From Azonexus sp. (GTDB taxonomy: Bacteria; Pseudomonadota; Gammaproteobacteria; Burkholderiales; Rhodocyclaceae): a stretch of 57,039 nt of DNA. Numbering within the stretch: the stretch's first letter is position 1; every line of letters starts with the position of its first letter. The notes under the pieces were generated by a model. It had not been told where the DNA came from, did not search any database, and saw only the letters and a program-made list of their open reading frames with translations. The stretch is taken from contig NZ_JAKLLH010000021.1 in the NCBI RefSeq assembly GCF_023150235.1, positions 1 to 57,039 on the forward strand. The letters are read 5' to 3'. The position numbers were made by a program, and so were the translations under genes. This document shows positions 1 to 57,039 of this stretch, in pieces.

Positions 1-594
<594 letters not shown>

Positions 595-709
595 TCCCCG
601 AAGCCGCCGGTGCGGCGCCTGCCGCCGAAAGGGTGACAGGCGCGGCTGGCCCGGTGGCCGACCGACTGCTCCACTTGCCCAATTCTCAATGCTTGCGGGC
701 AACGTTTCA

Positions 710-736
710 GGGGGCGGGCAACCGCCCCCTTTTTTT
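710..736 (+). terminator. Rho-independent terminator after the aldehyde dehydrogenase gene
   Basis: A perfect 8-bp stem (GGGGGCGG / CCGCCCCC) with a GCAA loop is followed directly by seven T residues. It separates the dehydrogenase from the DUF779 gene, so the latter needs read-through or its own promoter. Confidence 0.9.
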
Positions 737-758
737 CGCGCAAAAACAGGAGGCCAGG

Positions 759-1130
759 ATGGTTGACCGTGTCACTGCCACGCCAGCAGCGCTGGCGTTG
801 ATTACCCGGCTCCAGGCCACGCACGGCCCGGCGCTGATCTTCCACCAGTCCGGCGGCTGCTGCGACAACAGCGCCCCCAACTGCTACCTGCCGGGCGACC
901 TCAGCATCGGCGCCTACGACGTCCACCTCGGCACAATCGGCGGCGTGCCCTTCTACATCAGCGCCGGCCAGTACCAGTACTGGAAGCACACCCAGCTGAT
1001 CATCGATGCCGTCCCCGGTTTCAGCGAAAACTTCTCCCTCGAAGGCGGTACCGGCCTCTCCTTCATCACCCGCTCCCGGCTGTTCAGCGATCCCGAATGG
1101 GCCGAACTGCAGGCCGCCGGGCTGGTTTGA
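759..1130 (+). CDS. DUF779 domain protein (aldehyde dehydrogenase-associated)
   Basis: A 123-residue protein. The ATG at 759 has an AGGAGG sequence about 5 nt upstream, which fixes the start. It has the family's look: FHQSGGCCDNSAPNCY near residue 30, with a Cys-Cys pair and a further Cys that could bind metal, then GTIGGVPFYIS and QYWKHTQLIIDAVPG. DUF779 proteins are repeatedly found beside NAD-dependent acetaldehyde dehydrogenases in alcohol-oxidation loci. Their biochemical role is not established, so I give none. It is probably cytoplasmic: there is no signal peptide or membrane segment. Confidence 0.88.
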   Translation: MVDRVTATPAALALITRLQATHGPALIFHQSGGCCDNSAPNCYLPGDLSIGAYDVHLGTIGGVPFYISAGQYQYWKHTQLIIDAVPGFSENFSLEGGTGLSFITRSRLFSDPEWAELQAAGLV

Positions 1131-1152
1131 TTCCAACCCAGGATTTTCGATC

Positions 1153-1467
1153 ATGCATTCACTCCGCATTCCCGCCCTCTGCCTGCTCCTGCTCGCCGGC
1201 AGCGCCGCCCACGCCAGCGAAGCCATCGTCAAAAAGGCCCGCTGCGTCGCCTGCCACACGGTAGACCAAAAGCGCGTCGGCCCCGCCTACCAGGAAGTCG
1301 CCGCCAAATACAAAGGCGACACCAAAGCCGCCGCCCGCCTCTTCGACAAAGTCCGCACCGGCGGCGCCGGCGTCTGGGGCGAAGTCCCGATGCTGCCCCA
1401 CCCGGCCGACAAGATCAGCGACGACGACCTCAAGGCGGCGATTGCCTGGATTCTGGCGCTGCACTGA
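1153..1467 (+). CDS. Small periplasmic class I cytochrome c (c551/c552 type)
   Basis: A 104-residue protein. Residues 1-20 form a Sec signal peptide ending at AHA. One heme site, CVACH, follows at about residue 33, and the probable sixth ligand Met sits in WGEVPMLPHP, as in c-551/c-552 cytochromes. It would carry electrons in the periplasm. Beside an aldehyde dehydrogenase in an alcohol-oxidation locus, it could accept electrons from a quinoprotein dehydrogenase, as ExaB-type cytochromes do; that partner is not in the window. The start at 1153 is chosen because the signal peptide begins there and CAGGA lies about 10 nt upstream. It is 22 bp downstream of the DUF779 gene, so probably co-transcribed. 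Confidence 0.9.
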   Translation: MHSLRIPALCLLLLAGSAAHASEAIVKKARCVACHTVDQKRVGPAYQEVAAKYKGDTKAAARLFDKVRTGGAGVWGEVPMLPHPADKISDDDLKAAIAWILALH

Positions 1468-1510
1468 TTTCTGTTTGGCTTGGCGCCGAGCGCCGCGCCC
1501 AATTCCCCAG

Positions 1511-1538
1511 CCGTCCGCACCCTGCGGGCGGTTTTTTT
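1511..1538 (+). terminator. Terminator after the cytochrome c gene
   Basis: Stem CCGTCCGCA / TGCGGGCGG (one G-U pair) with a 3-nt loop, followed by TTTTTTT. It ends the DUF779-cytochrome unit and marks the left border of the accessory region. Confidence 0.85.
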
Positions 1539-1883
1539 ATGCCCTTGGCGGGGGGAAACTGCTGCCTTCGACTGGGGCTATGGCGGTTGCTACGGTCGAC
1601 CGGGGGAATTGGGGATTTTTGGGTAGTGGCCAGCCGTTGGCCAAGGCTTGCTGTTCAAAAAATGACAGACAAAAGATGCTCAAAAGGTAGCCAGCACGCA
1701 AACAGCATCAGTACAATGGCAAGCTGTCCGCTTTCAGCCACTTGCCCGCATGCCACAGCAATGCCTTTTTCGTCAAAACGCCCAGCCGGCAAGGGCTGCT
1801 GCTTGTCCGGTATTCCAGCTTATTGGACAGGTGGCGGAATACAGGACGGTTTTGTCACGTACTACTAGTTAGGCAGGCATCCA
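1539..1883. other. Gene-free stretch at the left border of the accessory region
   Basis: I see no convincing gene in these 345 bases. They contain one copy of the 10-bp core CGGTCGACCG (1593-1602) of the palindrome found throughout the window. Composition becomes more AT-rich towards 1860, where the next gene begins. No clear promoter was identified. Confidence 0.6.
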
Positions 1884-2546
1884 ATGAGTGTCACTCGGTT
1901 CTACTGCCCCCAAATGCACGCAGCAGGAAATGCCTTGGTCAACTGGTCGGGACACCCGCTTGAAGACCTCCTTACTTATGCAGAGATATACCGATCCGCC
2001 GCATGCCGGCTTGTTCATACGCACCGAAAACTGGATCTCAACACACCAGATCACCACGTCCTGCCGATCCTATTTCTCTATAGGCACTCTCTGGAGTTGT
2101 TCCTTAAGGCAATCGTCTACCACGCTGCTGAAGTTTCGATTTCCCAAACAGAGATGACCGTCGCACTACCTCGTCTGTGGAAAGTACACTCGCTAGTCAA
2201 GCTTCACCGAATGGCAATTCCCGTTCTGCAAGCCAACCGCAGTATGGATGTGGACTTAGAGGAACTTGGCAGTCAACTGGCAAATGCTGCTGCAGCAATA
2301 GATGCTTTTGACGCCGGCTCATACGCTTTCCGCTACCCGGTAACCACAACCGGAAGTTCAAGCTTGCCAACCGCATTTCTTGTGAATATGTTCTTTTACT
2401 CTGACGAGATGGAGTTGCTGCTCGACACATGTCTCACGTTCTGCCATGGCCTGAAGCGCGACGCAAAGCAGTCATCTGCACAAATGAAGCTCGCCCTTCA
2501 TTCTCTAACCGATGCGTGCGCTGCTATTAACCCGGCAAATCGATAG
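1884..2546 (+). CDS. Uncharacterised protein with a HEPN-like helix
   Basis: A 220-residue protein that I do not recognise by name. The central segment YRHSLELFLKAI (R67-H68 onward) resembles the R-x-LE-x-x-LKAL helix of HEPN-superfamily proteins, some of which are RNases in toxin or defence systems. The full R-x4-6-H catalytic signature is not clear. The rest looks mostly helical, with a hydrophobic stretch around FLVNMFFYSDEMELLLDTC. Codon use is more AT-rich than the flanking genes, suggesting transfer. No partner gene is adjacent, and the ribosome-binding site is weak. The last codons overlap one arm of an inverted repeat (2525-2628). Function unknown; the HEPN link is inference. Confidence 0.6.
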   Translation: MSVTRFYCPQMHAAGNALVNWSGHPLEDLLTYAEIYRSAACRLVHTHRKLDLNTPDHHVLPILFLYRHSLELFLKAIVYHAAEVSISQTEMTVALPRLWKVHSLVKLHRMAIPVLQANRSMDVDLEELGSQLANAAAAIDAFDAGSYAFRYPVTTTGSSSLPTAFLVNMFFYSDEMELLLDTCLTFCHGLKRDAKQSSAQMKLALHSLTDACAAINPANR

Positions 2547-2628
2547 CTCATTATCTCAGCCGTGGAACGGATTGATTTTTAATGGAATTTTTCACATCAA
2601 ACCGCCCTATGGAATTGCCGGGTTAATA
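2525..2628. repeat. 14-bp inverted repeat around the end of the HEPN-like gene
   Basis: TATTAACCCGGCAA at 2525-2538 is matched exactly by its reverse complement at 2615-2628. A related sequence, TTGCAGGGTTAATA, occurs at about 3136-3148. The arms are about 75 nt apart, so this could be a decayed mobile-element end rather than a terminator. Confidence 0.55.
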
Positions 2629-2824
2629 CCTAATCCTGCGGTCCACACGCACTTAAATTAGGGATGGTCTGAACAAGTGCGGAAAATTGGTTTTTACACG
2701 CCGCAACCCATTGATTTTACGATGTGCCGATTTTTTGATTTCGACTTATTCAGATAATCCTTAAAGGCTGAGCTTCTTGCAAAACGCTGTGGAGAAGGAT
2801 GCTGCGCCGCACCATTCGCTGTTT

Positions 2825-2998
2825 TCAAGCGATTTTTTGCTGCCGGCGCATAGAGAACGGGTTCCGGATTATGTTTTTGTCATTTTTTCCATCTTTCGTC
2901 GCAAGACACTGAACCCGGACGTGATTGCCGCCGAACTCATCCTTGAGCCGGCCATTGGTGCGTTCGGCGACCGTCCGCTCGTTGTAACGGAGTAGCAA
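2825..2998 (-). pseudogene. Remnant of a DDE transposase (IS5/IS1182-like C-terminal end)
   Basis: The minus strand encodes YNERTVAERTNGRLKDEFGG followed by NHVRV. This closely resembles the C-terminal catalytic region of IS5-group DDE transposases, where the Glu of the RxxVERxNxxLK motif is the last catalytic acid. Only about 55 codons remain. The match stops abruptly at about 2999, next to a 98-bp inverted-repeat element that replaces the upstream part. There are no intact IS ends and no start codon of its own. Not functional. Confidence 0.6.
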
Positions 2999-3001
2999 AC
3001 T

Positions 3002-3099
3002 GGGGACAGACCACAATTTATTTTTAATAAACCCTGATCTTGCGGTCGACTGCAAGAACGAGGCATTTTCCGATGCGTAGAAAATCGTGGCCCGCCCCC
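3002..3099. repeat. 98-bp TIR element, copy 1
   Basis: It starts with GGGGACAGACCACAATTT and ends with AAAATCGTGGCCCGCCCCC, which are imperfect inverted repeats of each other. The interior (ACCCTGATCTTGCGGTCGACTG and onward) is nearly identical to copy 2 at 3323-3421. GGGGACAGACCACG-type ends are commonly seen flanking REP-associated (RAYT/Y1) transposase genes; no such gene is present here. Likely a non-autonomous REP or MITE-like unit. Confidence 0.7.
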
Positions 3100-3322
3100 A
3101 TTATTGCTAAAAATCAGAAAATGAACTTATTGGATTGCAGGGTTAATAATTACCATGACCACTTTGGCTTTTATTTTGTTTGCGCATACCTATGCGTTTA
3201 TCGGGGAACTAAAATTAAATGATTCAATGGAAGGCATTCAGACACGCCGAGTCATCGCTTAACGAGACATCACTATATAAAGATCGAGCAATAAAAGGGG
3301 CTAGGCTCAATTCAGGGAAATA
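3100..3322. other. AT-rich spacer without a gene
   Basis: These 223 bases lie between the two 98-bp elements and are clearly AT-richer than the chromosome average. I see no supported gene. The sequence AAAAGGGGCTAGGCTCAATT at 3293-3312 recurs with two mismatches at 4565-4584. Confidence 0.6.
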
Positions 3323-3421
3323 GGGGACAGACCACGATTTATTTTGAATAAACCCTGATCTTGCGGTCGACTGAAAGAACAAGGCATTTTCCGATGCTTA
3401 GAAAATCCTGGTCCGTCCCCC
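3323..3421. repeat. 98-bp TIR element, copy 2
   Basis: It begins GGGGACAGACCACGATTT and ends AATCCTGGTCCGTCCCCC, inverted repeats of each other. It is about 90% identical to the copy at 3002-3099 and in the same orientation. It stops 25 bp before the next gene, so it may carry or alter that gene's promoter. Confidence 0.72.
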
Positions 3422-3446
3422 TTATTATTTATTGTTTGGAGAATTT

Positions 3447-4544
3447 GTGATCGATAAGCTATTTATACGGCTGGCGTTGGCAGGGCTGCTGCTTTCTGTT
3501 TCGGCTGTCGCACAAACACAAGAGCAAGGAGCCACTGATGCTGCACAACTTCAGAACAAACCCGAGAATGCGAAGAAGAAAGTTGATGACATCCTCGAAA
3601 ATCTCGGACTAGCCATTGGACCAGGGGTGAAGGGGAGTTACGGATACTTCGCATCCTTCGAGAAACGGGAATCCGACTGGAATTTGACTGATATATCGAC
3701 GACGCGCCCTTCGGTCACTGATTTTTCTCGACAAGAGATACTCGTTTTCTCAAACGATCTCAAGTCAGTTCAGCCCGATTTCCGCACATATCTTCTCGAT
3801 TCAAAGAAAGAATCGTTTGTCTGCTGGACGGGAGCACTCCGAACACGCAAGGACAATGCAACGACCGACTACAACCCTTGCGAAAGTTCGCTGACGACTA
3901 CATCGAATTTCCATGTAGGAGCGCAGGTGCTGGCAACGGTAGTTACGCTCGGTCTTTACTCAGCCACTGGAACAAGCAGCCGCAATGTGGTTGTAGACAA
4001 AGAAAAGGTCTTGGCGCTAATTCAGCAAACTGGCGCCCTCGAACGTGTGCGAGAGAAGAAGGCAACTACTGATCGCGAGAAATTCCTTTCGTCATACCGC
4101 AGCCTGTTTTCTTCAGCAAAGACTTCTGCACATTTCGATACATTTGTACGCAAATACTCCGACAATGACCCAGAAAACCTTGTTCCTCAAGCTATTGCCC
4201 GTCGCGATGAACTGAGCAAAACGGAAGCAGAGGAAATCAGGCGGCGCGAGACCGAGGCCTCGTTGCGCAGAGAGGCTCAAGCTAGGGCCGAAGATGAGCG
4301 ACGACTATACGAACAAGAACAGCAACGTCAACGTATAGCCCAAGTTGAGGCGTTCCGGCGCACCATAAAAATCGAAACAGAAACCAATTGCGGCCCAGTA
4401 TTAGAGATCAAAGGCGCTTTGGTAAAAATCTATTCTCCGGTGGCGAACTACGGAAATGAGCATTGGGTGAGGAAGAGTCAATTGTTCCCGACGCAATACG
4501 GATGCCGGTTCGTTAACGGCAACTATCAGCCACCGGCACTGTAG
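3447..4544 (+). CDS. Exported protein with coiled coil and SH3-like C-terminus
   Basis: A 365-residue protein, unrecognised by name. I place the start at the GTG at 3447 because GGAG lies 5 nt upstream. The first residues then form a signal peptide (hydrophobic ALAGLLLSVSAVA, cleavage before QTQ). The middle is a globular region with two Cys (FVCWTG, NPCESS). Residues about 255-310 are rich in E, R, K and Q (AEEIRRRETEASLRREAQ) and should form a long coiled coil. The end (NCGPVLEIKGALVKIYSP...HWVRKSQLFP) resembles an SH3-like or ligand-binding beta domain. It is probably periplasmic. It is AT-richer than its surroundings and flanked by 20-bp direct repeats (3293-3312, 4565-4584). Function unknown. 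Confidence 0.72.
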   Translation: MIDKLFIRLALAGLLLSVSAVAQTQEQGATDAAQLQNKPENAKKKVDDILENLGLAIGPGVKGSYGYFASFEKRESDWNLTDISTTRPSVTDFSRQEILVFSNDLKSVQPDFRTYLLDSKKESFVCWTGALRTRKDNATTDYNPCESSLTTTSNFHVGAQVLATVVTLGLYSATGTSSRNVVVDKEKVLALIQQTGALERVREKKATTDREKFLSSYRSLFSSAKTSAHFDTFVRKYSDNDPENLVPQAIARRDELSKTEAEEIRRRETEASLRREAQARAEDERRLYEQEQQRQRIAQVEAFRRTIKIETETNCGPVLEIKGALVKIYSPVANYGNEHWVRKSQLFPTQYGCRFVNGNYQPPAL

Positions 4545-4564
4545 TTGTTCAATAAAAGCGCTGC

Positions 4565-4584
4565 AAAAGGGGCCAAGCTCAATT
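4565..4584 (+). repeat. 20-bp direct repeat flanking the exported-protein gene
   Basis: AAAAGGGGCCAAGCTCAATT is the second copy of the sequence at 3293-3312 (18 of 20 match, same orientation). The 3447-4544 gene lies between them. It may be an end of a mobile unit or a recombination footprint. Confidence 0.55.
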
Positions 4585-4672
4585 TATCCGCCACGCCAGT
4601 CAGAAGCCTGCTGACACCACGTTGTCAGCAGCAGCCGTATAGCATTGGGCATCCCTGTTTCGGAGAACGATC

Positions 4673-4963
4673 ATGAATAGCAATGTCGTCGAAATCGTCA
4701 AGTGGAATAGCGCTCCCGGTGTTAGCGACCGCGCGACCATGGATGCGGCCGATGCCCTCATACCGGACCTGCAGACGGTGGGCGGTTTTATCGAGAAGAC
4801 GCTGTACAAAAATGGCGACGAATGGGTCGATATCTACTATTGGGAAACCGTCGAGGACGCGCGGCTTTCAAACGAGCGGATGGCTGGCAAGGCCAGCCTT
4901 GGCCAGCTGCTTGCCCTTGTTCAACCGGAATCCGTTTCCATGACCATCATGAGCAAGGCTTGA
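4673..4963 (+). CDS. Small protein, possibly of the dimeric alpha-beta barrel type
   Basis: A 96-residue protein with a good GGAG site 8 nt before the ATG. The pattern VEIVKWNSAPGVS, then FIEKTLYKNGDEWVDIYYWETVEDA, is typical of small dimeric alpha/beta-barrel (ABM/DUF-type) proteins. In these, a strand carrying Y-W-x-x-x-E-D-A lines the pocket. No catalytic residues can be named and the substrate is unknown. The next gene starts 3 nt after the stop, so the two are translationally coupled. It has no signal peptide and is probably cytoplasmic. Confidence 0.7.
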   Translation: MNSNVVEIVKWNSAPGVSDRATMDAADALIPDLQTVGGFIEKTLYKNGDEWVDIYYWETVEDARLSNERMAGKASLGQLLALVQPESVSMTIMSKA

Positions 4964-4965
4964 GC

Positions 4966-5205
4966 ATGGGCTTCACTGCCGCCGAAAAGCAGAAGATGCT
5001 TGAACTGAAAGGGGTTGGGGAGACGGTCGTCACTCGCCTGGAGCAAATCGGCTTTTCTTCATTGTCTCAGCTGGCGGGGGAAGACCCAGCCTGCGTGACC
5101 CAGCAGATTTCCCGGATGATGGGCTCGACTTGTTGGCACAACAGCCCGCAGGCAAGAAGCGCGATCCAGGCGATCATCACGCTTGCCCGGAGTCATGCCC
5201 GGTAG
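4966..5205 (+). CDS. Small helix-hairpin-helix protein (Cdd1-like)
   Basis: A 79-residue protein. Residues 14-35 (LKGVGETVVTRLEQIGF) form a helix-hairpin-helix of the type that contacts the DNA backbone. The overall size and layout resemble the 'pathogenicity locus' Cdd1 family, a small HhH family of unknown function. Its start follows the previous stop by 2 nt with no separate ribosome-binding site, so it is probably made by coupled translation with the alpha/beta-barrel protein. DNA or RNA binding is inferred from the HhH only. Confidence 0.72.
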   Translation: MGFTAAEKQKMLELKGVGETVVTRLEQIGFSSLSQLAGEDPACVTQQISRMMGSTCWHNSPQARSAIQAIITLARSHAR

Positions 5206-5538
5206 CCACGCCATCCAAACCCTCCAAGCCTTGCTTGAACCAGCCCGGTTCCCGGCAAGCTGCTTTCCGGTTTTATCTCTACTCCATGCCGGGCGGCTGC
5301 CCCGGTATTTTTCTGGACGGCCTGCAGGCTTGCCAAGGGCAGTCAATCCGGCCGTTGCCACGGTCGACATCGCCAATCCGGCAATTTTGCGGCCGAGCGC
5401 GGCGATGCTGCGGCCAGGAATATCGGCTTTGGCAACGCGGCGCTTCGCCCCGCCGACCAGAGGCGCCAGCCACCGCCGACCGGCAGAACGCCGTGGCCAC
5501 AGGCCACCCGATTACAAGCTCTCCCCACAAACCTAACC
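5206..5538. other. Gene-free interval
   Basis: These 333 bases are GC-rich. Open frames here lack starts with ribosome-binding sites and recognisable motifs. I see no RNA gene or terminator. A partial CACGGTCGAC (5358-5367) resembles half of the recurrent palindrome. Confidence 0.55.
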
Positions 5539-5907
5539 ATGAACCTGCGAAAAGCCTACCTGACCCTCTGCATCCTCGGCCTGGTACTGCCTTACTTTCA
5601 TTTTGTGCCGTGGGTGATGACGCACGGGCTCGATGTGCCAGGCTTTTTTGCCGAGCTTTTTTCGACATCCATTGGCGGTTTTTTTGGCATGGATGTGGTG
5701 GTGTCTGCCTGCGTGCTGACGCTGTTCATCATCGCGGAAGGCCGCCGGCTGCAGATGAGGCATCTCTGGGCGCCGGTGGCGGGGACGTTTTTGGTTGGGG
5801 TTTCCTTCGGGCTGCCGCTCTTCCTGTACCTGCGGGAGTCGTCGCTCGCCTTGCCCCGCCTGCCAGCAACCGCAACGCAAGGCAGCACCGCCGCGCCGCG
5901 CGCTTGA
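5539..5907 (+). CDS. DUF2834 membrane protein
   Basis: A 122-residue inner-membrane protein with three predicted membrane segments. It has the DUF2834 pattern: YLTLCILGLVLPY near the start, FVPWVMTHGLD, GGFFGMDVVVSACVLTLFI, a central EGRR and GVSFGLPLFLYLRE near the end. No function is established for this family. The ATG at 5539 is preceded by a poor ribosome-binding site, but the N-terminal match makes it the best start. The palindromic repeat lies about 95 bp downstream. Confidence 0.85.
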   Translation: MNLRKAYLTLCILGLVLPYFHFVPWVMTHGLDVPGFFAELFSTSIGGFFGMDVVVSACVLTLFIIAEGRRLQMRHLWAPVAGTFLVGVSFGLPLFLYLRESSLALPRLPATATQGSTAAPRA

Positions 5908-6001
5908 GGCCGGCGCTTGCGGCGGCATGAAAGCCATTAGCCGCCGGATTGCCTAAAAAAACAGCGCCATCACTGCCGGCATGTCTGGTTTTTAGCCTTG
6001 T

Positions 6002-6017
6002 TCACGGTCGACCGTGA
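6002..6017. repeat. Palindromic repeat TCACGGTCGACCGTGA, copy 1
   Basis: An exact 16-bp palindrome. It is flanked by GGTTTTT on the left and GGCTTTTTCC on the right, as other copies are. It is part of the longer direct repeat that borders the Fic cassette. Confidence 0.9.
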
Positions 6018-6171
6018 GCAAGCGGCTTTTTCCCCGCTGGCGCCGCCCAAGGCGCCAGACCACAGGCGCCGCCCAAGGCGCTAGACCACAGGGGCCGGGG
6101 TGACGCCAGCAGGCGGTTCGACTGTCATGCGGTCAATTCTATGCGCAGATTTTTGCCCAGCGCTTTGGCGG
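6002..6171. repeat. Long direct repeat, left copy, with a truncated antitoxin 3' end
   Basis: It matches 8015-8159 almost base for base, apart from an extra internal 26-bp tandem unit here (GCGCCGCCCAAGGCGCCAGA and six more bases, repeated once). The last part, 6125-6171, is the 3' end of the HigA-like antitoxin gene including its stop codon on the minus strand. It is therefore a broken-off duplicate of the intact gene at 8113-8394. The two copies bracket the Fic gene. Confidence 0.8.
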
Positions 6172-6221
6172 GGCTAATGGGTGGGTGTCCCCATTATTGC
6201 ACGCGTGGCAGCATTTCCTTG

Positions 6222-6280
6222 AGGAGTGACAGATAGCGCGACATAATAGTGTCGTGCTTTTGTCACTCCTGCGCGACATA
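6222..6280 (+). promoter_or_regulatory. Candidate operator upstream of the Fic-family gene
   Basis: AGGAGTGACA (6222-6231) and TGTCACTCCT (6261-6270) are perfect 10-bp inverted repeats. A second, inner inverted repeat CGACA...TGTCG lies at 6239-6254. GCGCGACATA occurs twice as a direct repeat (6236-6245, 6271-6280). This dense symmetry 33-90 bp before a gene with an N-terminal winged-helix region suggests autoregulation. No experimental basis. Confidence 0.55.
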
Positions 6281-6312
6281 GCAGGCCAAAACCACCTCTC
6301 GAGGACGAACCG

Positions 6313-7728
6313 ATGCCGCGCACCACGACGAACGAAGAACTCCAACTCATCGAATCCATCGTTGCAAGCCATCCGAATGGCCTGGGTATTTCTGCGATTG
6401 AGGCGGAAATAGAGCACCGCCAAGGTAGCAAACTGGTCCGGCGCACACTGCAGCGCCGACTACAAAAACTGATTGACGATCAACGCTTGACCACCGAGGG
6501 GGAAAGCATTGCCTTGGTCTATAAAGCTGTCGCGGGCAGTCCAACAATTGAACTTGCGGGAGGCATTGGCTCCCCATCTTTGATTGGCGGCCATTTAGAG
6601 CTTTATGTACCAATTTCATCCGAGGGCAGCGCGATTCGAGATCAGGTCAGACGACCTCTGATGCATCGCATTCCAATAGGTTACCAGCGCAAATTCCTGG
6701 ATGCCTACCAGCCCGGAGAAACCTTCTACCTGCCTGAGCCACTGCGCGGCCAATTACATGAGATGGGCCGCACTTCCACCGATGAACGACCCGCTGGCAC
6801 TTATGCTCGAGATATCCTGGGCCGGCTACTGGTCGATCTATCGTGGGCATCATCGAAACTGGAAGGCAACACCTACAGCAGGCTCGACACCCAGAACCTG
6901 ATCGAATTCGGTCAAATTGCTCAAGGAAAGGATGTCATCGAAACTCAGATGATCCTGAACCACAAGGCAGCCATCGAGATGTTGATCGAGGATGCCAACG
7001 AAGTGGGCTTCGATGCCTTCACCTTCAAGAATTTACACGCTGTGCTCTCACAGGACTTGATGCGCGATCCGCAGGCCAGTGGTCGACTACGTCGCCGCCC
7101 GGTAGAAATCTCCGGCACCGTCTTCCATCCTTTGGCGATGCCTCAGGTCATCGAGGACTGCTTTATGCTGCTTCTGGAAAAAGCTGCGGCCATCCCCGAC
7201 CCTTTCGAGCAGGCTTTTTTCCTGATGGTGCAATTGCCCTATCTACAGCCATTTGAAGATGTGAATAAGCGGGTTTCACGGATCGGGGCCAACATCCCGC
7301 TGATCAAGCACAACCTATGCCCCTTGTCGTTCATCGATGTCCCCGAGTTGGCCTACATTGACGGCACCCTGGGTGTATACGAACTCAACCAGATTGAGCT
7401 ATTACGCGACGTATTTGTCTGGGCTTACGAACGCTCTTGTCAGCGCTACCTGGCCATTACCCAAACCATGGTCGAGCCCGACCCGCTGAAGATCCGTTAT
7501 CGCGAACAATTGATTCACGCTGTTCAGGCCGTCATCAAAAGCCTACGGCAGCCAACGCCAGCAGTGATTGCCGAACTGGCGAACGAGTATGCGGCCAAGC
7601 CTGATCAACCCGCCTTCTTTGAGATCCTCAAAGATGCCCTCCAACAACTGCATGAAGGCAGCATCGCTCGATACCGTCTTCGCCGTTCGGAGTTCATCGC
7701 CTGGCAGCAAGCTCAAGACCGGAGCTAA
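6313..7728 (+). CDS. Fic-family protein with winged-helix N-terminus and altered core motif
   Basis: A 471-residue cytoplasmic protein; GAGGA precedes the ATG. Residues 1-70 look like a winged helix (ISAIEAEIEH...RRTLQRRLQKLIDDQRL). Residues about 110-390 are a Fic domain. The inhibitory helix is S180-SKL-E184-G185-N, matching (S/T)xxxE(G/N). Residues 312-320 read QPFEDVNKR where canonical Fic enzymes have HPFxx(D/E)GNGR, so the catalytic His is Gln. The NKR-x-x-R end is kept. The C-terminal 90 residues are helical. Canonical Fic proteins transfer AMP from ATP to target proteins; without the His that activity is doubtful. It lies alone between two direct repeats, which suggests a mobile cassette. 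A symmetric operator-like region precedes it. Confidence 0.82.
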   Translation: MPRTTTNEELQLIESIVASHPNGLGISAIEAEIEHRQGSKLVRRTLQRRLQKLIDDQRLTTEGESIALVYKAVAGSPTIELAGGIGSPSLIGGHLELYVPISSEGSAIRDQVRRPLMHRIPIGYQRKFLDAYQPGETFYLPEPLRGQLHEMGRTSTDERPAGTYARDILGRLLVDLSWASSKLEGNTYSRLDTQNLIEFGQIAQGKDVIETQMILNHKAAIEMLIEDANEVGFDAFTFKNLHAVLSQDLMRDPQASGRLRRRPVEISGTVFHPLAMPQVIEDCFMLLLEKAAAIPDPFEQAFFLMVQLPYLQPFEDVNKRVSRIGANIPLIKHNLCPLSFIDVPELAYIDGTLGVYELNQIELLRDVFVWAYERSCQRYLAITQTMVEPDPLKIRYREQLIHAVQAVIKSLRQPTPAVIAELANEYAAKPDQPAFFEILKDALQQLHEGSIARYRLRRSEFIAWQQAQDRS

Positions 7729-7753
7729 TCGATTTCTCCCCCAAACGCAAAAA

Positions 7754-7795
7754 TCCCCCGTCCCCACCGCCGGTGAAGGCAGTGAGATCGGGGGA
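7754..7795 (-). terminator. Stem-loop downstream of the Fic gene with minus-strand T-run
   Basis: TCCCCCG (7754-7760) pairs with CGGGGGA (7789-7795), enclosing a smaller CACCGCCGGTG hairpin. On the minus strand the stem is followed by TTTTTGCG, so it could end transcripts arriving from the right. It may also mark the 3' end of the Fic transcript. Confidence 0.5.
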
Positions 7796-7883
7796 AGATC
7801 ATTCTGAATTGTCAGCCAGGGTCACGGCCCGCACCTGCCGCACCCAGTCCTGCAGCGCGATCAATTGCTCAAAACAAAAACAG

Positions 7884-7957
7884 GGTAGAGTAGAGAGCAG
7901 ACTTCCGCCTGCCCTCCCTCATCAAACCGTGCATGCGGTTTTCCCGCACACGGCTTT
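7884..7957 (-). ncRNA. Group II intron 3' fragment (domains V-VI)
   Basis: On the minus strand, 7957-7924 is a 34-nt hairpin reading AAAGCCGTGTGCGG, a GAAA-type loop, then CCGCATGCACGGTTT. The length, the AGC near the 5' end and the pairing fit group II intron domain V. GATGAGGGAGGGC and a further small hairpin follow, as expected of the DV-DVI junction. Everything upstream of about 7960 is replaced by the palindrome/antitoxin repeat, so only the 3' scrap of the ribozyme remains and it cannot splice or move. Confidence 0.62.
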
Positions 7958-8014
7958 ACGATGTTCTTCATGCCGAGCAGTAACGCTCCTGCCATTTCGG
8001 GTTTTTCCCCTTTT

Positions 8015-8030
8015 TCACGGTCGACCGTGA
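8015..8030. repeat. Palindromic repeat TCACGGTCGACCGTGA, copy 2
   Basis: An exact 16-bp palindrome downstream of the antitoxin gene. It is flanked by GGGTTTTTCC on the left and GGCTTTTTCC on the right. Confidence 0.9.
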
Positions 8031-8159
8031 CCAACCGGCTTTTTCCCCGCTGGCGCCGCCCAAGGCGCCAGACCACAGGGGGCCGGGGTGACGCCGGCTG
8101 GCGGTTCGACTGTCATGCGGTCAATTCAATGCGCAGATTTTTGCCCAGCGCTTTGGCGG
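8015..8159. repeat. Long direct repeat, right copy
   Basis: Counterpart of 6002-6171. Here it runs from the palindrome into the last 47 bp of the intact antitoxin gene, so this copy is the likely original and the left one the duplicate. Confidence 0.8.
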
Positions 8160-8394
8160 CACTGGTCAGCGTCGTCAGTGTCAGGCTGGTATCCGTTTCA
8201 TCCAGCAGCCGGTTCAGCGCCGCACGGCTGGTGTGCATTTTCTCGGCCAGTGCGGTTTTGGTCAGGTGCTGCGCTTTCATTTCTTGCGCGATTTGCCAGG
8301 CAACGACCCGTTTGATCGCCACGGCGGTGGCTTCTTCGAGTACCGCTTCCTCAGCGAGGAAATCATCAAAACTACTGCCGATGTGCTTGTTCAT
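8113..8394 (-). CDS. HigA/XRE-type antitoxin
   Basis: A 93-residue protein. A helix-turn-helix is visible at about residues 44-66 (LTKTALAEKMHTSRAALNRLL), then the usual LTLTTLTSAAKALGKNLRIEL tail. In such modules this protein binds the toxin and its own promoter. The ATG overlaps the toxin stop by 4 nt (ATGA), the standard toxin-first HigBA order. The toxin gene upstream is interrupted, so this may now be an orphan antitoxin. Its last codons are duplicated at 6125-6171. It has no signal peptide and is cytoplasmic. Confidence 0.88.
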   Translation of the reverse strand: MNKHIGSSFDDFLAEEAVLEEATAVAIKRVVAWQIAQEMKAQHLTKTALAEKMHTSRAALNRLLDETDTSLTLTTLTSAAKALGKNLRIELTA

Positions 8395-8902
8395 GAAAAG
8401 CTCCTGAGTTGTTGCAGACGCCGCTTGGCGACAGCGAGTTCTTCGGATGGTGTGGCCTGGGATTTCTTGAGGAAGCCGTGCAGCAACACCATCGTGTGAC
8501 CTGCCACGTTGAACAGGACCCGGGCAATCCGATCCGTCAGGTGAATACGGTTTTCCCAGAGGTCTTTCGCCATTTTGCAGACCAAGGGCATTTCCAGCAG
8601 CCTGCCGGCCTTAAGTTGGTCGGCTGCAAAATGACTGGAGCCGGTCCATATTTCCCCGGCTTTCGGCGCGAATGGGGCCACCATTCGCTTGAAACCCGTG
8701 AAAATCTGTCCTCGGCCCACTCATTTTTCGCTTCGACCCATTAAGCCCGACAGGCTGCTCATGGCCAACCAAACTGAACCGTCTTGATGTCTTCACCAAT
8801 CGAGCGTCGTTCGCTGGCGGGTAGAGTTTTCAGCCATTCCCGCACAGGCTCATTGCCGCTGTCGGAGGCGAAAAAGCGTACGTCTAGGGTTGGAGTACTC
8901 AT
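8391..8902 (-). pseudogene. RelE/HigB (Gp49-like) toxin gene split by an insertion
   Basis: The N-terminal half reads from the ATG at 8902: MSTPTLDVRFFASDSGNEPV, then REWLKTLPASERR and IKTVQFGWP. It then reaches a TGA at 8764-8762. The C-terminal half resumes at about 8595: MPLVCKMAKDLWENR, ARVLFNVAGHTMVLLHGFLKK, ELAVAKRRL. Together these make a normal Gp49-like mRNA-interferase toxin of about 110 residues. A 164-bp element with terminal inverted repeats (8596-8759) sits between the halves and brings the stop with it. A shorter frame, 8391-8720, runs from inside the element into the C-terminal half and could yield a truncated product, but no good start supports it. Probably non-toxic. Confidence 0.8.
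8596..8759. mobile_element. 164-bp MITE-like element inside the toxin gene
   Basis: The ends AGCAGCCTGCCGGCCTTAA (8596-8614) and TTAAGCCCGACAGGCTGCT (8741-8759) are inverted repeats matching at 17 of 19 positions. There is no room for a transposase. Removing it rejoins the two halves of the RelE/HigB coding sequence, which supports insertion. I could not define a clear target-site duplication. Confidence 0.72.
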
Positions 8903-8911
8903 GCGACCAAG

Positions 8912-8929
8912 TGTATCAATAATGGTACA
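8912..8929 (-). promoter_or_regulatory. Candidate operator of the toxin-antitoxin locus
   Basis: TGTATCAATAATGGTACA has symmetric TGTA...TACA ends and lies 10 bp upstream of the toxin start. This is where antitoxins of this type usually bind. The AT-rich stretch could also contain the -10 box. Confidence 0.45.
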
Positions 8930-9099
8930 AACCGACAAATCAACTTGGCGACGGCAGCTACCTGCCCCCTGGCAAGCCGGACAAGGCAGATGCCGTCATC
9001 ACAGTCGCCGCTGTACCGGAATTGTCGATGGCGGAGCGGAGGGCACTGCTGGTATGGCGCCCCCCCTGCCCCACCCCTGCTACAAAATGGAGCAGTTGT

Positions 9100-9633
9100 T
9101 CAATCCTTGAGCAGGCGAGCGGGCAACATGCGTTGCAGGATGGGCTGGCCGTGCAGCAGGTGGCGGATGACGCCGGCCAGATGCAGCGCGATCAGCGCGG
9201 CGCCGCTCCACACCAGCGCGAAGTGCAGCGACTTGAACAGGGCGTTGAGTTGTTCGTCCGGCTCGAACAGGCGCGGCAGCGGCCAGCCGAAGAACTTGAT
9301 CGGGTATTGGGTGAAGGCCGAGGCGAGAAAGCCGGCCAGCGGCGCCGCGAGCAGGAAGAGGTAAAGGCTGAGATGGGCGGCGGCGGCCAGCCGTGCCGAG
9401 GGGCCGCTTTCCAGCCCGGGCGGCGGCGGCGAACGGCGCCGCCAGGCGAGGCGCAGCGCGAGCAGCAGCAAGGAGAGCAGCCCGAGCGACTTGTGCAGGT
9501 TGTAGGCGGCGCTGCGTTCGGCGCCCTTGGGCAGATCGACCATCTGCCAGCCGAGCCAGAGCAGGCCGAGGATCAGGGCAGCGGAGAACCAGTGCAGCAG
9601 CATTGCCGGCCAGCGGTAGCGCAGGGTTTTCAT
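9100..9633 (-). CDS. Cytochrome b561-family membrane protein
   Basis: A 177-residue inner-membrane protein with four hydrophobic segments. Conserved His are visible in MLLHWFSAALILGLLWLGW, LHKSLGLLSLLLLALRL, AHLSLYLFLLAAPLAGF and LHFALVWSGAALIALHL, the four-helix di-heme layout of the b561 family. It moves electrons between the membrane quinone pool and a periplasmic partner. The start at 9633 overlaps the previous stop (ATGA), so it is the last gene of a four-gene operon with the beta-propeller, binding protein and PedF cytochrome. A role in alcohol-oxidation electron transfer is inferred from the operon. Confidence 0.9.
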   Translation of the reverse strand: MKTLRYRWPAMLLHWFSAALILGLLWLGWQMVDLPKGAERSAAYNLHKSLGLLSLLLLALRLAWRRRSPPPPGLESGPSARLAAAAHLSLYLFLLAAPLAGFLASAFTQYPIKFFGWPLPRLFEPDEQLNALFKSLHFALVWSGAALIALHLAGVIRHLLHGQPILQRMLPARLLKD

Positions 9634-10568
9634 CGAATCGCCACTCCCCAGGGTAATTCGCCGACGGCAATGTCGCCCAGCGCCTGGCGGCGGCCGGTGT
9701 CGATCACCGAGACCGTGCCCGAGCGGCCGTTGGCGACATAGAGCTTGTCGCCGGCGGCGGTCAGCGCCATGTTCCACGGCCGCTTGCCGACGGCGATGGT
9801 GGCCACTACCTGCTGGCTGGCGACGTCGATTTCCATCACCGAGGCGTCGCGGCCGTTGGAGACATAGACGCGCTGGCCGTCGGGATGGACGGCGATCCCG
9901 TTCGGATACTGGCCGACGGCGATTTCGGCGACGACGCGCTCGCTGGCGGTATCGAGCGCATAGACCTTGCCGGCCAGTTCGCAGGCGACGTAGGCGAGGC
10001 GCCCATCGGGCAGGAAGCCGATGCCACGCGGCCGCTGGCCGACCGCGATCTGGGCCACCTGGCGGCGCTGGCGCAGGTCGATCACGTCGACCTGTTCAGC
10101 CTCTTCAGCGCTGACGTAGAGCCAGCGGCCGTCGGGGCTGAACACCGCGTGTTCGGGGTTCTTGCCGGCGACCGCGATTTTGGCCACTTCGCGGCGGTCG
10201 ACCGTGGACACCAGGTGCACGGCGTTGTCGTCTTCGACCGCGACCGCCAGCAGCCGGCCGTCGGGTGACAGGCTGACGCCTTCGGGCGAGGCGCCGAGGC
10301 GCAGGCTGTGCAGGCTGCGGCCGCTGGCCCGGTCGAGGATCAGCAGGCTGCCACTCTTGCCGTCGCTGAGGTAGAGCTCGCGGGCGCCAACGGCGATGCC
10401 GCGCGGCCGCTGGCCGACCGCCACCGTCTGCAGCACCTGGTCGCTGGCGGTGTCGATCAGGCTCAGGCTGGCCGATTTTTCGTTGGGCACGTAGGCGGTT
10501 TCGGCGGCCGCCGCCAGCGGCCCGAACAGGCCGGACAACAGCAAGGCGACTACGGGTTTGCGCATCAT
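9630..10568 (-). CDS. PQQ-catabolism-associated YVTN beta-propeller protein
   Basis: A 312-residue exported protein. Signal peptide: KPVVALLLSGLFGPLAAAA. About seven repeats follow of the form AYVPNEKSASLSLIDTAS, IAVGQRPRGI, LYVSNGRDASVMEID, KLYVANGRSGTVSVID, typical of YVTN/NHL propellers. This family (TIGR03866-type) is found with quinoprotein alcohol dehydrogenases; its exact task is unknown. Two ATGs (10568 and 10565) follow an AGGAGG site, so the start is certain to within one codon. The segment at 10195-10204 contains the palindrome core CGGTCGACCG in coding sequence (STVDRRE). Confidence 0.88.
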   Translation of the reverse strand: MMRKPVVALLLSGLFGPLAAAAETAYVPNEKSASLSLIDTASDQVLQTVAVGQRPRGIAVGARELYLSDGKSGSLLILDRASGRSLHSLRLGASPEGVSLSPDGRLLAVAVEDDNAVHLVSTVDRREVAKIAVAGKNPEHAVFSPDGRWLYVSAEEAEQVDVIDLRQRRQVAQIAVGQRPRGIGFLPDGRLAYVACELAGKVYALDTASERVVAEIAVGQYPNGIAVHPDGQRVYVSNGRDASVMEIDVASQQVVATIAVGKRPWNMALTAAGDKLYVANGRSGTVSVIDTGRRQALGDIAVGELPWGVAIR

Positions 10569-10578
10569 CGCAACCTCC

Positions 10579-11427
10579 TCAGGCGGGTAGATGGGTGATC
10601 CCGTAGCGGGCGAAGATCGCTGCCAGGGTTCCATCCTGTTTCAGTTCGGCGAGGGCAGCAGCGAGCGCGTCGGCGAGTTCGGCCTCCTCGACCTTGACCG
10701 CCATCCCCAGCGGCCAGCCGTCGGTCGGCAGTTCGGGCAGACGGAAGGCGTCGAGCACCAGCTCGCTGCGCCCGGCCACCGCCGCCTCCAGCTCGCCGCG
10801 CGGTGCCAGCACGGCGGCGATTTGCCCGTCGGCCAGCGCGGCGGCCGCAGCGCCGACGCTCTTGAAATGCACCACCTGCTCGCGCAGCCGGCCGTTGAGC
10901 ACCGAGAGCAAGAAGGCATCGGCCAGGGTCGCGGTTTCGACGCCGATTTTCTCGCGGGTGAATACCTCCAGCGCCACGGCTGCCGAGCCTTGCGCCGGCT
11001 GCGCCACGCGCCCCGGATGGCGGGCCAGGGCCAGGGTTTCGCGGTGATAGGGCGCAAAGATGCGGACCTTGTCGTTGGCAGCGGCGAGCTTGCGGTCGAC
11101 CGGCACATGCAGCATCACGTCGGCGGGCTGGGTGCCGAGGTAATGGCCCTTCCAGACCATGTTGCGCAGGTCGTCGCTCATGTCTTCATCGGCGGTGTAG
11201 GCGACGATGTCGGCAGCGACACCGAGACGGGCGGCCAGCGCCCGGCCGAGGTCGGCGTCGATACCCTTGCCGCCGGCCAGCGAATAGGGTGCGAAATCCT
11301 TGTACACCGCCACCCGCAGCCGCCCCTGCTGGCGAATCCGCGCCAGCGCATCGGCCCGCGCCGGCAGGCTGGCGGCCAGCGGCAGCGCGACCAGGCCCTT
11401 GAGCCAGAGGCGGCGATCATTCTTCAT
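10579..11427 (-). CDS. Quinoprotein dehydrogenase-associated periplasmic binding protein
   Basis: A 282-residue family-3 solute-binding-like protein. The N-terminus MKNDRRLWLKGLVALPLAAS has a Tat-like RR and a signal peptide ending near ARA. Then come LRVAVYKDFAPYS, GIDADLGRALAARLG and a closing DGWPLGMAVKVEE...LAAIFARYGI, as in TIGR03871 and MoxJ/XoxJ-type proteins. These accompany PQQ dehydrogenases rather than ABC transporters; binding to the dehydrogenase or its cofactor has been proposed. No permease is adjacent, which agrees with that. The start at 11427 lies inside the end of the PedF gene, an 11-bp overlap. Confidence 0.86.
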   Translation of the reverse strand: MKNDRRLWLKGLVALPLAASLPARADALARIRQQGRLRVAVYKDFAPYSLAGGKGIDADLGRALAARLGVAADIVAYTADEDMSDDLRNMVWKGHYLGTQPADVMLHVPVDRKLAAANDKVRIFAPYHRETLALARHPGRVAQPAQGSAAVALEVFTREKIGVETATLADAFLLSVLNGRLREQVVHFKSVGAAAAALADGQIAAVLAPRGELEAAVAGRSELVLDAFRLPELPTDGWPLGMAVKVEEAELADALAAALAELKQDGTLAAIFARYGITHLPA

Positions 11428-11845
11428 GGACGGTCTCCAGCCAGGCACGGATCGCCCACATCGCTTCCTGGCTCAGCGTGCCTTCAAACGGCGGCATGTA
11501 CACCCGGCCGTCGCGCACCGAGCCCTTGCGGATGCGCTGCAAAAAAACCTCGTCGCCCTCGTCGCCCTGCGGCAGGTAGCGCAGGTCGGGCGCGATCCCG
11601 CCGGAAATCCCGCCCAGGCCGTGGCAGCGGGCGCAGTTCTGGTTGTAGGCGGAATCGCCGATGCGAATCGCGGTGGCGTCCTTACGGTAGGGATTGCTGG
11701 CCAGGAACTCGGCGCCCAGCGCCTTGAGGCCGGTGGTGTCGACCGCCTGCGGCACGACGTCGCCGTGCGCCAGAACCTGGCTGGCGGTCACGGCGATGGC
11801 GAGCGAGGCGGCAATCAGGCTGAGCTTGCGGAACGGATGGGTCAC
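11417..11845 (-). CDS. pedF: Cytochrome c-550 PedF
   Basis: A 142-residue periplasmic cytochrome. The start is a GTG at 11845, with AAGGAGA about 6 nt upstream; no ATG fits. Signal peptide: SLIAASLAIAVTASQVLA. One heme motif, CARCH, sits at about residue 71, with a Met ligand candidate in VYMPPFEGTLS. PedF-type c550 is linked to quinoprotein ethanol dehydrogenases as an electron acceptor. It is the first gene of a four-gene minus-strand operon. A near-consensus sigma-54 promoter lies 47-62 bp upstream (11892-11907), which fits control by the divergent activator. Confidence 0.9.
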   Translation of the reverse strand: MTHPFRKLSLIAASLAIAVTASQVLAHGDVVPQAVDTTGLKALGAEFLASNPYRKDATAIRIGDSAYNQNCARCHGLGGISGGIAPDLRYLPQGDEGDEVFLQRIRKGSVRDGRVYMPPFEGTLSQEAMWAIRAWLETVHEE

Positions 11846-11891
11846 GGTTGTCTCCTTGTAATAGGTTGGGATGAAGCAGTGCCCCCACCTC

Positions 11892-11907
11892 TGCAAGCGC
11901 CATGCCA
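11892..11907 (-). promoter_or_regulatory. Sigma-54 promoter of the pedF operon
   Basis: On the minus strand TGGCAT-N5-TTGCA (consensus TGGCAC-N5-TTGCA), 47 bp before the pedF start. Both the invariant GG and GC elements are present. Confidence 0.72.
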
Positions 11908-11979
11908 CCCCCCTGCCCCTTCCCGGATCGGCTTTCATCCAGCCTGAAGCGGCCTTTTGCAAAAGCGGATATACGGTTC

Positions 11980-11995
11980 TGGCACAAGCCTTGCT
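11980..11995 (+). promoter_or_regulatory. Sigma-54 promoter facing the activator gene
   Basis: TGGCAC-N5-TTGCT is a consensus -24/-12 element on the plus strand, about 110 bp before the activator's start codon. It suggests the regulator is itself sigma-54 dependent and autoregulated. Confidence 0.65.
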
Positions 11996-12041
11996 CAAGG
12001 CTGACACCCCGGGTCTGGAGCAATTGCTTAGAAACGGGGCA

Positions 12042-12065
12042 GGTGTTACGTTATGGAACAACACC
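12042..12065. promoter_or_regulatory. Candidate enhancer (activator-binding) site
   Basis: GGTGTT-N12-AACACC, with inner TGTT...AACA symmetry. It lies about 135 bp upstream of the pedF -24 box, a usual distance for bacterial enhancer-binding proteins. Low certainty. Confidence 0.35.
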
Positions 12066-12104
12066 AATAAAAACAAACACATCTGGAATAGACCAGGAGG
12101 AGCG

Positions 12105-14144
<2,040 letters not shown>

Positions 14145-14147
14145 TCG

Positions 14148-14185
14148 GGCCGGCCCTGTCCACCAGGGCCGGCCTCCTATTTTTT
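14148..14185 (+). terminator. Terminator between convergent activator and EamA genes
   Basis: A perfect 11-bp stem, GGCCGGCCCTG / CAGGGCCGGCC, with a 5-nt loop, then TCCTATTTTTT. It ends the activator transcript; the EamA gene stops at 14177 on the other strand. Confidence 0.85.
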
Positions 14186-15079
14186 GCGCGTGACCAGGAG
14201 CACGCCGCCGACCACCAGGGCGGCACCGCCGAGCTGGTGCGCCGAGAGCGGTTCGTCGAGCAAAGTCCAGCTGAAGAACAGCGTCAGCATCGGCCCCAGC
14301 GTACCGATCAGGACGGTGCGGGCCGAGCCGATGCGGCGGATCGCGGCCGATTGCCAGAACACCGGCAGCACCGTCGAGAACAGCGCCATCCCGGCGCCGT
14401 AGGCATACACCGGCCAGGGCTGGATCAGCGCCTCAAGCGGTTCACTGAGCAAAAAATGGATCTGCGCGGCGGCGGTCGACACCAGCAGGCCGAGCGCCGA
14501 AAACCGTGCCGAACCGATGCGGTGCACCGCGACCTCGGCCCCGGCACTGTAGCCGGCGTAGGTCAGCGCCGAGCCGAAGACGAAGGCGGCGCCGATCAGC
14601 ACGCTGCGGGTGTCGCCGGCGAGTTGCAGGTCGTGTGCGAAGGCCAGGCCGATCCCGGCGTAGGAAAGCAACAGCGCCGGGATCAAGCGCTGGTCAAACT
14701 GCTTGCCGAGGAAGAGCACACCGACGACGATGGTCAGCGTCGGATAGGTAAACAGGATCAGGCGTTCGAGCCCGGCCGAGATGTATTGCAAGCCGAGGAA
14801 ATCGAGCATGCTCGACGCGTAATAGCCGAGCAGGCCGAGCACCACCAGCAAGCCCCAGTCGCGCCGACTGAGCGGTTCGCCACTACGCCATGCAGCCAGC
14901 CCGGCGACCAGGAAGAAAGGCAGCGACAGCGCCATGCGCAGCGCCAGCAGGGTGATCGCCTCGACCGGCGCGGCCGCGTAGGCAAGCTTGACGAAAATCG
15001 CCTTGAGCGAGAAACCGAAGGCGGCCAGCAGCGCCAGCGCGATGCCGAGACGTTCGGCGGACCAGTTTTTCCAGGGCAT
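14177..15079 (-). CDS. EamA-family (DMT) transporter
   Basis: A 300-residue inner-membrane protein with ten predicted membrane segments in two EamA halves. Seen: LGIALALLAAFGFSLKAIFVKLAY at the start, LGLLGYYASSMLDFLGLQYISAGLERL, and the second half GSALTYAGYSAGAEV...LSTVLPVFWQSAAIRRIG, ending in LGGAALVVGGVLLVT. The family exports metabolites or amino acids; the substrate cannot be read from sequence. The start at 15079 has AAGGA upstream; a TTG codon just before it is a less likely start. It is divergent from a LysR gene, a common arrangement in which the regulator controls the transporter. Confidence 0.9.
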   Translation of the reverse strand: MPWKNWSAERLGIALALLAAFGFSLKAIFVKLAYAAAPVEAITLLALRMALSLPFFLVAGLAAWRSGEPLSRRDWGLLVVLGLLGYYASSMLDFLGLQYISAGLERLILFTYPTLTIVVGVLFLGKQFDQRLIPALLLSYAGIGLAFAHDLQLAGDTRSVLIGAAFVFGSALTYAGYSAGAEVAVHRIGSARFSALGLLVSTAAAQIHFLLSEPLEALIQPWPVYAYGAGMALFSTVLPVFWQSAAIRRIGSARTVLIGTLGPMLTLFFSWTLLDEPLSAHQLGGAALVVGGVLLVTRKK

Positions 15080-15205
15080 CAATCATTTTCCTTGTGCAGC
15101 ATGGCCAAGCAGTATTTGGCGAAGACGAATGATGCAAGCCGGGATAGGCGCTTACAATTGGCCTTTACCCACGCCAGCATTCGTGTGAAACGAATACTGA
15201 TCGCC

Positions 15206-16114
15206 ATGCACTACGACTTGACCGACCTGCGCCTGTTTGTCGCCGTCGCCGAATGCCAGAACCTGACGCGCGGCGCCGAACGCGCGCACCTGGCGCCGTC
15301 GTCGGCCAGCCACCGCATCCGCCTGCTCGAAGAGAGCATCGGCACACCGCTGCTGCGGCGTCAGGCGCGCGGGGTCAGCCTGACCCGTGCCGGCGAGGCC
15401 TTGCTCCGTCACGCGCGCCAGGTCTTCGCGCAGCTCGAACAGATGCACGCCGACCTCGCCCCCTTTGCTGCCGGCGTGCGCGGCCACGTCAGCCTGTGGG
15501 CCAACACCCACGCCACCCACAGCTTCCTGCCCGACGACCTGGCCGGCTTTCTGCGCCGCCAGCCGCAGGTCAGCGTCACGCTGGAAGAGCGCACCAGCCC
15601 GGAAATCGTGCTCGCGGTGGCGCGCGGCGAGGTCGAGGTCGGCGTCGTCGCCGAACGCGTCGAAGGCGCCGACGTCGAGCTGCTGCCCTACCGCGCCGAC
15701 CGTCTGGTGCTGATCGCACCGCCCGGTCACCCGCTCGCCGGCCAGTGCAGCACCACCTTCGCCGACGTGCTCGACCAGCCCTTCGTGATGCTGCACGCCG
15801 GCTCGGCAATCCATACATTCACCATGAACGCCGCTGCCGCGCTTGGCCGCCATCTCGACGTGCGCATCCAGGTGCGCAGCTTCGAGGCGGTCTGTCGCAT
15901 GGTCGCCGCCGGCGTCGGCCTCGGCATGGTGCCGCGCAGCGCCGTTTCCGGTGGCGGCGCTTACGAAGCGCCGACCGTGATCGAGCTGGCCGAAGCCTGG
16001 GCGCAGCGCGACCTGCAGGTCTGCGTGCGCCAGCGCGAACAGCTCTCCGGCTTCGCCCAGGCGCTGGTCGACAGCCTGCTCGCCTCGGGGGCGCGGGCTA
16101 CAATGGGCGCCTGA
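15206..16114 (+). CDS. LysR-family transcriptional regulator
   Basis: A 302-residue DNA-binding regulator. The N-terminal winged helix is clear (DLRLFVAVAECQNLTRGAER, then SSASHRIRLLEE and LLRRQARGVSLTRAGEALL). The effector domain from residue 90 has the two-lobe layout (VEVGVVAERVEG, LPYRADRLVLIAPPGHPLAG, VAAGVGLGMVPRSAV). The effector is unknown. It is divergent from the EamA transporter across a 127-bp intergenic region, so it probably regulates that gene and itself. The ATG at 15206 gives the usual LysR N-terminus. Confidence 0.92.
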   Translation: MHYDLTDLRLFVAVAECQNLTRGAERAHLAPSSASHRIRLLEESIGTPLLRRQARGVSLTRAGEALLRHARQVFAQLEQMHADLAPFAAGVRGHVSLWANTHATHSFLPDDLAGFLRRQPQVSVTLEERTSPEIVLAVARGEVEVGVVAERVEGADVELLPYRADRLVLIAPPGHPLAGQCSTTFADVLDQPFVMLHAGSAIHTFTMNAAAALGRHLDVRIQVRSFEAVCRMVAAGVGLGMVPRSAVSGGGAYEAPTVIELAEAWAQRDLQVCVRQREQLSGFAQALVDSLLASGARATMGA

Positions 16115-16132
16115 CGCGGCCCGCTGCCGCCG

Positions 16133-16190
16133 CATTTTTGTCTTTTTAGCGAGTCGACCGTGACAGCCAGCGTTTTTGCCCGATTTTCCC
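16133..16190. repeat. Decayed copy of the palindromic element over a gene start
   Basis: CATTTTTG, then GAGTCGACCGTGACAG (right half intact), then CGTTTTTGCCC. This is the flank-palindrome-flank layout of the intact copies. The GTG start of the Ppx-like gene (16160) lies inside the right half, so the repeat supplies that gene's first codons. Confidence 0.55.
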
Positions 16191-17350
16191 GCCTGCGACT
16201 TGGCCGCCCGGCCGTGCCGCCGTCCAGCCCGCAGCGCCGCGCCGGGCGCTGGCTGCGCGGGCTGCTGCTCGGTCTCGGCGTACTCGCGATGCCACCAGCC
16301 AGCGCCGACTGCCGCATTGCCTACGACCTGGGCTCCTCCGGCATCCGCGCCGGCAGCGACGCAACCCCGGCCAGCCCCAAGCAAGACCTGCCGGCGCTCA
16401 CCCGGCTGTGGGCCGGCGATAGCATCGCGGCAATTGGCACCGATACCGCCGCCACGCTGCAACAACTGCGCACGCAGTTGCCACTGGCCGCCGACTGCGC
16501 CCAGCTCGGCGCCGGCTATTCGGCCTGGCGCCTCGCCTACCAGCGCGACCCGGTCGCCACGGTGGCGGCACTGGCCACGATCCGGGCGAGCAGCGGGGTG
16601 GCGGTGCTGATCGCGCCGCAGGACCTCGAAGGACGCTACGGCTATGCCGGCGCCCGCCAGTTGCTCGGCGAGCGATTGCAGAGCAGTCACATCCTCGACC
16701 TCGGCGGCGGCAGCCTGCAACTGGCCGGCGCCCGCCAGAGCTACGGCGACGCGCTCGGGCAGAAAGCCTGGCAAAAAGCGCTGTGCAGCGCACTGCGCCC
16801 CGGCCAGCCGCTGCCGTGCGCGCTGGCGCCGTTGAGCGACGAGGAACTCGACCGCGCGCGCGCGCTGCGTGATGCCAAGCTGGCGCCGCTGGTCGGCGCG
16901 CTCACCGCCCCGGTGACGCTGACCGCGATCAGCCGCCCGCTCAGTCGGGGTGTGCTGCCGGCCTTGCAGAAACTGCTGGCAACGCCGGAAGGCGCGGCGC
17001 CGGAAATCACTCGTGGCGAACTACGCGCCGCCATCGGTCGCCTCGCCCCGCTCAACAGAGAGGCGGCAATGAGCACGACCGGCAGCCCGGCCGCTCACCT
17101 GCCCTACCTGCTCTCCGACCTGCTGCTGGTCGAAGGCCTGCTCGCAGCCACCGGCGCCGCCCGCCTGCAGATTGCCGAGATTGAGCTCAGCAACGTCCCC
17201 GGCCTGCTTGCCGACCCGCAAGCCTGGCACTGGCAGGACGCTACTGCCTATGCCTGCTACCTGCAACGACTGGAACGCGACGGCCCGGCAGCGGCCTACG
17301 CCAGCGATCCGGGCAGTTGCGCAGCAACACAACTACCGCGACAAGACTGA
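16160..17350 (+). CDS. Exported Ppx/GppA-like phosphatase family protein
   Basis: A 396-residue protein with actin/ASKHA-fold signatures. IAYDLGSSGIRAGS near residue 53 is the first phosphate loop and HILDLGGGSLQLAG near residue 180 the second, as in exopolyphosphatase/GppA. Unlike those cytoplasmic enzymes it has an N-terminal signal-like region (WLRGLLLGLGVLAMPPASA), so it is probably periplasmic. The catalytic Glu region (IAPQDLEGRYGY) departs from the usual GxEEA. Polyphosphate or nucleotide hydrolysis is therefore uncertain. The GTG start at 16160 is within a decayed palindromic element and there is no strong ribosome-binding site, so the true start may differ. Confidence 0.75.
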   Translation: MTASVFARFSRLRLGRPAVPPSSPQRRAGRWLRGLLLGLGVLAMPPASADCRIAYDLGSSGIRAGSDATPASPKQDLPALTRLWAGDSIAAIGTDTAATLQQLRTQLPLAADCAQLGAGYSAWRLAYQRDPVATVAALATIRASSGVAVLIAPQDLEGRYGYAGARQLLGERLQSSHILDLGGGSLQLAGARQSYGDALGQKAWQKALCSALRPGQPLPCALAPLSDEELDRARALRDAKLAPLVGALTAPVTLTAISRPLSRGVLPALQKLLATPEGAAPEITRGELRAAIGRLAPLNREAAMSTTGSPAAHLPYLLSDLLLVEGLLAATGAARLQIAEIELSNVPGLLADPQAWHWQDATAYACYLQRLERDGPAAAYASDPGSCAATQLPRQD

Positions 17351-17554
17351 CCGCAACGGTCACGTGAGGCTGCGCAAAAATTTCAGCAACAGCAAGACAA
17401 AGTTCTGCATCACTCACCATTTATTCCGCTCTCAAAGCCGCCTCCAGCAGGCCGCAACGCAGTCGATTCTGCCTGCCACCCGCAATCCCTGCCGCGTAAG
17501 ACGTAGCGAAAAACGGCCCGATTGAGAGGAAAATGGTTTCTGGACGACCGAAAT

Positions 17555-18577
17555 CTAACCCGCCACCTGCATCAACGGCCAGCGCGGCAGCACGGCGAAT
17601 TCGCCGGCCGGCTTGCTCGGCGTCCCGGCCTGCAGGCGCAGGCAGCCGGCGAGCGCGATCATCGCCCCGTTGTCGGTACAGAACTCCAGCTCCGGGTAAT
17701 AGACGCGGAAGCGCTTGCGCCGGGCTTCGTCGTCGAGGGTGGCGCGCAGTTGCTTGTTGGCGCCGACGCCGCCGGCCACCACCAGTTGCTTGAGGCCGGT
17801 CTGCTTCAGCGCTTTCAGCGATTTCTTCGCCAGCACCTCGACGATGGCCTCCTGGAAGGCCCGCGCGGCATCGGCCTTGAATTCTTCGGTGAGGTGCGCG
17901 CCCTGTTCGCGAACCAGCGTCAGCACCGCCGTTTTCAGGCCGGAAAAACTGAAGCTGAGGTCGCCGGAGTGCAGCATCGGCCGCGGCAGCTCGTAGGTGC
18001 CGGAGCGCCCCTGCTCGGCCAGCTTCGACAACAAGGCGCCGCCGGGGTAAGGCAGGCCGAGCAGCTTGGCCGATTTGTCGAAAGCTTCACCGGCGGCATC
18101 GTCGAGCGTCTCGCCGAGCAACGCGTATTCGCCGACGCCGGTAACCTGCATCAATTGCGTATGGCCGCCGGAAACCAGCAGCGCAACAAAGGGAAAGGTC
18201 GGCGGATCGGCCGAGAGCAAGGGCGAGAGCAGATGCCCTTCGAGGTGATGCACCGGGATCGTCGGCTTGCCCAGCGCCAGCGCCAGGGCTTCGGCAAAGG
18301 CCGAGCCAACGAGCAAGGCGCCGGAAAGGCCGGGGCCACGGGTGTAGGCGACGGCGTCGATGTCGGCCAGCGATTTTTGCGCTTTTTCGAGGGTCGACCG
18401 TAGCAGCGGCACCACCCGCCGCACATGGTCGCGCGAGGCCAGCTCGGGAACCACGCCACCGTACTCGGCGTGCATCGCCACCTGCGAATGGAGGGCGTGC
18501 GAGAGCAGGCCGGCGGCGCTGTCGTAGAGCGCAATACCGGTTTCGTCGCAGGAAGATTCAATACCTAGGATCAGCAT
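17555..18577 (-). CDS. tsaD: tRNA N6-threonylcarbamoyladenosine transferase subunit TsaD
   Basis: A 340-residue cytoplasmic enzyme. It transfers the threonylcarbamoyl group to A37 of ANN-decoding tRNAs, with TsaB and TsaE. Seen: [16 protein letters not shown] at the N-terminus, the metal-binding H110-HLEG-H115, [18 protein letters not shown], and [14 protein letters not shown] near the C-terminus. Length is normal. The ATG at 18577 gives the standard MLILGIES start. It is divergent from rpsU, the conserved arrangement in proteobacteria. Within the gene, at about 18370-18400, TTTTTGCGCTTTTTCGAGGG precedes a TCGACCGTAG resembling a decayed palindromic element; it codes for an ordinary helix. 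Confidence 0.97.
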
Positions 18578-18741
18578 GGCGCGCATTTTAACACTTGGAG
18601 GAACAAGGATTTTTGAATATACTTGCCGGCTTTCCGCGATCTCGTGGAACAAAAATTGTGCGCACTGCCCAAACCCGGCACCAGGTCATTGGTGATGACT
18701 GGCCCGGATGCAGGCGCTACCCAGGAAGGAGGTGAAAATAA

Positions 18742-18954
18742 ATGCCGAACATTCGCGTCAAGGAAAACGAGCCGTTCGAAGTGGCCATGCGCCGCTTCAA
18801 GCGCACCGTTGAAAAGACAGGTCTCCTGACCGAGCTGCGCGCCCGTGAGTTTTACGAAAAGCCCACGTCCGAGCGCAAGCGCAAGGCGGCAGCTGCCGTG
18901 AAGCGCACCCTCAAGCGCCTCCGTAGCCTGACCCTCCCGCCGAAGATGTACTAA
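18742..18954 (+). CDS. rpsU: 30S ribosomal protein bS21
   Basis: A 70-residue basic protein ([20 protein letters not shown], ending [11 protein letters not shown]). It is a small-subunit protein near the mRNA exit, helping initiation. A very strong AAGGAGGTGA ribosome-binding site precedes the ATG. It is the first gene of the macromolecular-synthesis cluster; the terminator at 18977-19010 partly separates it from yqeY. Confidence 0.97.
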
Positions 18955-18976
18955 ATCTGCACTTCGCCGCCAAAAG

Positions 18977-19010
18977 GCCGCCCGCTCACCAGCCGGCGGC
19001 TTTTTCTTTT
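18977..19010 (+). terminator. Terminator/attenuator after rpsU
   Basis: GCCGCC pairs with GGCGGC across a 12-nt loop, followed by TTTTTCTTTT. It lies 22 bp after rpsU, as in other rpsU-dnaG operons where an attenuating terminator lowers downstream expression. Confidence 0.75.
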
Positions 19011-19076
19011 CGCCTCGCGCCGCTGATCGACGCACACGCTAAACTTTCCCCTTTAACGTTTTCACCCGAGTACGCC

Positions 19077-19520
19077 ATGTCCCTTAAAGCCCGCATTACC
19101 GACGACATGAAGGCCGCCATGAAGGCCAAGGAAGCCGGCCGCCTCGCCGCCATCCGCCTGCTGCTGGCCGCCGTCAAGCAAAAAGAAGTCGATGAGCGCA
19201 TCGAACTCGACGACGCCGCGGTCGGTGCCGTGATCGAAAAGCTGGTCAAGCAGCGCAAGGATTCGGTCAGCCAGTACGAAGCCGCCGGCCGCCAGGACCT
19301 GGCCGATGTTGAAAAAGCCGAAATCGCCATCCTCGCCGCCTACCTCCCGGAAAAGATGAGCAGCGAAGAGATTGCTGCCGCCGTCGCCGCCGCCAAGGCC
19401 GAAACCGGCGCCGCCGGCCCGGCCGACATGGGCAAGCTGATGGCCGTCCTCAAGCCGCTGCTGGCCGGCAAGGCCGACATGGCCGAGGTCTCGAAGCAGG
19501 TCAAGGCAGCGCTCGGTTAA
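19077..19520 (+). CDS. GatB/YqeY domain protein
   Basis: A 147-residue protein of the YqeY family (SLKARITDDMKAAMKAKEAG, RLAAIRLLLAAVKQKEVDER, AEIAILAAYLPEKMS, PADMGKLMAVLKPLLAGKAD). The fold resembles the C-terminal tRNA-binding tail domain of GatB, so an RNA-linked role is suspected but unproven. It commonly sits between rpsU and dnaG, as it does here. It is about 68 bp before dnaG and probably co-transcribed. Confidence 0.95.
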   Translation: MSLKARITDDMKAAMKAKEAGRLAAIRLLLAAVKQKEVDERIELDDAAVGAVIEKLVKQRKDSVSQYEAAGRQDLADVEKAEIAILAAYLPEKMSSEEIAAAVAAAKAETGAAGPADMGKLMAVLKPLLAGKADMAEVSKQVKAALG

Positions 19521-19587
19521 TTGCCCGGAACCGGGATCGGGAAAACACCCCACCCGATCCTCGCCCCCGACCGCTGAATCCCAAAAA

Positions 19588-21330
19588 ATGATCCCCGAAT
19601 CCTTCATCCAGGACCTGCTGGCCCGGGTCGACATCGTCGACCTGATCGACGCCTACGTCCCGCTGAAGAAATCGGGGGCCAATTATTTTGCCTGCTGCCC
19701 TTTCCACAGCGAGAAATCACCGTCGTTTTCGGTCAGTCCGAGCAAGCAGTTCTACCATTGCTTCAGCTGCGGCGCCCACGGTACGGCCATCGGCTTCGTC
19801 ATGGAATACCAGGGTACGGGTTTCATCGACGCGGTGCGCGAACTGGCCGGCCGGGCCGGCATGCAGGTTCCCGACGACAAGGATTTTTCGCCACAACAGC
19901 AGGGGCGGACCCGCAGCCTGATCGAAGTAATGGCCCGTGCCGCGCAGTACTACAAGGAGCAGCTGAAACGCTCGCCGCGCGCCATCGAGTATTGCAAGAA
20001 GCGCGGCCTGAGCGGCGAGATCGCCGCCCGTTACGGCATGGGCTACGCCCCCGACGGCTGGAACAACCTGAAGAGCATCTTCCCCGACTACGACGCCGAG
20101 ATACTCAAGGAAGCCGGGCTGGTCATCGACAACGACAGCGGCCGCCGCTACGACCGTTTCCGCGACCGCCTGATGATCCCGATCATCAACGCCAAGGGCG
20201 ACATCATCGCCTTCGGCGGCCGGATCATCGACCAGCAAAGCGAGAAGGACGGGCCGAAATACCTCAACTCGCCGGAAACCCCGCTGTTCGAGAAGGGCCG
20301 CGAGCTGTTCGGCCTGCCGCAAGCCCGCCAGACACTGCGCGAAACCGACACCGCCATCGTCACCGAAGGCTACATGGACGTCATTGCGCTGGCCCAGAAC
20401 GGCGTCGGCAACGCAGTCGCGACGCTGGGCACGGCCACCACCGCGACCCATGTACAGAAACTGCTGCGCCAGGTCGACCGCATCGTTTTCTGCTTCGACG
20501 GCGACAACGCCGGGCGCAAGGCCGGCTGGCGAGCGCTGGAAAACGCGCTAGAGGCGCTGGCCGACAACAAGCGGATCGGCTTCGTCTTCCTGCCCCAGGA
20601 CGAAGACCCCGACAGCTACATCCGCCGCTTCGGCAAGGAAGCCTTCGACCGCCTGGTGGCGCAGGCGACGCCGCTGTCCGACTTCATGCTGCGCGAACTC
20701 GCCAACCGCTGCGACCTGACCAGCGCCGAGGGCCGCGCCCAGTTGATCCACGAAGCCAAGCCGCTGCTGCTCAAGCTACCGACGCCGCTGCTCCGCCTGC
20801 AACTGGTCAAGCGCCTGGCCGAAGCCAGCGGCTTCGCGCAACAGGAGGTCGAGCGCCTGTGCGAGCTGAAATCCTACGTCCCGGCCGCCCCGCCGCGTGC
20901 AAAACGCACCGCGCCGTCGTTGCTGCGCAGCCTGTTGCGACTGCTGCTGCACCGGCCGGCACTGGCCCGCCAGATCGACCCGGCGCTGATTCCCGAGGGC
21001 AACGAACGCCCGGCCCTGCTCAGCCTGATCCGCATCGCCGGCGACAGCGACGGCGAAATTGCTTACCCGGCCTTGCGCGAACGGCTGCGCGGCCAACCGG
21101 AAGAAGCTCAGATCGAAACCCTGGCGGCGGAACTCCTGGCCTTGCCGTTTGACGAAGAAGAAGCCGCGGCCGAATTCGCCGCCTGTCTCGACAAACTACA
21201 GCAAGGCCAGCGCAAGCTGGCTTTTGCCGAGTTGCAAACCAAGGCCCAACGCTTTGGGGTGGCCGGCCTCTCGGCCGAGGAAAAGCAGGACTATCTGGCC
21301 CTGCTGACGGCGCAAGCGAGGAAAGAATGA
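19588..21330 (+). CDS. dnaG: DNA primase DnaG
   Basis: A 580-residue primase that makes RNA primers for chromosome replication with DnaB. The CHC2 zinc site at residues about 38-65 (CPFHSEKSPSF...HCFSCG) is followed by the Toprim domain (VTEGYMDVIAL, CFDGDNAGRKAGWRA, PDSYIRRFG). The C-terminal DnaB-interacting helices run from about residue 430 (SLLRSLLRLLLH). Length is normal. The gene normally downstream, rpoD, is absent; the next gene is rpsF. The partner helicase dnaB is in the same window. Confidence 0.97.
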   Translation: MIPESFIQDLLARVDIVDLIDAYVPLKKSGANYFACCPFHSEKSPSFSVSPSKQFYHCFSCGAHGTAIGFVMEYQGTGFIDAVRELAGRAGMQVPDDKDFSPQQQGRTRSLIEVMARAAQYYKEQLKRSPRAIEYCKKRGLSGEIAARYGMGYAPDGWNNLKSIFPDYDAEILKEAGLVIDNDSGRRYDRFRDRLMIPIINAKGDIIAFGGRIIDQQSEKDGPKYLNSPETPLFEKGRELFGLPQARQTLRETDTAIVTEGYMDVIALAQNGVGNAVATLGTATTATHVQKLLRQVDRIVFCFDGDNAGRKAGWRALENALEALADNKRIGFVFLPQDEDPDSYIRRFGKEAFDRLVAQATPLSDFMLRELANRCDLTSAEGRAQLIHEAKPLLLKLPTPLLRLQLVKRLAEASGFAQQEVERLCELKSYVPAAPPRAKRTAPSLLRSLLRLLLHRPALARQIDPALIPEGNERPALLSLIRIAGDSDGEIAYPALRERLRGQPEEAQIETLAAELLALPFDEEEAAAEFAACLDKLQQGQRKLAFAELQTKAQRFGVAGLSAEEKQDYLALLTAQARKE

Positions 21331-21346
21331 AAAATCCGGCGGCAAT

Positions 21347-21377
21347 TTGCCGGAAGCCTTGTTTACCCTGATATAAT
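21347..21377 (+). promoter_or_regulatory. Candidate promoter of the rpsF operon
   Basis: TATAAT at 21372-21377 with TTGCCG at 21347-21352 (19-bp spacing), about 67 bp before rpsF. The -10 is perfect but the spacing is long. Confidence 0.5.
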
Positions 21378-21443
21378 CGCCGGCTTTCCAACCTTGCCCT
21401 ACCGCGATCGCATGGCGGGGGGTTCATCCCAAAAGGAGTTTGC

Positions 21444-21818
21444 ATGCGCCATTATGAAATCGTCTTCATCGTCCACCCGGACCAAAGCGAACAAGTGCCG
21501 GGCATGGTCGAGCGTTATCGCTCCATCGTGACCGCCAAGGGTGGTTCGATCCATCGTCTGGAAGACTGGGGTCGCCGCCAGCTGGCTTACCCGATCCAGA
21601 AGATCCACAAGGCTCACTACGTTCTGATGAACATCGAGTGCGACGGCGAAACGCTGAACGAACTCGAACACGCCTTCAAGTTCAACGACGCCGTCCTGCG
21701 TCACCTGACCGTCAAGATGAAGGCCGCTGTGACCACGCCTTCGCCGATGATGAAGGAAGAGAAGGCCAAGTCGCTGATCGGTACCGAAGTTGCTGCCGAG
21801 CAAAGCGCCGCCGCCTAA
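21444..21818 (+). CDS. rpsF: 30S ribosomal protein bS6
   Basis: A 124-residue small-subunit protein ([51 protein letters not shown]). In the ribosome it pairs with bS18, whose gene is two downstream. AAAAGGAG precedes the ATG. The C-terminal tail ([16 protein letters not shown]) extends past the core, as in other betaproteobacteria. First gene of rpsF-priB-rpsR-rplI. Confidence 0.97.
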
Positions 21819-21842
21819 ATCTGTCGTTACGGGACGGGCAAG

Positions 21843-22172
21843 CTGAATCGCATCGTTCTCTCCGGGATACTGGTCGAGCGCAAGAACTTGCGCTACACGC
21901 CGGCAGGCATTCCGGTTGCAGAGGGCAGGTTGCAACACCGCGCCCCGCAGATCGAGAACGGTAGTGAACGGCTGGTCGAGCTGGAAATCGCGCTCCTGGC
22001 GCTCGGGCCATCGGCCCGCTGGCTGGAGGCTGCACCCCTCGGGGGTGGTCTGCAGGTCACCGGATTTCTCGCCGCCAAAAGCCGCAATAGCCGCACTCCC
22101 GTACTGCACGTAAATACACTCGAATATTTGGAAGGAAACGAAAATGGCTCGATTCTTCAAGAAGAAGGATGA
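21843..22172 (+). CDS. priB: Primosomal replication protein N (PriB)
   Basis: A 109-residue OB-fold single-strand DNA-binding protein for replication restart. The reading [23 protein letters not shown] matches the PriB N-terminus. Between the rpsF stop (21816-21818, same frame) and this block there is no ATG, GTG or TTG. The only codon at the expected place is CTG at 21843; the next usable start, TTG at 21888, would cut off the first beta strand. I therefore propose a rare CTG start. The stop lies 29 bp inside rpsR, indicating coupled translation. Product assignment is firm; the start is inference. Confidence 0.88.
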
Positions 22173-22419
22173 CGACAAGAAAAAGCGTCGCGGCGGTGGT
22201 CTGTTCAAGCGTCGCAAGTTCTGCCGCTTCACGGCTGAAAAGGTCGAACAGATCGACTACAAGGACGTCGACGTCCTCAAGGAATTCATCCAGGAAAACG
22301 CCAAGATCATGCCGGCTCGCCTGACCGGCACCAAGGCTGGCTACCAGCGCCAACTGGGCACCGCGATCAAGCGCGCCCGCTTCCTGGCCCTGCTGCCCTA
22401 CACCGACAACCACCAGTAA
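22144..22419 (+). CDS. rpsR: 30S ribosomal protein bS18
   Basis: A 91-residue basic protein: [19 protein letters not shown], then [20 protein letters not shown] and [12 protein letters not shown], the bS18 signature. It has a lysine-rich N-terminal extension ([13 protein letters not shown]). It binds bS6 in the 30S platform. GGAAGGAAACGAAA precedes the ATG. The overlap with the priB end couples the two. Confidence 0.97.
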
Positions 22420-22437
22420 TCCCCGGAGAGACGAAAC

Positions 22438-22884
22438 ATGCAAATCATTCTGCTCGAAAAGGTTGTTAACCTGGGTAACCTCGGTGATGTGGTCAAGGTC
22501 AAGGACGGCTACGCCCGTAACTTCCTGATCCCGCAGCGCAAGGCCAAGCGTGCCACGCCGGTCGCCCTGGCCGAGTTCGAAGCTCGCCGCGCCGATCTGG
22601 AAAAGGCTGCTGCCGAGAAGCTGGCTGCCGCTCAAGCCGAAGCCGAAAAGCTCAATGGCGTTGCCGTCTCCGTTGCCCGCAAGGCCGGTATGGATGGCCG
22701 TCTGTTCGGTTCTGTTGGCAACGCTGACATCGCCGACGCACTGAAGGTCGCCGGTTTCACCATCGACAAGTCCGCTGTGCGCATGCCGGAAGGCCCGCTC
22801 AAGACGATCGGCGAGTTCCCGCTCGACATCGCTCTGCACACCGACGTGCTGGCCACCGTTACGGTCGCCGTGGTCGCCGAGTAA
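22438..22884 (+). CDS. rplI: 50S ribosomal protein bL9
   Basis: A 148-residue two-domain large-subunit protein. The N-terminal domain is [20 protein letters not shown]...[10 protein letters not shown], followed by a long connecting helix (about residues 40-75) and the C-terminal domain ([17 protein letters not shown]). Full length. It ends the operon, with a terminator at 22907-22933. Confidence 0.97.
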
Positions 22885-22906
22885 TCGGCCTCCGGCACGA
22901 CTCTCG

Positions 22907-22933
22907 AAGGCCTCGCTTCGGCGGGGCCTTTTG
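22907..22933 (+). terminator. Terminator after rplI
   Basis: AAGGCCTCGC-TTCG-GCGGGGCCTT with one G-U pair, followed by TTGCTTT. The UUCG tetraloop stabilises it. Confidence 0.8.
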
Positions 22934-22960
22934 CTTTCCGTCCGCCGTTTTTGCCGAAAA

Positions 22961-22976
22961 TCACGGTCGACCGTGA
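22961..22976. repeat. Palindromic repeat TCACGGTCGACCGTGA, copy 3
   Basis: An exact 16-bp copy between the rplI terminator and dnaB, 46 bp before the dnaB start. It is flanked by CGTTTTTGCC on the left and GGCCTTTTTCC on the right. Its place in the dnaB leader could affect that gene's expression. Confidence 0.9.
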
Positions 22977-23021
22977 CTATTGGCCTTTTTCCTGCCAGAC
23001 CACCCGCCCCCTCCGCCGATC

Positions 23022-24437
23022 ATGAACGAACGCGAACGTCCATCCCGCTCCAGGAATAGCGACCCGGTCATCGACCAGTTGCGGATCCCTCCCCACTCGA
23101 TCGAGGCGGAACAATCGGTCCTGGGAGGGCTGATGCTCGACAACCAGGCCTGGGACCGGATCAGCGACCAGATCGTCGAGCAGGATTTCTATCGCGACGA
23201 ACACCGGCGCATCTTCCGCCAGATCCGCAAGTTACTCGAGAATGCGCGACCGGCGGATGTAGTCACCGTGGCCGAGGGACTCGATGCCGCAGGCGATGCC
23301 GAACGCACGGGTGGTCTTGCCTATCTTGGCGAACTGGCGGCAAACACGCCTTCCGCCGCCAACATCAAGCGTTACGCCGAGATTGTCCGCGAACGCTCGG
23401 TGCTACGCCAACTGGTGGCCACTGCCGACGAAATTGCCGGCGATGCGCTGAACCCCCTCGGGCGGGATGCGGTAACCCTGCTCGACGAAGCCGAACGCAA
23501 GATTTTTGCGATTGCCGAGGCCGGCGCCGGGCACAACGAAGGCTTCATTCATATCAACCCCCTGCTCACCCAGGTGGTCGAAAAAATCCAGGAACTGCAC
23601 GACCGCGACAATCCATCGGATATCACCGGCGTACCGAGTGGCTTCGTCGATCTCGACCAAAAGACCTCGGGCATGCAGCCGGGCGACCTGATCATCGTTG
23701 CCGGCCGGCCATCGATGGGCAAGACGGCCTTTGCCATCAATATTGCCGAGCATGTTGCCGTCGAAACCGGCTTGCCGGTCGGCATCTTTTCGATGGAAAT
23801 GGGCGGAACCCAGCTGGCGCAGCGGATGCTGGCGTCGATCGGGCGCCTCAACTCGCAAAACCTGCGGACGGGGCGAATGAACGACGATGAATGGTCGCGG
23901 CTGTCCTTCGCGCTCGGCAAGCTGCACGAGGCGCCGATCTACATCGACGAAACCGGTGGTCTCAGCCCGGCCAACCTGCGCGCCCGTGCCCGCCGCCTGG
24001 CCCGCCAATATGGCGGCAAGCTCGGCCTGCTGGTAATCGACTATATCCAGCTGATGTCGGGTAACCGCCAGGGTGAAAATCGGGCGACCGAGGTTTCCGA
24101 AATCTCGCGCGCGATCAAGTCGCTGGCCAAGGAATTGCACGTGCCGATCATCGCGCTGTCGCAGCTCTCGCGTAAGGTCGAAGAGCGCACCGACAAACGA
24201 CCGATGATGTCCGACCTGCGCGAATCGGGCGCCATCGAACAGGATGCCGACGTGATCCTGATGATGTACCGCGACGAGTATTACAACCGCGAGAACCCCG
24301 ACAACAAGGGCATGGCCGAGGTGATTATCGGCAAGCAGCGTAATGGCCCGACCGGTACGGTACGCCTCGCCTTTCTCGGCGAATTCACCCGCTTTGAAAA
24401 TCTTGCCGGTGGCGGTTTTGTCGATGCGGAAAACTGA
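23022..24437 (+). CDS. dnaB: Replicative DNA helicase DnaB
   Basis: A 471-residue hexameric helicase that unwinds DNA ahead of the replisome and binds DnaG. The N-terminal domain (PHSIEAEQSVLGGLMLDNQA) is followed by the RecA-like motor with Walker A GRPSMGKT (residues 228-235), Walker B LLVIDYIQLM, the LSQLSRKVEERTDKRP loop and the arginine-finger region. No intein. The ATG at 23022 gives the usual start; a longer upstream frame has no ribosome-binding site. Confidence 0.97.
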   Translation: MNERERPSRSRNSDPVIDQLRIPPHSIEAEQSVLGGLMLDNQAWDRISDQIVEQDFYRDEHRRIFRQIRKLLENARPADVVTVAEGLDAAGDAERTGGLAYLGELAANTPSAANIKRYAEIVRERSVLRQLVATADEIAGDALNPLGRDAVTLLDEAERKIFAIAEAGAGHNEGFIHINPLLTQVVEKIQELHDRDNPSDITGVPSGFVDLDQKTSGMQPGDLIIVAGRPSMGKTAFAINIAEHVAVETGLPVGIFSMEMGGTQLAQRMLASIGRLNSQNLRTGRMNDDEWSRLSFALGKLHEAPIYIDETGGLSPANLRARARRLARQYGGKLGLLVIDYIQLMSGNRQGENRATEVSEISRAIKSLAKELHVPIIALSQLSRKVEERTDKRPMMSDLRESGAIEQDADVILMMYRDEYYNRENPDNKGMAEVIIGKQRNGPTGTVRLAFLGEFTRFENLAGGGFVDAEN

Positions 24438-24491
24438 CTCCCGGTGCCGCACAGCCCTCGGGGCTGCCCGGCGTCCGGATTTCGACTTTAC

Positions 24492-25739
24492 CTACAACTC
24501 GATTTGCCGGGCGCTGATCGCGTAGCTGAGTTCCTCATCCCCCTCGCTTTGCGGCAAGGCCAGGAAAGGCAGCGCATTTTGCTGCCCCGGCAAGGTCAGA
24601 TCGACGCCGACATTGAAGGCAACCCAGTTCATTTCCCAAACCCCGAAAAGCACCCGACGCAAGGCCATCAACTTGCTGTCGCGCTCGGAAAGCACTTCCA
24701 TGGCAATCGCCCGGCGCACATCACTGGGATCGACCGGAATCCAGCCATAACCCGGAATATAGAACTCGGCGCGCACATGCTGACCGCGCGTGGCATCCGG
24801 AGTCGCCAGGCCAAGACTGCGAAACAGGCGCGAGGGACCGACACGCAAACCGTAGACGCAGCGCGCGGGGATGCCTATGGCACGGCAAATGGCAACGAAC
24901 AATCCATTGATGTCCGCCGAACGGCCGCCATACTGGCCTGAAATCAGCTGCTTGCGCACATCGCCACCGCCACAACCGGGCAAGACCGGATCGTAGATAG
25001 CATTGTCCACCACCCAGTCGTAAACTGCCTTGGCTTGAGCCACCGGATCCTTGATCCGCCCGACGATGCGCTCTCCAAGCTGGTGCGCCAGGCCATCGTT
25101 GGGAATCAGGCGCGACGCCTGCAAATTGCGGCGCAGGATGTCTTCGCGGTCGGGTGGAATGGTTCGCTTGGTAATGTCGAAATGGCGGTCGGCGGTCGTG
25201 ACCTGGGTCGTGAAGCGCAAGCGGCCCTCGCCATTCTCCTTCCATTCGCAATGGAAAACTTCCAGATCGCCATCGGGCAGCCGGCGCATTGCCGCCTGCT
25301 CGGGATTGCCTCCCCAACTATGACCCAGCGTGCGCTGATAAAGCGTGTCCTGATTGAGCGGCAACGGTAGCCAGAAACGGGTAGCACGCCCCGCCCGGGT
25401 ATTGACCGTGGTGGTGATTTCCCAGGTTCGCCATTCGGCGGGCGGTTCCGGTGCCTTGGCTGGCGGTAGCCGGGTAGCGGAAGTCCCCTGCGGCGGACGC
25501 TCGATCACCGGATCGTCGGCGGTATGAACACGCGGTGCGGGGGGAGAAGCCGCCTGATGCAGTTGCCGCCCGGCCGTCGAGCGAGTGTGTGGTTTACGTG
25601 CTTGCGGCTTGCCGCTGGACTTGGCGGCGGGTTTGGCTGCCGGTTTGGTGGGTTTGGCCGCGGGCTTCGGTGCAGCCAGGGCATCCTTGACAAAGAGCGA
25701 GAGGGCGGCGGCAGAAGCCAGGAAATGACGACGTTTCAA
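24492..25739 (-). CDS. Exported transglutaminase-like protein with Ser in place of catalytic Cys
   Basis: A 415-residue protein. The N-terminus MKRRHFLASAAALSLFVKDA looks like a Tat signal peptide. A Lys/Pro/Ala-rich linker follows to about residue 100, then a transglutaminase-like domain. The nucleophile block reads GGRSADINGLFVAICRAIGI, with S274 where active members have Cys. H321 (RGQHVRAEF) and D337 (IPVDPSD) of the triad are kept, as is GIPARCVYGLR. It may be a Ser variant with altered or lost activity. It probably acts in the periplasm or cell envelope. It is downstream of phoH but separated from it by a terminator. Confidence 0.85.
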   Translation of the reverse strand: MKRRHFLASAAALSLFVKDALAAPKPAAKPTKPAAKPAAKSSGKPQARKPHTRSTAGRQLHQAASPPAPRVHTADDPVIERPPQGTSATRLPPAKAPEPPAEWRTWEITTTVNTRAGRATRFWLPLPLNQDTLYQRTLGHSWGGNPEQAAMRRLPDGDLEVFHCEWKENGEGRLRFTTQVTTADRHFDITKRTIPPDREDILRRNLQASRLIPNDGLAHQLGERIVGRIKDPVAQAKAVYDWVVDNAIYDPVLPGCGGGDVRKQLISGQYGGRSADINGLFVAICRAIGIPARCVYGLRVGPSRLFRSLGLATPDATRGQHVRAEFYIPGYGWIPVDPSDVRRAIAMEVLSERDSKLMALRRVLFGVWEMNWVAFNVGVDLTLPGQQNALPFLALPQSEGDEELSYAISARQIEL

Positions 25740-25770
25740 AACTTTCCTCCGGCAGTGACAGCCCGTTGGC

Positions 25771-25802
25771 TGAAACGAAAAGGCCGTGTCTGCGACACGG
25801 CC
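25771..25802 (-). terminator. Terminator after phoH-type gene
   Basis: Minus-strand stem GGCCGTGTC-GCA-GACACGGCC followed by TTTTCGTTTC. Confidence 0.85.
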
Positions 25803-25823
25803 CCTTTGATTGTTTGCCGAAGA

Positions 25824-27269
25824 TTATAGCACTTCGGCCGCATGGTCCGCCAAGCGGGAACGCTCACCGCGCTGCAGGGTGATGTGGCCCGAATGCGGCC
25901 AGCCCTTGAAGCGGTCGACGACGTAGGTGAGGCCGGAACTGCCCTCGGTCAGGTAGGGGGTATCGATCTGCGCGATGTTGCCCAGGCAGACCACCTTGGT
26001 TCCGGGGCCGGCGCGGGTGACCAGGGTTTTCATCTGTTTCGGCGTCAGGTTCTGCGCTTCGTCGATGATCAGGAATTTCTTCAGGAAAGTGCGGCCGCGC
26101 ATGAAATTGAGCGACTTGACCTTGATCCGCGAGCGCAGCAGTTCGTTGGTCGCGGCTTTACCCCAATCGCCGCCGTAAGGCGTGGTCCCCGCTTCCTCGC
26201 TGTGGGTCAGGACTTCGAGGTTGTCTTCGAGGGCGCCCATCCACGGTGCCATCTTCTCTTCCTCGCTGCCGGGCAGGAAGCCGATGTCCTCGCCGACCGG
26301 TACGGTGACACGGGTCATGATGATTTCCGAGAACAGCTTCTTCTCCATCACCTGGGTCAGCGCCGCCGCCAGCGTCAGCAGGGTCTTGCCGGTGCCGGCC
26401 TGGCCGAGCAGGGTGACGAAATCGATGTCGGGATTGAGCAGCAGGTTGAGCGCGAAATTCTGCTCACGGTTGCGCGCGGTGATGCCCCAGACGGCGTTTT
26501 TCGGGTGCGTGTAATCGATCAGGGTTTCCAGTACCGCGGTCTTGCCGGCGATTTCCTTGACGATCGCGGCGAAGCCCTCGCTTTCCAGCCAGACGAACTG
26601 GTTGACCAGGAACTGCTGGCAGAGCGGGCCGGTGACGCGGTAGTAGGTCTTGGCGTCCTTCTTCCACGACTCCATGTCCTTGCCGTGCTTTTCCCAGAAA
26701 TTATCCGGTAGTGCCAGCGTTCCGGCATAGAGCAGGTCGGTGTCTTCAAGCACCTTGTCGTTGAAGTAATCCTCGGCCAGCAGGTTGAGCGCCCGCGCCT
26801 TGATCCGCATGTTGATGTCCTTGGACACCAGGATCGCCTGGCGGCCGGGGAACTTGCGTTGCAGGTGGATCACCACCGAGAGGATCTGGTTATCGACCTT
26901 CGAGGTCGGCAGGCCTTGCGGCAGGTCGGCACTGATCGCCTCGGTCTGCAGATAGAGGCGGCCGCTGGCGAGCTTGGACGAGGGGCCGTAGAGGTCGATG
27001 CCACGGGTGATGTCGTCGCCGTCGGCAGCCAGCATCTCGTCGAGCATGCGCGAGGCCTGGCGGGCATTGCGGGCGATTTCCGACATCCCCTTCTTGTGGC
27101 TGTCGAGCTCTTCCAGGGTCATGATCGGCAGGAAGACGTCGTGCTCCTCGAAGCGGTACAGGCAGCTCGGGTCGTGCATCAGCACGTTGGTGTCGAGCAC
27201 GAAAATCTTGGTCTGGGCAGCGGCGGCCTTCTTGCCGGGGGACTTTCTTGCAGCGGGCTTGGGCGACAT
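25824..27269 (-). CDS. PhoH-family ATPase with N-terminal PIN domain
   Basis: A 481-residue cytoplasmic protein of the PhoH2/YlaK type. Residues about 20-150 are a PIN domain (KIFVLDTNVLMHDPSCL, acidic residues in LEELDSHKKG). Residues about 250-480 are a PhoH P-loop ATPase (LLGQAGTGKTLLTLAAALTQ, KKFLIIDEAQNLTPKQMKTL). PIN-PhoH proteins couple RNA unwinding and cleavage in the cases studied. A basic N-terminal extension (KPAARKSPGKKAAAAQ) is present. It is 15 bp downstream of the peroxiredoxin gene and so is probably co-transcribed with it. Confidence 0.93.
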   Translation of the reverse strand: MSPKPAARKSPGKKAAAAQTKIFVLDTNVLMHDPSCLYRFEEHDVFLPIMTLEELDSHKKGMSEIARNARQASRMLDEMLAADGDDITRGIDLYGPSSKLASGRLYLQTEAISADLPQGLPTSKVDNQILSVVIHLQRKFPGRQAILVSKDINMRIKARALNLLAEDYFNDKVLEDTDLLYAGTLALPDNFWEKHGKDMESWKKDAKTYYRVTGPLCQQFLVNQFVWLESEGFAAIVKEIAGKTAVLETLIDYTHPKNAVWGITARNREQNFALNLLLNPDIDFVTLLGQAGTGKTLLTLAAALTQVMEKKLFSEIIMTRVTVPVGEDIGFLPGSEEEKMAPWMGALEDNLEVLTHSEEAGTTPYGGDWGKAATNELLRSRIKVKSLNFMRGRTFLKKFLIIDEAQNLTPKQMKTLVTRAGPGTKVVCLGNIAQIDTPYLTEGSSGLTYVVDRFKGWPHSGHITLQRGERSRLADHAAEVL

Positions 27270-27284
27270 GATCGTGGGCCTTGG

Positions 27285-27740
27285 TCAGAGGGTTTTGACG
27301 AAATCGAGCACTTCCTGGGCGTGTCCCGGCACCTTGACGCCGCGCCACTCACGGCGCAACACGCCGTCGCGGTCGATGACGAAGGTGCTGCGTTCGACGC
27401 CACGCACCTGTTTGCCGTACATGTTTTTCAGCTTCATGACAGCGAACAGGGTACAGACCGCTTCGTCGGCATCGGTGCCGAGTTCAAAGGGCAGGGCCTG
27501 CTTGGCCTTGAAGTTCTCGTGCGACTTGAGGCTGTCGCGCGAGACGCCGAGGATGACCGCGCCGGCAGCGGCAAATTCGCCGTGCAGGTCGCGGAACTGC
27601 TGCGCCTCGGTGGTACAACCCGGGGTGCTGTCCTTGGGGTAGAAATAGACGACCACCACCTGGCCGGCCTGGGCCGCCAGGTTGAAGGTCTGGCCCGAGG
27701 TGGCCGGCAGTGAGAAGTCGGGGACGGCGGTATCGAGCAT
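27285..27740 (-). CDS. bcp: Thiol peroxidase of the Bcp/PrxQ family
   Basis: A 151-residue peroxiredoxin that reduces peroxides with thioredoxin or a similar donor. YFYPKDSTPGCTTEAQQF contains the peroxidatic Cys C42. The usual PrxQ resolving Cys five residues later is Gln (Q47). Another Cys (C96, DEAVCTLF) might substitute, or the enzyme works as a 1-Cys peroxidase. GVERSTFVIDRDGVLRREW closes the fold. The start at 27740 gives the normal N-terminus; a longer frame upstream is an artefact of the palindromic repeat region. Confidence 0.93.
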   Translation of the reverse strand: MLDTAVPDFSLPATSGQTFNLAAQAGQVVVVYFYPKDSTPGCTTEAQQFRDLHGEFAAAGAVILGVSRDSLKSHENFKAKQALPFELGTDADEAVCTLFAVMKLKNMYGKQVRGVERSTFVIDRDGVLRREWRGVKVPGHAQEVLDFVKTL

Positions 27741-27870
27741 GGTGAGCCTTTCTGCTGATGGGGGCGATTCGATTGTCGGCAATCGGCCGGGCAGGGTCAA
27801 GCGAGGAGGGAGGTCCGGAAGACTCCTCTTCCGAGAAAGCCCTCCCCTGCCCTTCCCGCAATCCTGTTGG

Positions 27871-27916
27871 AAAAAAGCCCCTTTTTCACGGTCGACCGTG
27901 AAAAAGGGGCTTTTTT
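27871..27916. repeat. 46-bp perfect palindrome containing TCACGGTCGACCGTGA (copy 4)
   Basis: The 16-bp palindrome at 27886-27901 is extended on both sides without mismatch. Left arm: AAAAAAGCCCCTTTTT before the core; right arm: its exact reverse complement, ending TTTTTT. It sits between the ppk1 3' end (27931) and the bcp start (27740). With an A-run on one side and a T-run on the other, it would form a strong terminator hairpin in either direction. Confidence 0.93.
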
Positions 27917-27930
27917 CCGCCAATGGGAGA

Positions 27931-30012
27931 TCAGTTGCCGCCCAGGGTCAGCATCAACTCGTTCTGCGCACTATGCGGCTTGCTGCGGGTATTTCGCCGC
28001 CGCTGGTACTGTCCATCGCCATTCATCTCCCAGCTTTGCAGATTATCGGCAAGGTAGAACTTGAGGCCTTCGGTAATCACGCGCCGCTTGAGCTTGGGGT
28101 CAAGAATCGGAAACCCGAGTTCGATGCGCTTGAAGAAATTGCGCTCCATCCAGTCGGCGGACGAGAGATAGACCTTCTCCTCGCCGGCCGCATGAAAATA
28201 CATTACCCGGTGATGTTCGAGGAAGCGGCCGATGATCGAACGGACCCGAATGTTTTCCGAGAGGCCGGGTACCCCGGGACGCAGCGCGCAGACGCCGCGG
28301 ACGATCAGGTCGACCGAAACGCCGGCTTGCGAGGCTTCGTAGAGAGCGTTGATCACTTCCGGTTCGAGCAGCGAGTTCATCTTGGCGACGATCTGCGCTT
28401 TCTGCCCGGCCTTGGCGGCTTCGGTTTCGGCACGGATCGCAGCAACCACATTGGGCTGCAGCGTGAACGGTGCCTGCCACAGGTGCTTCAGCGTCCGTGC
28501 CTTGCCCAGCCCGGTCAGCTGCTTGAAGACTTCGGCGACGTCGTGGGTGATTTCCTCGTTGGCAGTGAGCAGGCCGAAATCGGAATAGAGGCGGGCGGTG
28601 CGCGGGTGGTAGTTGCCGGTGCCGAGGTGGGCGTAGGACTTGAGGCCGCCTTCCTCGCGGCGGACGATCAGCAGTGCCTTGGCGTGCGTCTTGTAGCCGA
28701 CGACACCATAGACGACGTGGGCGCCGACTTCTTCCAGCTTGGTCGCCCAGCCGATGTTGGCTTCCTCGTCGAAACGCGCCATCAATTCAACCACGACGGT
28801 GACTTCCTTGCCGCTCTGGGCGGCGCGGATCAGCGACTGCATCAGCACCGAGTCGGTGCCGGTGCGGTACACGGTCATCTTGATCGCGACCACGCTGGGG
28901 TCGTTGGCGGCCTGGTTGAGGAATTCGATGACTGGTGTAAAGGATTGGTAGGGATGATGCAGCAGGATGTCCTGCTTGCGGATGCTGTCGAAAATGTTGC
29001 TACCCTTGGCCAATCCCTTGGCCGAGCCGGCGACGAAGGGGCTGAACTTCATGTCGGGGCGGTCGACCCAGTCGGGTACCTGCATCAGGCGGACCAGGTT
29101 GACCGGGCCGTTGACCCGGTAGAGATCGCTGTGTTCCAGCCCGAACTGGGCGAGCAGGAATTCGGTCATCGCCGGCGAGCAGTTGTCGGCGACTTCGAGG
29201 CGCACGGCGTCGCCGAAGTTGCGATGCGAGAGTTCGCCCTGCAGCTTGGTACGCAGGTTGGTGACTTCTTCCTCATCGACGAAGAGGTCGGAGTTGCGCG
29301 TCGCCCGGAATTGGTAGCAGCCGAGCACGGTCATGCCGGTGAATAATTCGCCGACGAATTCGTGCAGGATCGACGACAGGAAGACGAAACCGTAGGGGCA
29401 GCCGGCGAGTTCTTCCGGCAGTCGGATGACCCGCGGCAGCACGCGCGGTGCCTGGACGATGGCTGCGCCGGAAATGCGGCCGAAAGCATCCTTGCCTTCG
29501 AGTTCGACGGCAAAATTGAGACTCTTGTTGAGTACCCGCGGGAAGGGGTGCGAGGGATCGAGCCCGATCGGGGTCAGCACCGGCACCATCTCGCGCTGGA
29601 AGTAGTCGCGGATCCATTCGCGCTGGGCTTCGTTCCAACTCGAACGCCGCAGGAAGCGGATACCCTCGGCATCGAGTGCCGGAAGAATGACCTCGTTCAG
29701 GTATTGATACTGTTCGGTGACGATGGCGTGAGCTTCGGCCGAGACCTGACGGTAGGCCTCCTGCGGTGTTTTGCCGTCGGTGGTGACCACCGACGCACGA
29801 GCCTTGAGTTGCTCCTTGAGACCAGCCATGCGGATCTCGAAGAATTCATCCATGTTGCTCGAGACGATGCAAAGAAAACGCAAGCGCTCAAGCATCGGCA
29901 CGCGTTCATCCTGGGCCTGCGCCATAACGCGCCGGTTGAAGGCCAGGATGCCGAGTTCGCGGTTGAGATAATGGGCCGTCGGAAAGCGGGGCTGGAGATA
30001 GGGATGGTTCAT
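27931..30012 (-). CDS. ppk1: Polyphosphate kinase 1
   Basis: A 693-residue enzyme that makes polyphosphate from ATP, reversibly, at the inner membrane. Four domains in order: N-terminal (LNRELGILAFNRRVMAQAQD, SNMDEFFEIRMAGLKEQ), head (PVLTPIGLDPSHPFP), and two PLD-like C domains. The phosphorylated His block is AHLGTGNYHPRTARLYSDFG, then NSLLEPEVINALYEASQAGV and RSIIGRFLEHHRVMYF. The ATG at 30012 gives the normal start. The ribosome-binding site is weak (GAGC). The leader contains a 22-bp palindrome (30150-30171). The 3' end is followed by the 46-bp palindrome. Confidence 0.96.
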   Translation of the reverse strand: MNHPYLQPRFPTAHYLNRELGILAFNRRVMAQAQDERVPMLERLRFLCIVSSNMDEFFEIRMAGLKEQLKARASVVTTDGKTPQEAYRQVSAEAHAIVTEQYQYLNEVILPALDAEGIRFLRRSSWNEAQREWIRDYFQREMVPVLTPIGLDPSHPFPRVLNKSLNFAVELEGKDAFGRISGAAIVQAPRVLPRVIRLPEELAGCPYGFVFLSSILHEFVGELFTGMTVLGCYQFRATRNSDLFVDEEEVTNLRTKLQGELSHRNFGDAVRLEVADNCSPAMTEFLLAQFGLEHSDLYRVNGPVNLVRLMQVPDWVDRPDMKFSPFVAGSAKGLAKGSNIFDSIRKQDILLHHPYQSFTPVIEFLNQAANDPSVVAIKMTVYRTGTDSVLMQSLIRAAQSGKEVTVVVELMARFDEEANIGWATKLEEVGAHVVYGVVGYKTHAKALLIVRREEGGLKSYAHLGTGNYHPRTARLYSDFGLLTANEEITHDVAEVFKQLTGLGKARTLKHLWQAPFTLQPNVVAAIRAETEAAKAGQKAQIVAKMNSLLEPEVINALYEASQAGVSVDLIVRGVCALRPGVPGLSENIRVRSIIGRFLEHHRVMYFHAAGEEKVYLSSADWMERNFFKRIELGFPILDPKLKRRVITEGLKFYLADNLQSWEMNGDGQYQRRRNTRSKPHSAQNELMLTLGGN

Positions 30013-30456
30013 GACGCTCGGTTCCGGATAACTGACGAAGTATATGTCCTGAAACCGCCATCTTGTTGCACCTTCATTACAGCACCATGACAAAAAAGCA
30101 TTCCCGGGTGCTTGCGGGAAAATCCGTGGCAAAGGAAGCAAGAAATTAGCGACAGGCATTCATGCCTGTCGGTCAAACATGTTTGGGAAGGGGTTTGCAT
30201 CCCCTCCCAAAACGGTCGCCTGAAACCCCGGCCTTCAGGCCGGGGTCGGCTCCCTCCGCCCTGAAGGGCGAGGTTTCAAACCGGAGTTAGTCTTACGATG
30301 AAGAGCAAAAACCCGGCTCAGAGGCAAAATTCGCCGACAAACGCAGCGTTCCCAAGGACTTAGCAAGCGTTTCCCAAGCCCCTGCCGGGTGAGTACCCAC
30401 ACACGCCCCAAAGGTTGAGAAATTCGCAGTGCCGGCGACGGATCAGCGCCATTGCC
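30013..30456. other. Palindrome-rich interval between fumarase and ppk1
   Basis: No gene is visible in about 440 bases. It contains three hairpins: CGACAGGCAT-TC-ATGCCTGTCG (30150-30171), ACCCCGGCC-TTCA-GGCCGGGGT (about 30216-30244) and CGCCC-TGAA-GGGCG (about 30259-30272), the last flanked by TGAAACC / GGTTTCA. Clustered GC-rich hairpins with TTCA/TGAA loops resemble the ends of IS200/IS605-type elements. A remnant of such an element is possible. Confidence 0.5.
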
Positions 30457-30510
30457 AAAAAAAAGCATCCCCGGCCCCATGCCTGACAACAGCTACGGGA
30501 CCGGGGATGC
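30457..30510 (-). terminator. Terminator after the fumarase gene
   Basis: On the minus strand GCATCCCCGGTCCC pairs with GGGGCCGGGGATGC (one mismatch), followed by eight T. It lies 13 bp after the fumarase stop. Confidence 0.85.
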
Positions 30511-30522
30511 GCTGGGCGAGGA

Positions 30523-32043
30523 TCAGGCCTTGACCGGGATCTTGCCGATCTTGACCTGCCATTCCTTCGGACCGGTTTCGTGGGCGTTGGTGCCGGTCGA
30601 GTCGACCGCAACCGTGACCGGCATGTCCTGCACGTCGAACTCGTAAATCGCTTCCATGCCGAGATCCTCGAAGCCGACGATCTTGGCCGACTTGATTGCC
30701 TTGGAAACGAGGTAGGCGGCACCGCCGACGGCCATCAGGTAGGCGGATTTATTGTCCTTGATCGCTTCGATCGCGACCGGGCCGCGTTCGGACTTGCCGA
30801 TCATCGAGATCAGGCCGGTCTGTTCGAGCATGGTGCGGGTGAACTTGTCCATGCGGGTGGCAGTGGTCGGGCCGGCCGGGCCGACGACTTCGTCACGCAC
30901 CGGGTCGACCGGGCCGACGTAGTAGATGACACGGTTGGTGAAGTCGACCGGCAGCTTCTCGCCCTTGGCCAGCATGTCGCAGATGCGCTTGTGGGCAGCA
31001 TCGCGGCCGGTCAGCATCTTGCCGTTCAAGAGCAGCTTCTGGCCGACCTTCCAGGAAGTGACTTCTTCCTTGGTCAGGGTGTCGAGATTGACGCGCAGGG
31101 CCGATTTGACGTCCGGCGTCCAGGTCACGGCCGGCCAGTCTTCCAGCTTCGGCGGTTCGATCTTGGCCGGGCCGGAACCGTCGAGATGGAAATGGCAGTG
31201 ACGGGTCGCGGCGCAGTTCGGGACCAGCGCGACCGGCAGGTTGGCGGCGTGGCAGGGGTAATCCAGCACCTTGACGTCGAGCACGGTGGTCAGGCCGCCC
31301 AGGCCCTGGGCGCCGACGCCGAGGGCGTTTACCTTTTCGTAGAGCTCGAGACGCAATTCCTCGGCACGGTTCTGCGCACCACGGGCCTTCAGTTCATGGA
31401 TATCCACCGGTGCCATGATCGACTCCTTGGCCAGCAGCATCGCCTTTTCCGGCGTGCCGCCGATGCCGATGCCGATGATGCCCGGCGGACACCAGCCGGC
31501 ACCCATTTCCGGAATCTTCTTCAAGACCCAGTCGACCAGATCGTCGGACGGATTGAGCATGGCGAACTTGGACTTGGCCTCGGAGCCCCCCCCCTTGGCG
31601 GCACAGATGACTTCGACGTGATGACCTTCGACGATCTCGAAATGCACCACGGCCGGCGTGTTGTCCTTGGTGTTCTTGCGGCTGCCGGCCGGGTCGGCCA
31701 GCACCGAAGCGCGCAGCGGATTGTCCGGATTGGCATAGGCGCGGCGGACGCCTTCGTCGATCATCTTCTGGACGCTCATGGTCGCATCCGGCCAAGTGAC
31801 CTGCATGCCGACCTTCATGAAGACCATGCCGATCCCGGTGTCCTGGCAAATCGGGCGATGGCCTTCGGCGGCCATGCGCGAGTTGGTCAGGATCTGGGCA
31901 ATGGCGTCCTTGGCAGCGGGGCTTTCCTCGCGCTCGTAGGCCTCGCCGAGGGCCTTGATGTAGTCGAGCGGGTGGTAATAACTGATGTACTGGAAGGCGT
32001 CGGCGACGGACTGGATCAGGTCTTCCTGTTTAATGGCGGTCAT
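30523..32043 (-). CDS. Class I (iron-sulfur) fumarate hydratase
   Basis: A 506-residue cytoplasmic TCA-cycle enzyme that hydrates fumarate to malate using a [4Fe-4S] cluster. Seen: EGHRPICQDTGIGMVFMKVG (a cluster Cys), AKGGGSEAKSKFAMLNPSDD, MGAGWCPPGIIGIGIGGTPE (second Cys), NCAATRHCHFHLDGSGPA (third) and YYVGPVDPVRDEVVGPAGPT in the C-terminal beta domain. It has the fused alpha-beta form of aerobic class I enzymes, slightly shorter than E. coli FumA. It lies 15 bp downstream of the TIGR00645 gene. Confidence 0.95.
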   Translation of the reverse strand: MTAIKQEDLIQSVADAFQYISYYHPLDYIKALGEAYEREESPAAKDAIAQILTNSRMAAEGHRPICQDTGIGMVFMKVGMQVTWPDATMSVQKMIDEGVRRAYANPDNPLRASVLADPAGSRKNTKDNTPAVVHFEIVEGHHVEVICAAKGGGSEAKSKFAMLNPSDDLVDWVLKKIPEMGAGWCPPGIIGIGIGGTPEKAMLLAKESIMAPVDIHELKARGAQNRAEELRLELYEKVNALGVGAQGLGGLTTVLDVKVLDYPCHAANLPVALVPNCAATRHCHFHLDGSGPAKIEPPKLEDWPAVTWTPDVKSALRVNLDTLTKEEVTSWKVGQKLLLNGKMLTGRDAAHKRICDMLAKGEKLPVDFTNRVIYYVGPVDPVRDEVVGPAGPTTATRMDKFTRTMLEQTGLISMIGKSERGPVAIEAIKDNKSAYLMAVGGAAYLVSKAIKSAKIVGFEDLGMEAIYEFDVQDMPVTVAVDSTGTNAHETGPKEWQVKIGKIPVKA

Positions 32044-32058
32044 GCAAGAACTCCGTTG

Positions 32059-32595
32059 TTAGTGGTGTTTTTGATGTTGCAGGGCGAGAGTCTGGGTCAT
32101 GGTCTTGTCGACAAGCGCCATGGCCAGGGCGGAGAAAAGGAAAACGACGTGGATGATGACCTGCCACTGCAAGGTGTGTTCGGACAGGTTGGCGGCATTG
32201 ATGAAACTCTTCAGCAGGTGGATCGACGAAATGCCGATGATCGCCGTGGACAGCTTGATCTTGAGCACACCGGCATTGACATGCGACAGCCACTCCGGTT
32301 GATCAGGATGACCGTCGAGGTCGAGGCGCGAGACAAAGGTTTCGTAACCGCCGACGATGACCATGACCAGCAAGTTGGCGATCATCACCACGTCGATCAG
32401 CCCGAGGACGATCAACATGACGTCGGTTTCGGTCATGTGATGCGGGCCGAAAGCACCGGCAACGAGATGGCCGAGTTCGACCATGAACAGCCAGCAATAG
32501 ACCAGTTGCGCGATGATCAGACCGACGTACAGCGGAGCCTGAATCCAGCGACTGGAGAAAATGAAGGTTTCGAGATGCTTGATGGGTGCGCTCAT
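32059..32595 (-). CDS. TIGR00645/UPF0114 (YqhA-type) membrane protein
   Basis: A 178-residue inner-membrane protein with four hydrophobic segments. The family's N-terminus is KHLETFIFSSRWIQAPLYVG; further blocks are MLIVLGLIDVVMIANLLVMV, GGYETFVSRLDLDGHPDQPEW, and INAANLSEHTLQWQVIIHVV. Function unknown. It is probably co-transcribed with the fumarase gene. The same fumarase-adjacent position could be chance. The divergent acs promoter region follows (32596-32854). Confidence 0.92.
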   Translation of the reverse strand: MSAPIKHLETFIFSSRWIQAPLYVGLIIAQLVYCWLFMVELGHLVAGAFGPHHMTETDVMLIVLGLIDVVMIANLLVMVIVGGYETFVSRLDLDGHPDQPEWLSHVNAGVLKIKLSTAIIGISSIHLLKSFINAANLSEHTLQWQVIIHVVFLFSALAMALVDKTMTQTLALQHQKHH

Positions 32596-32854
32596 CGTCT
32601 TGAACGTTTCCGGTCGAGATTGCGGGAGCGCAAGTTTATCACGCCTGCGCTCAGGCTCCCGGCTATGCCGCTTTGTTGCGCCGCAGCGTGATTTCGTAAG
32701 CCATTTGTAAGAATATCGACGTTTAATGCCGTCTCAACGCTGGCGAGGGGAGTCAGTTGGTCTCCAGCTTGTGCGGCTAATCCCGCCCTTGGATTAACCA
32801 GGGTGCAATCGGTTGTTTCAACATAAATTGCGAAGTACCGCAGAGGAGAAAAAT

Positions 32855-34819
<1,965 letters not shown>

Positions 34820-34830
34820 AGCCCTTGTCC

Positions 34831-34857
34831 GGGTTCTGCCGCAAGGCAGAGCCCGCT
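34831..34857 (+). terminator. Hairpin after acs
   Basis: GGGTTCTGCC-GCAA-GGCAGAGCCC, 12 bp after the acs stop. There is no long T-run, so termination may be partial. Confidence 0.5.
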
Positions 34858-34922
34858 GTTCCCGCCGTGGCTCCATGGCGGCAGGAACTCCCGGCGGCAC
34901 GCTGCCGGGCTGAGAAATGCAA

Positions 34923-35067
34923 CAACCTGACGGACCCTTGTCACCTCAGGTTGCAAAAAGACAAAAGGCAAGGAGGAGACAATGGTCGTCCACAAGACGA
35001 CCTCCCGTACGGTCGCATCAGACTGTATGCCAAACCAACGGCCGGCACGCTTGGCGTGTCGGCCGTT
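34923..35067 (+). other. Structured leader before the sensor-kinase operon
   Basis: Two hairpins: CAACCTGA...TCAGGTTG (34923-34953) and a 14-bp stem AACGGCCGGCACGC-TTG-GCGTGTCGGCCGTT (35037-35067, one G-U). Between them lies AAGGAGGAGACAATG, a strong ribosome-binding site and ATG at 34982. That short frame runs 80 codons into the next gene out of frame and shows no family resemblance. It could be a leader peptide or a former gene start; I do not call it a gene. Confidence 0.45.
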
Positions 35068-35114
35068 TCCCCTTCTGCGGGAGCTTACGACCATCGATTT
35101 CGGAGGTGATCCCG

Positions 35115-35315
35115 ATGCGGCGCAAGGAAACCGGGCGATCCAGGCAACAGTTGGCGGTACTGGCCCTGTTTGCCACCTTGCTGCTCAATTTCCCGATGCT
35201 TTCGGTTCTGCCATCCGCCGCTGACTTTCCTGCAGCCGGCTGGCTTTACCTTTTCGCAGTCTGGGCGGGAGTCATCGCCCTGGCCGCACTTAACGAGCAC
35301 GGTGACCATCCATGA
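35115..35315 (+). CDS. Small membrane protein upstream of the symporter-kinase
   Basis: A 66-residue protein with two hydrophobic segments (LAVLALFATLLLNFPML and GWLYLFAVWAGVIALAAL) and a basic N-terminus. GGAGGTGA precedes the ATG. Its stop overlaps the next start (ATGA). Small two-helix proteins like this are regularly encoded just before SSS-domain histidine kinases, so a stabilising or signalling subunit is plausible. That is inference from position. Confidence 0.8.
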   Translation: MRRKETGRSRQQLAVLALFATLLLNFPMLSVLPSAADFPAAGWLYLFAVWAGVIALAALNEHGDHP

Positions 35316-38017
35316 TTTCCGGCTGGCTGCTGGGTCTGCTGGTCAGTGTTTATCTTGCGACCCTGTTCGTCATTGCGCGAATTGGCGATGCGCGCGCCGA
35401 TGCCGGGCGCAGTCTGCTGGGACCATCGATCTACGCGCTTTCGCTTGCTGTCTATTGCACCTCCTGGACATTTTTCGGCAGCGTCGGACGTGCAAGTTCC
35501 GGCGGCCTTTCCTTCCTCACCATTTACATCGGGCCGACACTGATCCTGCTGGCCGGCGGTGTTGTGCCCAAAATGATCCGTATCTGCAAGCAACAGCGGA
35601 TCACCTCGATTGCCGACTTCATCGCCTCCCGTTACGGCAAGAGCCATTTGCTGGCGGGCCTGGTCACGGTCATCGCGGTACTCGGCATCGTTCCTTATAT
35701 CGCCTTGCAATTGAAGGCGATAGCTGCCGCACTGGCTGTTTTTTTCCCCACCCTGAGCGAGGAAAGCCTTCAGGCACTTGATCCCACCCTCCTGATCGCG
35801 GCCTTGCTGGCCCTGTTCACCATTCTCTTCGGAACCCGCCACCTCGACGCCACCGAAAGACACGAGGGCATGGTGGCCGCCATCGCCTTTGAATCGCTGG
35901 TCAAACTGCTTGCCTTCATCGCGGTGGGCGCCTTTGTCACCTGGGGAATGTTTGACGGATTTTCCGATCTTTTCCAGCAGGCGGCCGCTGACCCCGATCT
36001 GCAAAAGCTGCTGCGTCCCGATCCGGCCAGAGCCGGGAACTGGCTGGCCTTGATTCTGCTATCGGGGCTGGCGATGCTGCTGCTGCCCCGGCAGTTTCAG
36101 GTACTGGTCGTCGAAAACGTGGATGAAGGACATTTGCGAAGAGCTTTATGGCTTTTTCCCCTCTATCTGTTGCTGATCAACATCTTCGTCCTGCCGCTCG
36201 CCCTGGGAGGCATGCTGCATTTCGGTCATGCCGGCAATCCCGACACCTTCATTCTCAGCCTGCCCTTGTCGCAGGGTGCCGAGGCGCTGGCGATTCTGGT
36301 CTTCATCGGCGGTCTCTCGGCGGCTACCGGCATGGTCATCGTCGAGACCATTGCTCTCTCGACGATGATCTGCAACGACCTGGTCATGCCGTGGCTGTTA
36401 CGGTCAACCTGGCTGCAAGGCAAAAACCGCCACGATCCGGGCCACCTGGTTTTGCACATCCGGCGGATTGCCATCGCCTCGGTGCTGCTTCTGGGTTATG
36501 CCTATTACCGTCTTGCCGGCGAAGCTTATGCCCTGGTCGGGATCGGCCTGATTTCATTTGCTGCCGTAGCCCAGTTCGCACCGGCACTGTTTGGCGGCAT
36601 GTACTGGAAACAAGGAACGCGGCGAGGGGCGCTGGCCGGCTTGCTAGCCGGTTTCGCCCTCTGGCTATACACCCTGCTCCTGCCTTCTTTTGCCCGCTCC
36701 GGCTGGATTGACGATGGCTTTGTCGTCGCCGGCCCCTGGGGCCAGGGCTGGCTACGACCGCAAGCCCTGTTCGGCTTGAGTGGCTTCGATGAAATCACGC
36801 ACGCCCTGTGGTGGAGCCTGTTCTTCAATCTCGGACTTTACCTGCTGGTCTCGCTGCGAGGGCGGCGCGACGCCCTGGAAGTCGCACAGGCCGAGCGCTT
36901 CGTCGATGTCGAACGCGATTCGCAGGCATTGGTTACGGCCGGACTCTGGCACGGCAATGTTGCCATTGAACCGCTGCTGGCAATGCTCCAACGCTTCATT
37001 GGGCAAGAGCGGGCGATGCAGCATTTACGCCAGTACGCGCGTTCCCGCGGCTACCAGGACGGCAACCTGCCGCCGGCCGATGCCGCTCTGGTGGCCTTCG
37101 TGGAGAACGAGCTGGCGGGCAGCATCGGCTCGGCCAGCGCGCGAGTGATGATCGCCTCGCTGGTCGACGCCGAGGAACCGGGGCTTGAGGAAGTCCTCGA
37201 CATTCTTGAGGAGGCCAACCAGATCCGGGCTTACAGCCGCGAACTGGAGGCCAAACAACAGGCCCTGGAGCAAGCAACCGCCGAATTGCGCGCCGCCAAC
37301 CAGCGTTTGCGCGAACTGGACAGAATGAAGGACGATTTCGTGTCGACCGTAACACACGAATTGAGAACCCCCCTGACTTCGATCCGAGCCTTGTCCGAGA
37401 TGCTCTACGACGATCCCCGAATCGAACTCGAGCAAAGACACCGCTTTCTCGGCATCATCGTCACTGAAAGCGAGCGTCTGACGCGGCTGATCAACCAAAT
37501 TCTCGACCTTGCCAAACTCGAGTCGGGGCGGGCCGAATGGGCCAGCGAACCAGTCGATGTCGGCGACGTCGCCCGCCAGGCCATGGCATCGCTGCAGGCG
37601 CTGTTCGACGAAAAAACCATACGTCTGGCCGGAGAGCTGCCTGTATCCGGTCCGCGGGTCATTGCCGACCGCGATCGCTTGATGCAGGTGTTGGTCAATC
37701 TACTCGCGAATGCGGTCAAATTCGCCCCGGCGGGTCAGGGAGCCGTTCGTCTGCGCGTGAGTAGCAACGACTACGAAGTCCGCATCGAAGTAGCGGATAA
37801 CGGACCGGGCCTGAGCGCGGAAGAATGCAATCTGATTTTCGAGAAATTCCGCCAGGGTGGCGACACAATGACGGCAAAGCCCCAAGGGACGGGCCTTGGC
37901 TTGCCCATCAGCCGTCAGATTGTCGAGCACTTTGGTGGTAAGCTCTGGGTCGAAAGCAGGCCCGGCGCTGGAGCCTGTTTCATTTTCACGGTACCGCTAC
38001 CGGCACCGGACGTATAA
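35312..38017 (+). CDS. Hybrid sodium:solute symporter / sensor histidine kinase (CbrA-like)
   Basis: A 901-residue inner-membrane sensor. Residues 1 to about 500 form an SSS-type transporter domain with some 13 membrane segments (SIYALSLAVYCTSWTFFGSV, RITSIADFIASRYGKS). A linker follows with a coiled coil (residues about 635-675). The kinase core has phospho-acceptor H682 (TVTHELRTPLTSIRAL), an N box (NLLANAVKFAP) and G boxes (ADNGPGLS, GTGLGLPISRQIVEHFGG). CbrA-type sensors tune carbon use. Its place after acs and with its response regulator suggests sensing of acetate or related acids. The true ligand is unknown. Confidence 0.93.
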   Translation: MISGWLLGLLVSVYLATLFVIARIGDARADAGRSLLGPSIYALSLAVYCTSWTFFGSVGRASSGGLSFLTIYIGPTLILLAGGVVPKMIRICKQQRITSIADFIASRYGKSHLLAGLVTVIAVLGIVPYIALQLKAIAAALAVFFPTLSEESLQALDPTLLIAALLALFTILFGTRHLDATERHEGMVAAIAFESLVKLLAFIAVGAFVTWGMFDGFSDLFQQAAADPDLQKLLRPDPARAGNWLALILLSGLAMLLLPRQFQVLVVENVDEGHLRRALWLFPLYLLLINIFVLPLALGGMLHFGHAGNPDTFILSLPLSQGAEALAILVFIGGLSAATGMVIVETIALSTMICNDLVMPWLLRSTWLQGKNRHDPGHLVLHIRRIAIASVLLLGYAYYRLAGEAYALVGIGLISFAAVAQFAPALFGGMYWKQGTRRGALAGLLAGFALWLYTLLLPSFARSGWIDDGFVVAGPWGQGWLRPQALFGLSGFDEITHALWWSLFFNLGLYLLVSLRGRRDALEVAQAERFVDVERDSQALVTAGLWHGNVAIEPLLAMLQRFIGQERAMQHLRQYARSRGYQDGNLPPADAALVAFVENELAGSIGSASARVMIASLVDAEEPGLEEVLDILEEANQIRAYSRELEAKQQALEQATAELRAANQRLRELDRMKDDFVSTVTHELRTPLTSIRALSEMLYDDPRIELEQRHRFLGIIVTESERLTRLINQILDLAKLESGRAEWASEPVDVGDVARQAMASLQALFDEKTIRLAGELPVSGPRVIADRDRLMQVLVNLLANAVKFAPAGQGAVRLRVSSNDYEVRIEVADNGPGLSAEECNLIFEKFRQGGDTMTAKPQGTGLGLPISRQIVEHFGGKLWVESRPGAGACFIFTVPLPAPDV

Positions 38018-38033
38018 CGGGGAGACCTACCGC

Positions 38034-38402
38034 ATGAGCAAAAAAATCCTGATCGTCGACGATGAACCGAACATCGTCATTTCCCTCGAGTTCCTGATGA
38101 AAAAAGAAGGGTTCGAGGTGGCCGTCGCCGGCGATGGCGAAGAAGCCCTGAGCAAAGCCGGGACTTTTGCACCGGACCTGATCCTGCTCGACGTGATGAT
38201 GCCGAAAAAATCGGGTTTCGAGGTCTGCGAGGCCTTGCGTGCGGACCCGGCACGCTCGGGGCTGCGCATCGTGATGCTGACCGCCAAGGGGCGCGACACC
38301 GAGGTTGCCAAGGGCCTGGCCCTGGGGGCCAACGCTTACGTGACCAAGCCTTTCTCGACCAAGGATCTGGTTGCCAAGGTCAAGGAAATGCTGGCTGCCT
38401 GA
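38034..38402 (+). CDS. Single-domain response regulator
   Basis: A 122-residue receiver only, with no output domain. Acidic pocket D9-D10 (KKILIVDDEPN), phospho-acceptor D53 (PDLILLDVMMPKKSG), Thr in MLTAKG and Lys in YVTKPFSTKDL. It begins 16 bp after the kinase gene, so it is the cognate partner. Without a DNA-binding domain it must act by protein contact or pass phosphate on; the next gene product is a candidate partner. Confidence 0.94.
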   Translation: MSKKILIVDDEPNIVISLEFLMKKEGFEVAVAGDGEEALSKAGTFAPDLILLDVMMPKKSGFEVCEALRADPARSGLRIVMLTAKGRDTEVAKGLALGANAYVTKPFSTKDLVAKVKEMLAA

Positions 38403-38484
38403 GCAGCCCCTTTCCTTCCTCCTCACCCCACAACGGGGCCACCGTCGATGCCGGCCCCGCCGATTTTCTCCCTGGAAGATTCCG

Positions 38485-40644
38485 ATGCAGGCTAAACATC
38501 GCTTCATCTTCGCCGTCGTCATTCTCGGTCTTTTAATGACCGGTCCCTTTACCGTCACTTCCCTCCTCGTCTGGCTGGACATGAAAGACGCCGAGCGGCA
38601 GATGCTGACCGAGTTGCTACTTTCGCGCATGCCGGTCGGCACGATGATGACCATGGCTGGCTTCGTGGCCGGCGTGCTGGTTCTGCACCGCTTGTTCAAG
38701 CATTACGTCGAAGGTCTGCTGCGCATGGCCGAAACCCTGCGTTTGATGCGCACGGCCAACCGCGACTTCCGCGTCGGCATCGATGGCCCGCCGGAAGTCC
38801 GGCAACTGGCTGCGGCCGCCAACGAACTGGCGCAGCAGCGCGATGAATTGATGCGTGACGTCGATGCGCAGATCGCAAAGGCCAAGGCATCGGTCGAAGA
38901 GGAAAAAAACCGCCTGGCAGCCCTGATGTCGGAACTGGCGCTGGCGGTCGTCGTCTGCAATCTGGACGGTCGCATCCTGCTCTACAACAATCGTGCCCGC
39001 CTGCAATTCACGGCGCTGGCGCAAGGCCCGACAACAGTTGCCGGCGGTGCGCTGATCGGCCTTGGACGTTCGATTTTTTCCATTCTCGACAAGAACCAGA
39101 TCGAGCACGCACAGGACGTCATCCGCCAGCGCCTGGCTGGCGGCAAGGCGGCGATTGCCAATTTCATCACCACTACCCGCAACGGTCAGTTGCTGCGCGT
39201 CCAGATGGTGCCGGTGCTGGCCGGCGGCGACGACGGCGAGGCTGCCAGGAGCGGCTATGTGCTGACGGTGGAAAACATCACCCGCAACATCGAACAGGAA
39301 GCGCGGCGCGATCAGGTTCTACATACCTTGACCGAAGGTAGCCGCTCGTCGATTGCCAATATCCGTGCCGCCGTTGCCAACCTGCTCGACTATCCCGACA
39401 TGGAGCCCGAACTGCGCGAACGCTTCCTCGGCGTGATCAGCGACGAGGTTGCCAGGCGTAGCCAGACCATCAACCAGATCATGGGAGAATTCTCCGACGC
39501 GATGAAGGCGCGCTGGCCGCTGGAGGATGTCCTGGGTATCGACATCATCGCCGCAGCTCAGAAGCGAATCGACGACAAGCTGAAATTGCCGACCAAGACC
39601 GAGGAAATCGACGACGCCCTGTGGATCAAGGCCGACAGCTTCTCGCTGGTTCTTGCACTGGTCTCGCTCGCCTCCCGCCTCGAGGATCACTACGATCCGC
39701 GCGAATTGCGCTTCCGCCTGACCTCCAACGGCAAACTGGCCTATCTCGACCTGATCTGGGCCGGCCCGGCCATGTCGTCCGAAACTTTTTACACCTGGGA
39801 GCTGGAACCGCTGCAAGTGGCGGGAGAGACCTCACCGCTCAGCCTGCGCGACGTGGTCGACCGGCACGGCGGAGAAATATGGTACGAACGCGAGAAAGCC
39901 GCCCACCGTGCTTTTTTCCGCTTTGTGCTACCGGTCGCCAAGCCGGAAGGCTGTCCCGAACTCGAGGAGCGCACCCGCGGCACCGGGCGCCCCGAATATT
40001 ACGACTTCGACCTCTTTCGCTTCGAGGACAAGTCGATCAATCTCGACCGCAAACTTTCCGAACTGGCCTACACCGTCTTCGATACCGAAACCACGGGCCT
40101 GGAGCCCTCCAAGGGGGACGAAATCATCCAGGTTGGCGCCGCGCGCATCCTCAACAACCGTCTTCTGCGCCAGGAAACCTTCGATCAACTGGTCGATCCG
40201 GAAATGCCGCTCAAACCCGAATCCATTCCCATCCACGGCATTTCGGAAGACATGGTGCGCGGCAAGCCGAACATCGATATCGTGCTGCCGGCTTTCCATG
40301 CCTTCTGCGAGGAAACCGTCCTCATCGCCCACAATGCGGCCTTCGACATGCGCTTCCTGCAAATGAAGGAGGAGCGCACCGGCATCCGCTTCACGCAGCC
40401 GGTACTCGATACCCTGCTCCTCTCGGCCGTCGTACACCCCAATCAGGAATCGCACAAGCTCGATACCATCCTCGAACGCCTTGGTATCTCGATTGGCACA
40501 CGTCATAATGCGCTGGAAGATGCGCTGGCGACCGGCACGGTATTCCTCAAGCTGCTTCCGCTGCTCGAGGAACAAGGGATTGTGACACTCAGGCAGGCAC
40601 TGCAGGCGACGGAGAAAACCTACTTCGCCCGCATCAAGTATTGA
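38485..40644 (+). CDS. Membrane pseudo-histidine kinase fused to a DEDDh 3'-5' exonuclease
   Basis: A 719-residue protein. Two membrane segments (residues about 7-30 and 50-70) are followed by a HAMP-like helix and coiled coil (to about 155). Then comes a PAS-like domain (ALAVVVCNLDGRILLYNNRA). The HisKA-like region LTEGSRSSIANIRAAVANLL lacks the phospho-accepting His. The ATPase-like region ending in RAFFRFVLPVA lacks clear N and G boxes. The C-terminal DnaQ-type nuclease is complete: D533 and E535 (FDTETTG), D621 (HNAAFD), H674 and D679 (RHNALED). It should hydrolyse DNA or RNA 3'-5' at the membrane, gated by a signal. Such proteins are otherwise known only as separate parts to me; target unknown. 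Confidence 0.85.
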   Translation: MQAKHRFIFAVVILGLLMTGPFTVTSLLVWLDMKDAERQMLTELLLSRMPVGTMMTMAGFVAGVLVLHRLFKHYVEGLLRMAETLRLMRTANRDFRVGIDGPPEVRQLAAAANELAQQRDELMRDVDAQIAKAKASVEEEKNRLAALMSELALAVVVCNLDGRILLYNNRARLQFTALAQGPTTVAGGALIGLGRSIFSILDKNQIEHAQDVIRQRLAGGKAAIANFITTTRNGQLLRVQMVPVLAGGDDGEAARSGYVLTVENITRNIEQEARRDQVLHTLTEGSRSSIANIRAAVANLLDYPDMEPELRERFLGVISDEVARRSQTINQIMGEFSDAMKARWPLEDVLGIDIIAAAQKRIDDKLKLPTKTEEIDDALWIKADSFSLVLALVSLASRLEDHYDPRELRFRLTSNGKLAYLDLIWAGPAMSSETFYTWELEPLQVAGETSPLSLRDVVDRHGGEIWYEREKAAHRAFFRFVLPVAKPEGCPELEERTRGTGRPEYYDFDLFRFEDKSINLDRKLSELAYTVFDTETTGLEPSKGDEIIQVGAARILNNRLLRQETFDQLVDPEMPLKPESIPIHGISEDMVRGKPNIDIVLPAFHAFCEETVLIAHNAAFDMRFLQMKEERTGIRFTQPVLDTLLLSAVVHPNQESHKLDTILERLGISIGTRHNALEDALATGTVFLKLLPLLEEQGIVTLRQALQATEKTYFARIKY

Positions 40645-40823
40645 AAATGAAGCGGTCCTGCCTGTCGCCCCAAGCCCCAGCCTGACGGACGGGCTTCGCG
40701 TTTTTTGCACCGGCGACCGGTCGACCGTGTCATTGCACCGCCATGACTCCCACCCAGCTTCGGACGGAGGGGAAGGATGGCGAAATGGCGGAAGTAGTTA
40801 CTTAACGAGGAGGATGGTGGTTC

Positions 40824-42782
40824 GTGAACACACAACAAGAAAACAGCATGACGGCAATGGAGAACAGCCTGCGCCAGGAAGGTTTGCGCCGGGTTTCCGG
40901 CAATACCGCCACATTTCTCAGGCGACATGCGCCGTTCAACCGGATGGATGCCGGGGCGCTGGCCTTTTTCTCCGATCACGCGCAGATTGCGTTTTACCCC
41001 GCTGGCAGCGAGATCATCGGCCCGGATGCCGGTAACGTTCGTTACTTCCACGTCATCGAATCCGGGAAGGTGTACGCCCGCCAGGCCGGCGAGGTAACCC
41101 TGACCGAGTATTCGCAGCTGCATCTCGGCGCCGGGGAGGGATTTCCCATCGGAGCGGTCACCGCCGGTCGCCCCTCGACCAATATTTACACGGCAACCGA
41201 AGACAGCTTCTGCTACCGCCTGCCCGCCGAGCGCTTCCTCGAGCTGATGGCCAGCAGCCCCGAGTTCAACCTCTTCTGTACCCAGTACATCGCCAGCCTG
41301 CTCGACCAGTCGCGACGCCAGTTGCAATTGCAGTTTTCGCAAAAGGCCAACGAGCAGCAGACCCTGAACTCTCCGCTCTCGGGCATCGGCTCACGCACAC
41401 CGCTCCACGTCGTCCCGGAAACCCCGCTGCGCCAGGCACTGGAGACCATGTCGCAGGCTGGAATCGGCTCGCTCGTGATTGCCGGAGAAAACCGCAAGCC
41501 GGTGGGAGTCTTTACCCGTAGCGACCTGCTCGACCGCGTGGTTCTGGCCGATCTGCCGCAGGACTCGCCGATCAGCGCAGCCATGTCGCCGACCCCCTTC
41601 ATGCTCGAGGAGCACGCCACGGCCTACGATGCCATGCTGGCCATGGCAACCCACGGCATTCGCCATGTTCTGGTCACCGATATCGAAGGGCGACTCACCG
41701 GCGTCGTCTCCGAACGCGATCTATTTGCCCTGCAGCGCGTCGGCCTGCGCCAGATCCGCCAGGCCATTGATGCGGCCAAGGATATCGAGGGCTTGCAGCA
41801 CGCCTCGGGCGATGTCCGTCTGCTGGCCTTCAACATGCTCGCCCAAGGCGTCGGTGCCGAACAGCTGACCCAGTTCATCTCGGCTCTCAACGACGCGGTT
41901 ACCCGGCGCATCCTGCAGATCAATCTCGAACGCCACGCCTTCGATGGCATCGACTGGGCCTGGCTGGCCTTCGGCTCAGAAGGGCGCGACGAGCAGACCT
42001 TCAGTACCGATCAGGATAACGGGATCGTCTTTGCTCCACCCGAAGGCGAGTCTGTCGATGCGCTGAAGCAACGCTTCCTGGCCTTCGCCCTGGATGTAAA
42101 CAAGGATCTCGACCGCTGCGGTTTCCCTCTGTGCAAGGGCAACATCATGGCCAGCAACCCGCAATGGTGCCTGCCGCTGGACGAGTGGAAGGAACAGTTC
42201 AGTCAGTGGATTCGTACCCCGCAGCCGGAAGCCCTGCTCAATGCAACGATCTTTTTCGATTTCCGGCCGCTGTTCGGCAAGAGCGAACTGGCCGACAACA
42301 TGCGCCGACACTTGCTCGGCCAGGCCGAGGTCAATCCCATCTTCCTGCAAGCCATGGCACGCAATGCCCTTGATGTCGCTCCGCCGCTCGGCAAGCTGCG
42401 CGACTTCCTGACCGATCTCGAGCCCGACAACCCGGGCAAGATCGACCTCAAAAAATACGGCTCCCGCATCTTTGTCGACGTCGCCCGCATCTATGCACTT
42501 GCCACCGGTGTGCACAACACCAATACCGGCCAACGCCTGCGCCAGTCGGCTCAACGGCTGTCAATGAAGAACGAGGAAATCAACGCCATTGTCGAAGCCC
42601 TGAATTTCATTCAGTTACTGCGCCTGCAACACCAGTATCTGGAAGGCGAACCGGGCGAACAGGGACATAATCTGATCGACCCGGAGAAACTCAACGAACT
42701 CGACCGGCGCATCCTCAAGGAATCCTTCCGCCAGGCCCGCAAGTTGCAGACCCGCCTCAAACTCGATTACCAGATCAATTGA
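40824..42782 (+). CDS. cNMP-binding, CBS and DUF294 nucleotidyltransferase protein
   Basis: A 652-residue cytoplasmic protein. In order: a cyclic-nucleotide-binding-like domain (residues about 25-140), two CBS motifs (about 190-310: GSLVIAGENRKPVGVFTRSD, HVLVTDIEGRLTGVVSERD), and a GlnD-like nucleotidyltransferase core G384-SEGRDEQTFSTDQDNGI. A DUF294 C-terminal helical domain follows. It could modify a protein or small molecule in response to an adenylate. The start is a GTG at 40824 with GAGGAGGA about 10 nt upstream; an ATG at 40848 is possible. Genes of this type often sit with DnaQ-like proteins and DUF4212 symporters, as here. Confidence 0.9.
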   Translation: MNTQQENSMTAMENSLRQEGLRRVSGNTATFLRRHAPFNRMDAGALAFFSDHAQIAFYPAGSEIIGPDAGNVRYFHVIESGKVYARQAGEVTLTEYSQLHLGAGEGFPIGAVTAGRPSTNIYTATEDSFCYRLPAERFLELMASSPEFNLFCTQYIASLLDQSRRQLQLQFSQKANEQQTLNSPLSGIGSRTPLHVVPETPLRQALETMSQAGIGSLVIAGENRKPVGVFTRSDLLDRVVLADLPQDSPISAAMSPTPFMLEEHATAYDAMLAMATHGIRHVLVTDIEGRLTGVVSERDLFALQRVGLRQIRQAIDAAKDIEGLQHASGDVRLLAFNMLAQGVGAEQLTQFISALNDAVTRRILQINLERHAFDGIDWAWLAFGSEGRDEQTFSTDQDNGIVFAPPEGESVDALKQRFLAFALDVNKDLDRCGFPLCKGNIMASNPQWCLPLDEWKEQFSQWIRTPQPEALLNATIFFDFRPLFGKSELADNMRRHLLGQAEVNPIFLQAMARNALDVAPPLGKLRDFLTDLEPDNPGKIDLKKYGSRIFVDVARIYALATGVHNTNTGQRLRQSAQRLSMKNEEINAIVEALNFIQLLRLQHQYLEGEPGEQGHNLIDPEKLNELDRRILKESFRQARKLQTRLKLDYQIN

Positions 42783-42787
42783 CCATC

Positions 42788-43450
42788 ATGTTCGGGATCA
42801 AGAAACTTCTTTTTCGCGACCAGCCGGCAACGCAACTTGTCGACGATGTGCGTACCGGCCTGGAGCAGTGGCGGGATTCGGCAACCCCGGGATTCGACGA
42901 GGTCCATTTTCATAGCCGCTACGTAGTCGTCGATATTGCCACCCGTAGTCGTCAGGCAGGTAGCGATGAACTGCAGTCGATCAGTGCCACGGTAGTCAGG
43001 CGGGGAGCCATCCGTCCGGCGGAATCGTGCTTCGTCGATTTCACCGGCGAGCTCGATGCCGACACGGTCGACCGGCAATTGCTGGCTTTTTTACTCTTCC
43101 TGGGCAAGGCGCCACTGGCAACCTACCACGTTGCCTACGTCGAACCTTTCCTGCAGCGCGTCATGCGCGAACGACTGGGCGTCGATTTTCAGTCGCAATG
43201 GATCGATCTTGCCTGGCTGCTGCCCTCCATGTTCGACGAAAAATCGCACACCCCCCTGCCGCTCGACCGCTGGCTGGAAATTTTTGCCCTGGAAGCCGGT
43301 GACGGACGCCGCGATCCGATGGAAAATGCTCTGTTGATTGCCCGCCTGCTACAAATGTTGCTGGTGCGAGCCACCGGCAAGGAAGTGGATACCGCCGCCA
43401 AGCTAATCGCCGAATCGCAGGCAGCAAGCTTCCTGCGTCGCACCCATTGA
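42788..43450 (+). CDS. DnaQ-like exonuclease-fold protein with degenerate active site
   Basis: A 220-residue protein with the fold pattern of DEDD exonucleases. The first motif reads VVVDIATRS (D49-I-A51) where active enzymes have D-x-E. The second reads ATYHVAYVEPFLQRVM, without the usual HNxxFD. The third (DPMENALLIARLLQ) lacks the His-x-Ala-x-x-Asp form. It is therefore probably a non-catalytic relative, perhaps a regulator of the fused exonuclease two genes upstream or a partner of the nucleotidyltransferase. It begins 5 bp after the previous stop. Confidence 0.82.
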   Translation: MFGIKKLLFRDQPATQLVDDVRTGLEQWRDSATPGFDEVHFHSRYVVVDIATRSRQAGSDELQSISATVVRRGAIRPAESCFVDFTGELDADTVDRQLLAFLLFLGKAPLATYHVAYVEPFLQRVMRERLGVDFQSQWIDLAWLLPSMFDEKSHTPLPLDRWLEIFALEAGDGRRDPMENALLIARLLQMLLVRATGKEVDTAAKLIAESQAASFLRRTH

Positions 43451-43469
43451 ACGAAAGGATCGATCCCGG

Positions 43470-45515
43470 ATGTTGGCATCGCTGACCCGGCTGCAGCGTT
43501 ACTACCTGTATTACACGGGCGGGTTCCTGCTGTTCGTCGCCGGGCTGGCGGTGCTCGAACGGCAGGGCATGCCTCCGCGCTGGATCGGCTACGCCTTCCT
43601 TTTCTTCACCATCTCGATGTACGGTGCCATCGGCATTTTCAGCCGGACCTCCGACGTTTCCGAATACTACGTCGCCGGGCGCCGTGTTCCCGCCTTCTTC
43701 AACGGCATGGCAACCGGTGCCGACTGGATGAGCGCCGCATCGTTCATGGGGCTGGCCGGCACCCTCTATCTCTCCGGCTTCCAAGGACTGGCCTACGTGA
43801 TTGGCTGGACCGGCGGCTTCGTTCTGGTTGCCCTGCTGCTAGCCCCCTACCTGCGCCGTTTCGGGCAATACACCATCCCGGATTTTCTCGGTGCGCGCTA
43901 CGGGGGCAACGGTGTCCGCCTGGTCGCCGTGGTGGCCGCCATTCTGGCCTCCTTTGTCTACGTCGTTGCCCAGATTTACGGCGTTGGCGTCATCACCAGC
44001 CGCTTCGTCAGCTTGCAATTCGAGATCGGCGTATTCGTCGGTCTCGCCGGCATCCTGGTCTGCTCCTTTCTCGGCGGCATGCGGGCAGTCACCTGGACGC
44101 AGGTCGCGCAATATTTGATCCTGATCGTCGCTTACGTCACGCCAGTGGCCATCCTCTCCTACAACGTCACCGGCAATCCTCTGCCGCAATTCGTCTATGG
44201 ACGGGTACTGGCACAGGTTGGCGAACTCGAAACCTCGCTGTTCAACAAACCCTCTGAGGTCGAGGTAAGACGGCTTTATCGCGAGCGAGCCGATCTTCAC
44301 GCACAAAAGATCATCAGCCTGCCGCACTCGCTCGACCATGAACGCGATCAACTCTCGGCACAGATCAACGCCCTGAAAAGCAGCGATGCCCAGATGAAGG
44401 ACATCGTCGCTCTCGAGCGACGGCTGCGCGATCTGCCACACGACCCCGAACAGGCGAAGGCACTCTGGGAAAATGCCATGTTCACGGCCGTTGACCGTAG
44501 TCAGGTGCCCATTCATCACGCCGAGGCCTTTCCCGGCGAAGATGAAAGGCAACAAATGGCGCAACGCATCAATTTCATTGCCCTCATTTTCTGCCTGACC
44601 ATCGGTACTGCCGCACTGCCGCATGTATTGATGCGCTACTACACCACGCCCAGCGTGCGCGAAGCGCGGGAGTCGGTTTTCTGGTCGCTGGTCTTCATTC
44701 TCCTGCTCTACATGACCGCACCGGCTTACGCGGTCTTCGCCAAGCACGAGGTATTGACGCATCTGGTTGAAATCCCGATTGCCAAGCTCCCCAGCTGGGT
44801 CGCCGCCTGGACCAAGGTCGGGCTCGTCAGCATCGAAGACATCAACGGCGATGGCATCCTGCAATTTGCCGAGCTGTCGCTCAATCCCGATGTAGTCGTG
44901 CTGGCAACACCGGAAATCGCCGGCATGCCCTACGTCGTTTCCGGCCTGGTCGCCGCCGGAGCGCTTGCCGCCGCACTCTCCACTGCCGATGGACTGCTGC
45001 TCACCATCACCGGAGCCCTGTCGCACGATGTCTATTACCGCATCATCCGCCCGGATGCTTCGACCCAACTGCGCCTGGTCATCTCGAAATCCCTGCTGCT
45101 GGTAGTTGCGGTACTCGCGGCCACGGTCGCGGCACAAAAGCCGGGCACCATCCTTTCCATGGTGGCCTGGGCCTTCTCGATCGCCGGTTCGGCTTTTTTC
45201 CCGGCACTGGTACTGGGTATTTTCTGGTCGCGGGCAACGCGGGCGGGGGCACTGAGCGGCATGCTGGTCGGCGTTTCCCTCACCCTCTATTACATTCTGC
45301 GCCTCGAGTTCAACAACCTTCCCTGGCTCGGCCTCAGCGGCATCAACATGCCCCCCTGGTTCCAGGTTCAATCAACGTCAGCCGGAGTTTTCGGCGTCCT
45401 GGCCGGTTTTGCCACCATCATTCTGGTCAGCCTGCTCACCCCCCCCGATGCCGGAGCCCAGGACTTTCTCGAACGTATCCGCCGGGTTGGCAAATACCGG
45501 GAAGAGCATGCCTGA
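43470..45515 (+). CDS. Sodium:solute symporter, VC_2705 type
   Basis: A 681-residue inner-membrane transporter of the SSS family with about 13 membrane segments (AFLFFTISMYGAIGIFSRTS, YYVAGRRVPAFFNGMATGAD, TIPDFLGARYGG). A large insertion at residues about 245-360 (VEVRRLYRERADLHAQ) is typical of the TIGR03648 group. Related to the acetate permease ActP; likely substrates are acetate or short organic acids, from context. The gene encoding its small DUF4212 subunit overlaps its stop by 8 bp. Confidence 0.93.
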   Translation: MLASLTRLQRYYLYYTGGFLLFVAGLAVLERQGMPPRWIGYAFLFFTISMYGAIGIFSRTSDVSEYYVAGRRVPAFFNGMATGADWMSAASFMGLAGTLYLSGFQGLAYVIGWTGGFVLVALLLAPYLRRFGQYTIPDFLGARYGGNGVRLVAVVAAILASFVYVVAQIYGVGVITSRFVSLQFEIGVFVGLAGILVCSFLGGMRAVTWTQVAQYLILIVAYVTPVAILSYNVTGNPLPQFVYGRVLAQVGELETSLFNKPSEVEVRRLYRERADLHAQKIISLPHSLDHERDQLSAQINALKSSDAQMKDIVALERRLRDLPHDPEQAKALWENAMFTAVDRSQVPIHHAEAFPGEDERQQMAQRINFIALIFCLTIGTAALPHVLMRYYTTPSVREARESVFWSLVFILLLYMTAPAYAVFAKHEVLTHLVEIPIAKLPSWVAAWTKVGLVSIEDINGDGILQFAELSLNPDVVVLATPEIAGMPYVVSGLVAAGALAAALSTADGLLLTITGALSHDVYYRIIRPDASTQLRLVISKSLLLVVAVLAATVAAQKPGTILSMVAWAFSIAGSAFFPALVLGIFWSRATRAGALSGMLVGVSLTLYYILRLEFNNLPWLGLSGINMPPWFQVQSTSAGVFGVLAGFATIILVSLLTPPDAGAQDFLERIRRVGKYREEHA

Positions 45516-45756
45516 AAACGATGCCTACTGGCGGCAGACCCGCCTTCTGACACTGCTGCTGCTCGGGCTCTGGATCCTGATCACCTTCGTGCTCGCCTGG
45601 TTTGCACAAGAAATCAACCGGATCGTCGTTTTCGGTTTTCCCCTGGGCTTCTACATGGATGCCCAAGGCGTATTGGCGCTCTATCTGGCCATCATCTGGT
45701 ATTACAACCGGCGCATGGCACAACTCGACCGCCACCACGGCATCGACGACGAGTAG
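45508..45756 (+). CDS. DUF4212 small subunit of the symporter
   Basis: An 82-residue protein with two membrane segments (LLTLLLLGLWILITFVLAWF, FYMDAQGVLALYLAIIWYYN), the RIVVFGFPLGFYMDAQGV loop and the YNRRMAQLD end of the TIGR03647 family. It overlaps the transporter gene, showing tight coupling. It presumably assembles with the symporter. Confidence 0.93.
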   Translation: MPENDAYWRQTRLLTLLLLGLWILITFVLAWFAQEINRIVVFGFPLGFYMDAQGVLALYLAIIWYYNRRMAQLDRHHGIDDE

Positions 45757-45763
45757 AAGAACG

Positions 45764-46039
45764 ATGCTTGCGTTCTGCCTGAGCGCCCTGCGCGCAGTCA
45801 TTGAACTCATGATCTGGAGTCTCCTGGCACAGGTCCTGCTGGCCCTCATCGCCGGCCGGCAGCGTCGGGAGAACGCGATTTACCGTTTTTTTTCCTTGCT
45901 CACTACCCCGCCCCGCCGACTGATGGCCTGCTGCCTGCCCACCAAGACCCCGACATGGCTATTGCCTCTGTTGACCTTTATCGCCCTGCTCGGCCTGTGG
46001 CTAGGACTGGCACTGGCGCGCAAGCTGCTTATCGGCTAG
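45764..46039 (+). CDS. Small membrane protein closing the symporter operon
   Basis: A 91-residue protein with two hydrophobic stretches (LRAVIELMIWSLLAQVLLAL and LLPLLTFIALLGLWLGLALA) and a central basic part (RQRRENAIYRFFSLLTTPPR). No family name is known to me. It starts 7 bp after the DUF4212 gene. Co-transcription suggests a role with the symporter. Confidence 0.75.
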   Translation: MLAFCLSALRAVIELMIWSLLAQVLLALIAGRQRRENAIYRFFSLLTTPPRRLMACCLPTKTPTWLLPLLTFIALLGLWLGLALARKLLIG

Positions 46040-46140
46040 AAATGCAATGGCAAAAGGCGCCATCCCCTTTCCGTTCGGACACTTTTACCTTGCCGAAAGC
46101 GGACAATACTAATTTGCTCTTACACACCGGCAGAAAATCC

Positions 46141-46169
46141 TTTACAAACGCTACAACACTCCCTATAAT
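46141..46169 (+). promoter_or_regulatory. Sigma-70 promoter of the tRNA cluster
   Basis: TTTACA (46141-46146), 17-bp spacer, TATAAT (46164-46169), then the GC-rich stretch GCGGCC typical of stringently controlled promoters. The first tRNA begins 15 bp downstream. Confidence 0.8.
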
Positions 46170-46184
46170 GCGGCCTTCTTTCGA

Positions 46185-46260
<76 letters not shown>

Positions 46261-46284
46261 AGAAAGAAATGTAGCTCAGTCCGG

Positions 46285-46360
46285 GTCCCCATCGTCTAGA
46301 GGCCTAGGACACCGCCCTTTCACGGCGGTAACCGGGGTTCGAATCCCCGTGGGGACGCCA
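46285..46360 (+). tRNA. tRNA-Glu(TTC), first copy
   Basis: 76 nt with encoded CCA. Acceptor GTCCCCA...TGGGGAC, anticodon loop CTTTCAC (TTC), T-loop GGTTCGAATCC. Confidence 0.97.
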
Positions 46361-46373
46361 AGCTTTTAAGTGC

Positions 46374-46450
46374 GGAGTGGTAGTTCAGTTGGTTAGAATA
46401 CCGGCCTGTCACGCCGGGGGTCGCGGGTTCGAGCCCCGTCCACTCCGCCA
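46374..46450 (+). tRNA. tRNA-Asp(GTC), first copy
   Basis: 77 nt with encoded CCA. Acceptor GGAGTGG/CCACTCC, anticodon GTC in CCTGTCACG, T-loop GGTTCGAGCC, discriminator G. Confidence 0.97.
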
Positions 46451-46522
46451 ACGATTTACGGGTTGCAGCGAAAACTGCTTTCCGGGTCGCAAGACCAAAA
46501 CGTAGTCTGGCTGTCTCCTCGT

Positions 46523-46598
<76 letters not shown>

Positions 46599-46629
46599 AG
46601 CGACCAGACTGCACCGTAGTTTTGTCCGG

Positions 46630-46705
46630 GTCCCCATCGTCTAGAGGCCTAGGACACCGCCCTTTCACGGCGGTAACCGGGGTTCGAATCCCCGTGGGGA
46701 CGCCA
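46630..46705 (+). tRNA. tRNA-Glu(TTC), second copy
   Basis: Identical in sequence to the copy at 46285-46360, including the preceding TCCGG. Confidence 0.97.
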
Positions 46706-46717
46706 AGCTTTAAGCGC

Positions 46718-46794
46718 GGAGTGGTAGTTCAGTTGGTTAGAATACCGGCCTGTCACGCCGGGGGTCGCGGGTTCGAGCCCCGTCCACTCCGCCA
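46718..46794 (+). tRNA. tRNA-Asp(GTC), second copy
   Basis: Identical to the copy at 46374-46450. The spacer to tRNA-Glu is nearly the same in both sets (AAGCTTTTAAGTGC and AAGCTTTAAGCGC). Confidence 0.97.
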
Positions 46795-46868
46795 ACCGTT
46801 TCAAAGCGCGCCGGGACGCCTGATTCCCGGTCGCAGGCAATCGCACCTGCAAGCAACGATCAAGATGC

Positions 46869-46945
46869 GGAGTGGTAGTTCAGTTGGTTAGAATACCGGC
46901 CTGTCACGCCGGGGGTCGCGGGTTCGAGCCCCGTCCACTCCGCCA
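46869..46945 (+). tRNA. tRNA-Asp(GTC), third copy
   Basis: Identical in sequence to the other two Asp genes. Last gene of the array. Confidence 0.97.
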
Positions 46946-46951
46946 GCTTCC

Positions 46952-46979
46952 AAAAGCCCTGATATTTCAGGGCTTTTTT
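46952..46979 (+). terminator. Terminator of the tRNA array
   Basis: AAAAGCCCTGA-TATT-TCAGGGCTTTT hairpin ending in a T6 run, 6 bp after the last tRNA. Confidence 0.92.
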
Positions 46980-47114
46980 CATTTCTCCACGCGCTTCGAC
47001 CCAACCCGCACCGGGACCAGCAGCGGAGATTCCGCACGTTGACGGCAAGTTGACAGCACGTTTCGGTTATAATCGGCGGTTTAGTCGACCAGTTTCTGCC
47101 GGGAGCTTGATTTG

Positions 47115-48716
47115 ATGCTTGACCGCAACCTGCTGCTCGCCGTTCGGCGCCTTGCCCTAACCGGTGCCGGACTGACGCTGATCGGCTTGAGCAGCCTCGC
47201 CGCCGCCGAAGAACTGCCCGCTGCCCCGAACGCCGTCTTTCCGCTCCTATCGCTGCTTTCGCCCTCAGTGGTGACGCCGGGCGAAGTGGCTCCGGGTGAG
47301 GCCCTGACCACGCAGGAACTCAAGGCCGCGCCGCAACTGCGCCGCACCATCGACCTGACCAGTGAACAGGACAGCCTGTGGTCCCGACTGCGCAACGGCT
47401 TTGCGATGAACAACCTGGGCGACGATCTGACCCTGCATTACCAGCAGTGGTATCAAAACCGCCCGGATGCGCTGCGTCGGATGGTCGACCGTGCCCGCCC
47501 CTACCTGCACCACATCGTCGAGGAACTCGAAGCGCGTGGCATGCCGACCGAACTGGCGCTGCTGCCGATGGTCGAGAGCTCGTTCAACCCGATGGCCTAT
47601 TCGCGCGCACATGCTTCCGGGCTGTGGCAATTCATTCCCGCCACCGGCAAGCGTTTCAATCTCGAACAAAGCTGGTGGCAGGACCAGCGCCGCGACGTGC
47701 TGGCCTCGACCGGCGCCGCGCTCGACTACCTGCAAACCATCTACGAGATGCATGGTGACTGGCACCTGGCGCTGGCCTCGTACAATTGGGGCGAAGGCGC
47801 GGTCAAGAAAGCAATCGAGAAAAACCAGGCGCGCGGCTTGCCGACCGATTACGCCAGCCTCAACATGCCGCCGGAGACCCGCCACTACGTACCCAAGCTG
47901 CAGGCGCTCAAGAATATTTTCGGCAACCCGGCCCTGCTCGCCCAACTCGGCATCCCGGAAATCGCCAACCGGGCCTATTTCGCGACCCTCGAAGCACCGC
48001 GGGCGATGGACATCAAGACCGCCGCCCGGCTGGCCGGGATGAGCACCGAGGAATTCGTCCGCCTCAACCCGGCGCACAACCGCCCGGTGATCAAGCCGGA
48101 AACGCCGCTGGTGATCCCGGCCGACAAGCTCGACACCTTCCGCAGCAATCTCGAAAACAACCAGGCACCGCTCTCCGAGTGGCAAGCCTATACGCTGAAA
48201 TCCGGCGAGCGTCTCGACCAGATCGCCAACCGCTTCGGCATCCGTCTCTCCGACCTGCAGCAGGTCAACAGCCTGCCCGGCAAGATCCGCCTCGGCGCCG
48301 GCTCGACCCTGCTGGTTCCGGCCGGCGAAGGCAGCGAGGACGTCTCGCGTTACATGAAGGCACCGGCACTGCCGCAGATCGTCGAACCCGAACCGGTGGT
48401 CCGCCAGGCCAAGGGCGGCAAGACGGGCAAAGGCGGCGACAAGTTCGCCAGCCGTGAATTGACCAGCCGCGATGGCGGCAAGGGCAAGGGCAAGGGCGGG
48501 AAAGCGCTGCAAGCCGCTCGCCAGGACACTGGCGGCAAGGCGGCCAAACAGCTCGCTGCCGCCGCTGGCAAGAACAGCGGCAAAACCGCCGGCATGCAGG
48601 CCCGCAACGACAGCCGGGCCGCTACGGCCAAGGCAGCTCCCGCCCCCAAGCAGGCCAGCGGCAAGAGCCCCGCCCCGGCCAAGGTTGCCAAGTCGGGCAA
48701 CGGCCGCCGCGGCTGA
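47115..48716 (+). CDS. mltD: Membrane-bound lytic murein transglycosylase D
   Basis: A 533-residue envelope enzyme that cleaves peptidoglycan to anhydromuropeptides. The N-terminal signal region is LLAVRRLALTGAGLTLIGL; no clear lipobox Cys is seen. The SLT domain has catalytic E154 (VESSFNPMAYSRAHASGLWQ) and LALASYNWGEGAVKKAIEKN. One LysM repeat lies at about 360-405 (YTLKSGERLDQIANRFGI), fewer than in many MltD proteins. The last 95 residues are a Lys/Gly/Ala-rich tail. GGGAG precedes the ATG, and a TATAAT at 47068 may be the -10 box. Confidence 0.94.
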   Translation: MLDRNLLLAVRRLALTGAGLTLIGLSSLAAAEELPAAPNAVFPLLSLLSPSVVTPGEVAPGEALTTQELKAAPQLRRTIDLTSEQDSLWSRLRNGFAMNNLGDDLTLHYQQWYQNRPDALRRMVDRARPYLHHIVEELEARGMPTELALLPMVESSFNPMAYSRAHASGLWQFIPATGKRFNLEQSWWQDQRRDVLASTGAALDYLQTIYEMHGDWHLALASYNWGEGAVKKAIEKNQARGLPTDYASLNMPPETRHYVPKLQALKNIFGNPALLAQLGIPEIANRAYFATLEAPRAMDIKTAARLAGMSTEEFVRLNPAHNRPVIKPETPLVIPADKLDTFRSNLENNQAPLSEWQAYTLKSGERLDQIANRFGIRLSDLQQVNSLPGKIRLGAGSTLLVPAGEGSEDVSRYMKAPALPQIVEPEPVVRQAKGGKTGKGGDKFASRELTSRDGGKGKGKGGKALQAARQDTGGKAAKQLAAAAGKNSGKTAGMQARNDSRAATAKAAPAPKQASGKSPAPAKVAKSGNGRRG

Positions 48717-48736
48717 GGCTACCGCCCTTATCTCGC

Positions 48737-48762
48737 ACGGGCCGGCCTGCGCCGGCCCGTTT
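48737..48762 (+). terminator. Hairpin after mltD
   Basis: A perfect 10-bp stem ACGGGCCGGC-CTGC-GCCGGCCCGT followed by TTGC, a short T-run. Likely terminator. Confidence 0.65.
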
Positions 48763-48810
48763 GCATTGCAGCCCCGCCAGCCGGCGACCATCGTCGGTTT
48801 TTCGCTGTTT

Positions 48811-48826
48811 TCACGGTCGACCGTGA
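48811..48826. repeat. Palindromic repeat TCACGGTCGACCGTGA, copy 5
   Basis: An exact 16-bp copy in the mltD downstream region, with GGTTTTTCGC on the left. The rest of the interval to 48999 shows no gene. Confidence 0.9.
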
Positions 48827-48999
48827 CAAGCCGCCAAAACCGCCGAAGACCGTCCCACAGGCCCGGTCGAGCGGCATCCCGGATTCGTAAGGCCAGATCG
48901 GAATTGAGGTTTGCAGCAAAATTGCCGCATCGGCAAAAGCCCAAGCGGCGGGATGCTTGCGGCACATGGTCGGGGAGTGCCGCCCCCGGCAGTTTCTTC

Positions 49000-49236
49000 T
49001 CAGGTAGCCGTAACGGCCCGGCGCCATACTGTTCGACGCCCCACAGTGCGTGCCTCCAACTCGCCGCCGGCGGCCAGCCGTTCAAGTGCGGCCAGCGTCA
49101 CCTCAGGAGATTCCTCGCCGCCTGCCCAATTGATCCACCAGTGATGGATTCCTTCCAAAGTATCCGCTGCCTGCGGCCGGGCCGCCAGGTAAGCGCGAAT
49201 CTGTTGCACCACTTGTTCGATTGCTTGCTCGTCCAT
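49000..49236 (-). CDS. Conserved-looking small protein, function unknown
   Basis: A 78-residue acidic/helical protein. The ATG at 49236 has GGGAGGTTC upstream, a good ribosome-binding site. Central IHHWWINWAGGEESPEVTLA and a C-terminal ALERLAAGGELEARTVGRRTVWR resemble a small winged-helix ending (helix, then a basic beta wing). No name comes to mind. It stands alone between mltD and the ABC operon, separated from the latter by 102 bp on the same strand. Confidence 0.65.
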   Translation of the reverse strand: MDEQAIEQVVQQIRAYLAARPQAADTLEGIHHWWINWAGGEESPEVTLAALERLAAGGELEARTVGRRTVWRRAVTAT

Positions 49237-49338
49237 CGCTGAACCTCCCGAATTTCATTGCGGCATTTTGCCGCAAACTGCCGGCCGGCACCGATTCGCC
49301 GACGGCTCGGCAAGCTGGCCGTCGGTCGGCGTGGTTTT

Positions 49339-51363
49339 TTACGCGAAGTGGCAGTGGACCGTGTGCGTCGTCGACACCGACTGCGCCGGCGGGTATTCCT
49401 CCCGGCAGCGCGGCGCCGCCAGCGGGCAGCGCGGGTGGAAGTGGCAGCCGCGCGGCGGTTGCGCCGGCGACGGGGTTTCGCCCGGTAAATGCGGCGCCGC
49501 CCGGCCGGCCTCCAGACGCGGCTGCGGCACCGCCGCGAGCAGCGCGCGGGTGTAGGGATGACGCGGCGCGCGCAGGATCTCGTCGGCCTGCCCGGCCTCG
49601 ACGATGCGCCCGAGGTACATCACCGCGATATCGTGGGCGAGATACTCGACCACCGCGAAATTGTGCGTGATGAACAGGTAGGCAACGCCCAGTTCGGCCT
49701 GCAGCGCCTTGAGCAGGTTGAGAATCTGCGCCTGCACCGAAACGTCGAGCGCCGAAGTCGGCTCGTCGCAGACCAGCACCTGCGGCTGCACCGCCAGCGC
49801 GCGGGCAATTGCGATCCGCTGGCGCTGGCCGCCGGAAAATTCGTGCGGATAGCGCCCGGCAGCAGCGGCCGGCAAGCCGACCTGCTGCAGCAAGGCGGCA
49901 ACCGCCGCTGCCCGCTGTTCCGCCCGCGCCTTCTCCCCCACGCCACCGCCCTCGCTGCCCAGCGCCAGCATCCCCTCGGCGATGATTTCGCCGACACGCA
50001 GGCGCGGGTTGAGCGAAGCGAACGGGTCCTGGAAGACCATCTGCAGTTGCCGCCGCGCCGAGCGCAGCGCGCGGCCGCCAAGGCCGACCAGTTCCAAGTC
50101 GCCGAGCCGCACCGAACCGGCCGTCGGCGGCTGCAGTTGCAGCAGCGCCTTGCTGACCGTGGTCTTGCCGCAGCCGGACTCGCCGACCAGTGCCAGAGTG
50201 CGCCCCGGCGAAATCGCCAGGGAAACGCCGTCGACCGCGTAAACCTGGCCGACGGTGCGCTGCAGCAAGCCCTTGCGGATCGGGAAATGCACTTTCAGGT
50301 CGCGCACCGTCAGGCACGGCGCCGGCCCGACGGGCGTGGTTTCGCCGCCAGCCGGAGGCGTCGGGGGCAGCGCCGCCGTCCCCTGCCAGTGGCAACGGAC
50401 ACGGTGCCCGGGCGCGACCTCGCGCCATTCCGGCGCCTGTTCGCGGCAACGCGGCATCGCCTGCGGGCAACGCTCGGCAAAGCGGCAGCCGGGCGGCATC
50501 GCGTCGAGCCCCGGCACCTGCCCCGGTATCGTCTGTAAAGGCCGGCCGCGCCGCGCGGCATCGGGCAAGGCGGCAAACAAGGCCTGGCTGTAGGGATGGC
50601 GCGGGGCGGTGAAGAAGTCGGCGCGGGGTGCGATTTCGACCAGCTCGCCGGCGTACATCACGCCGATCCGCTGCGCCATCCGCGCGACCACGCCGAGGTC
50701 ATGGGTGATCAGCAGCATCGCCATGCCACGGTCGACCTGCACTTGCGCCAATAAATCGAGAATCTGCGCCTGCACGGTGACGTCGAGCGCGGTTGTCGGT
50801 TCGTCGGCGATCAGCACCTGCGGCTCGCCGGCCAGCGCCATCGCGATCATCACCCGCTGCTTCATGCCGCCCGACAGCTGGAAGGGATACTCGTCGAGCC
50901 GCCGCACGGGGTCGGCAATCCCGACCTGGCGCAGCAATTCCCGCATCCGCTCGCGTAGCCCTTCACGCAACTGCGCACGGCCAGCGCCGGCCAGATCGGG
51001 ATGCCGCGCCAGCACCTCGCCGATCTGCTCGCCGACACTCAGCACCGGATTGAGGCTGGTCGCCGGCTCCTGGAAGATCATCGCCAGCTGCCGCCCGCGC
51101 AGCTCGCGCATCGCGGTCTCCGGCGCGCTCAACAGCTCCTCGCCAGCCAGCCGCACCGAGCCGCCGAGCACCCGCCCGGCCGCCGGCAAGAGGCGCAGCA
51201 AGGCCTGCGCGGTGACCGACTTGCCGCAGCCGGACTCGCCGAGCAGGGCAAAGGTTTCGCCGGCCGCAAGCGAAAAAGAGACCGACTCGACCGCGACCTG
51301 CAGGCTGCGGCCGGTGGCAAAGCCAAGGCGGAGATTTTTGACTTCGAGTAGCACAGTTAACAC
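49339..51363 (-). CDS. Double-ATPase subunit of a peptide-type ABC importer (YejF-like)
   Basis: A 674-residue protein of two fused nucleotide-binding domains, each with an oligopeptide-type C-terminal extension. NBD1: GESGCGKS (Walker A), LSGGMKQR (signature), [13 protein letters not shown] (Walker B). NBD2 from about residue 365: [29 protein letters not shown]. Both have the Cys-containing iron-sulfur-like tails ([17 protein letters not shown] and [18 protein letters not shown]). It energises peptide uptake with the permeases at 53320-55853. The start is unclear: GTG codons at 51363 and 51354 exist, but neither has a ribosome-binding site. A two-gene insert separates it from the permeases. 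Confidence 0.92.
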
Positions 51364-51400
51364 TGGAATCGGTTACGCAAGGGCAAGGCGCCAACTATGC

Positions 51401-52000
51401 TCATAGCAAGCCCTGACGATGAGCCTCAGACCAGACAAAGGGAGACTTTCTCTTCAGAAAGTCAGCAGACAATTGATATTCAAGGTATTCCTGATACCAG
51501 AGGGCACGTAGATCACGGCACGGCGCATCGTCCAGACCAAGCCGTTCAATCGTTTCTTCCACCAGGCGCATTGGGCGAGCCTCCAGCTCTGGATTGGGGT
51601 AGATGTGCCCGGTAGAAAGCTGTAACCGGAACAAATCGCGGGCGAGACAAAACGGGTCCAGCACATCGCTGTATTCGCGTTTTCGACTATTCATTATCGA
51701 GCATGCCAGTCGATAGTTATGCCACTCGTAGGACAACCCGGCATCACTTGATTTGGCAATAAAATGGTCGACACTGCAGCCCCCCGTCACGCGTTCAATA
51801 AAAACGCCAAGGTATGCGCAAACCCCGCCATATGCCTGATGCAAGTCAGTCAGACAGGCACGCCAATAGGGGTTAATCGAGGCATTCGGCGGCAAGGGTT
51901 GATCGAGTTGAATCCCTTTCTGACGAAGATGAGCCAAGCCTTTCTGGCGTACCTTATGATCAAAATCAGCAGGTTCTCGCTGCTCAGCTACAGGAATCAT
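51401..52000 (-). CDS. HNH-type nuclease of a Septu-like system (PtuB-like)
   Basis: A 199-residue protein. The HNH core is SVDHFIAKS (H79) and YEWHNYRLACSIMNSRKREY (N95 and N104), preceded by GGVCAYLGVFIE, where related enzymes have CxYC. This layout matches PtuB-type and similar phage-defence HNH nucleases. The ATG at 52000 overlaps the ATPase stop in an ATGA, so I prefer it to a GTG at 52009. Known Septu systems pair such a nuclease with an ATPase to stop phages, by DNA or RNA cleavage; here that is by analogy. AT-richer than the ABC genes on both sides. Confidence 0.82.
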   Translation of the reverse strand: MIPVAEQREPADFDHKVRQKGLAHLRQKGIQLDQPLPPNASINPYWRACLTDLHQAYGGVCAYLGVFIERVTGGCSVDHFIAKSSDAGLSYEWHNYRLACSIMNSRKREYSDVLDPFCLARDLFRLQLSTGHIYPNPELEARPMRLVEETIERLGLDDAPCRDLRALWYQEYLEYQLSADFLKRKSPFVWSEAHRQGLL

Positions 52001-53292
52001 TGCAGCCACCCCTGCTTTTCACCCACGTAACGCCAGCGAATCCAGAATGGATCGGTGTCACCCAACAGCCGCCGCAATTGCTCATCCAGTGCTGTCGCGC
52101 GGTCATGGTCAATCACTTTTTCCGAAAGAATTTCAGCAGCGTCCTGCAACACTTCTTCCGCCTCCAATGAACGGGCGCAGCCCAAATCAAAGGCCTCGCT
52201 GATCAACCAACGCGAGACATCGCCCAAACGCACAAAAGGCCGCTTCTTGAACTCAACGGTCGGTTGCAGCCCCTCCTGCTCGACGATCAAGTCAAGATCA
52301 AACCAGGCGTCCTGGACTTCGTCAAAACGAGGCTCGACTGAAGCCATGATCAAAGGCGAATGGGTCACAGCAAGCACCTGGACCTCTGCACTGGCAATCA
52401 ACGATTGCGTGACATCCAAGAGCGCCGGAATAATTCGGCGTTGCCACTTGGGATGGAGGTGAGACTCCACCTCATCAATCAAAAACACGACCTGATTGGT
52501 TGTTGTTTCGGAGAGCAACTTTGCCGCTTTTTGGTGCTCCTCCCAACACCACACCAGGAAATAGGCCAGTGCAATAATGCGACGCATGCCCGAAGAGGCA
52601 TGGACGACTGCCACATCCCCCCCATAAGGCATTCGGACGGTCGGCATGTCACGAACGTCGTCAAGACTGATTCTGGTCAATTCTCCTGGCGACAGCTTTT
52701 CCTCCGAAGCTGGCGACAGCACATCAAGTGCGGCACATAAATTTTTGAAAGCGCCACCACCTTCCTTTTGCCAACTCGCCCAATCCCGAATCAAGCCATT
52801 GCACAACCATTTGCCTTCGGTGCCTGGCAAGCCATCCCAGACTTGTGCAGGACTAAAGACGTAAGCGGGGGGGCGATCCTGAACATCCACCCCTCCCTGA
52901 GTTCGCCAGTAATTGCGGGCAGGGTCCCACACCGCAAATCCACCATCGGCCATCGCGTAGAAAATCAGCCCAGGATTTGCCGGTCGTCCTTGCTGCCCTG
53001 TCCAGGCTTCATCACGCCGCGCATAGCTGCTCAAATACTCAACGGGCTTGGACTTTCCGGTAAAGGAAAAATCAATCGTAGCCTCACCCTCTCCACGCGG
53101 TAGCGCCTTTTTCCCTGAGGTGAGTTTGGGATTAACCTCGGCAGGCCACTTCCTGGTCATCGACCACCATGCAATATCGAGCAAAAAACTCTTGCCCAAG
53201 CCGTTATCGCCAGTAATCAGATTTAACCGCTTACCAAACTCCAGTTCAGTATCAGCCGGGCCGATATTCGTTAGTTTGAGGTGTTTGAGCAT
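51997..53292 (-). CDS. AAA ATPase of a Septu-like system (PtuA-like)
   Basis: A 431-residue cytoplasmic ATPase of the SMC/OLD-like AAA_15/21 class. Seen: LKLTNIGPADTELEFG; Walker A GDNGLGKS at residues 28-35; the signature-like HASSGMRRIIALAYFLVW; Walker B VVFLIDEVESHLHPKWQRRI; and the downstream VLAVTHSPLIMASV switch His. No TOPRIM or long coiled coil, so PtuA rather than OLD. GGGGAGG precedes the ATG. It lies 27 bp after the permease stop and overlaps the HNH gene. Together they form a compact insertion in the ABC operon. Confidence 0.85.
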   Translation of the reverse strand: MLKHLKLTNIGPADTELEFGKRLNLITGDNGLGKSFLLDIAWWSMTRKWPAEVNPKLTSGKKALPRGEGEATIDFSFTGKSKPVEYLSSYARRDEAWTGQQGRPANPGLIFYAMADGGFAVWDPARNYWRTQGGVDVQDRPPAYVFSPAQVWDGLPGTEGKWLCNGLIRDWASWQKEGGGAFKNLCAALDVLSPASEEKLSPGELTRISLDDVRDMPTVRMPYGGDVAVVHASSGMRRIIALAYFLVWCWEEHQKAAKLLSETTTNQVVFLIDEVESHLHPKWQRRIIPALLDVTQSLIASAEVQVLAVTHSPLIMASVEPRFDEVQDAWFDLDLIVEQEGLQPTVEFKKRPFVRLGDVSRWLISEAFDLGCARSLEAEEVLQDAAEILSEKVIDHDRATALDEQLRRLLGDTDPFWIRWRYVGEKQGWLQ

Positions 53293-53319
53293 GCTGCCTC
53301 CCCTTTAATACTCATATTT

Positions 53320-54879
53320 CTAAGCCATCCTCGGATCAAAGGCGTCGCGCACCGCGTCGGCGAACAGATTGGCCGCCAGCACCAGCACGAACATGGTCGC
53401 GAAGGCTGCTGCCAGCGACCACCAGACCACCGGTTCGCGGCCCAGCTCAAGGCGGGCGTTGTTGATCATCGTGCCGAAACTGGTCATCGTCGGATCGACG
53501 CCGATCCCGACATAGGAGAGCACCGCCTCGGCCAGCACCAGCCCGGAAAAATCCATCACCAGCGCGATCACCACGATGTGCATCAGGTTGGGCAGGATGT
53601 GACGGCCGATGATCCGTGCGTGCGAGACGCCAAAGGCCTGCGCCGCCTGGATGTATTCGAGTTCGCGCAGCTTCAGCGTCTCGCCGCGCAGCAGCCGGCA
53701 CAGCCCGGTCCAGGAAGTCACCCCGAGGATCGCGCAGAGCGCCAGCAGGCGCAGGTCGGCGCGCTCGGCGGCGGTGGCGAACCACTGCGGATGGGTGTCG
53801 ATCACCACCTGCATCATCAGCACCGCAGCAGCGATCAGCAGCACGCCGGGAATCGAGTTGAGCACGGTATAAAGGTACTGGATCAGGTCGTCCACCCAAC
53901 CCCGGAAATAGCCGGCGGCGATCCCCAGCAGCACCGCCAGCGGCAGCATCACCAAGGTCGTCACCAGGCCGATGATCAGGCCGGTGCGGATACTCTTGAG
54001 CACCTGGTAGAGCACGTCCTGGCCGACCTTGTCGGTGCCGAAGACGTGGTAGTCGGCGGCCAGCGCGAACAAGGGCGGCAGCAGCAAGGCGAGCAGGAGC
54101 AACACCGCCAGCACCGCGTCCCAGGCCAGGCCGCCGCCAGCCGCGCCCCCTGCCCCGCCGGTTTCGCCACGCAACAAGGCCCAGGCCCCGGGCAGCGCCG
54201 GTTTTTGCCCGCTTTCACGGTCGACCGTGAAAACCTGCGCTTTTGCCCCCGCCTCTGGCGCCACTGGCCGTGCCATTTGCGACGAGTACTCGGCGCTGGC
54301 GGCCAAGGCCAGCGCCCGCTGCCGTAAGTAGCTCAGCAGCGCCAGGGTCAGCAAAGTCCAGCCGAGGAAGCCGAGCGCGGCGTAGCGGAAGGCGGTGAAT
54401 CCGACATCGGCGGCAAGCTCGGCTTCGCGCTCGCCGAGGTGGGCGCCGCCGTACTTCAGTCGGGGCCGTTCGCGGACCGTGCCAACGCCGGCAACCTCGC
54501 GGGTTTCCTTGGCCAGCAGCCGGGTCGCGAACGGCGCCGAATAGGTTTTTTCATTGCGCGTGCGCAGCGGCGTCGCCAGCGCGTCGAGCAGCGACAGCAC
54601 CTCGACCGCGTACTGCGCTGAGGCCTTACTACCCGCCCCCGCCGGCCCGCTCGCCGCCGGCAGCCGCAGGCGGTAATGCAGCGAATCGAGCAATCCGACC
54701 AGCGCAAAGCAGAGCAAGACAGTCGCCGCCGCCATCCCCGGCCGGCTCGCCCCGACCCGCTGCCAGGCGCTCGCCAGCGGCGGGCTGCGGCGCGCCAGCA
54801 GGGCCAGGCCGAGGGCGGCGGCAAAGAGCAGCCAGACCAGCAGGTCGGACCAGAGGACGACGATCTGGAAGGGCATCAT
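53320..54879 (-). CDS. ABC importer permease (YejE-like) with long N-terminal extension
   Basis: A 519-residue inner-membrane permease. The C-terminal 300 residues are a normal BPD permease (YHVFGTDKVGQDVLYQVLKS, EAA loop EYIQAAQAFGVSHARIIGRHILPN, SYVGIGVDPTMTSFGTMINN). The first 210 residues are an extension with three further hydrophobic segments and a periplasmic-looking part (KTYSAPFATRLLAKETREVA). The linker after it (residues about 218-224) is coded by the palindromic repeat, read as FTVDRES. The start overlaps the upstream stop (ATGA). Confidence 0.9.
   Translation of the reverse strand: MMPFQIVVLWSDLLVWLLFAAALGLALLARRSPPLASAWQRVGASRPGMAAATVLLCFALVGLLDSLHYRLRLPAASGPAGAGSKASAQYAVEVLSLLDALATPLRTRNEKTYSAPFATRLLAKETREVAGVGTVRERPRLKYGGAHLGEREAELAADVGFTAFRYAALGFLGWTLLTLALLSYLRQRALALAASAEYSSQMARPVAPEAGAKAQVFTVDRESGQKPALPGAWALLRGETGGAGGAAGGGLAWDAVLAVLLLLALLLPPLFALAADYHVFGTDKVGQDVLYQVLKSIRTGLIIGLVTTLVMLPLAVLLGIAAGYFRGWVDDLIQYLYTVLNSIPGVLLIAAAVLMMQVVIDTHPQWFATAAERADLRLLALCAILGVTSWTGLCRLLRGETLKLRELEYIQAAQAFGVSHARIIGRHILPNLMHIVVIALVMDFSGLVLAEAVLSYVGIGVDPTMTSFGTMINNARLELGREPVVWWSLAAAFATMFVLVLAANLFADAVRDAFDPRMA
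54215..54230. repeat. Palindromic repeat TCACGGTCGACCGTGA, copy 6, inside a gene
   Basis: An exact 16-bp copy within the permease gene, flanked by GGTTTTTGCC and CGCTTTTGCCCC as in intergenic copies. It is in frame and codes for part of a linker between the N-terminal extension and the permease domain. Confidence 0.9.
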
Positions 54880-55853
54880 GAGAAGCGGATCCGTGGATCG
54901 ACCAGGGTGTAGGACAGGTCGGTGAGGATCAGGCCGACGATGTAGAGCAGCGAACCGATGAAGACCATCGCCCGCACCACCGCGAAATCCTGCGCGTTGA
55001 TCGCGTCGATGGTGTAGCTGCCCAAGCCGGGGATGCCGAAGAAGGATTCGCTCAGCAGCGAGCCCATGAACAGCAGCGGGATCACCACGACAACGCCGGT
55101 GAGGATGGGAATCAGCGCGTTCTTGAGGATGTGGCGCGAGAAGACCACGGTTTCGCGCAAGCCCTTGGCGCGAGCAGTGCGCACGTAGTCCTTGCTCACT
55201 TCCTCAAGGAAGATGCTGCGGTACCAGCGGGCCGACGAGCCGATCCCGGAGACGACCCCGATCGCCACCGGCAGGATCAGGAAACGCCAGGCATCGAGGC
55301 CCTCGCCGTAGCCCGAGATCGGCACCAGTTTCCAGATCTTGGCGACCAGGTACTGGCCGCCGATGATGTAGAACAGCCCGGAAATCGACATCAGCGCGAC
55401 ACAGAGCACGACGCCCCAGAAGTCGAGCGCGCTGGCACGGAAGAAGGCCAGGGTCAGCGCCACCGCAATCGCGACGAAAAGACCGAGGATGAAGGTCGGC
55501 AGCGCAATCGCCAGCGACGGCCCCATCCGCTGCCCGATCTCGCGGGCGATGTCGCGGCCGTCCTCGGCGCGGCCGAAGTCGCCGACGAACATGCGCGCCG
55601 ATTTCTCGAAGAAGATGGTCTCGCTGAACACCCCGCTACCACTGGCCGCCGGATTGACGAACAAGGGCTTGTCGTAGCCGCGCTCGGCCTTCCAGCGCGC
55701 CATCGCCTCGGGCGTCACGCGCTTGACCCCGAGCTGCATCCGCGCCATGTCGTCCGGCGTATTGACGACGAAGAACAGCGCGAAGGTGATCAGGTTCACC
55801 CCGATCAGGATCGGGATCGCGTAGAGCAGGCGGCGGACGATGTAGGCGAGCAT
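54876..55853 (-). CDS. ABC importer permease (YejB/DppB-like)
   Basis: A 325-residue inner-membrane permease with six predicted segments. The family's N-terminus is YIVRRLLYAIPILIGVNLIT; the EAA loop is DYVRTARAKGLRETVVFSRH; then LSESFFGIPGLGSYTIDAI and the C-terminal TDLSYTLVDPRIRF. It is the first gene of the operon. No solute-binding protein gene is present in the window, so the receptor is encoded elsewhere. Substrate (di- or oligopeptide, or similar) is inferred from the family. Confidence 0.93.
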   Translation of the reverse strand: MLAYIVRRLLYAIPILIGVNLITFALFFVVNTPDDMARMQLGVKRVTPEAMARWKAERGYDKPLFVNPAASGSGVFSETIFFEKSARMFVGDFGRAEDGRDIAREIGQRMGPSLAIALPTFILGLFVAIAVALTLAFFRASALDFWGVVLCVALMSISGLFYIIGGQYLVAKIWKLVPISGYGEGLDAWRFLILPVAIGVVSGIGSSARWYRSIFLEEVSKDYVRTARAKGLRETVVFSRHILKNALIPILTGVVVVIPLLFMGSLLSESFFGIPGLGSYTIDAINAQDFAVVRAMVFIGSLLYIVGLILTDLSYTLVDPRIRFS

Positions 55854-56019
55854 GCAAACAGGGGGCGGGGAGCTTCAGGCAGCACCGTGGCGCGGGGCTA
55901 AGGGAAAGAACGGCGTGGCAGGGAGTTTTTCACCCCGGCAATTTTGCGGCAGCGGCATTGTGCCATGCGGCCACCACTGGCCGCGAGCGAGTCGGCGAGC
56001 GAGTCGGCGAGCGCCTTCG

Positions 56020-56886
56020 TCAACACAGGAAGGACTCCAAAGCATGGGCCACGGCTTGCGGCTGATCGTGCTGAAGGTTATGGCCGGAATCGGCGATCCG
56101 GGCGAGCTGCAAATCGCCAAAAGCCCCCAGGCGCCGCTGCATTTCCTCCGCATCCTGGCCGAAGCGCATTTCGACAAAGCCCTCTTCCGCGATCACCTGC
56201 AGCACCGGAGCCTCGATCTGGCGCCAGGCGGCCAGCGCATCGTCGATCCGGTACAGCGTCGGCGAGGCGATCTTGTGCCAGGGATCGCACGCCATCGTCA
56301 CCCCACCGTCGGCCGTCGGGCAACTGACATGGGCCGCCAGGAAAGCCGCCCGCGCCTCGCTCAGGCGGGGATTGGCAGCACGCAGCTGGCGCGCCAGCGC
56401 GGCGCAGTCCGGGTAGTGGCGGAGGCGCGGACGGCGGCCGATCTCGTCCAGCCACTGCCCGAGCTGAGCCGGCGCATCGACCGCCGGATCGGGCTTGAGC
56501 CCGAGGAAATCGAGCATCGCCAGCCGCGCCACCCGCGCCGGGCGCAGCGCCGCATAGGTCGCTGCGATGTTGGCCCCCATGCTGTGGCCGACGATCTGCG
56601 CCGGCTGCGTCGGCGAGTAATGCGCCAGCAGCGCATCGAGATCGGCGTAGTAATCGGGAAACCAGTACGGCCGCCCCAGCCATTCGCTGCCGCCGTAACC
56701 CCGCCAGTCCGGCGCGATCACGTGCCAGGACTGGCGCAAGGCATCGACGACGAACTGGAAAGTGGCCGAGGCATCCATCCAGCCATGCAGGAAAAATACC
56801 GGCGGCGCTTCCTCCGGCCCCCAGTGGCGAACCTGGTAACGCAAACCACGAAGAGCGATGCTTTCGGTACGGCTAGGCTGGAACAT
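56020..56886 (-). CDS. Alpha/beta hydrolase
   Basis: A 288-residue cytoplasmic hydrolase. Oxyanion-hole region FFLHGWMDAS (residues 31-40), nucleophile S102 in VGHSMGAN, and the catalytic His in DSGHNLQHD near residue 267. The acid is probably in the strand before HISVIAEEG-like VLQVIAEEGFVE. Substrate unknown; the fold covers esterases, epoxide and C-C hydrolases. Its start is only some 25 bp from the end of a group II intron, so its native promoter is probably disrupted. Confidence 0.9.
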   Translation of the reverse strand: MFQPSRTESIALRGLRYQVRHWGPEEAPPVFFLHGWMDASATFQFVVDALRQSWHVIAPDWRGYGGSEWLGRPYWFPDYYADLDALLAHYSPTQPAQIVGHSMGANIAATYAALRPARVARLAMLDFLGLKPDPAVDAPAQLGQWLDEIGRRPRLRHYPDCAALARQLRAANPRLSEARAAFLAAHVSCPTADGGVTMACDPWHKIASPTLYRIDDALAAWRQIEAPVLQVIAEEGFVEMRFGQDAEEMQRRLGAFGDLQLARIADSGHNLQHDQPQAVAHALESFLC

Positions 56887-56910
56887 GGTGGAGCGTGACG
56901 ATCGGGATAG

Positions 56911-57039
56911 GGGGCAGCCATTATAAGCTGCGCCCCTCCCACACCACCCGGCATGCGGGTCCGCACCGGGCGGTTGGAATGGTTGAGGTAGTACACAGGC
57001 AAACCCTCCTGCACACCCCTGGCTTCACCATTTCGAGTT
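56911..57039 (-). ncRNA. 3' end of a group II intron running off the window
   Basis: On the minus strand, 56975-56942 is a 34-nt domain V-like hairpin (AACCGCCCGGTGCGG...CCGCATGCCGGGTGGTG). TGGGAGGGGCGCAGC and a domain VI-like hairpin GGGCGCAGC...GGCTGCCC follow, ending near CCCTAT at about 56910. This series is typical of bacterial group II introns. The remaining 60 bases belong to the intron but hold no readable gene. The reverse transcriptase gene is expected beyond the right edge. Confidence 0.68.

What the first reader, a model, noticed from the sequence alone, without database searches (positions are those of the whole stretch)
6002..54230. A repeat family built on TCACGGTCGACCGTGA
Six exact copies occur at 6002, 8015, 22961, 27886, 48811 and 54215. 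The 10-bp core CGGTCGACCG also occurs at 1593, 10195 and 40718. By chance a given 16-mer is not expected even once in 57 kb. Most copies share a flank of GGTTTTT about 10 bp to the left and GGC(T)TTTTCC to the right, so the unit is about 50 bp. I know no named element with this layout. It could be a mobile palindrome, a binding site of a chromosome-organising protein, or a bidirectional terminator.
Basis: seen in the sequence. Interest (0 to 1): 0.76.

Follow-up and report, generated by a model that had tools for sequence, protein, structure and literature searches.

The report
Genome-wide palindromic DNA mark in Azonexus
A short symmetric DNA word flanked by precisely spaced A/T runs is scattered hundreds of times through some Azonexus bacteria in species-specific spellings, and it looks like a landing site for one unknown DNA-binding protein, perhaps a "self" label for taking up DNA.

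Summary
The repeat is real. The 16-mer occurs 6 times in the window and 97 times in the 3.42-Mb genome (reversed control 0). It is not a copied repeat but a symmetric site of about 44 bp: core GGTCGACC, arms GTGAAA, a G/C-rich spacer, and an A or T tract 11-13 bp outside each edge of the 16-mer. In 51 sites studied, positions 12 and 13 are A/T in all 102 flanks; A or T is chosen independently on the two sides. The same 16-mer in 68 other loci never has both tracts. With tract spacing included, the window genome holds 239 sites and relative G061 254; other sampled genera of the order hold 0-3. Within the genus counts run from 0 to 254, with different arm "dialects" around one core. Sites lie mostly between genes, persist at orthologous places, and are spread evenly along G061. 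REP/RAYT mobility is disfavoured; terminator use fits a subset. Best reading: binding sites of one dedicated, symmetric, DNA-bending protein. I favour an uptake-signal-like self mark (about 0.4) narrowly over a chromosome-binding protein. No partner protein was found, and comEC status did not track site number.

The parts
5986..6033 (.). site 1: T-tract, spacer, TCACGGTCGACCGTGA (6002-6017), spacer, T-tract
7999..8046 (.). site 2 (8015-8030); duplicate of site 1 in a 94-bp, 89% direct repeat
22945..22992 (.). site 3 (22961-22976), between a separate terminator-like hairpin and dnaB; the segment is absent from G030 and G087
27870..27917 (.). site 4 (27886-27901), perfect extended palindrome A-tract..T-tract, next to the polyphosphate kinase gene; arms differ symmetrically from G061
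48795..48842 (.). site 5 (48811-48826), T-tract..A-tract form, so no T-run leaves it on either strand
54199..54246 (.). site 6 (54215-54230), inside the linker of an ABC permease gene (-), read as FTVDRE
43062..43077 (.). degenerate site, 3 mismatches, A/T tract on one side only
16135..16165 (.). half-site-like sequence (GTCGACCGTGA arm with T-tracts); significance not tested
   Evidence: family D4

Best explanation
Each copy is a two-fold symmetric binding site of one dedicated protein that grips about 44 bp and bends it. It reads the core GGTCGACC and arms in the major groove, and the narrow minor groove of A or T tracts about 10 and 20 bp from the centre. Shown: the anatomy, over-representation, restriction to one genus in the genomes sampled, dialects, position conservation against G061 and even spread in G061. 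Most likely role (inferred, about 0.4): a self-recognition signal for natural DNA uptake, a symmetric counterpart of Haemophilus USS and Neisseria DUS. It would accumulate wherever sequence is permissive, drift into species dialects with its receptor, and decay when the receptor is lost. Some copies double as terminators.
For: Flank columns 12-13 are A/T in 102 of 102 flanks and column 11 in 98%, around a G/C-rich spacer with nothing clear further out. Both tracts are present in 49 of 51 own sites, against 0 of 68 outside loci with the identical 16-mer. Tract letters are independent left and right (91 sites, p=1.0). Spaced-tract pattern: 239 and 254 sites in G000 and G061, reversed control 0; 0-3 in the 393 genomes of other genera sampled. 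Commonest arms outward of GGTCGACC: GTGAAA (G000 57 sites, G061 37), GTCAAA (G030, 9 sites), GCAG (G087, 4 sites), GCG/GCA (G031, 7 sites), and GCT by inspection of the list in G063/G064. One linker site in G030, G008 and G087 has a different spelling in each. All 11 G000 sites for which I had a clear G061 orthologous interval keep a site, in some cases inside unalignable flanks. 39 of 51 (G000) and 23 of 34 (G061) sites are intergenic, against about 15% of sequence. Spread is even and spacing near random in G061. USS also has a core plus AT tracts (passages); DUS has dialects around a fixed core, permissive positions and terminator pairing (passages).
Against: USS and DUS are not palindromes; two-fold symmetry suggests a dimeric DNA-binding protein instead. 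There are 254 sites in 3.57 Mb, far fewer than the 1,465 USS and 1,892 DUS copies quoted for smaller genomes (passage). comEC has a match in all 25 genomes tested, but looks split, truncated or cut at a contig end in 3 of 14 site-rich and 4 of 11 site-poor ones, so it does not track sites. The dialect is not pure: both arms carry the commonest triplet in 51 of 57 sites of G000 but only 20 of 37 in G061, 4 of 9 in G030, 2 of 4 in G087 and 2 of 7 in G031. No receptor or other partner was identified. There are no uptake data.
Confidence: 0.42

Rival explanations
1. Binding sites of a cytoplasmic dimeric DNA-binding protein that organises or insulates the chromosome (nucleoid-associated, transcription roadblock or domain marker), gained and lost repeatedly within the genus.
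For: Two-fold symmetry; about 240-290 sites per genome in G000 and G061; sites avoid coding sequence, and none of 51 G000 sites lies between divergent genes; phased A/T tracts fit DNA wrapping; conserved positions.
Against: No origin or terminus bias in G061, unlike parS, Noc/SlmA sites or matS (recalled). A dialect shift over roughly 100-250 sites and repeated loss are unusual for such a protein (judgement). 3 of 34 G061 sites are between divergent genes.
Confidence: 0.38
2. Intrinsic, often bidirectional, terminators whose hairpin tip is fixed.
For: Frequent 3' intergenic position. A-left/T-right copies are perfect palindromes in 13 of 30 cases versus 14 of 61 for other configurations (p=0.054). 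The tract downstream on the coding strand is T in 11 of the 16 codirectional sites that have one (not tested). Arms changed symmetrically at two orthologous loci. Only 2 of 51 sites have another strict perfect-stem terminator within 80 bp by my scan.
Against: Tract letters are independent of each other; 12 of 57 G000 sites are T-left/A-right, with no T-run in either direction; 12 of 51 lie inside called genes; at site 22961 a separate, imperfect terminator-like hairpin stands beside the site and is kept in G061, G030 and G087. A terminator needs neither the fixed 16-mer nor a tract on both sides.
Confidence: 0.1
3. A mobile palindromic element (REP/RAYT-like or miniature inverted-repeat element) that inserts as a unit of about 45-75 bp.
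For: In G030 the permease-linker site coincides with about 15 extra codons. Site 22961 lies in roughly 75 bp absent from G030 and G087. Extragenic bias; patchy distribution. G000 itself has two Y1_Tnp matches, and 6 of 14 site-rich genomes have at least one. A few sites ride on longer dispersed repeats.
Against: Copies share no sequence beyond the constrained columns and have A or T tracts at random. The ABC-linker site in G030 and G008 has no length change against siteless G002 and G034. Y1_Tnp is not detected in G061, G087, G030, G008, G018, G029, G067 or G065, and is present in 5 of 11 site-poor genomes. No target duplication was established.
Confidence: 0.08

Closest known systems
Uptake signal sequence (USS) of Pasteurellaceae
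   Same: Strong short core plus A/T tracts at helical-turn spacing; many copies; more than one spelling (passages of PMC7811141, PMC12616744, PMC3630211)
   Different: USS is asymmetric with tracts on one side, and far more numerous; uptake role proven there, untested here
DNA uptake sequence (DUS) dialects of Neisseriaceae
   Same: Invariant core with species-specific arms, permissive positions, stem-loop/terminator association, some genomes without it (passages of PMC3630211)
   Different: DUS is a short continuous motif without separate A/T tracts (passage) or dyad symmetry
parS / Noc (NBS) / SlmA (SBS) / matS chromosome sites (recalled)
   Same: Short, mostly palindromic sites in tens of copies bound by a dedicated dimer; the parS half-site TTTCACG resembles the arm
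   Different: Half-site spacing differs from parS by the inserted GTCGAC; no ori or ter bias here; phased A/T tracts and dialects
REP/BIME elements with RAYT transposase
   Same: Short extragenic palindromes in 100s of copies, lineage-specific
   Different: No Y1 transposase match in 8 of 14 site-rich genomes; copies do not look related by descent

Membership tests
Uptake signal (USS/DUS) | genome-wide over-representation of one short motif | tested here: met
   97 exact, reversed control 0; the one palindrome of 12-14 bases found enriched in 400 kb of G061
Uptake signal (USS/DUS) | conserved core with lineage dialects | tested here: met
   samples for G030, G087 and G031 are small (9, 4 and 7 sites)
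Uptake signal (USS/DUS) | core with phased A/T tracts (USS) | tested here: met
   on both sides instead of one
Uptake signal (USS/DUS) | asymmetric motif in very high number | tested here: not met
   palindrome; 254 sites in 3.57 Mb
Uptake signal (USS/DUS) | site number tracks competence machinery | tested here: inconclusive
   comEC match in 25 of 25; split or incomplete in some of both classes, partly at contig ends
Uptake signal (USS/DUS) | biased uptake of DNA carrying it | not testable with these tools
   needs an uptake assay
REP/RAYT | cognate Y1 transposase in the genome | tested here: not met
   no match in 8 of 14 site-rich genomes; present in 6 of 14, G000 included
REP/RAYT | copies alike over the whole element | tested here: not met
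   no shared sequence beyond constrained columns in 51 sites
Intrinsic terminator | T-run 3' of the hairpin in the direction of transcription | tested here: not met
   not met as a rule: 12 of 57 G000 sites have no outgoing T-run; T downstream in 11 of 16 codirectional sites; met for a subset
parS/NBS/SBS/matS | distribution tied to origin or terminus | tested here: not met
   quarters 13/19/20/21, terminus half 39 of 73, p=0.64; assumes the terminus lies opposite dnaA
parS/NBS/SBS/matS | cognate ParB/Noc/SlmA/MatP protein | not tested

The most novel reading that the evidence does not exclude
An uptake-signal system outside Pasteurellaceae and Neisseriaceae, and a palindromic one: a symmetric, DNA-bending self mark with phased A/T tracts on both sides that has split into several dialects within one genus and been lost (or gained) many times.
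Probability: 0.38. Interest if true: 0.88.

Novelty: new variant of a known kind. Interest (0 to 1): 0.72.

Why it matters
A genus with 0 to about 250 copies of one mark, in several dialects and with sister species differing almost completely (G006 with 1, G030 with 155), is a natural experiment on how genome-wide recognition marks arise, change spelling and vanish. If it is an uptake signal, it would be a further independent case and a palindromic one. If it is a chromosome site, it points to an undescribed DNA-bending protein.

Tried and rejected
Rfam found no RNA family overlapping the sites (gathering threshold). The 16-mer and ACGGTCGACCGT are in no paper of the held library. GGTCGACC is in 584 papers; I saw only the 20 listed and read none of them. 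Searches for Dechloromonas with repetitive extragenic palindromic, Dechloromonas with uptake sequence, Azonexus with natural transformation, and Rhodocycl with overrepresented, palindrom and intergenic gave nothing relevant. PMC1852404 and PMC2267715 do not mention Dechloromonas, Azoarcus or Rhodocycl- (term search in main text). "Not in print" rests on these searches only.

Rejected or disfavoured: ori/ter-linked organiser; REP/RAYT; terminator as the general function; convergent-gene specificity (22 of 51 in the G000 exact copies, but 6 of 34 against 3.5% background in the even G061 sample); comEC as the partner trait. On comEC, Fisher p=0.35 was computed with 2 of 14 versus 4 of 11 damaged; one search added G067, making 3 of 14. 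Viral contigs: 12 stretches, none with both tracts, 2 with one. The parS half-site resemblance is treated as chance because the spacing differs.

Weak points: genes were called with my own codon-usage script, with starts uncertain, and the G000 background was measured on stretches chosen around sites. The Fisher p for tracts printed mixed two definitions and is not used. The tree is gyrB only, 29 of 30 genomes asked (G025 had no match), 7 of 26 inner branches open. Lists were cut by the tools: 50 of 97 G000 exact sites were listed and I fetched stretches for 45 of them, which with the 6 in the window makes 51 of 97 analysed. The G031 sample holds about 5 kb of masked N.
Full report
1. Observation. 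The genome holds 97 exact copies, and 287 with up to 2 mismatches (exact ones included), against 0 and 4 for the reversed control.

2. Anatomy. I took 51 of the 97 exact sites with flanks (45 from 40 fetched stretches, 6 from the window). Counting outward from the 16-mer edge, columns 1-3 are 86-88% A/T (A favoured), 5-8 are 72-90% G/C, 11-13 are 98-100% A/T, 15-19 are 74-80% G/C, and nothing clear follows. The tract is A-type in a little under half of the flanks and T-type in the rest, independently on the two sides. By gene direction there is no strong rule: the downstream tract is T in 11 of 16 codirectional sites, 12 of 22 convergent ones read on the plus strand, and 4 of 10 inside genes. 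Swapping a whole tract is not how copies of one ancestor diverge; it is what a minor-groove or bendability requirement allows. The A/T segments lie about 10 and 20 bp from the dyad.

3. Control. The same 16-mer in 68 loci of other organisms has the tract triplet on 4 of 136 flanks and never on both sides. Of 12 loci that I set apart by name (Azonexus, Dechloromonas, a Rhodocyclaceae and a Burkholderiales record), 9 have both; the 3 without are L016 (Dechloromonas), L029 and L050. Own sites: 49 of 51. Twelve viral-contig stretches: none with both.

4. Distribution. With the pattern WWW-N14-GGTCGACC-N14-WWW over 399 genomes sampled from the order, the six genus members scored 239, 254, 51, 46, 12 and 8. 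Seven genomes of other genera in the family scored 0, and the other families 0-3, with reversed controls 0-7. Across 76 genomes of the genus, counts run from 0 to 254 with controls 0-2. On a gyrB tree of 29 genomes the high-count label (15 rows) needs 8 changes (at least 5 forced by well-supported branches); shuffled labels average 9.9 and are as low in 90 of 500 shuffles, so it is hardly clustered. Sister species can differ almost fully, e.g. G030 (155) and G006 (1).

5. Dialects. The commonest arms outward of GGTCGACC read GTGAAA (G000, 57 tract-flanked sites in my sample; G061, 37), GTCAAA (G030, 9 sites), GCAG (G087, 4 sites) and GCG/GCA (G031, 7 sites). By inspection of the list they read GCT in G063 and G064. 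In 320 kb of G031 a palindrome count found CGCGGTCGACCGCG 7 times against 0.01 expected. Both arms carry the commonest triplet in 51 of 57 sites of G000, 20 of 37 of G061, 4 of 9 of G030, 2 of 4 of G087 and 2 of 7 of G031, so outside G000 many sites are mixed or degenerate.

6. Placement and evolution. In G000 39 of 51 sites are intergenic; in an even 400-kb sample of G061 it is 23 of 34; intergenic sequence is about 15% (crude gene calls). Spacing over the first 52 tract-flanked G061 sites is near random (CV 0.95), and the chromosome quarters hold 13/19/20/21 exact copies. For the 11 G000 sites for which I had a clear G061 orthologous interval, a site is present in all 11. These are L107, L125, L122 (two), L135 (two), L128-3341, and window 22961, 27886, 48811 and 54215. 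Several have 1-3 mismatches, and 48811 is matched by interval only. L128-2636 is a probable twelfth, judged by position only. In L107 and L125 the flanks are unalignable around a kept site. At L122-2702 and window 27886 the two arms changed symmetrically, so self-pairing was largely kept. The L135 sites lie in or beside a dispersed repeat of about 500 bp also seen in L110, L141 and L159, so a few copies have multiplied as passengers.

7. Gains. The site in the ABC permease (window 54215) lies in a linker that is longer in G000, G061 and G030 than in seven relatives without a site there. The excess is about 15 codons in G030 over G006, G087 and G008; G010 is intermediate. Site 22961 lies in roughly 75 bp between a terminator-like hairpin and dnaB that G030 and G087 lack. 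But the ABC-ATPase linker site has the same length in G030 and G008 as in siteless G002 and G034 (G087 is three residues longer), and a different spelling in each of the three. So both insertion and substitution seem to create sites. This fits selection or biased import of a recognised word better than one mobile unit.

8. Mechanism. Shown: a symmetric, tract-flanked word kept at orthologous places and re-spelled by species. Inferred: a protein reader that bends DNA. The role is open. The nearest architectural parallel is USS (core plus AT tracts; passages), and the nearest evolutionary parallel is DUS dialects (passages). Against uptake: palindromy, low number, and comEC status unrelated to site number. 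comEC is split, truncated or cut at a contig end in G008, G018 and G067 (site-rich) and in G034, G089, G017 and G006 (site-poor); for G018 and G006 this may be an assembly break. A cytoplasmic chromosome-binding dimer is nearly as likely, though without ori/ter bias. Copies with A-tract left and T-tract right may also terminate transcription.

9. RAYT test. Y1_Tnp has no match in 8 of 14 site-rich genomes, but two in G000 and at least one in 6 of 14 site-rich and 5 of 11 site-poor genomes. Presence of a Y1 transposase therefore does not track the sites.

For the cited papers (PMC7811141, PMC3630211, PMC12616744, PMC1852404, PMC2267715) I saw search listings and passages only, not whole texts.

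Noticed in passing
window 5973-8394: A Fic-domain gene (6313-7725) is flanked by direct repeats (5973-6066/7986-8079, 89%; 6091-6171/8079-8159, 96%), the first pair carrying the palindromic site; the right-hand copy overlaps the 3' end of an HTH gene (8113-8394, -). It looks like a local duplication around a toxin-like cassette.
   Followed up: partly
window 7885-7958 (-): Rfam group II intron match (55 bits) beside site 8015; I did not look for the intron body or its reverse transcriptase. Possibly a remnant.
   Followed up: no
window 46185-46945: tRNA array Ala-Glu-Asp, Ala-Glu-Asp, Asp with near-identical copies.
   Followed up: no
window 2997-3105 and 3318-3426: 109-bp direct repeat, 90% identical, 321 bp apart.
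   Followed up: no
L246 (G034), L247/L248 (G089), L249 (G017), L242/L243 (G008), L251 (G067): comEC appears split or truncated in several congeners; in G089 its two parts lie about 32 kb apart.
   Followed up: partly
L135, L110 (G000); L141, L159 (G061): A dispersed repeat of about 500 bp (69-87% identical matches) carries or borders some of the palindromic sites.
   Followed up: no
sites in L120, L122, L126, L137, window 27886 and others: 27 of 91 tract-flanked sites are symmetric at 10 or more of 11 flank positions, 13 with A left/T right and 4 with T left/A right, hinting at template-switch correction of quasi-palindromes as well as terminator use.
   Followed up: partly
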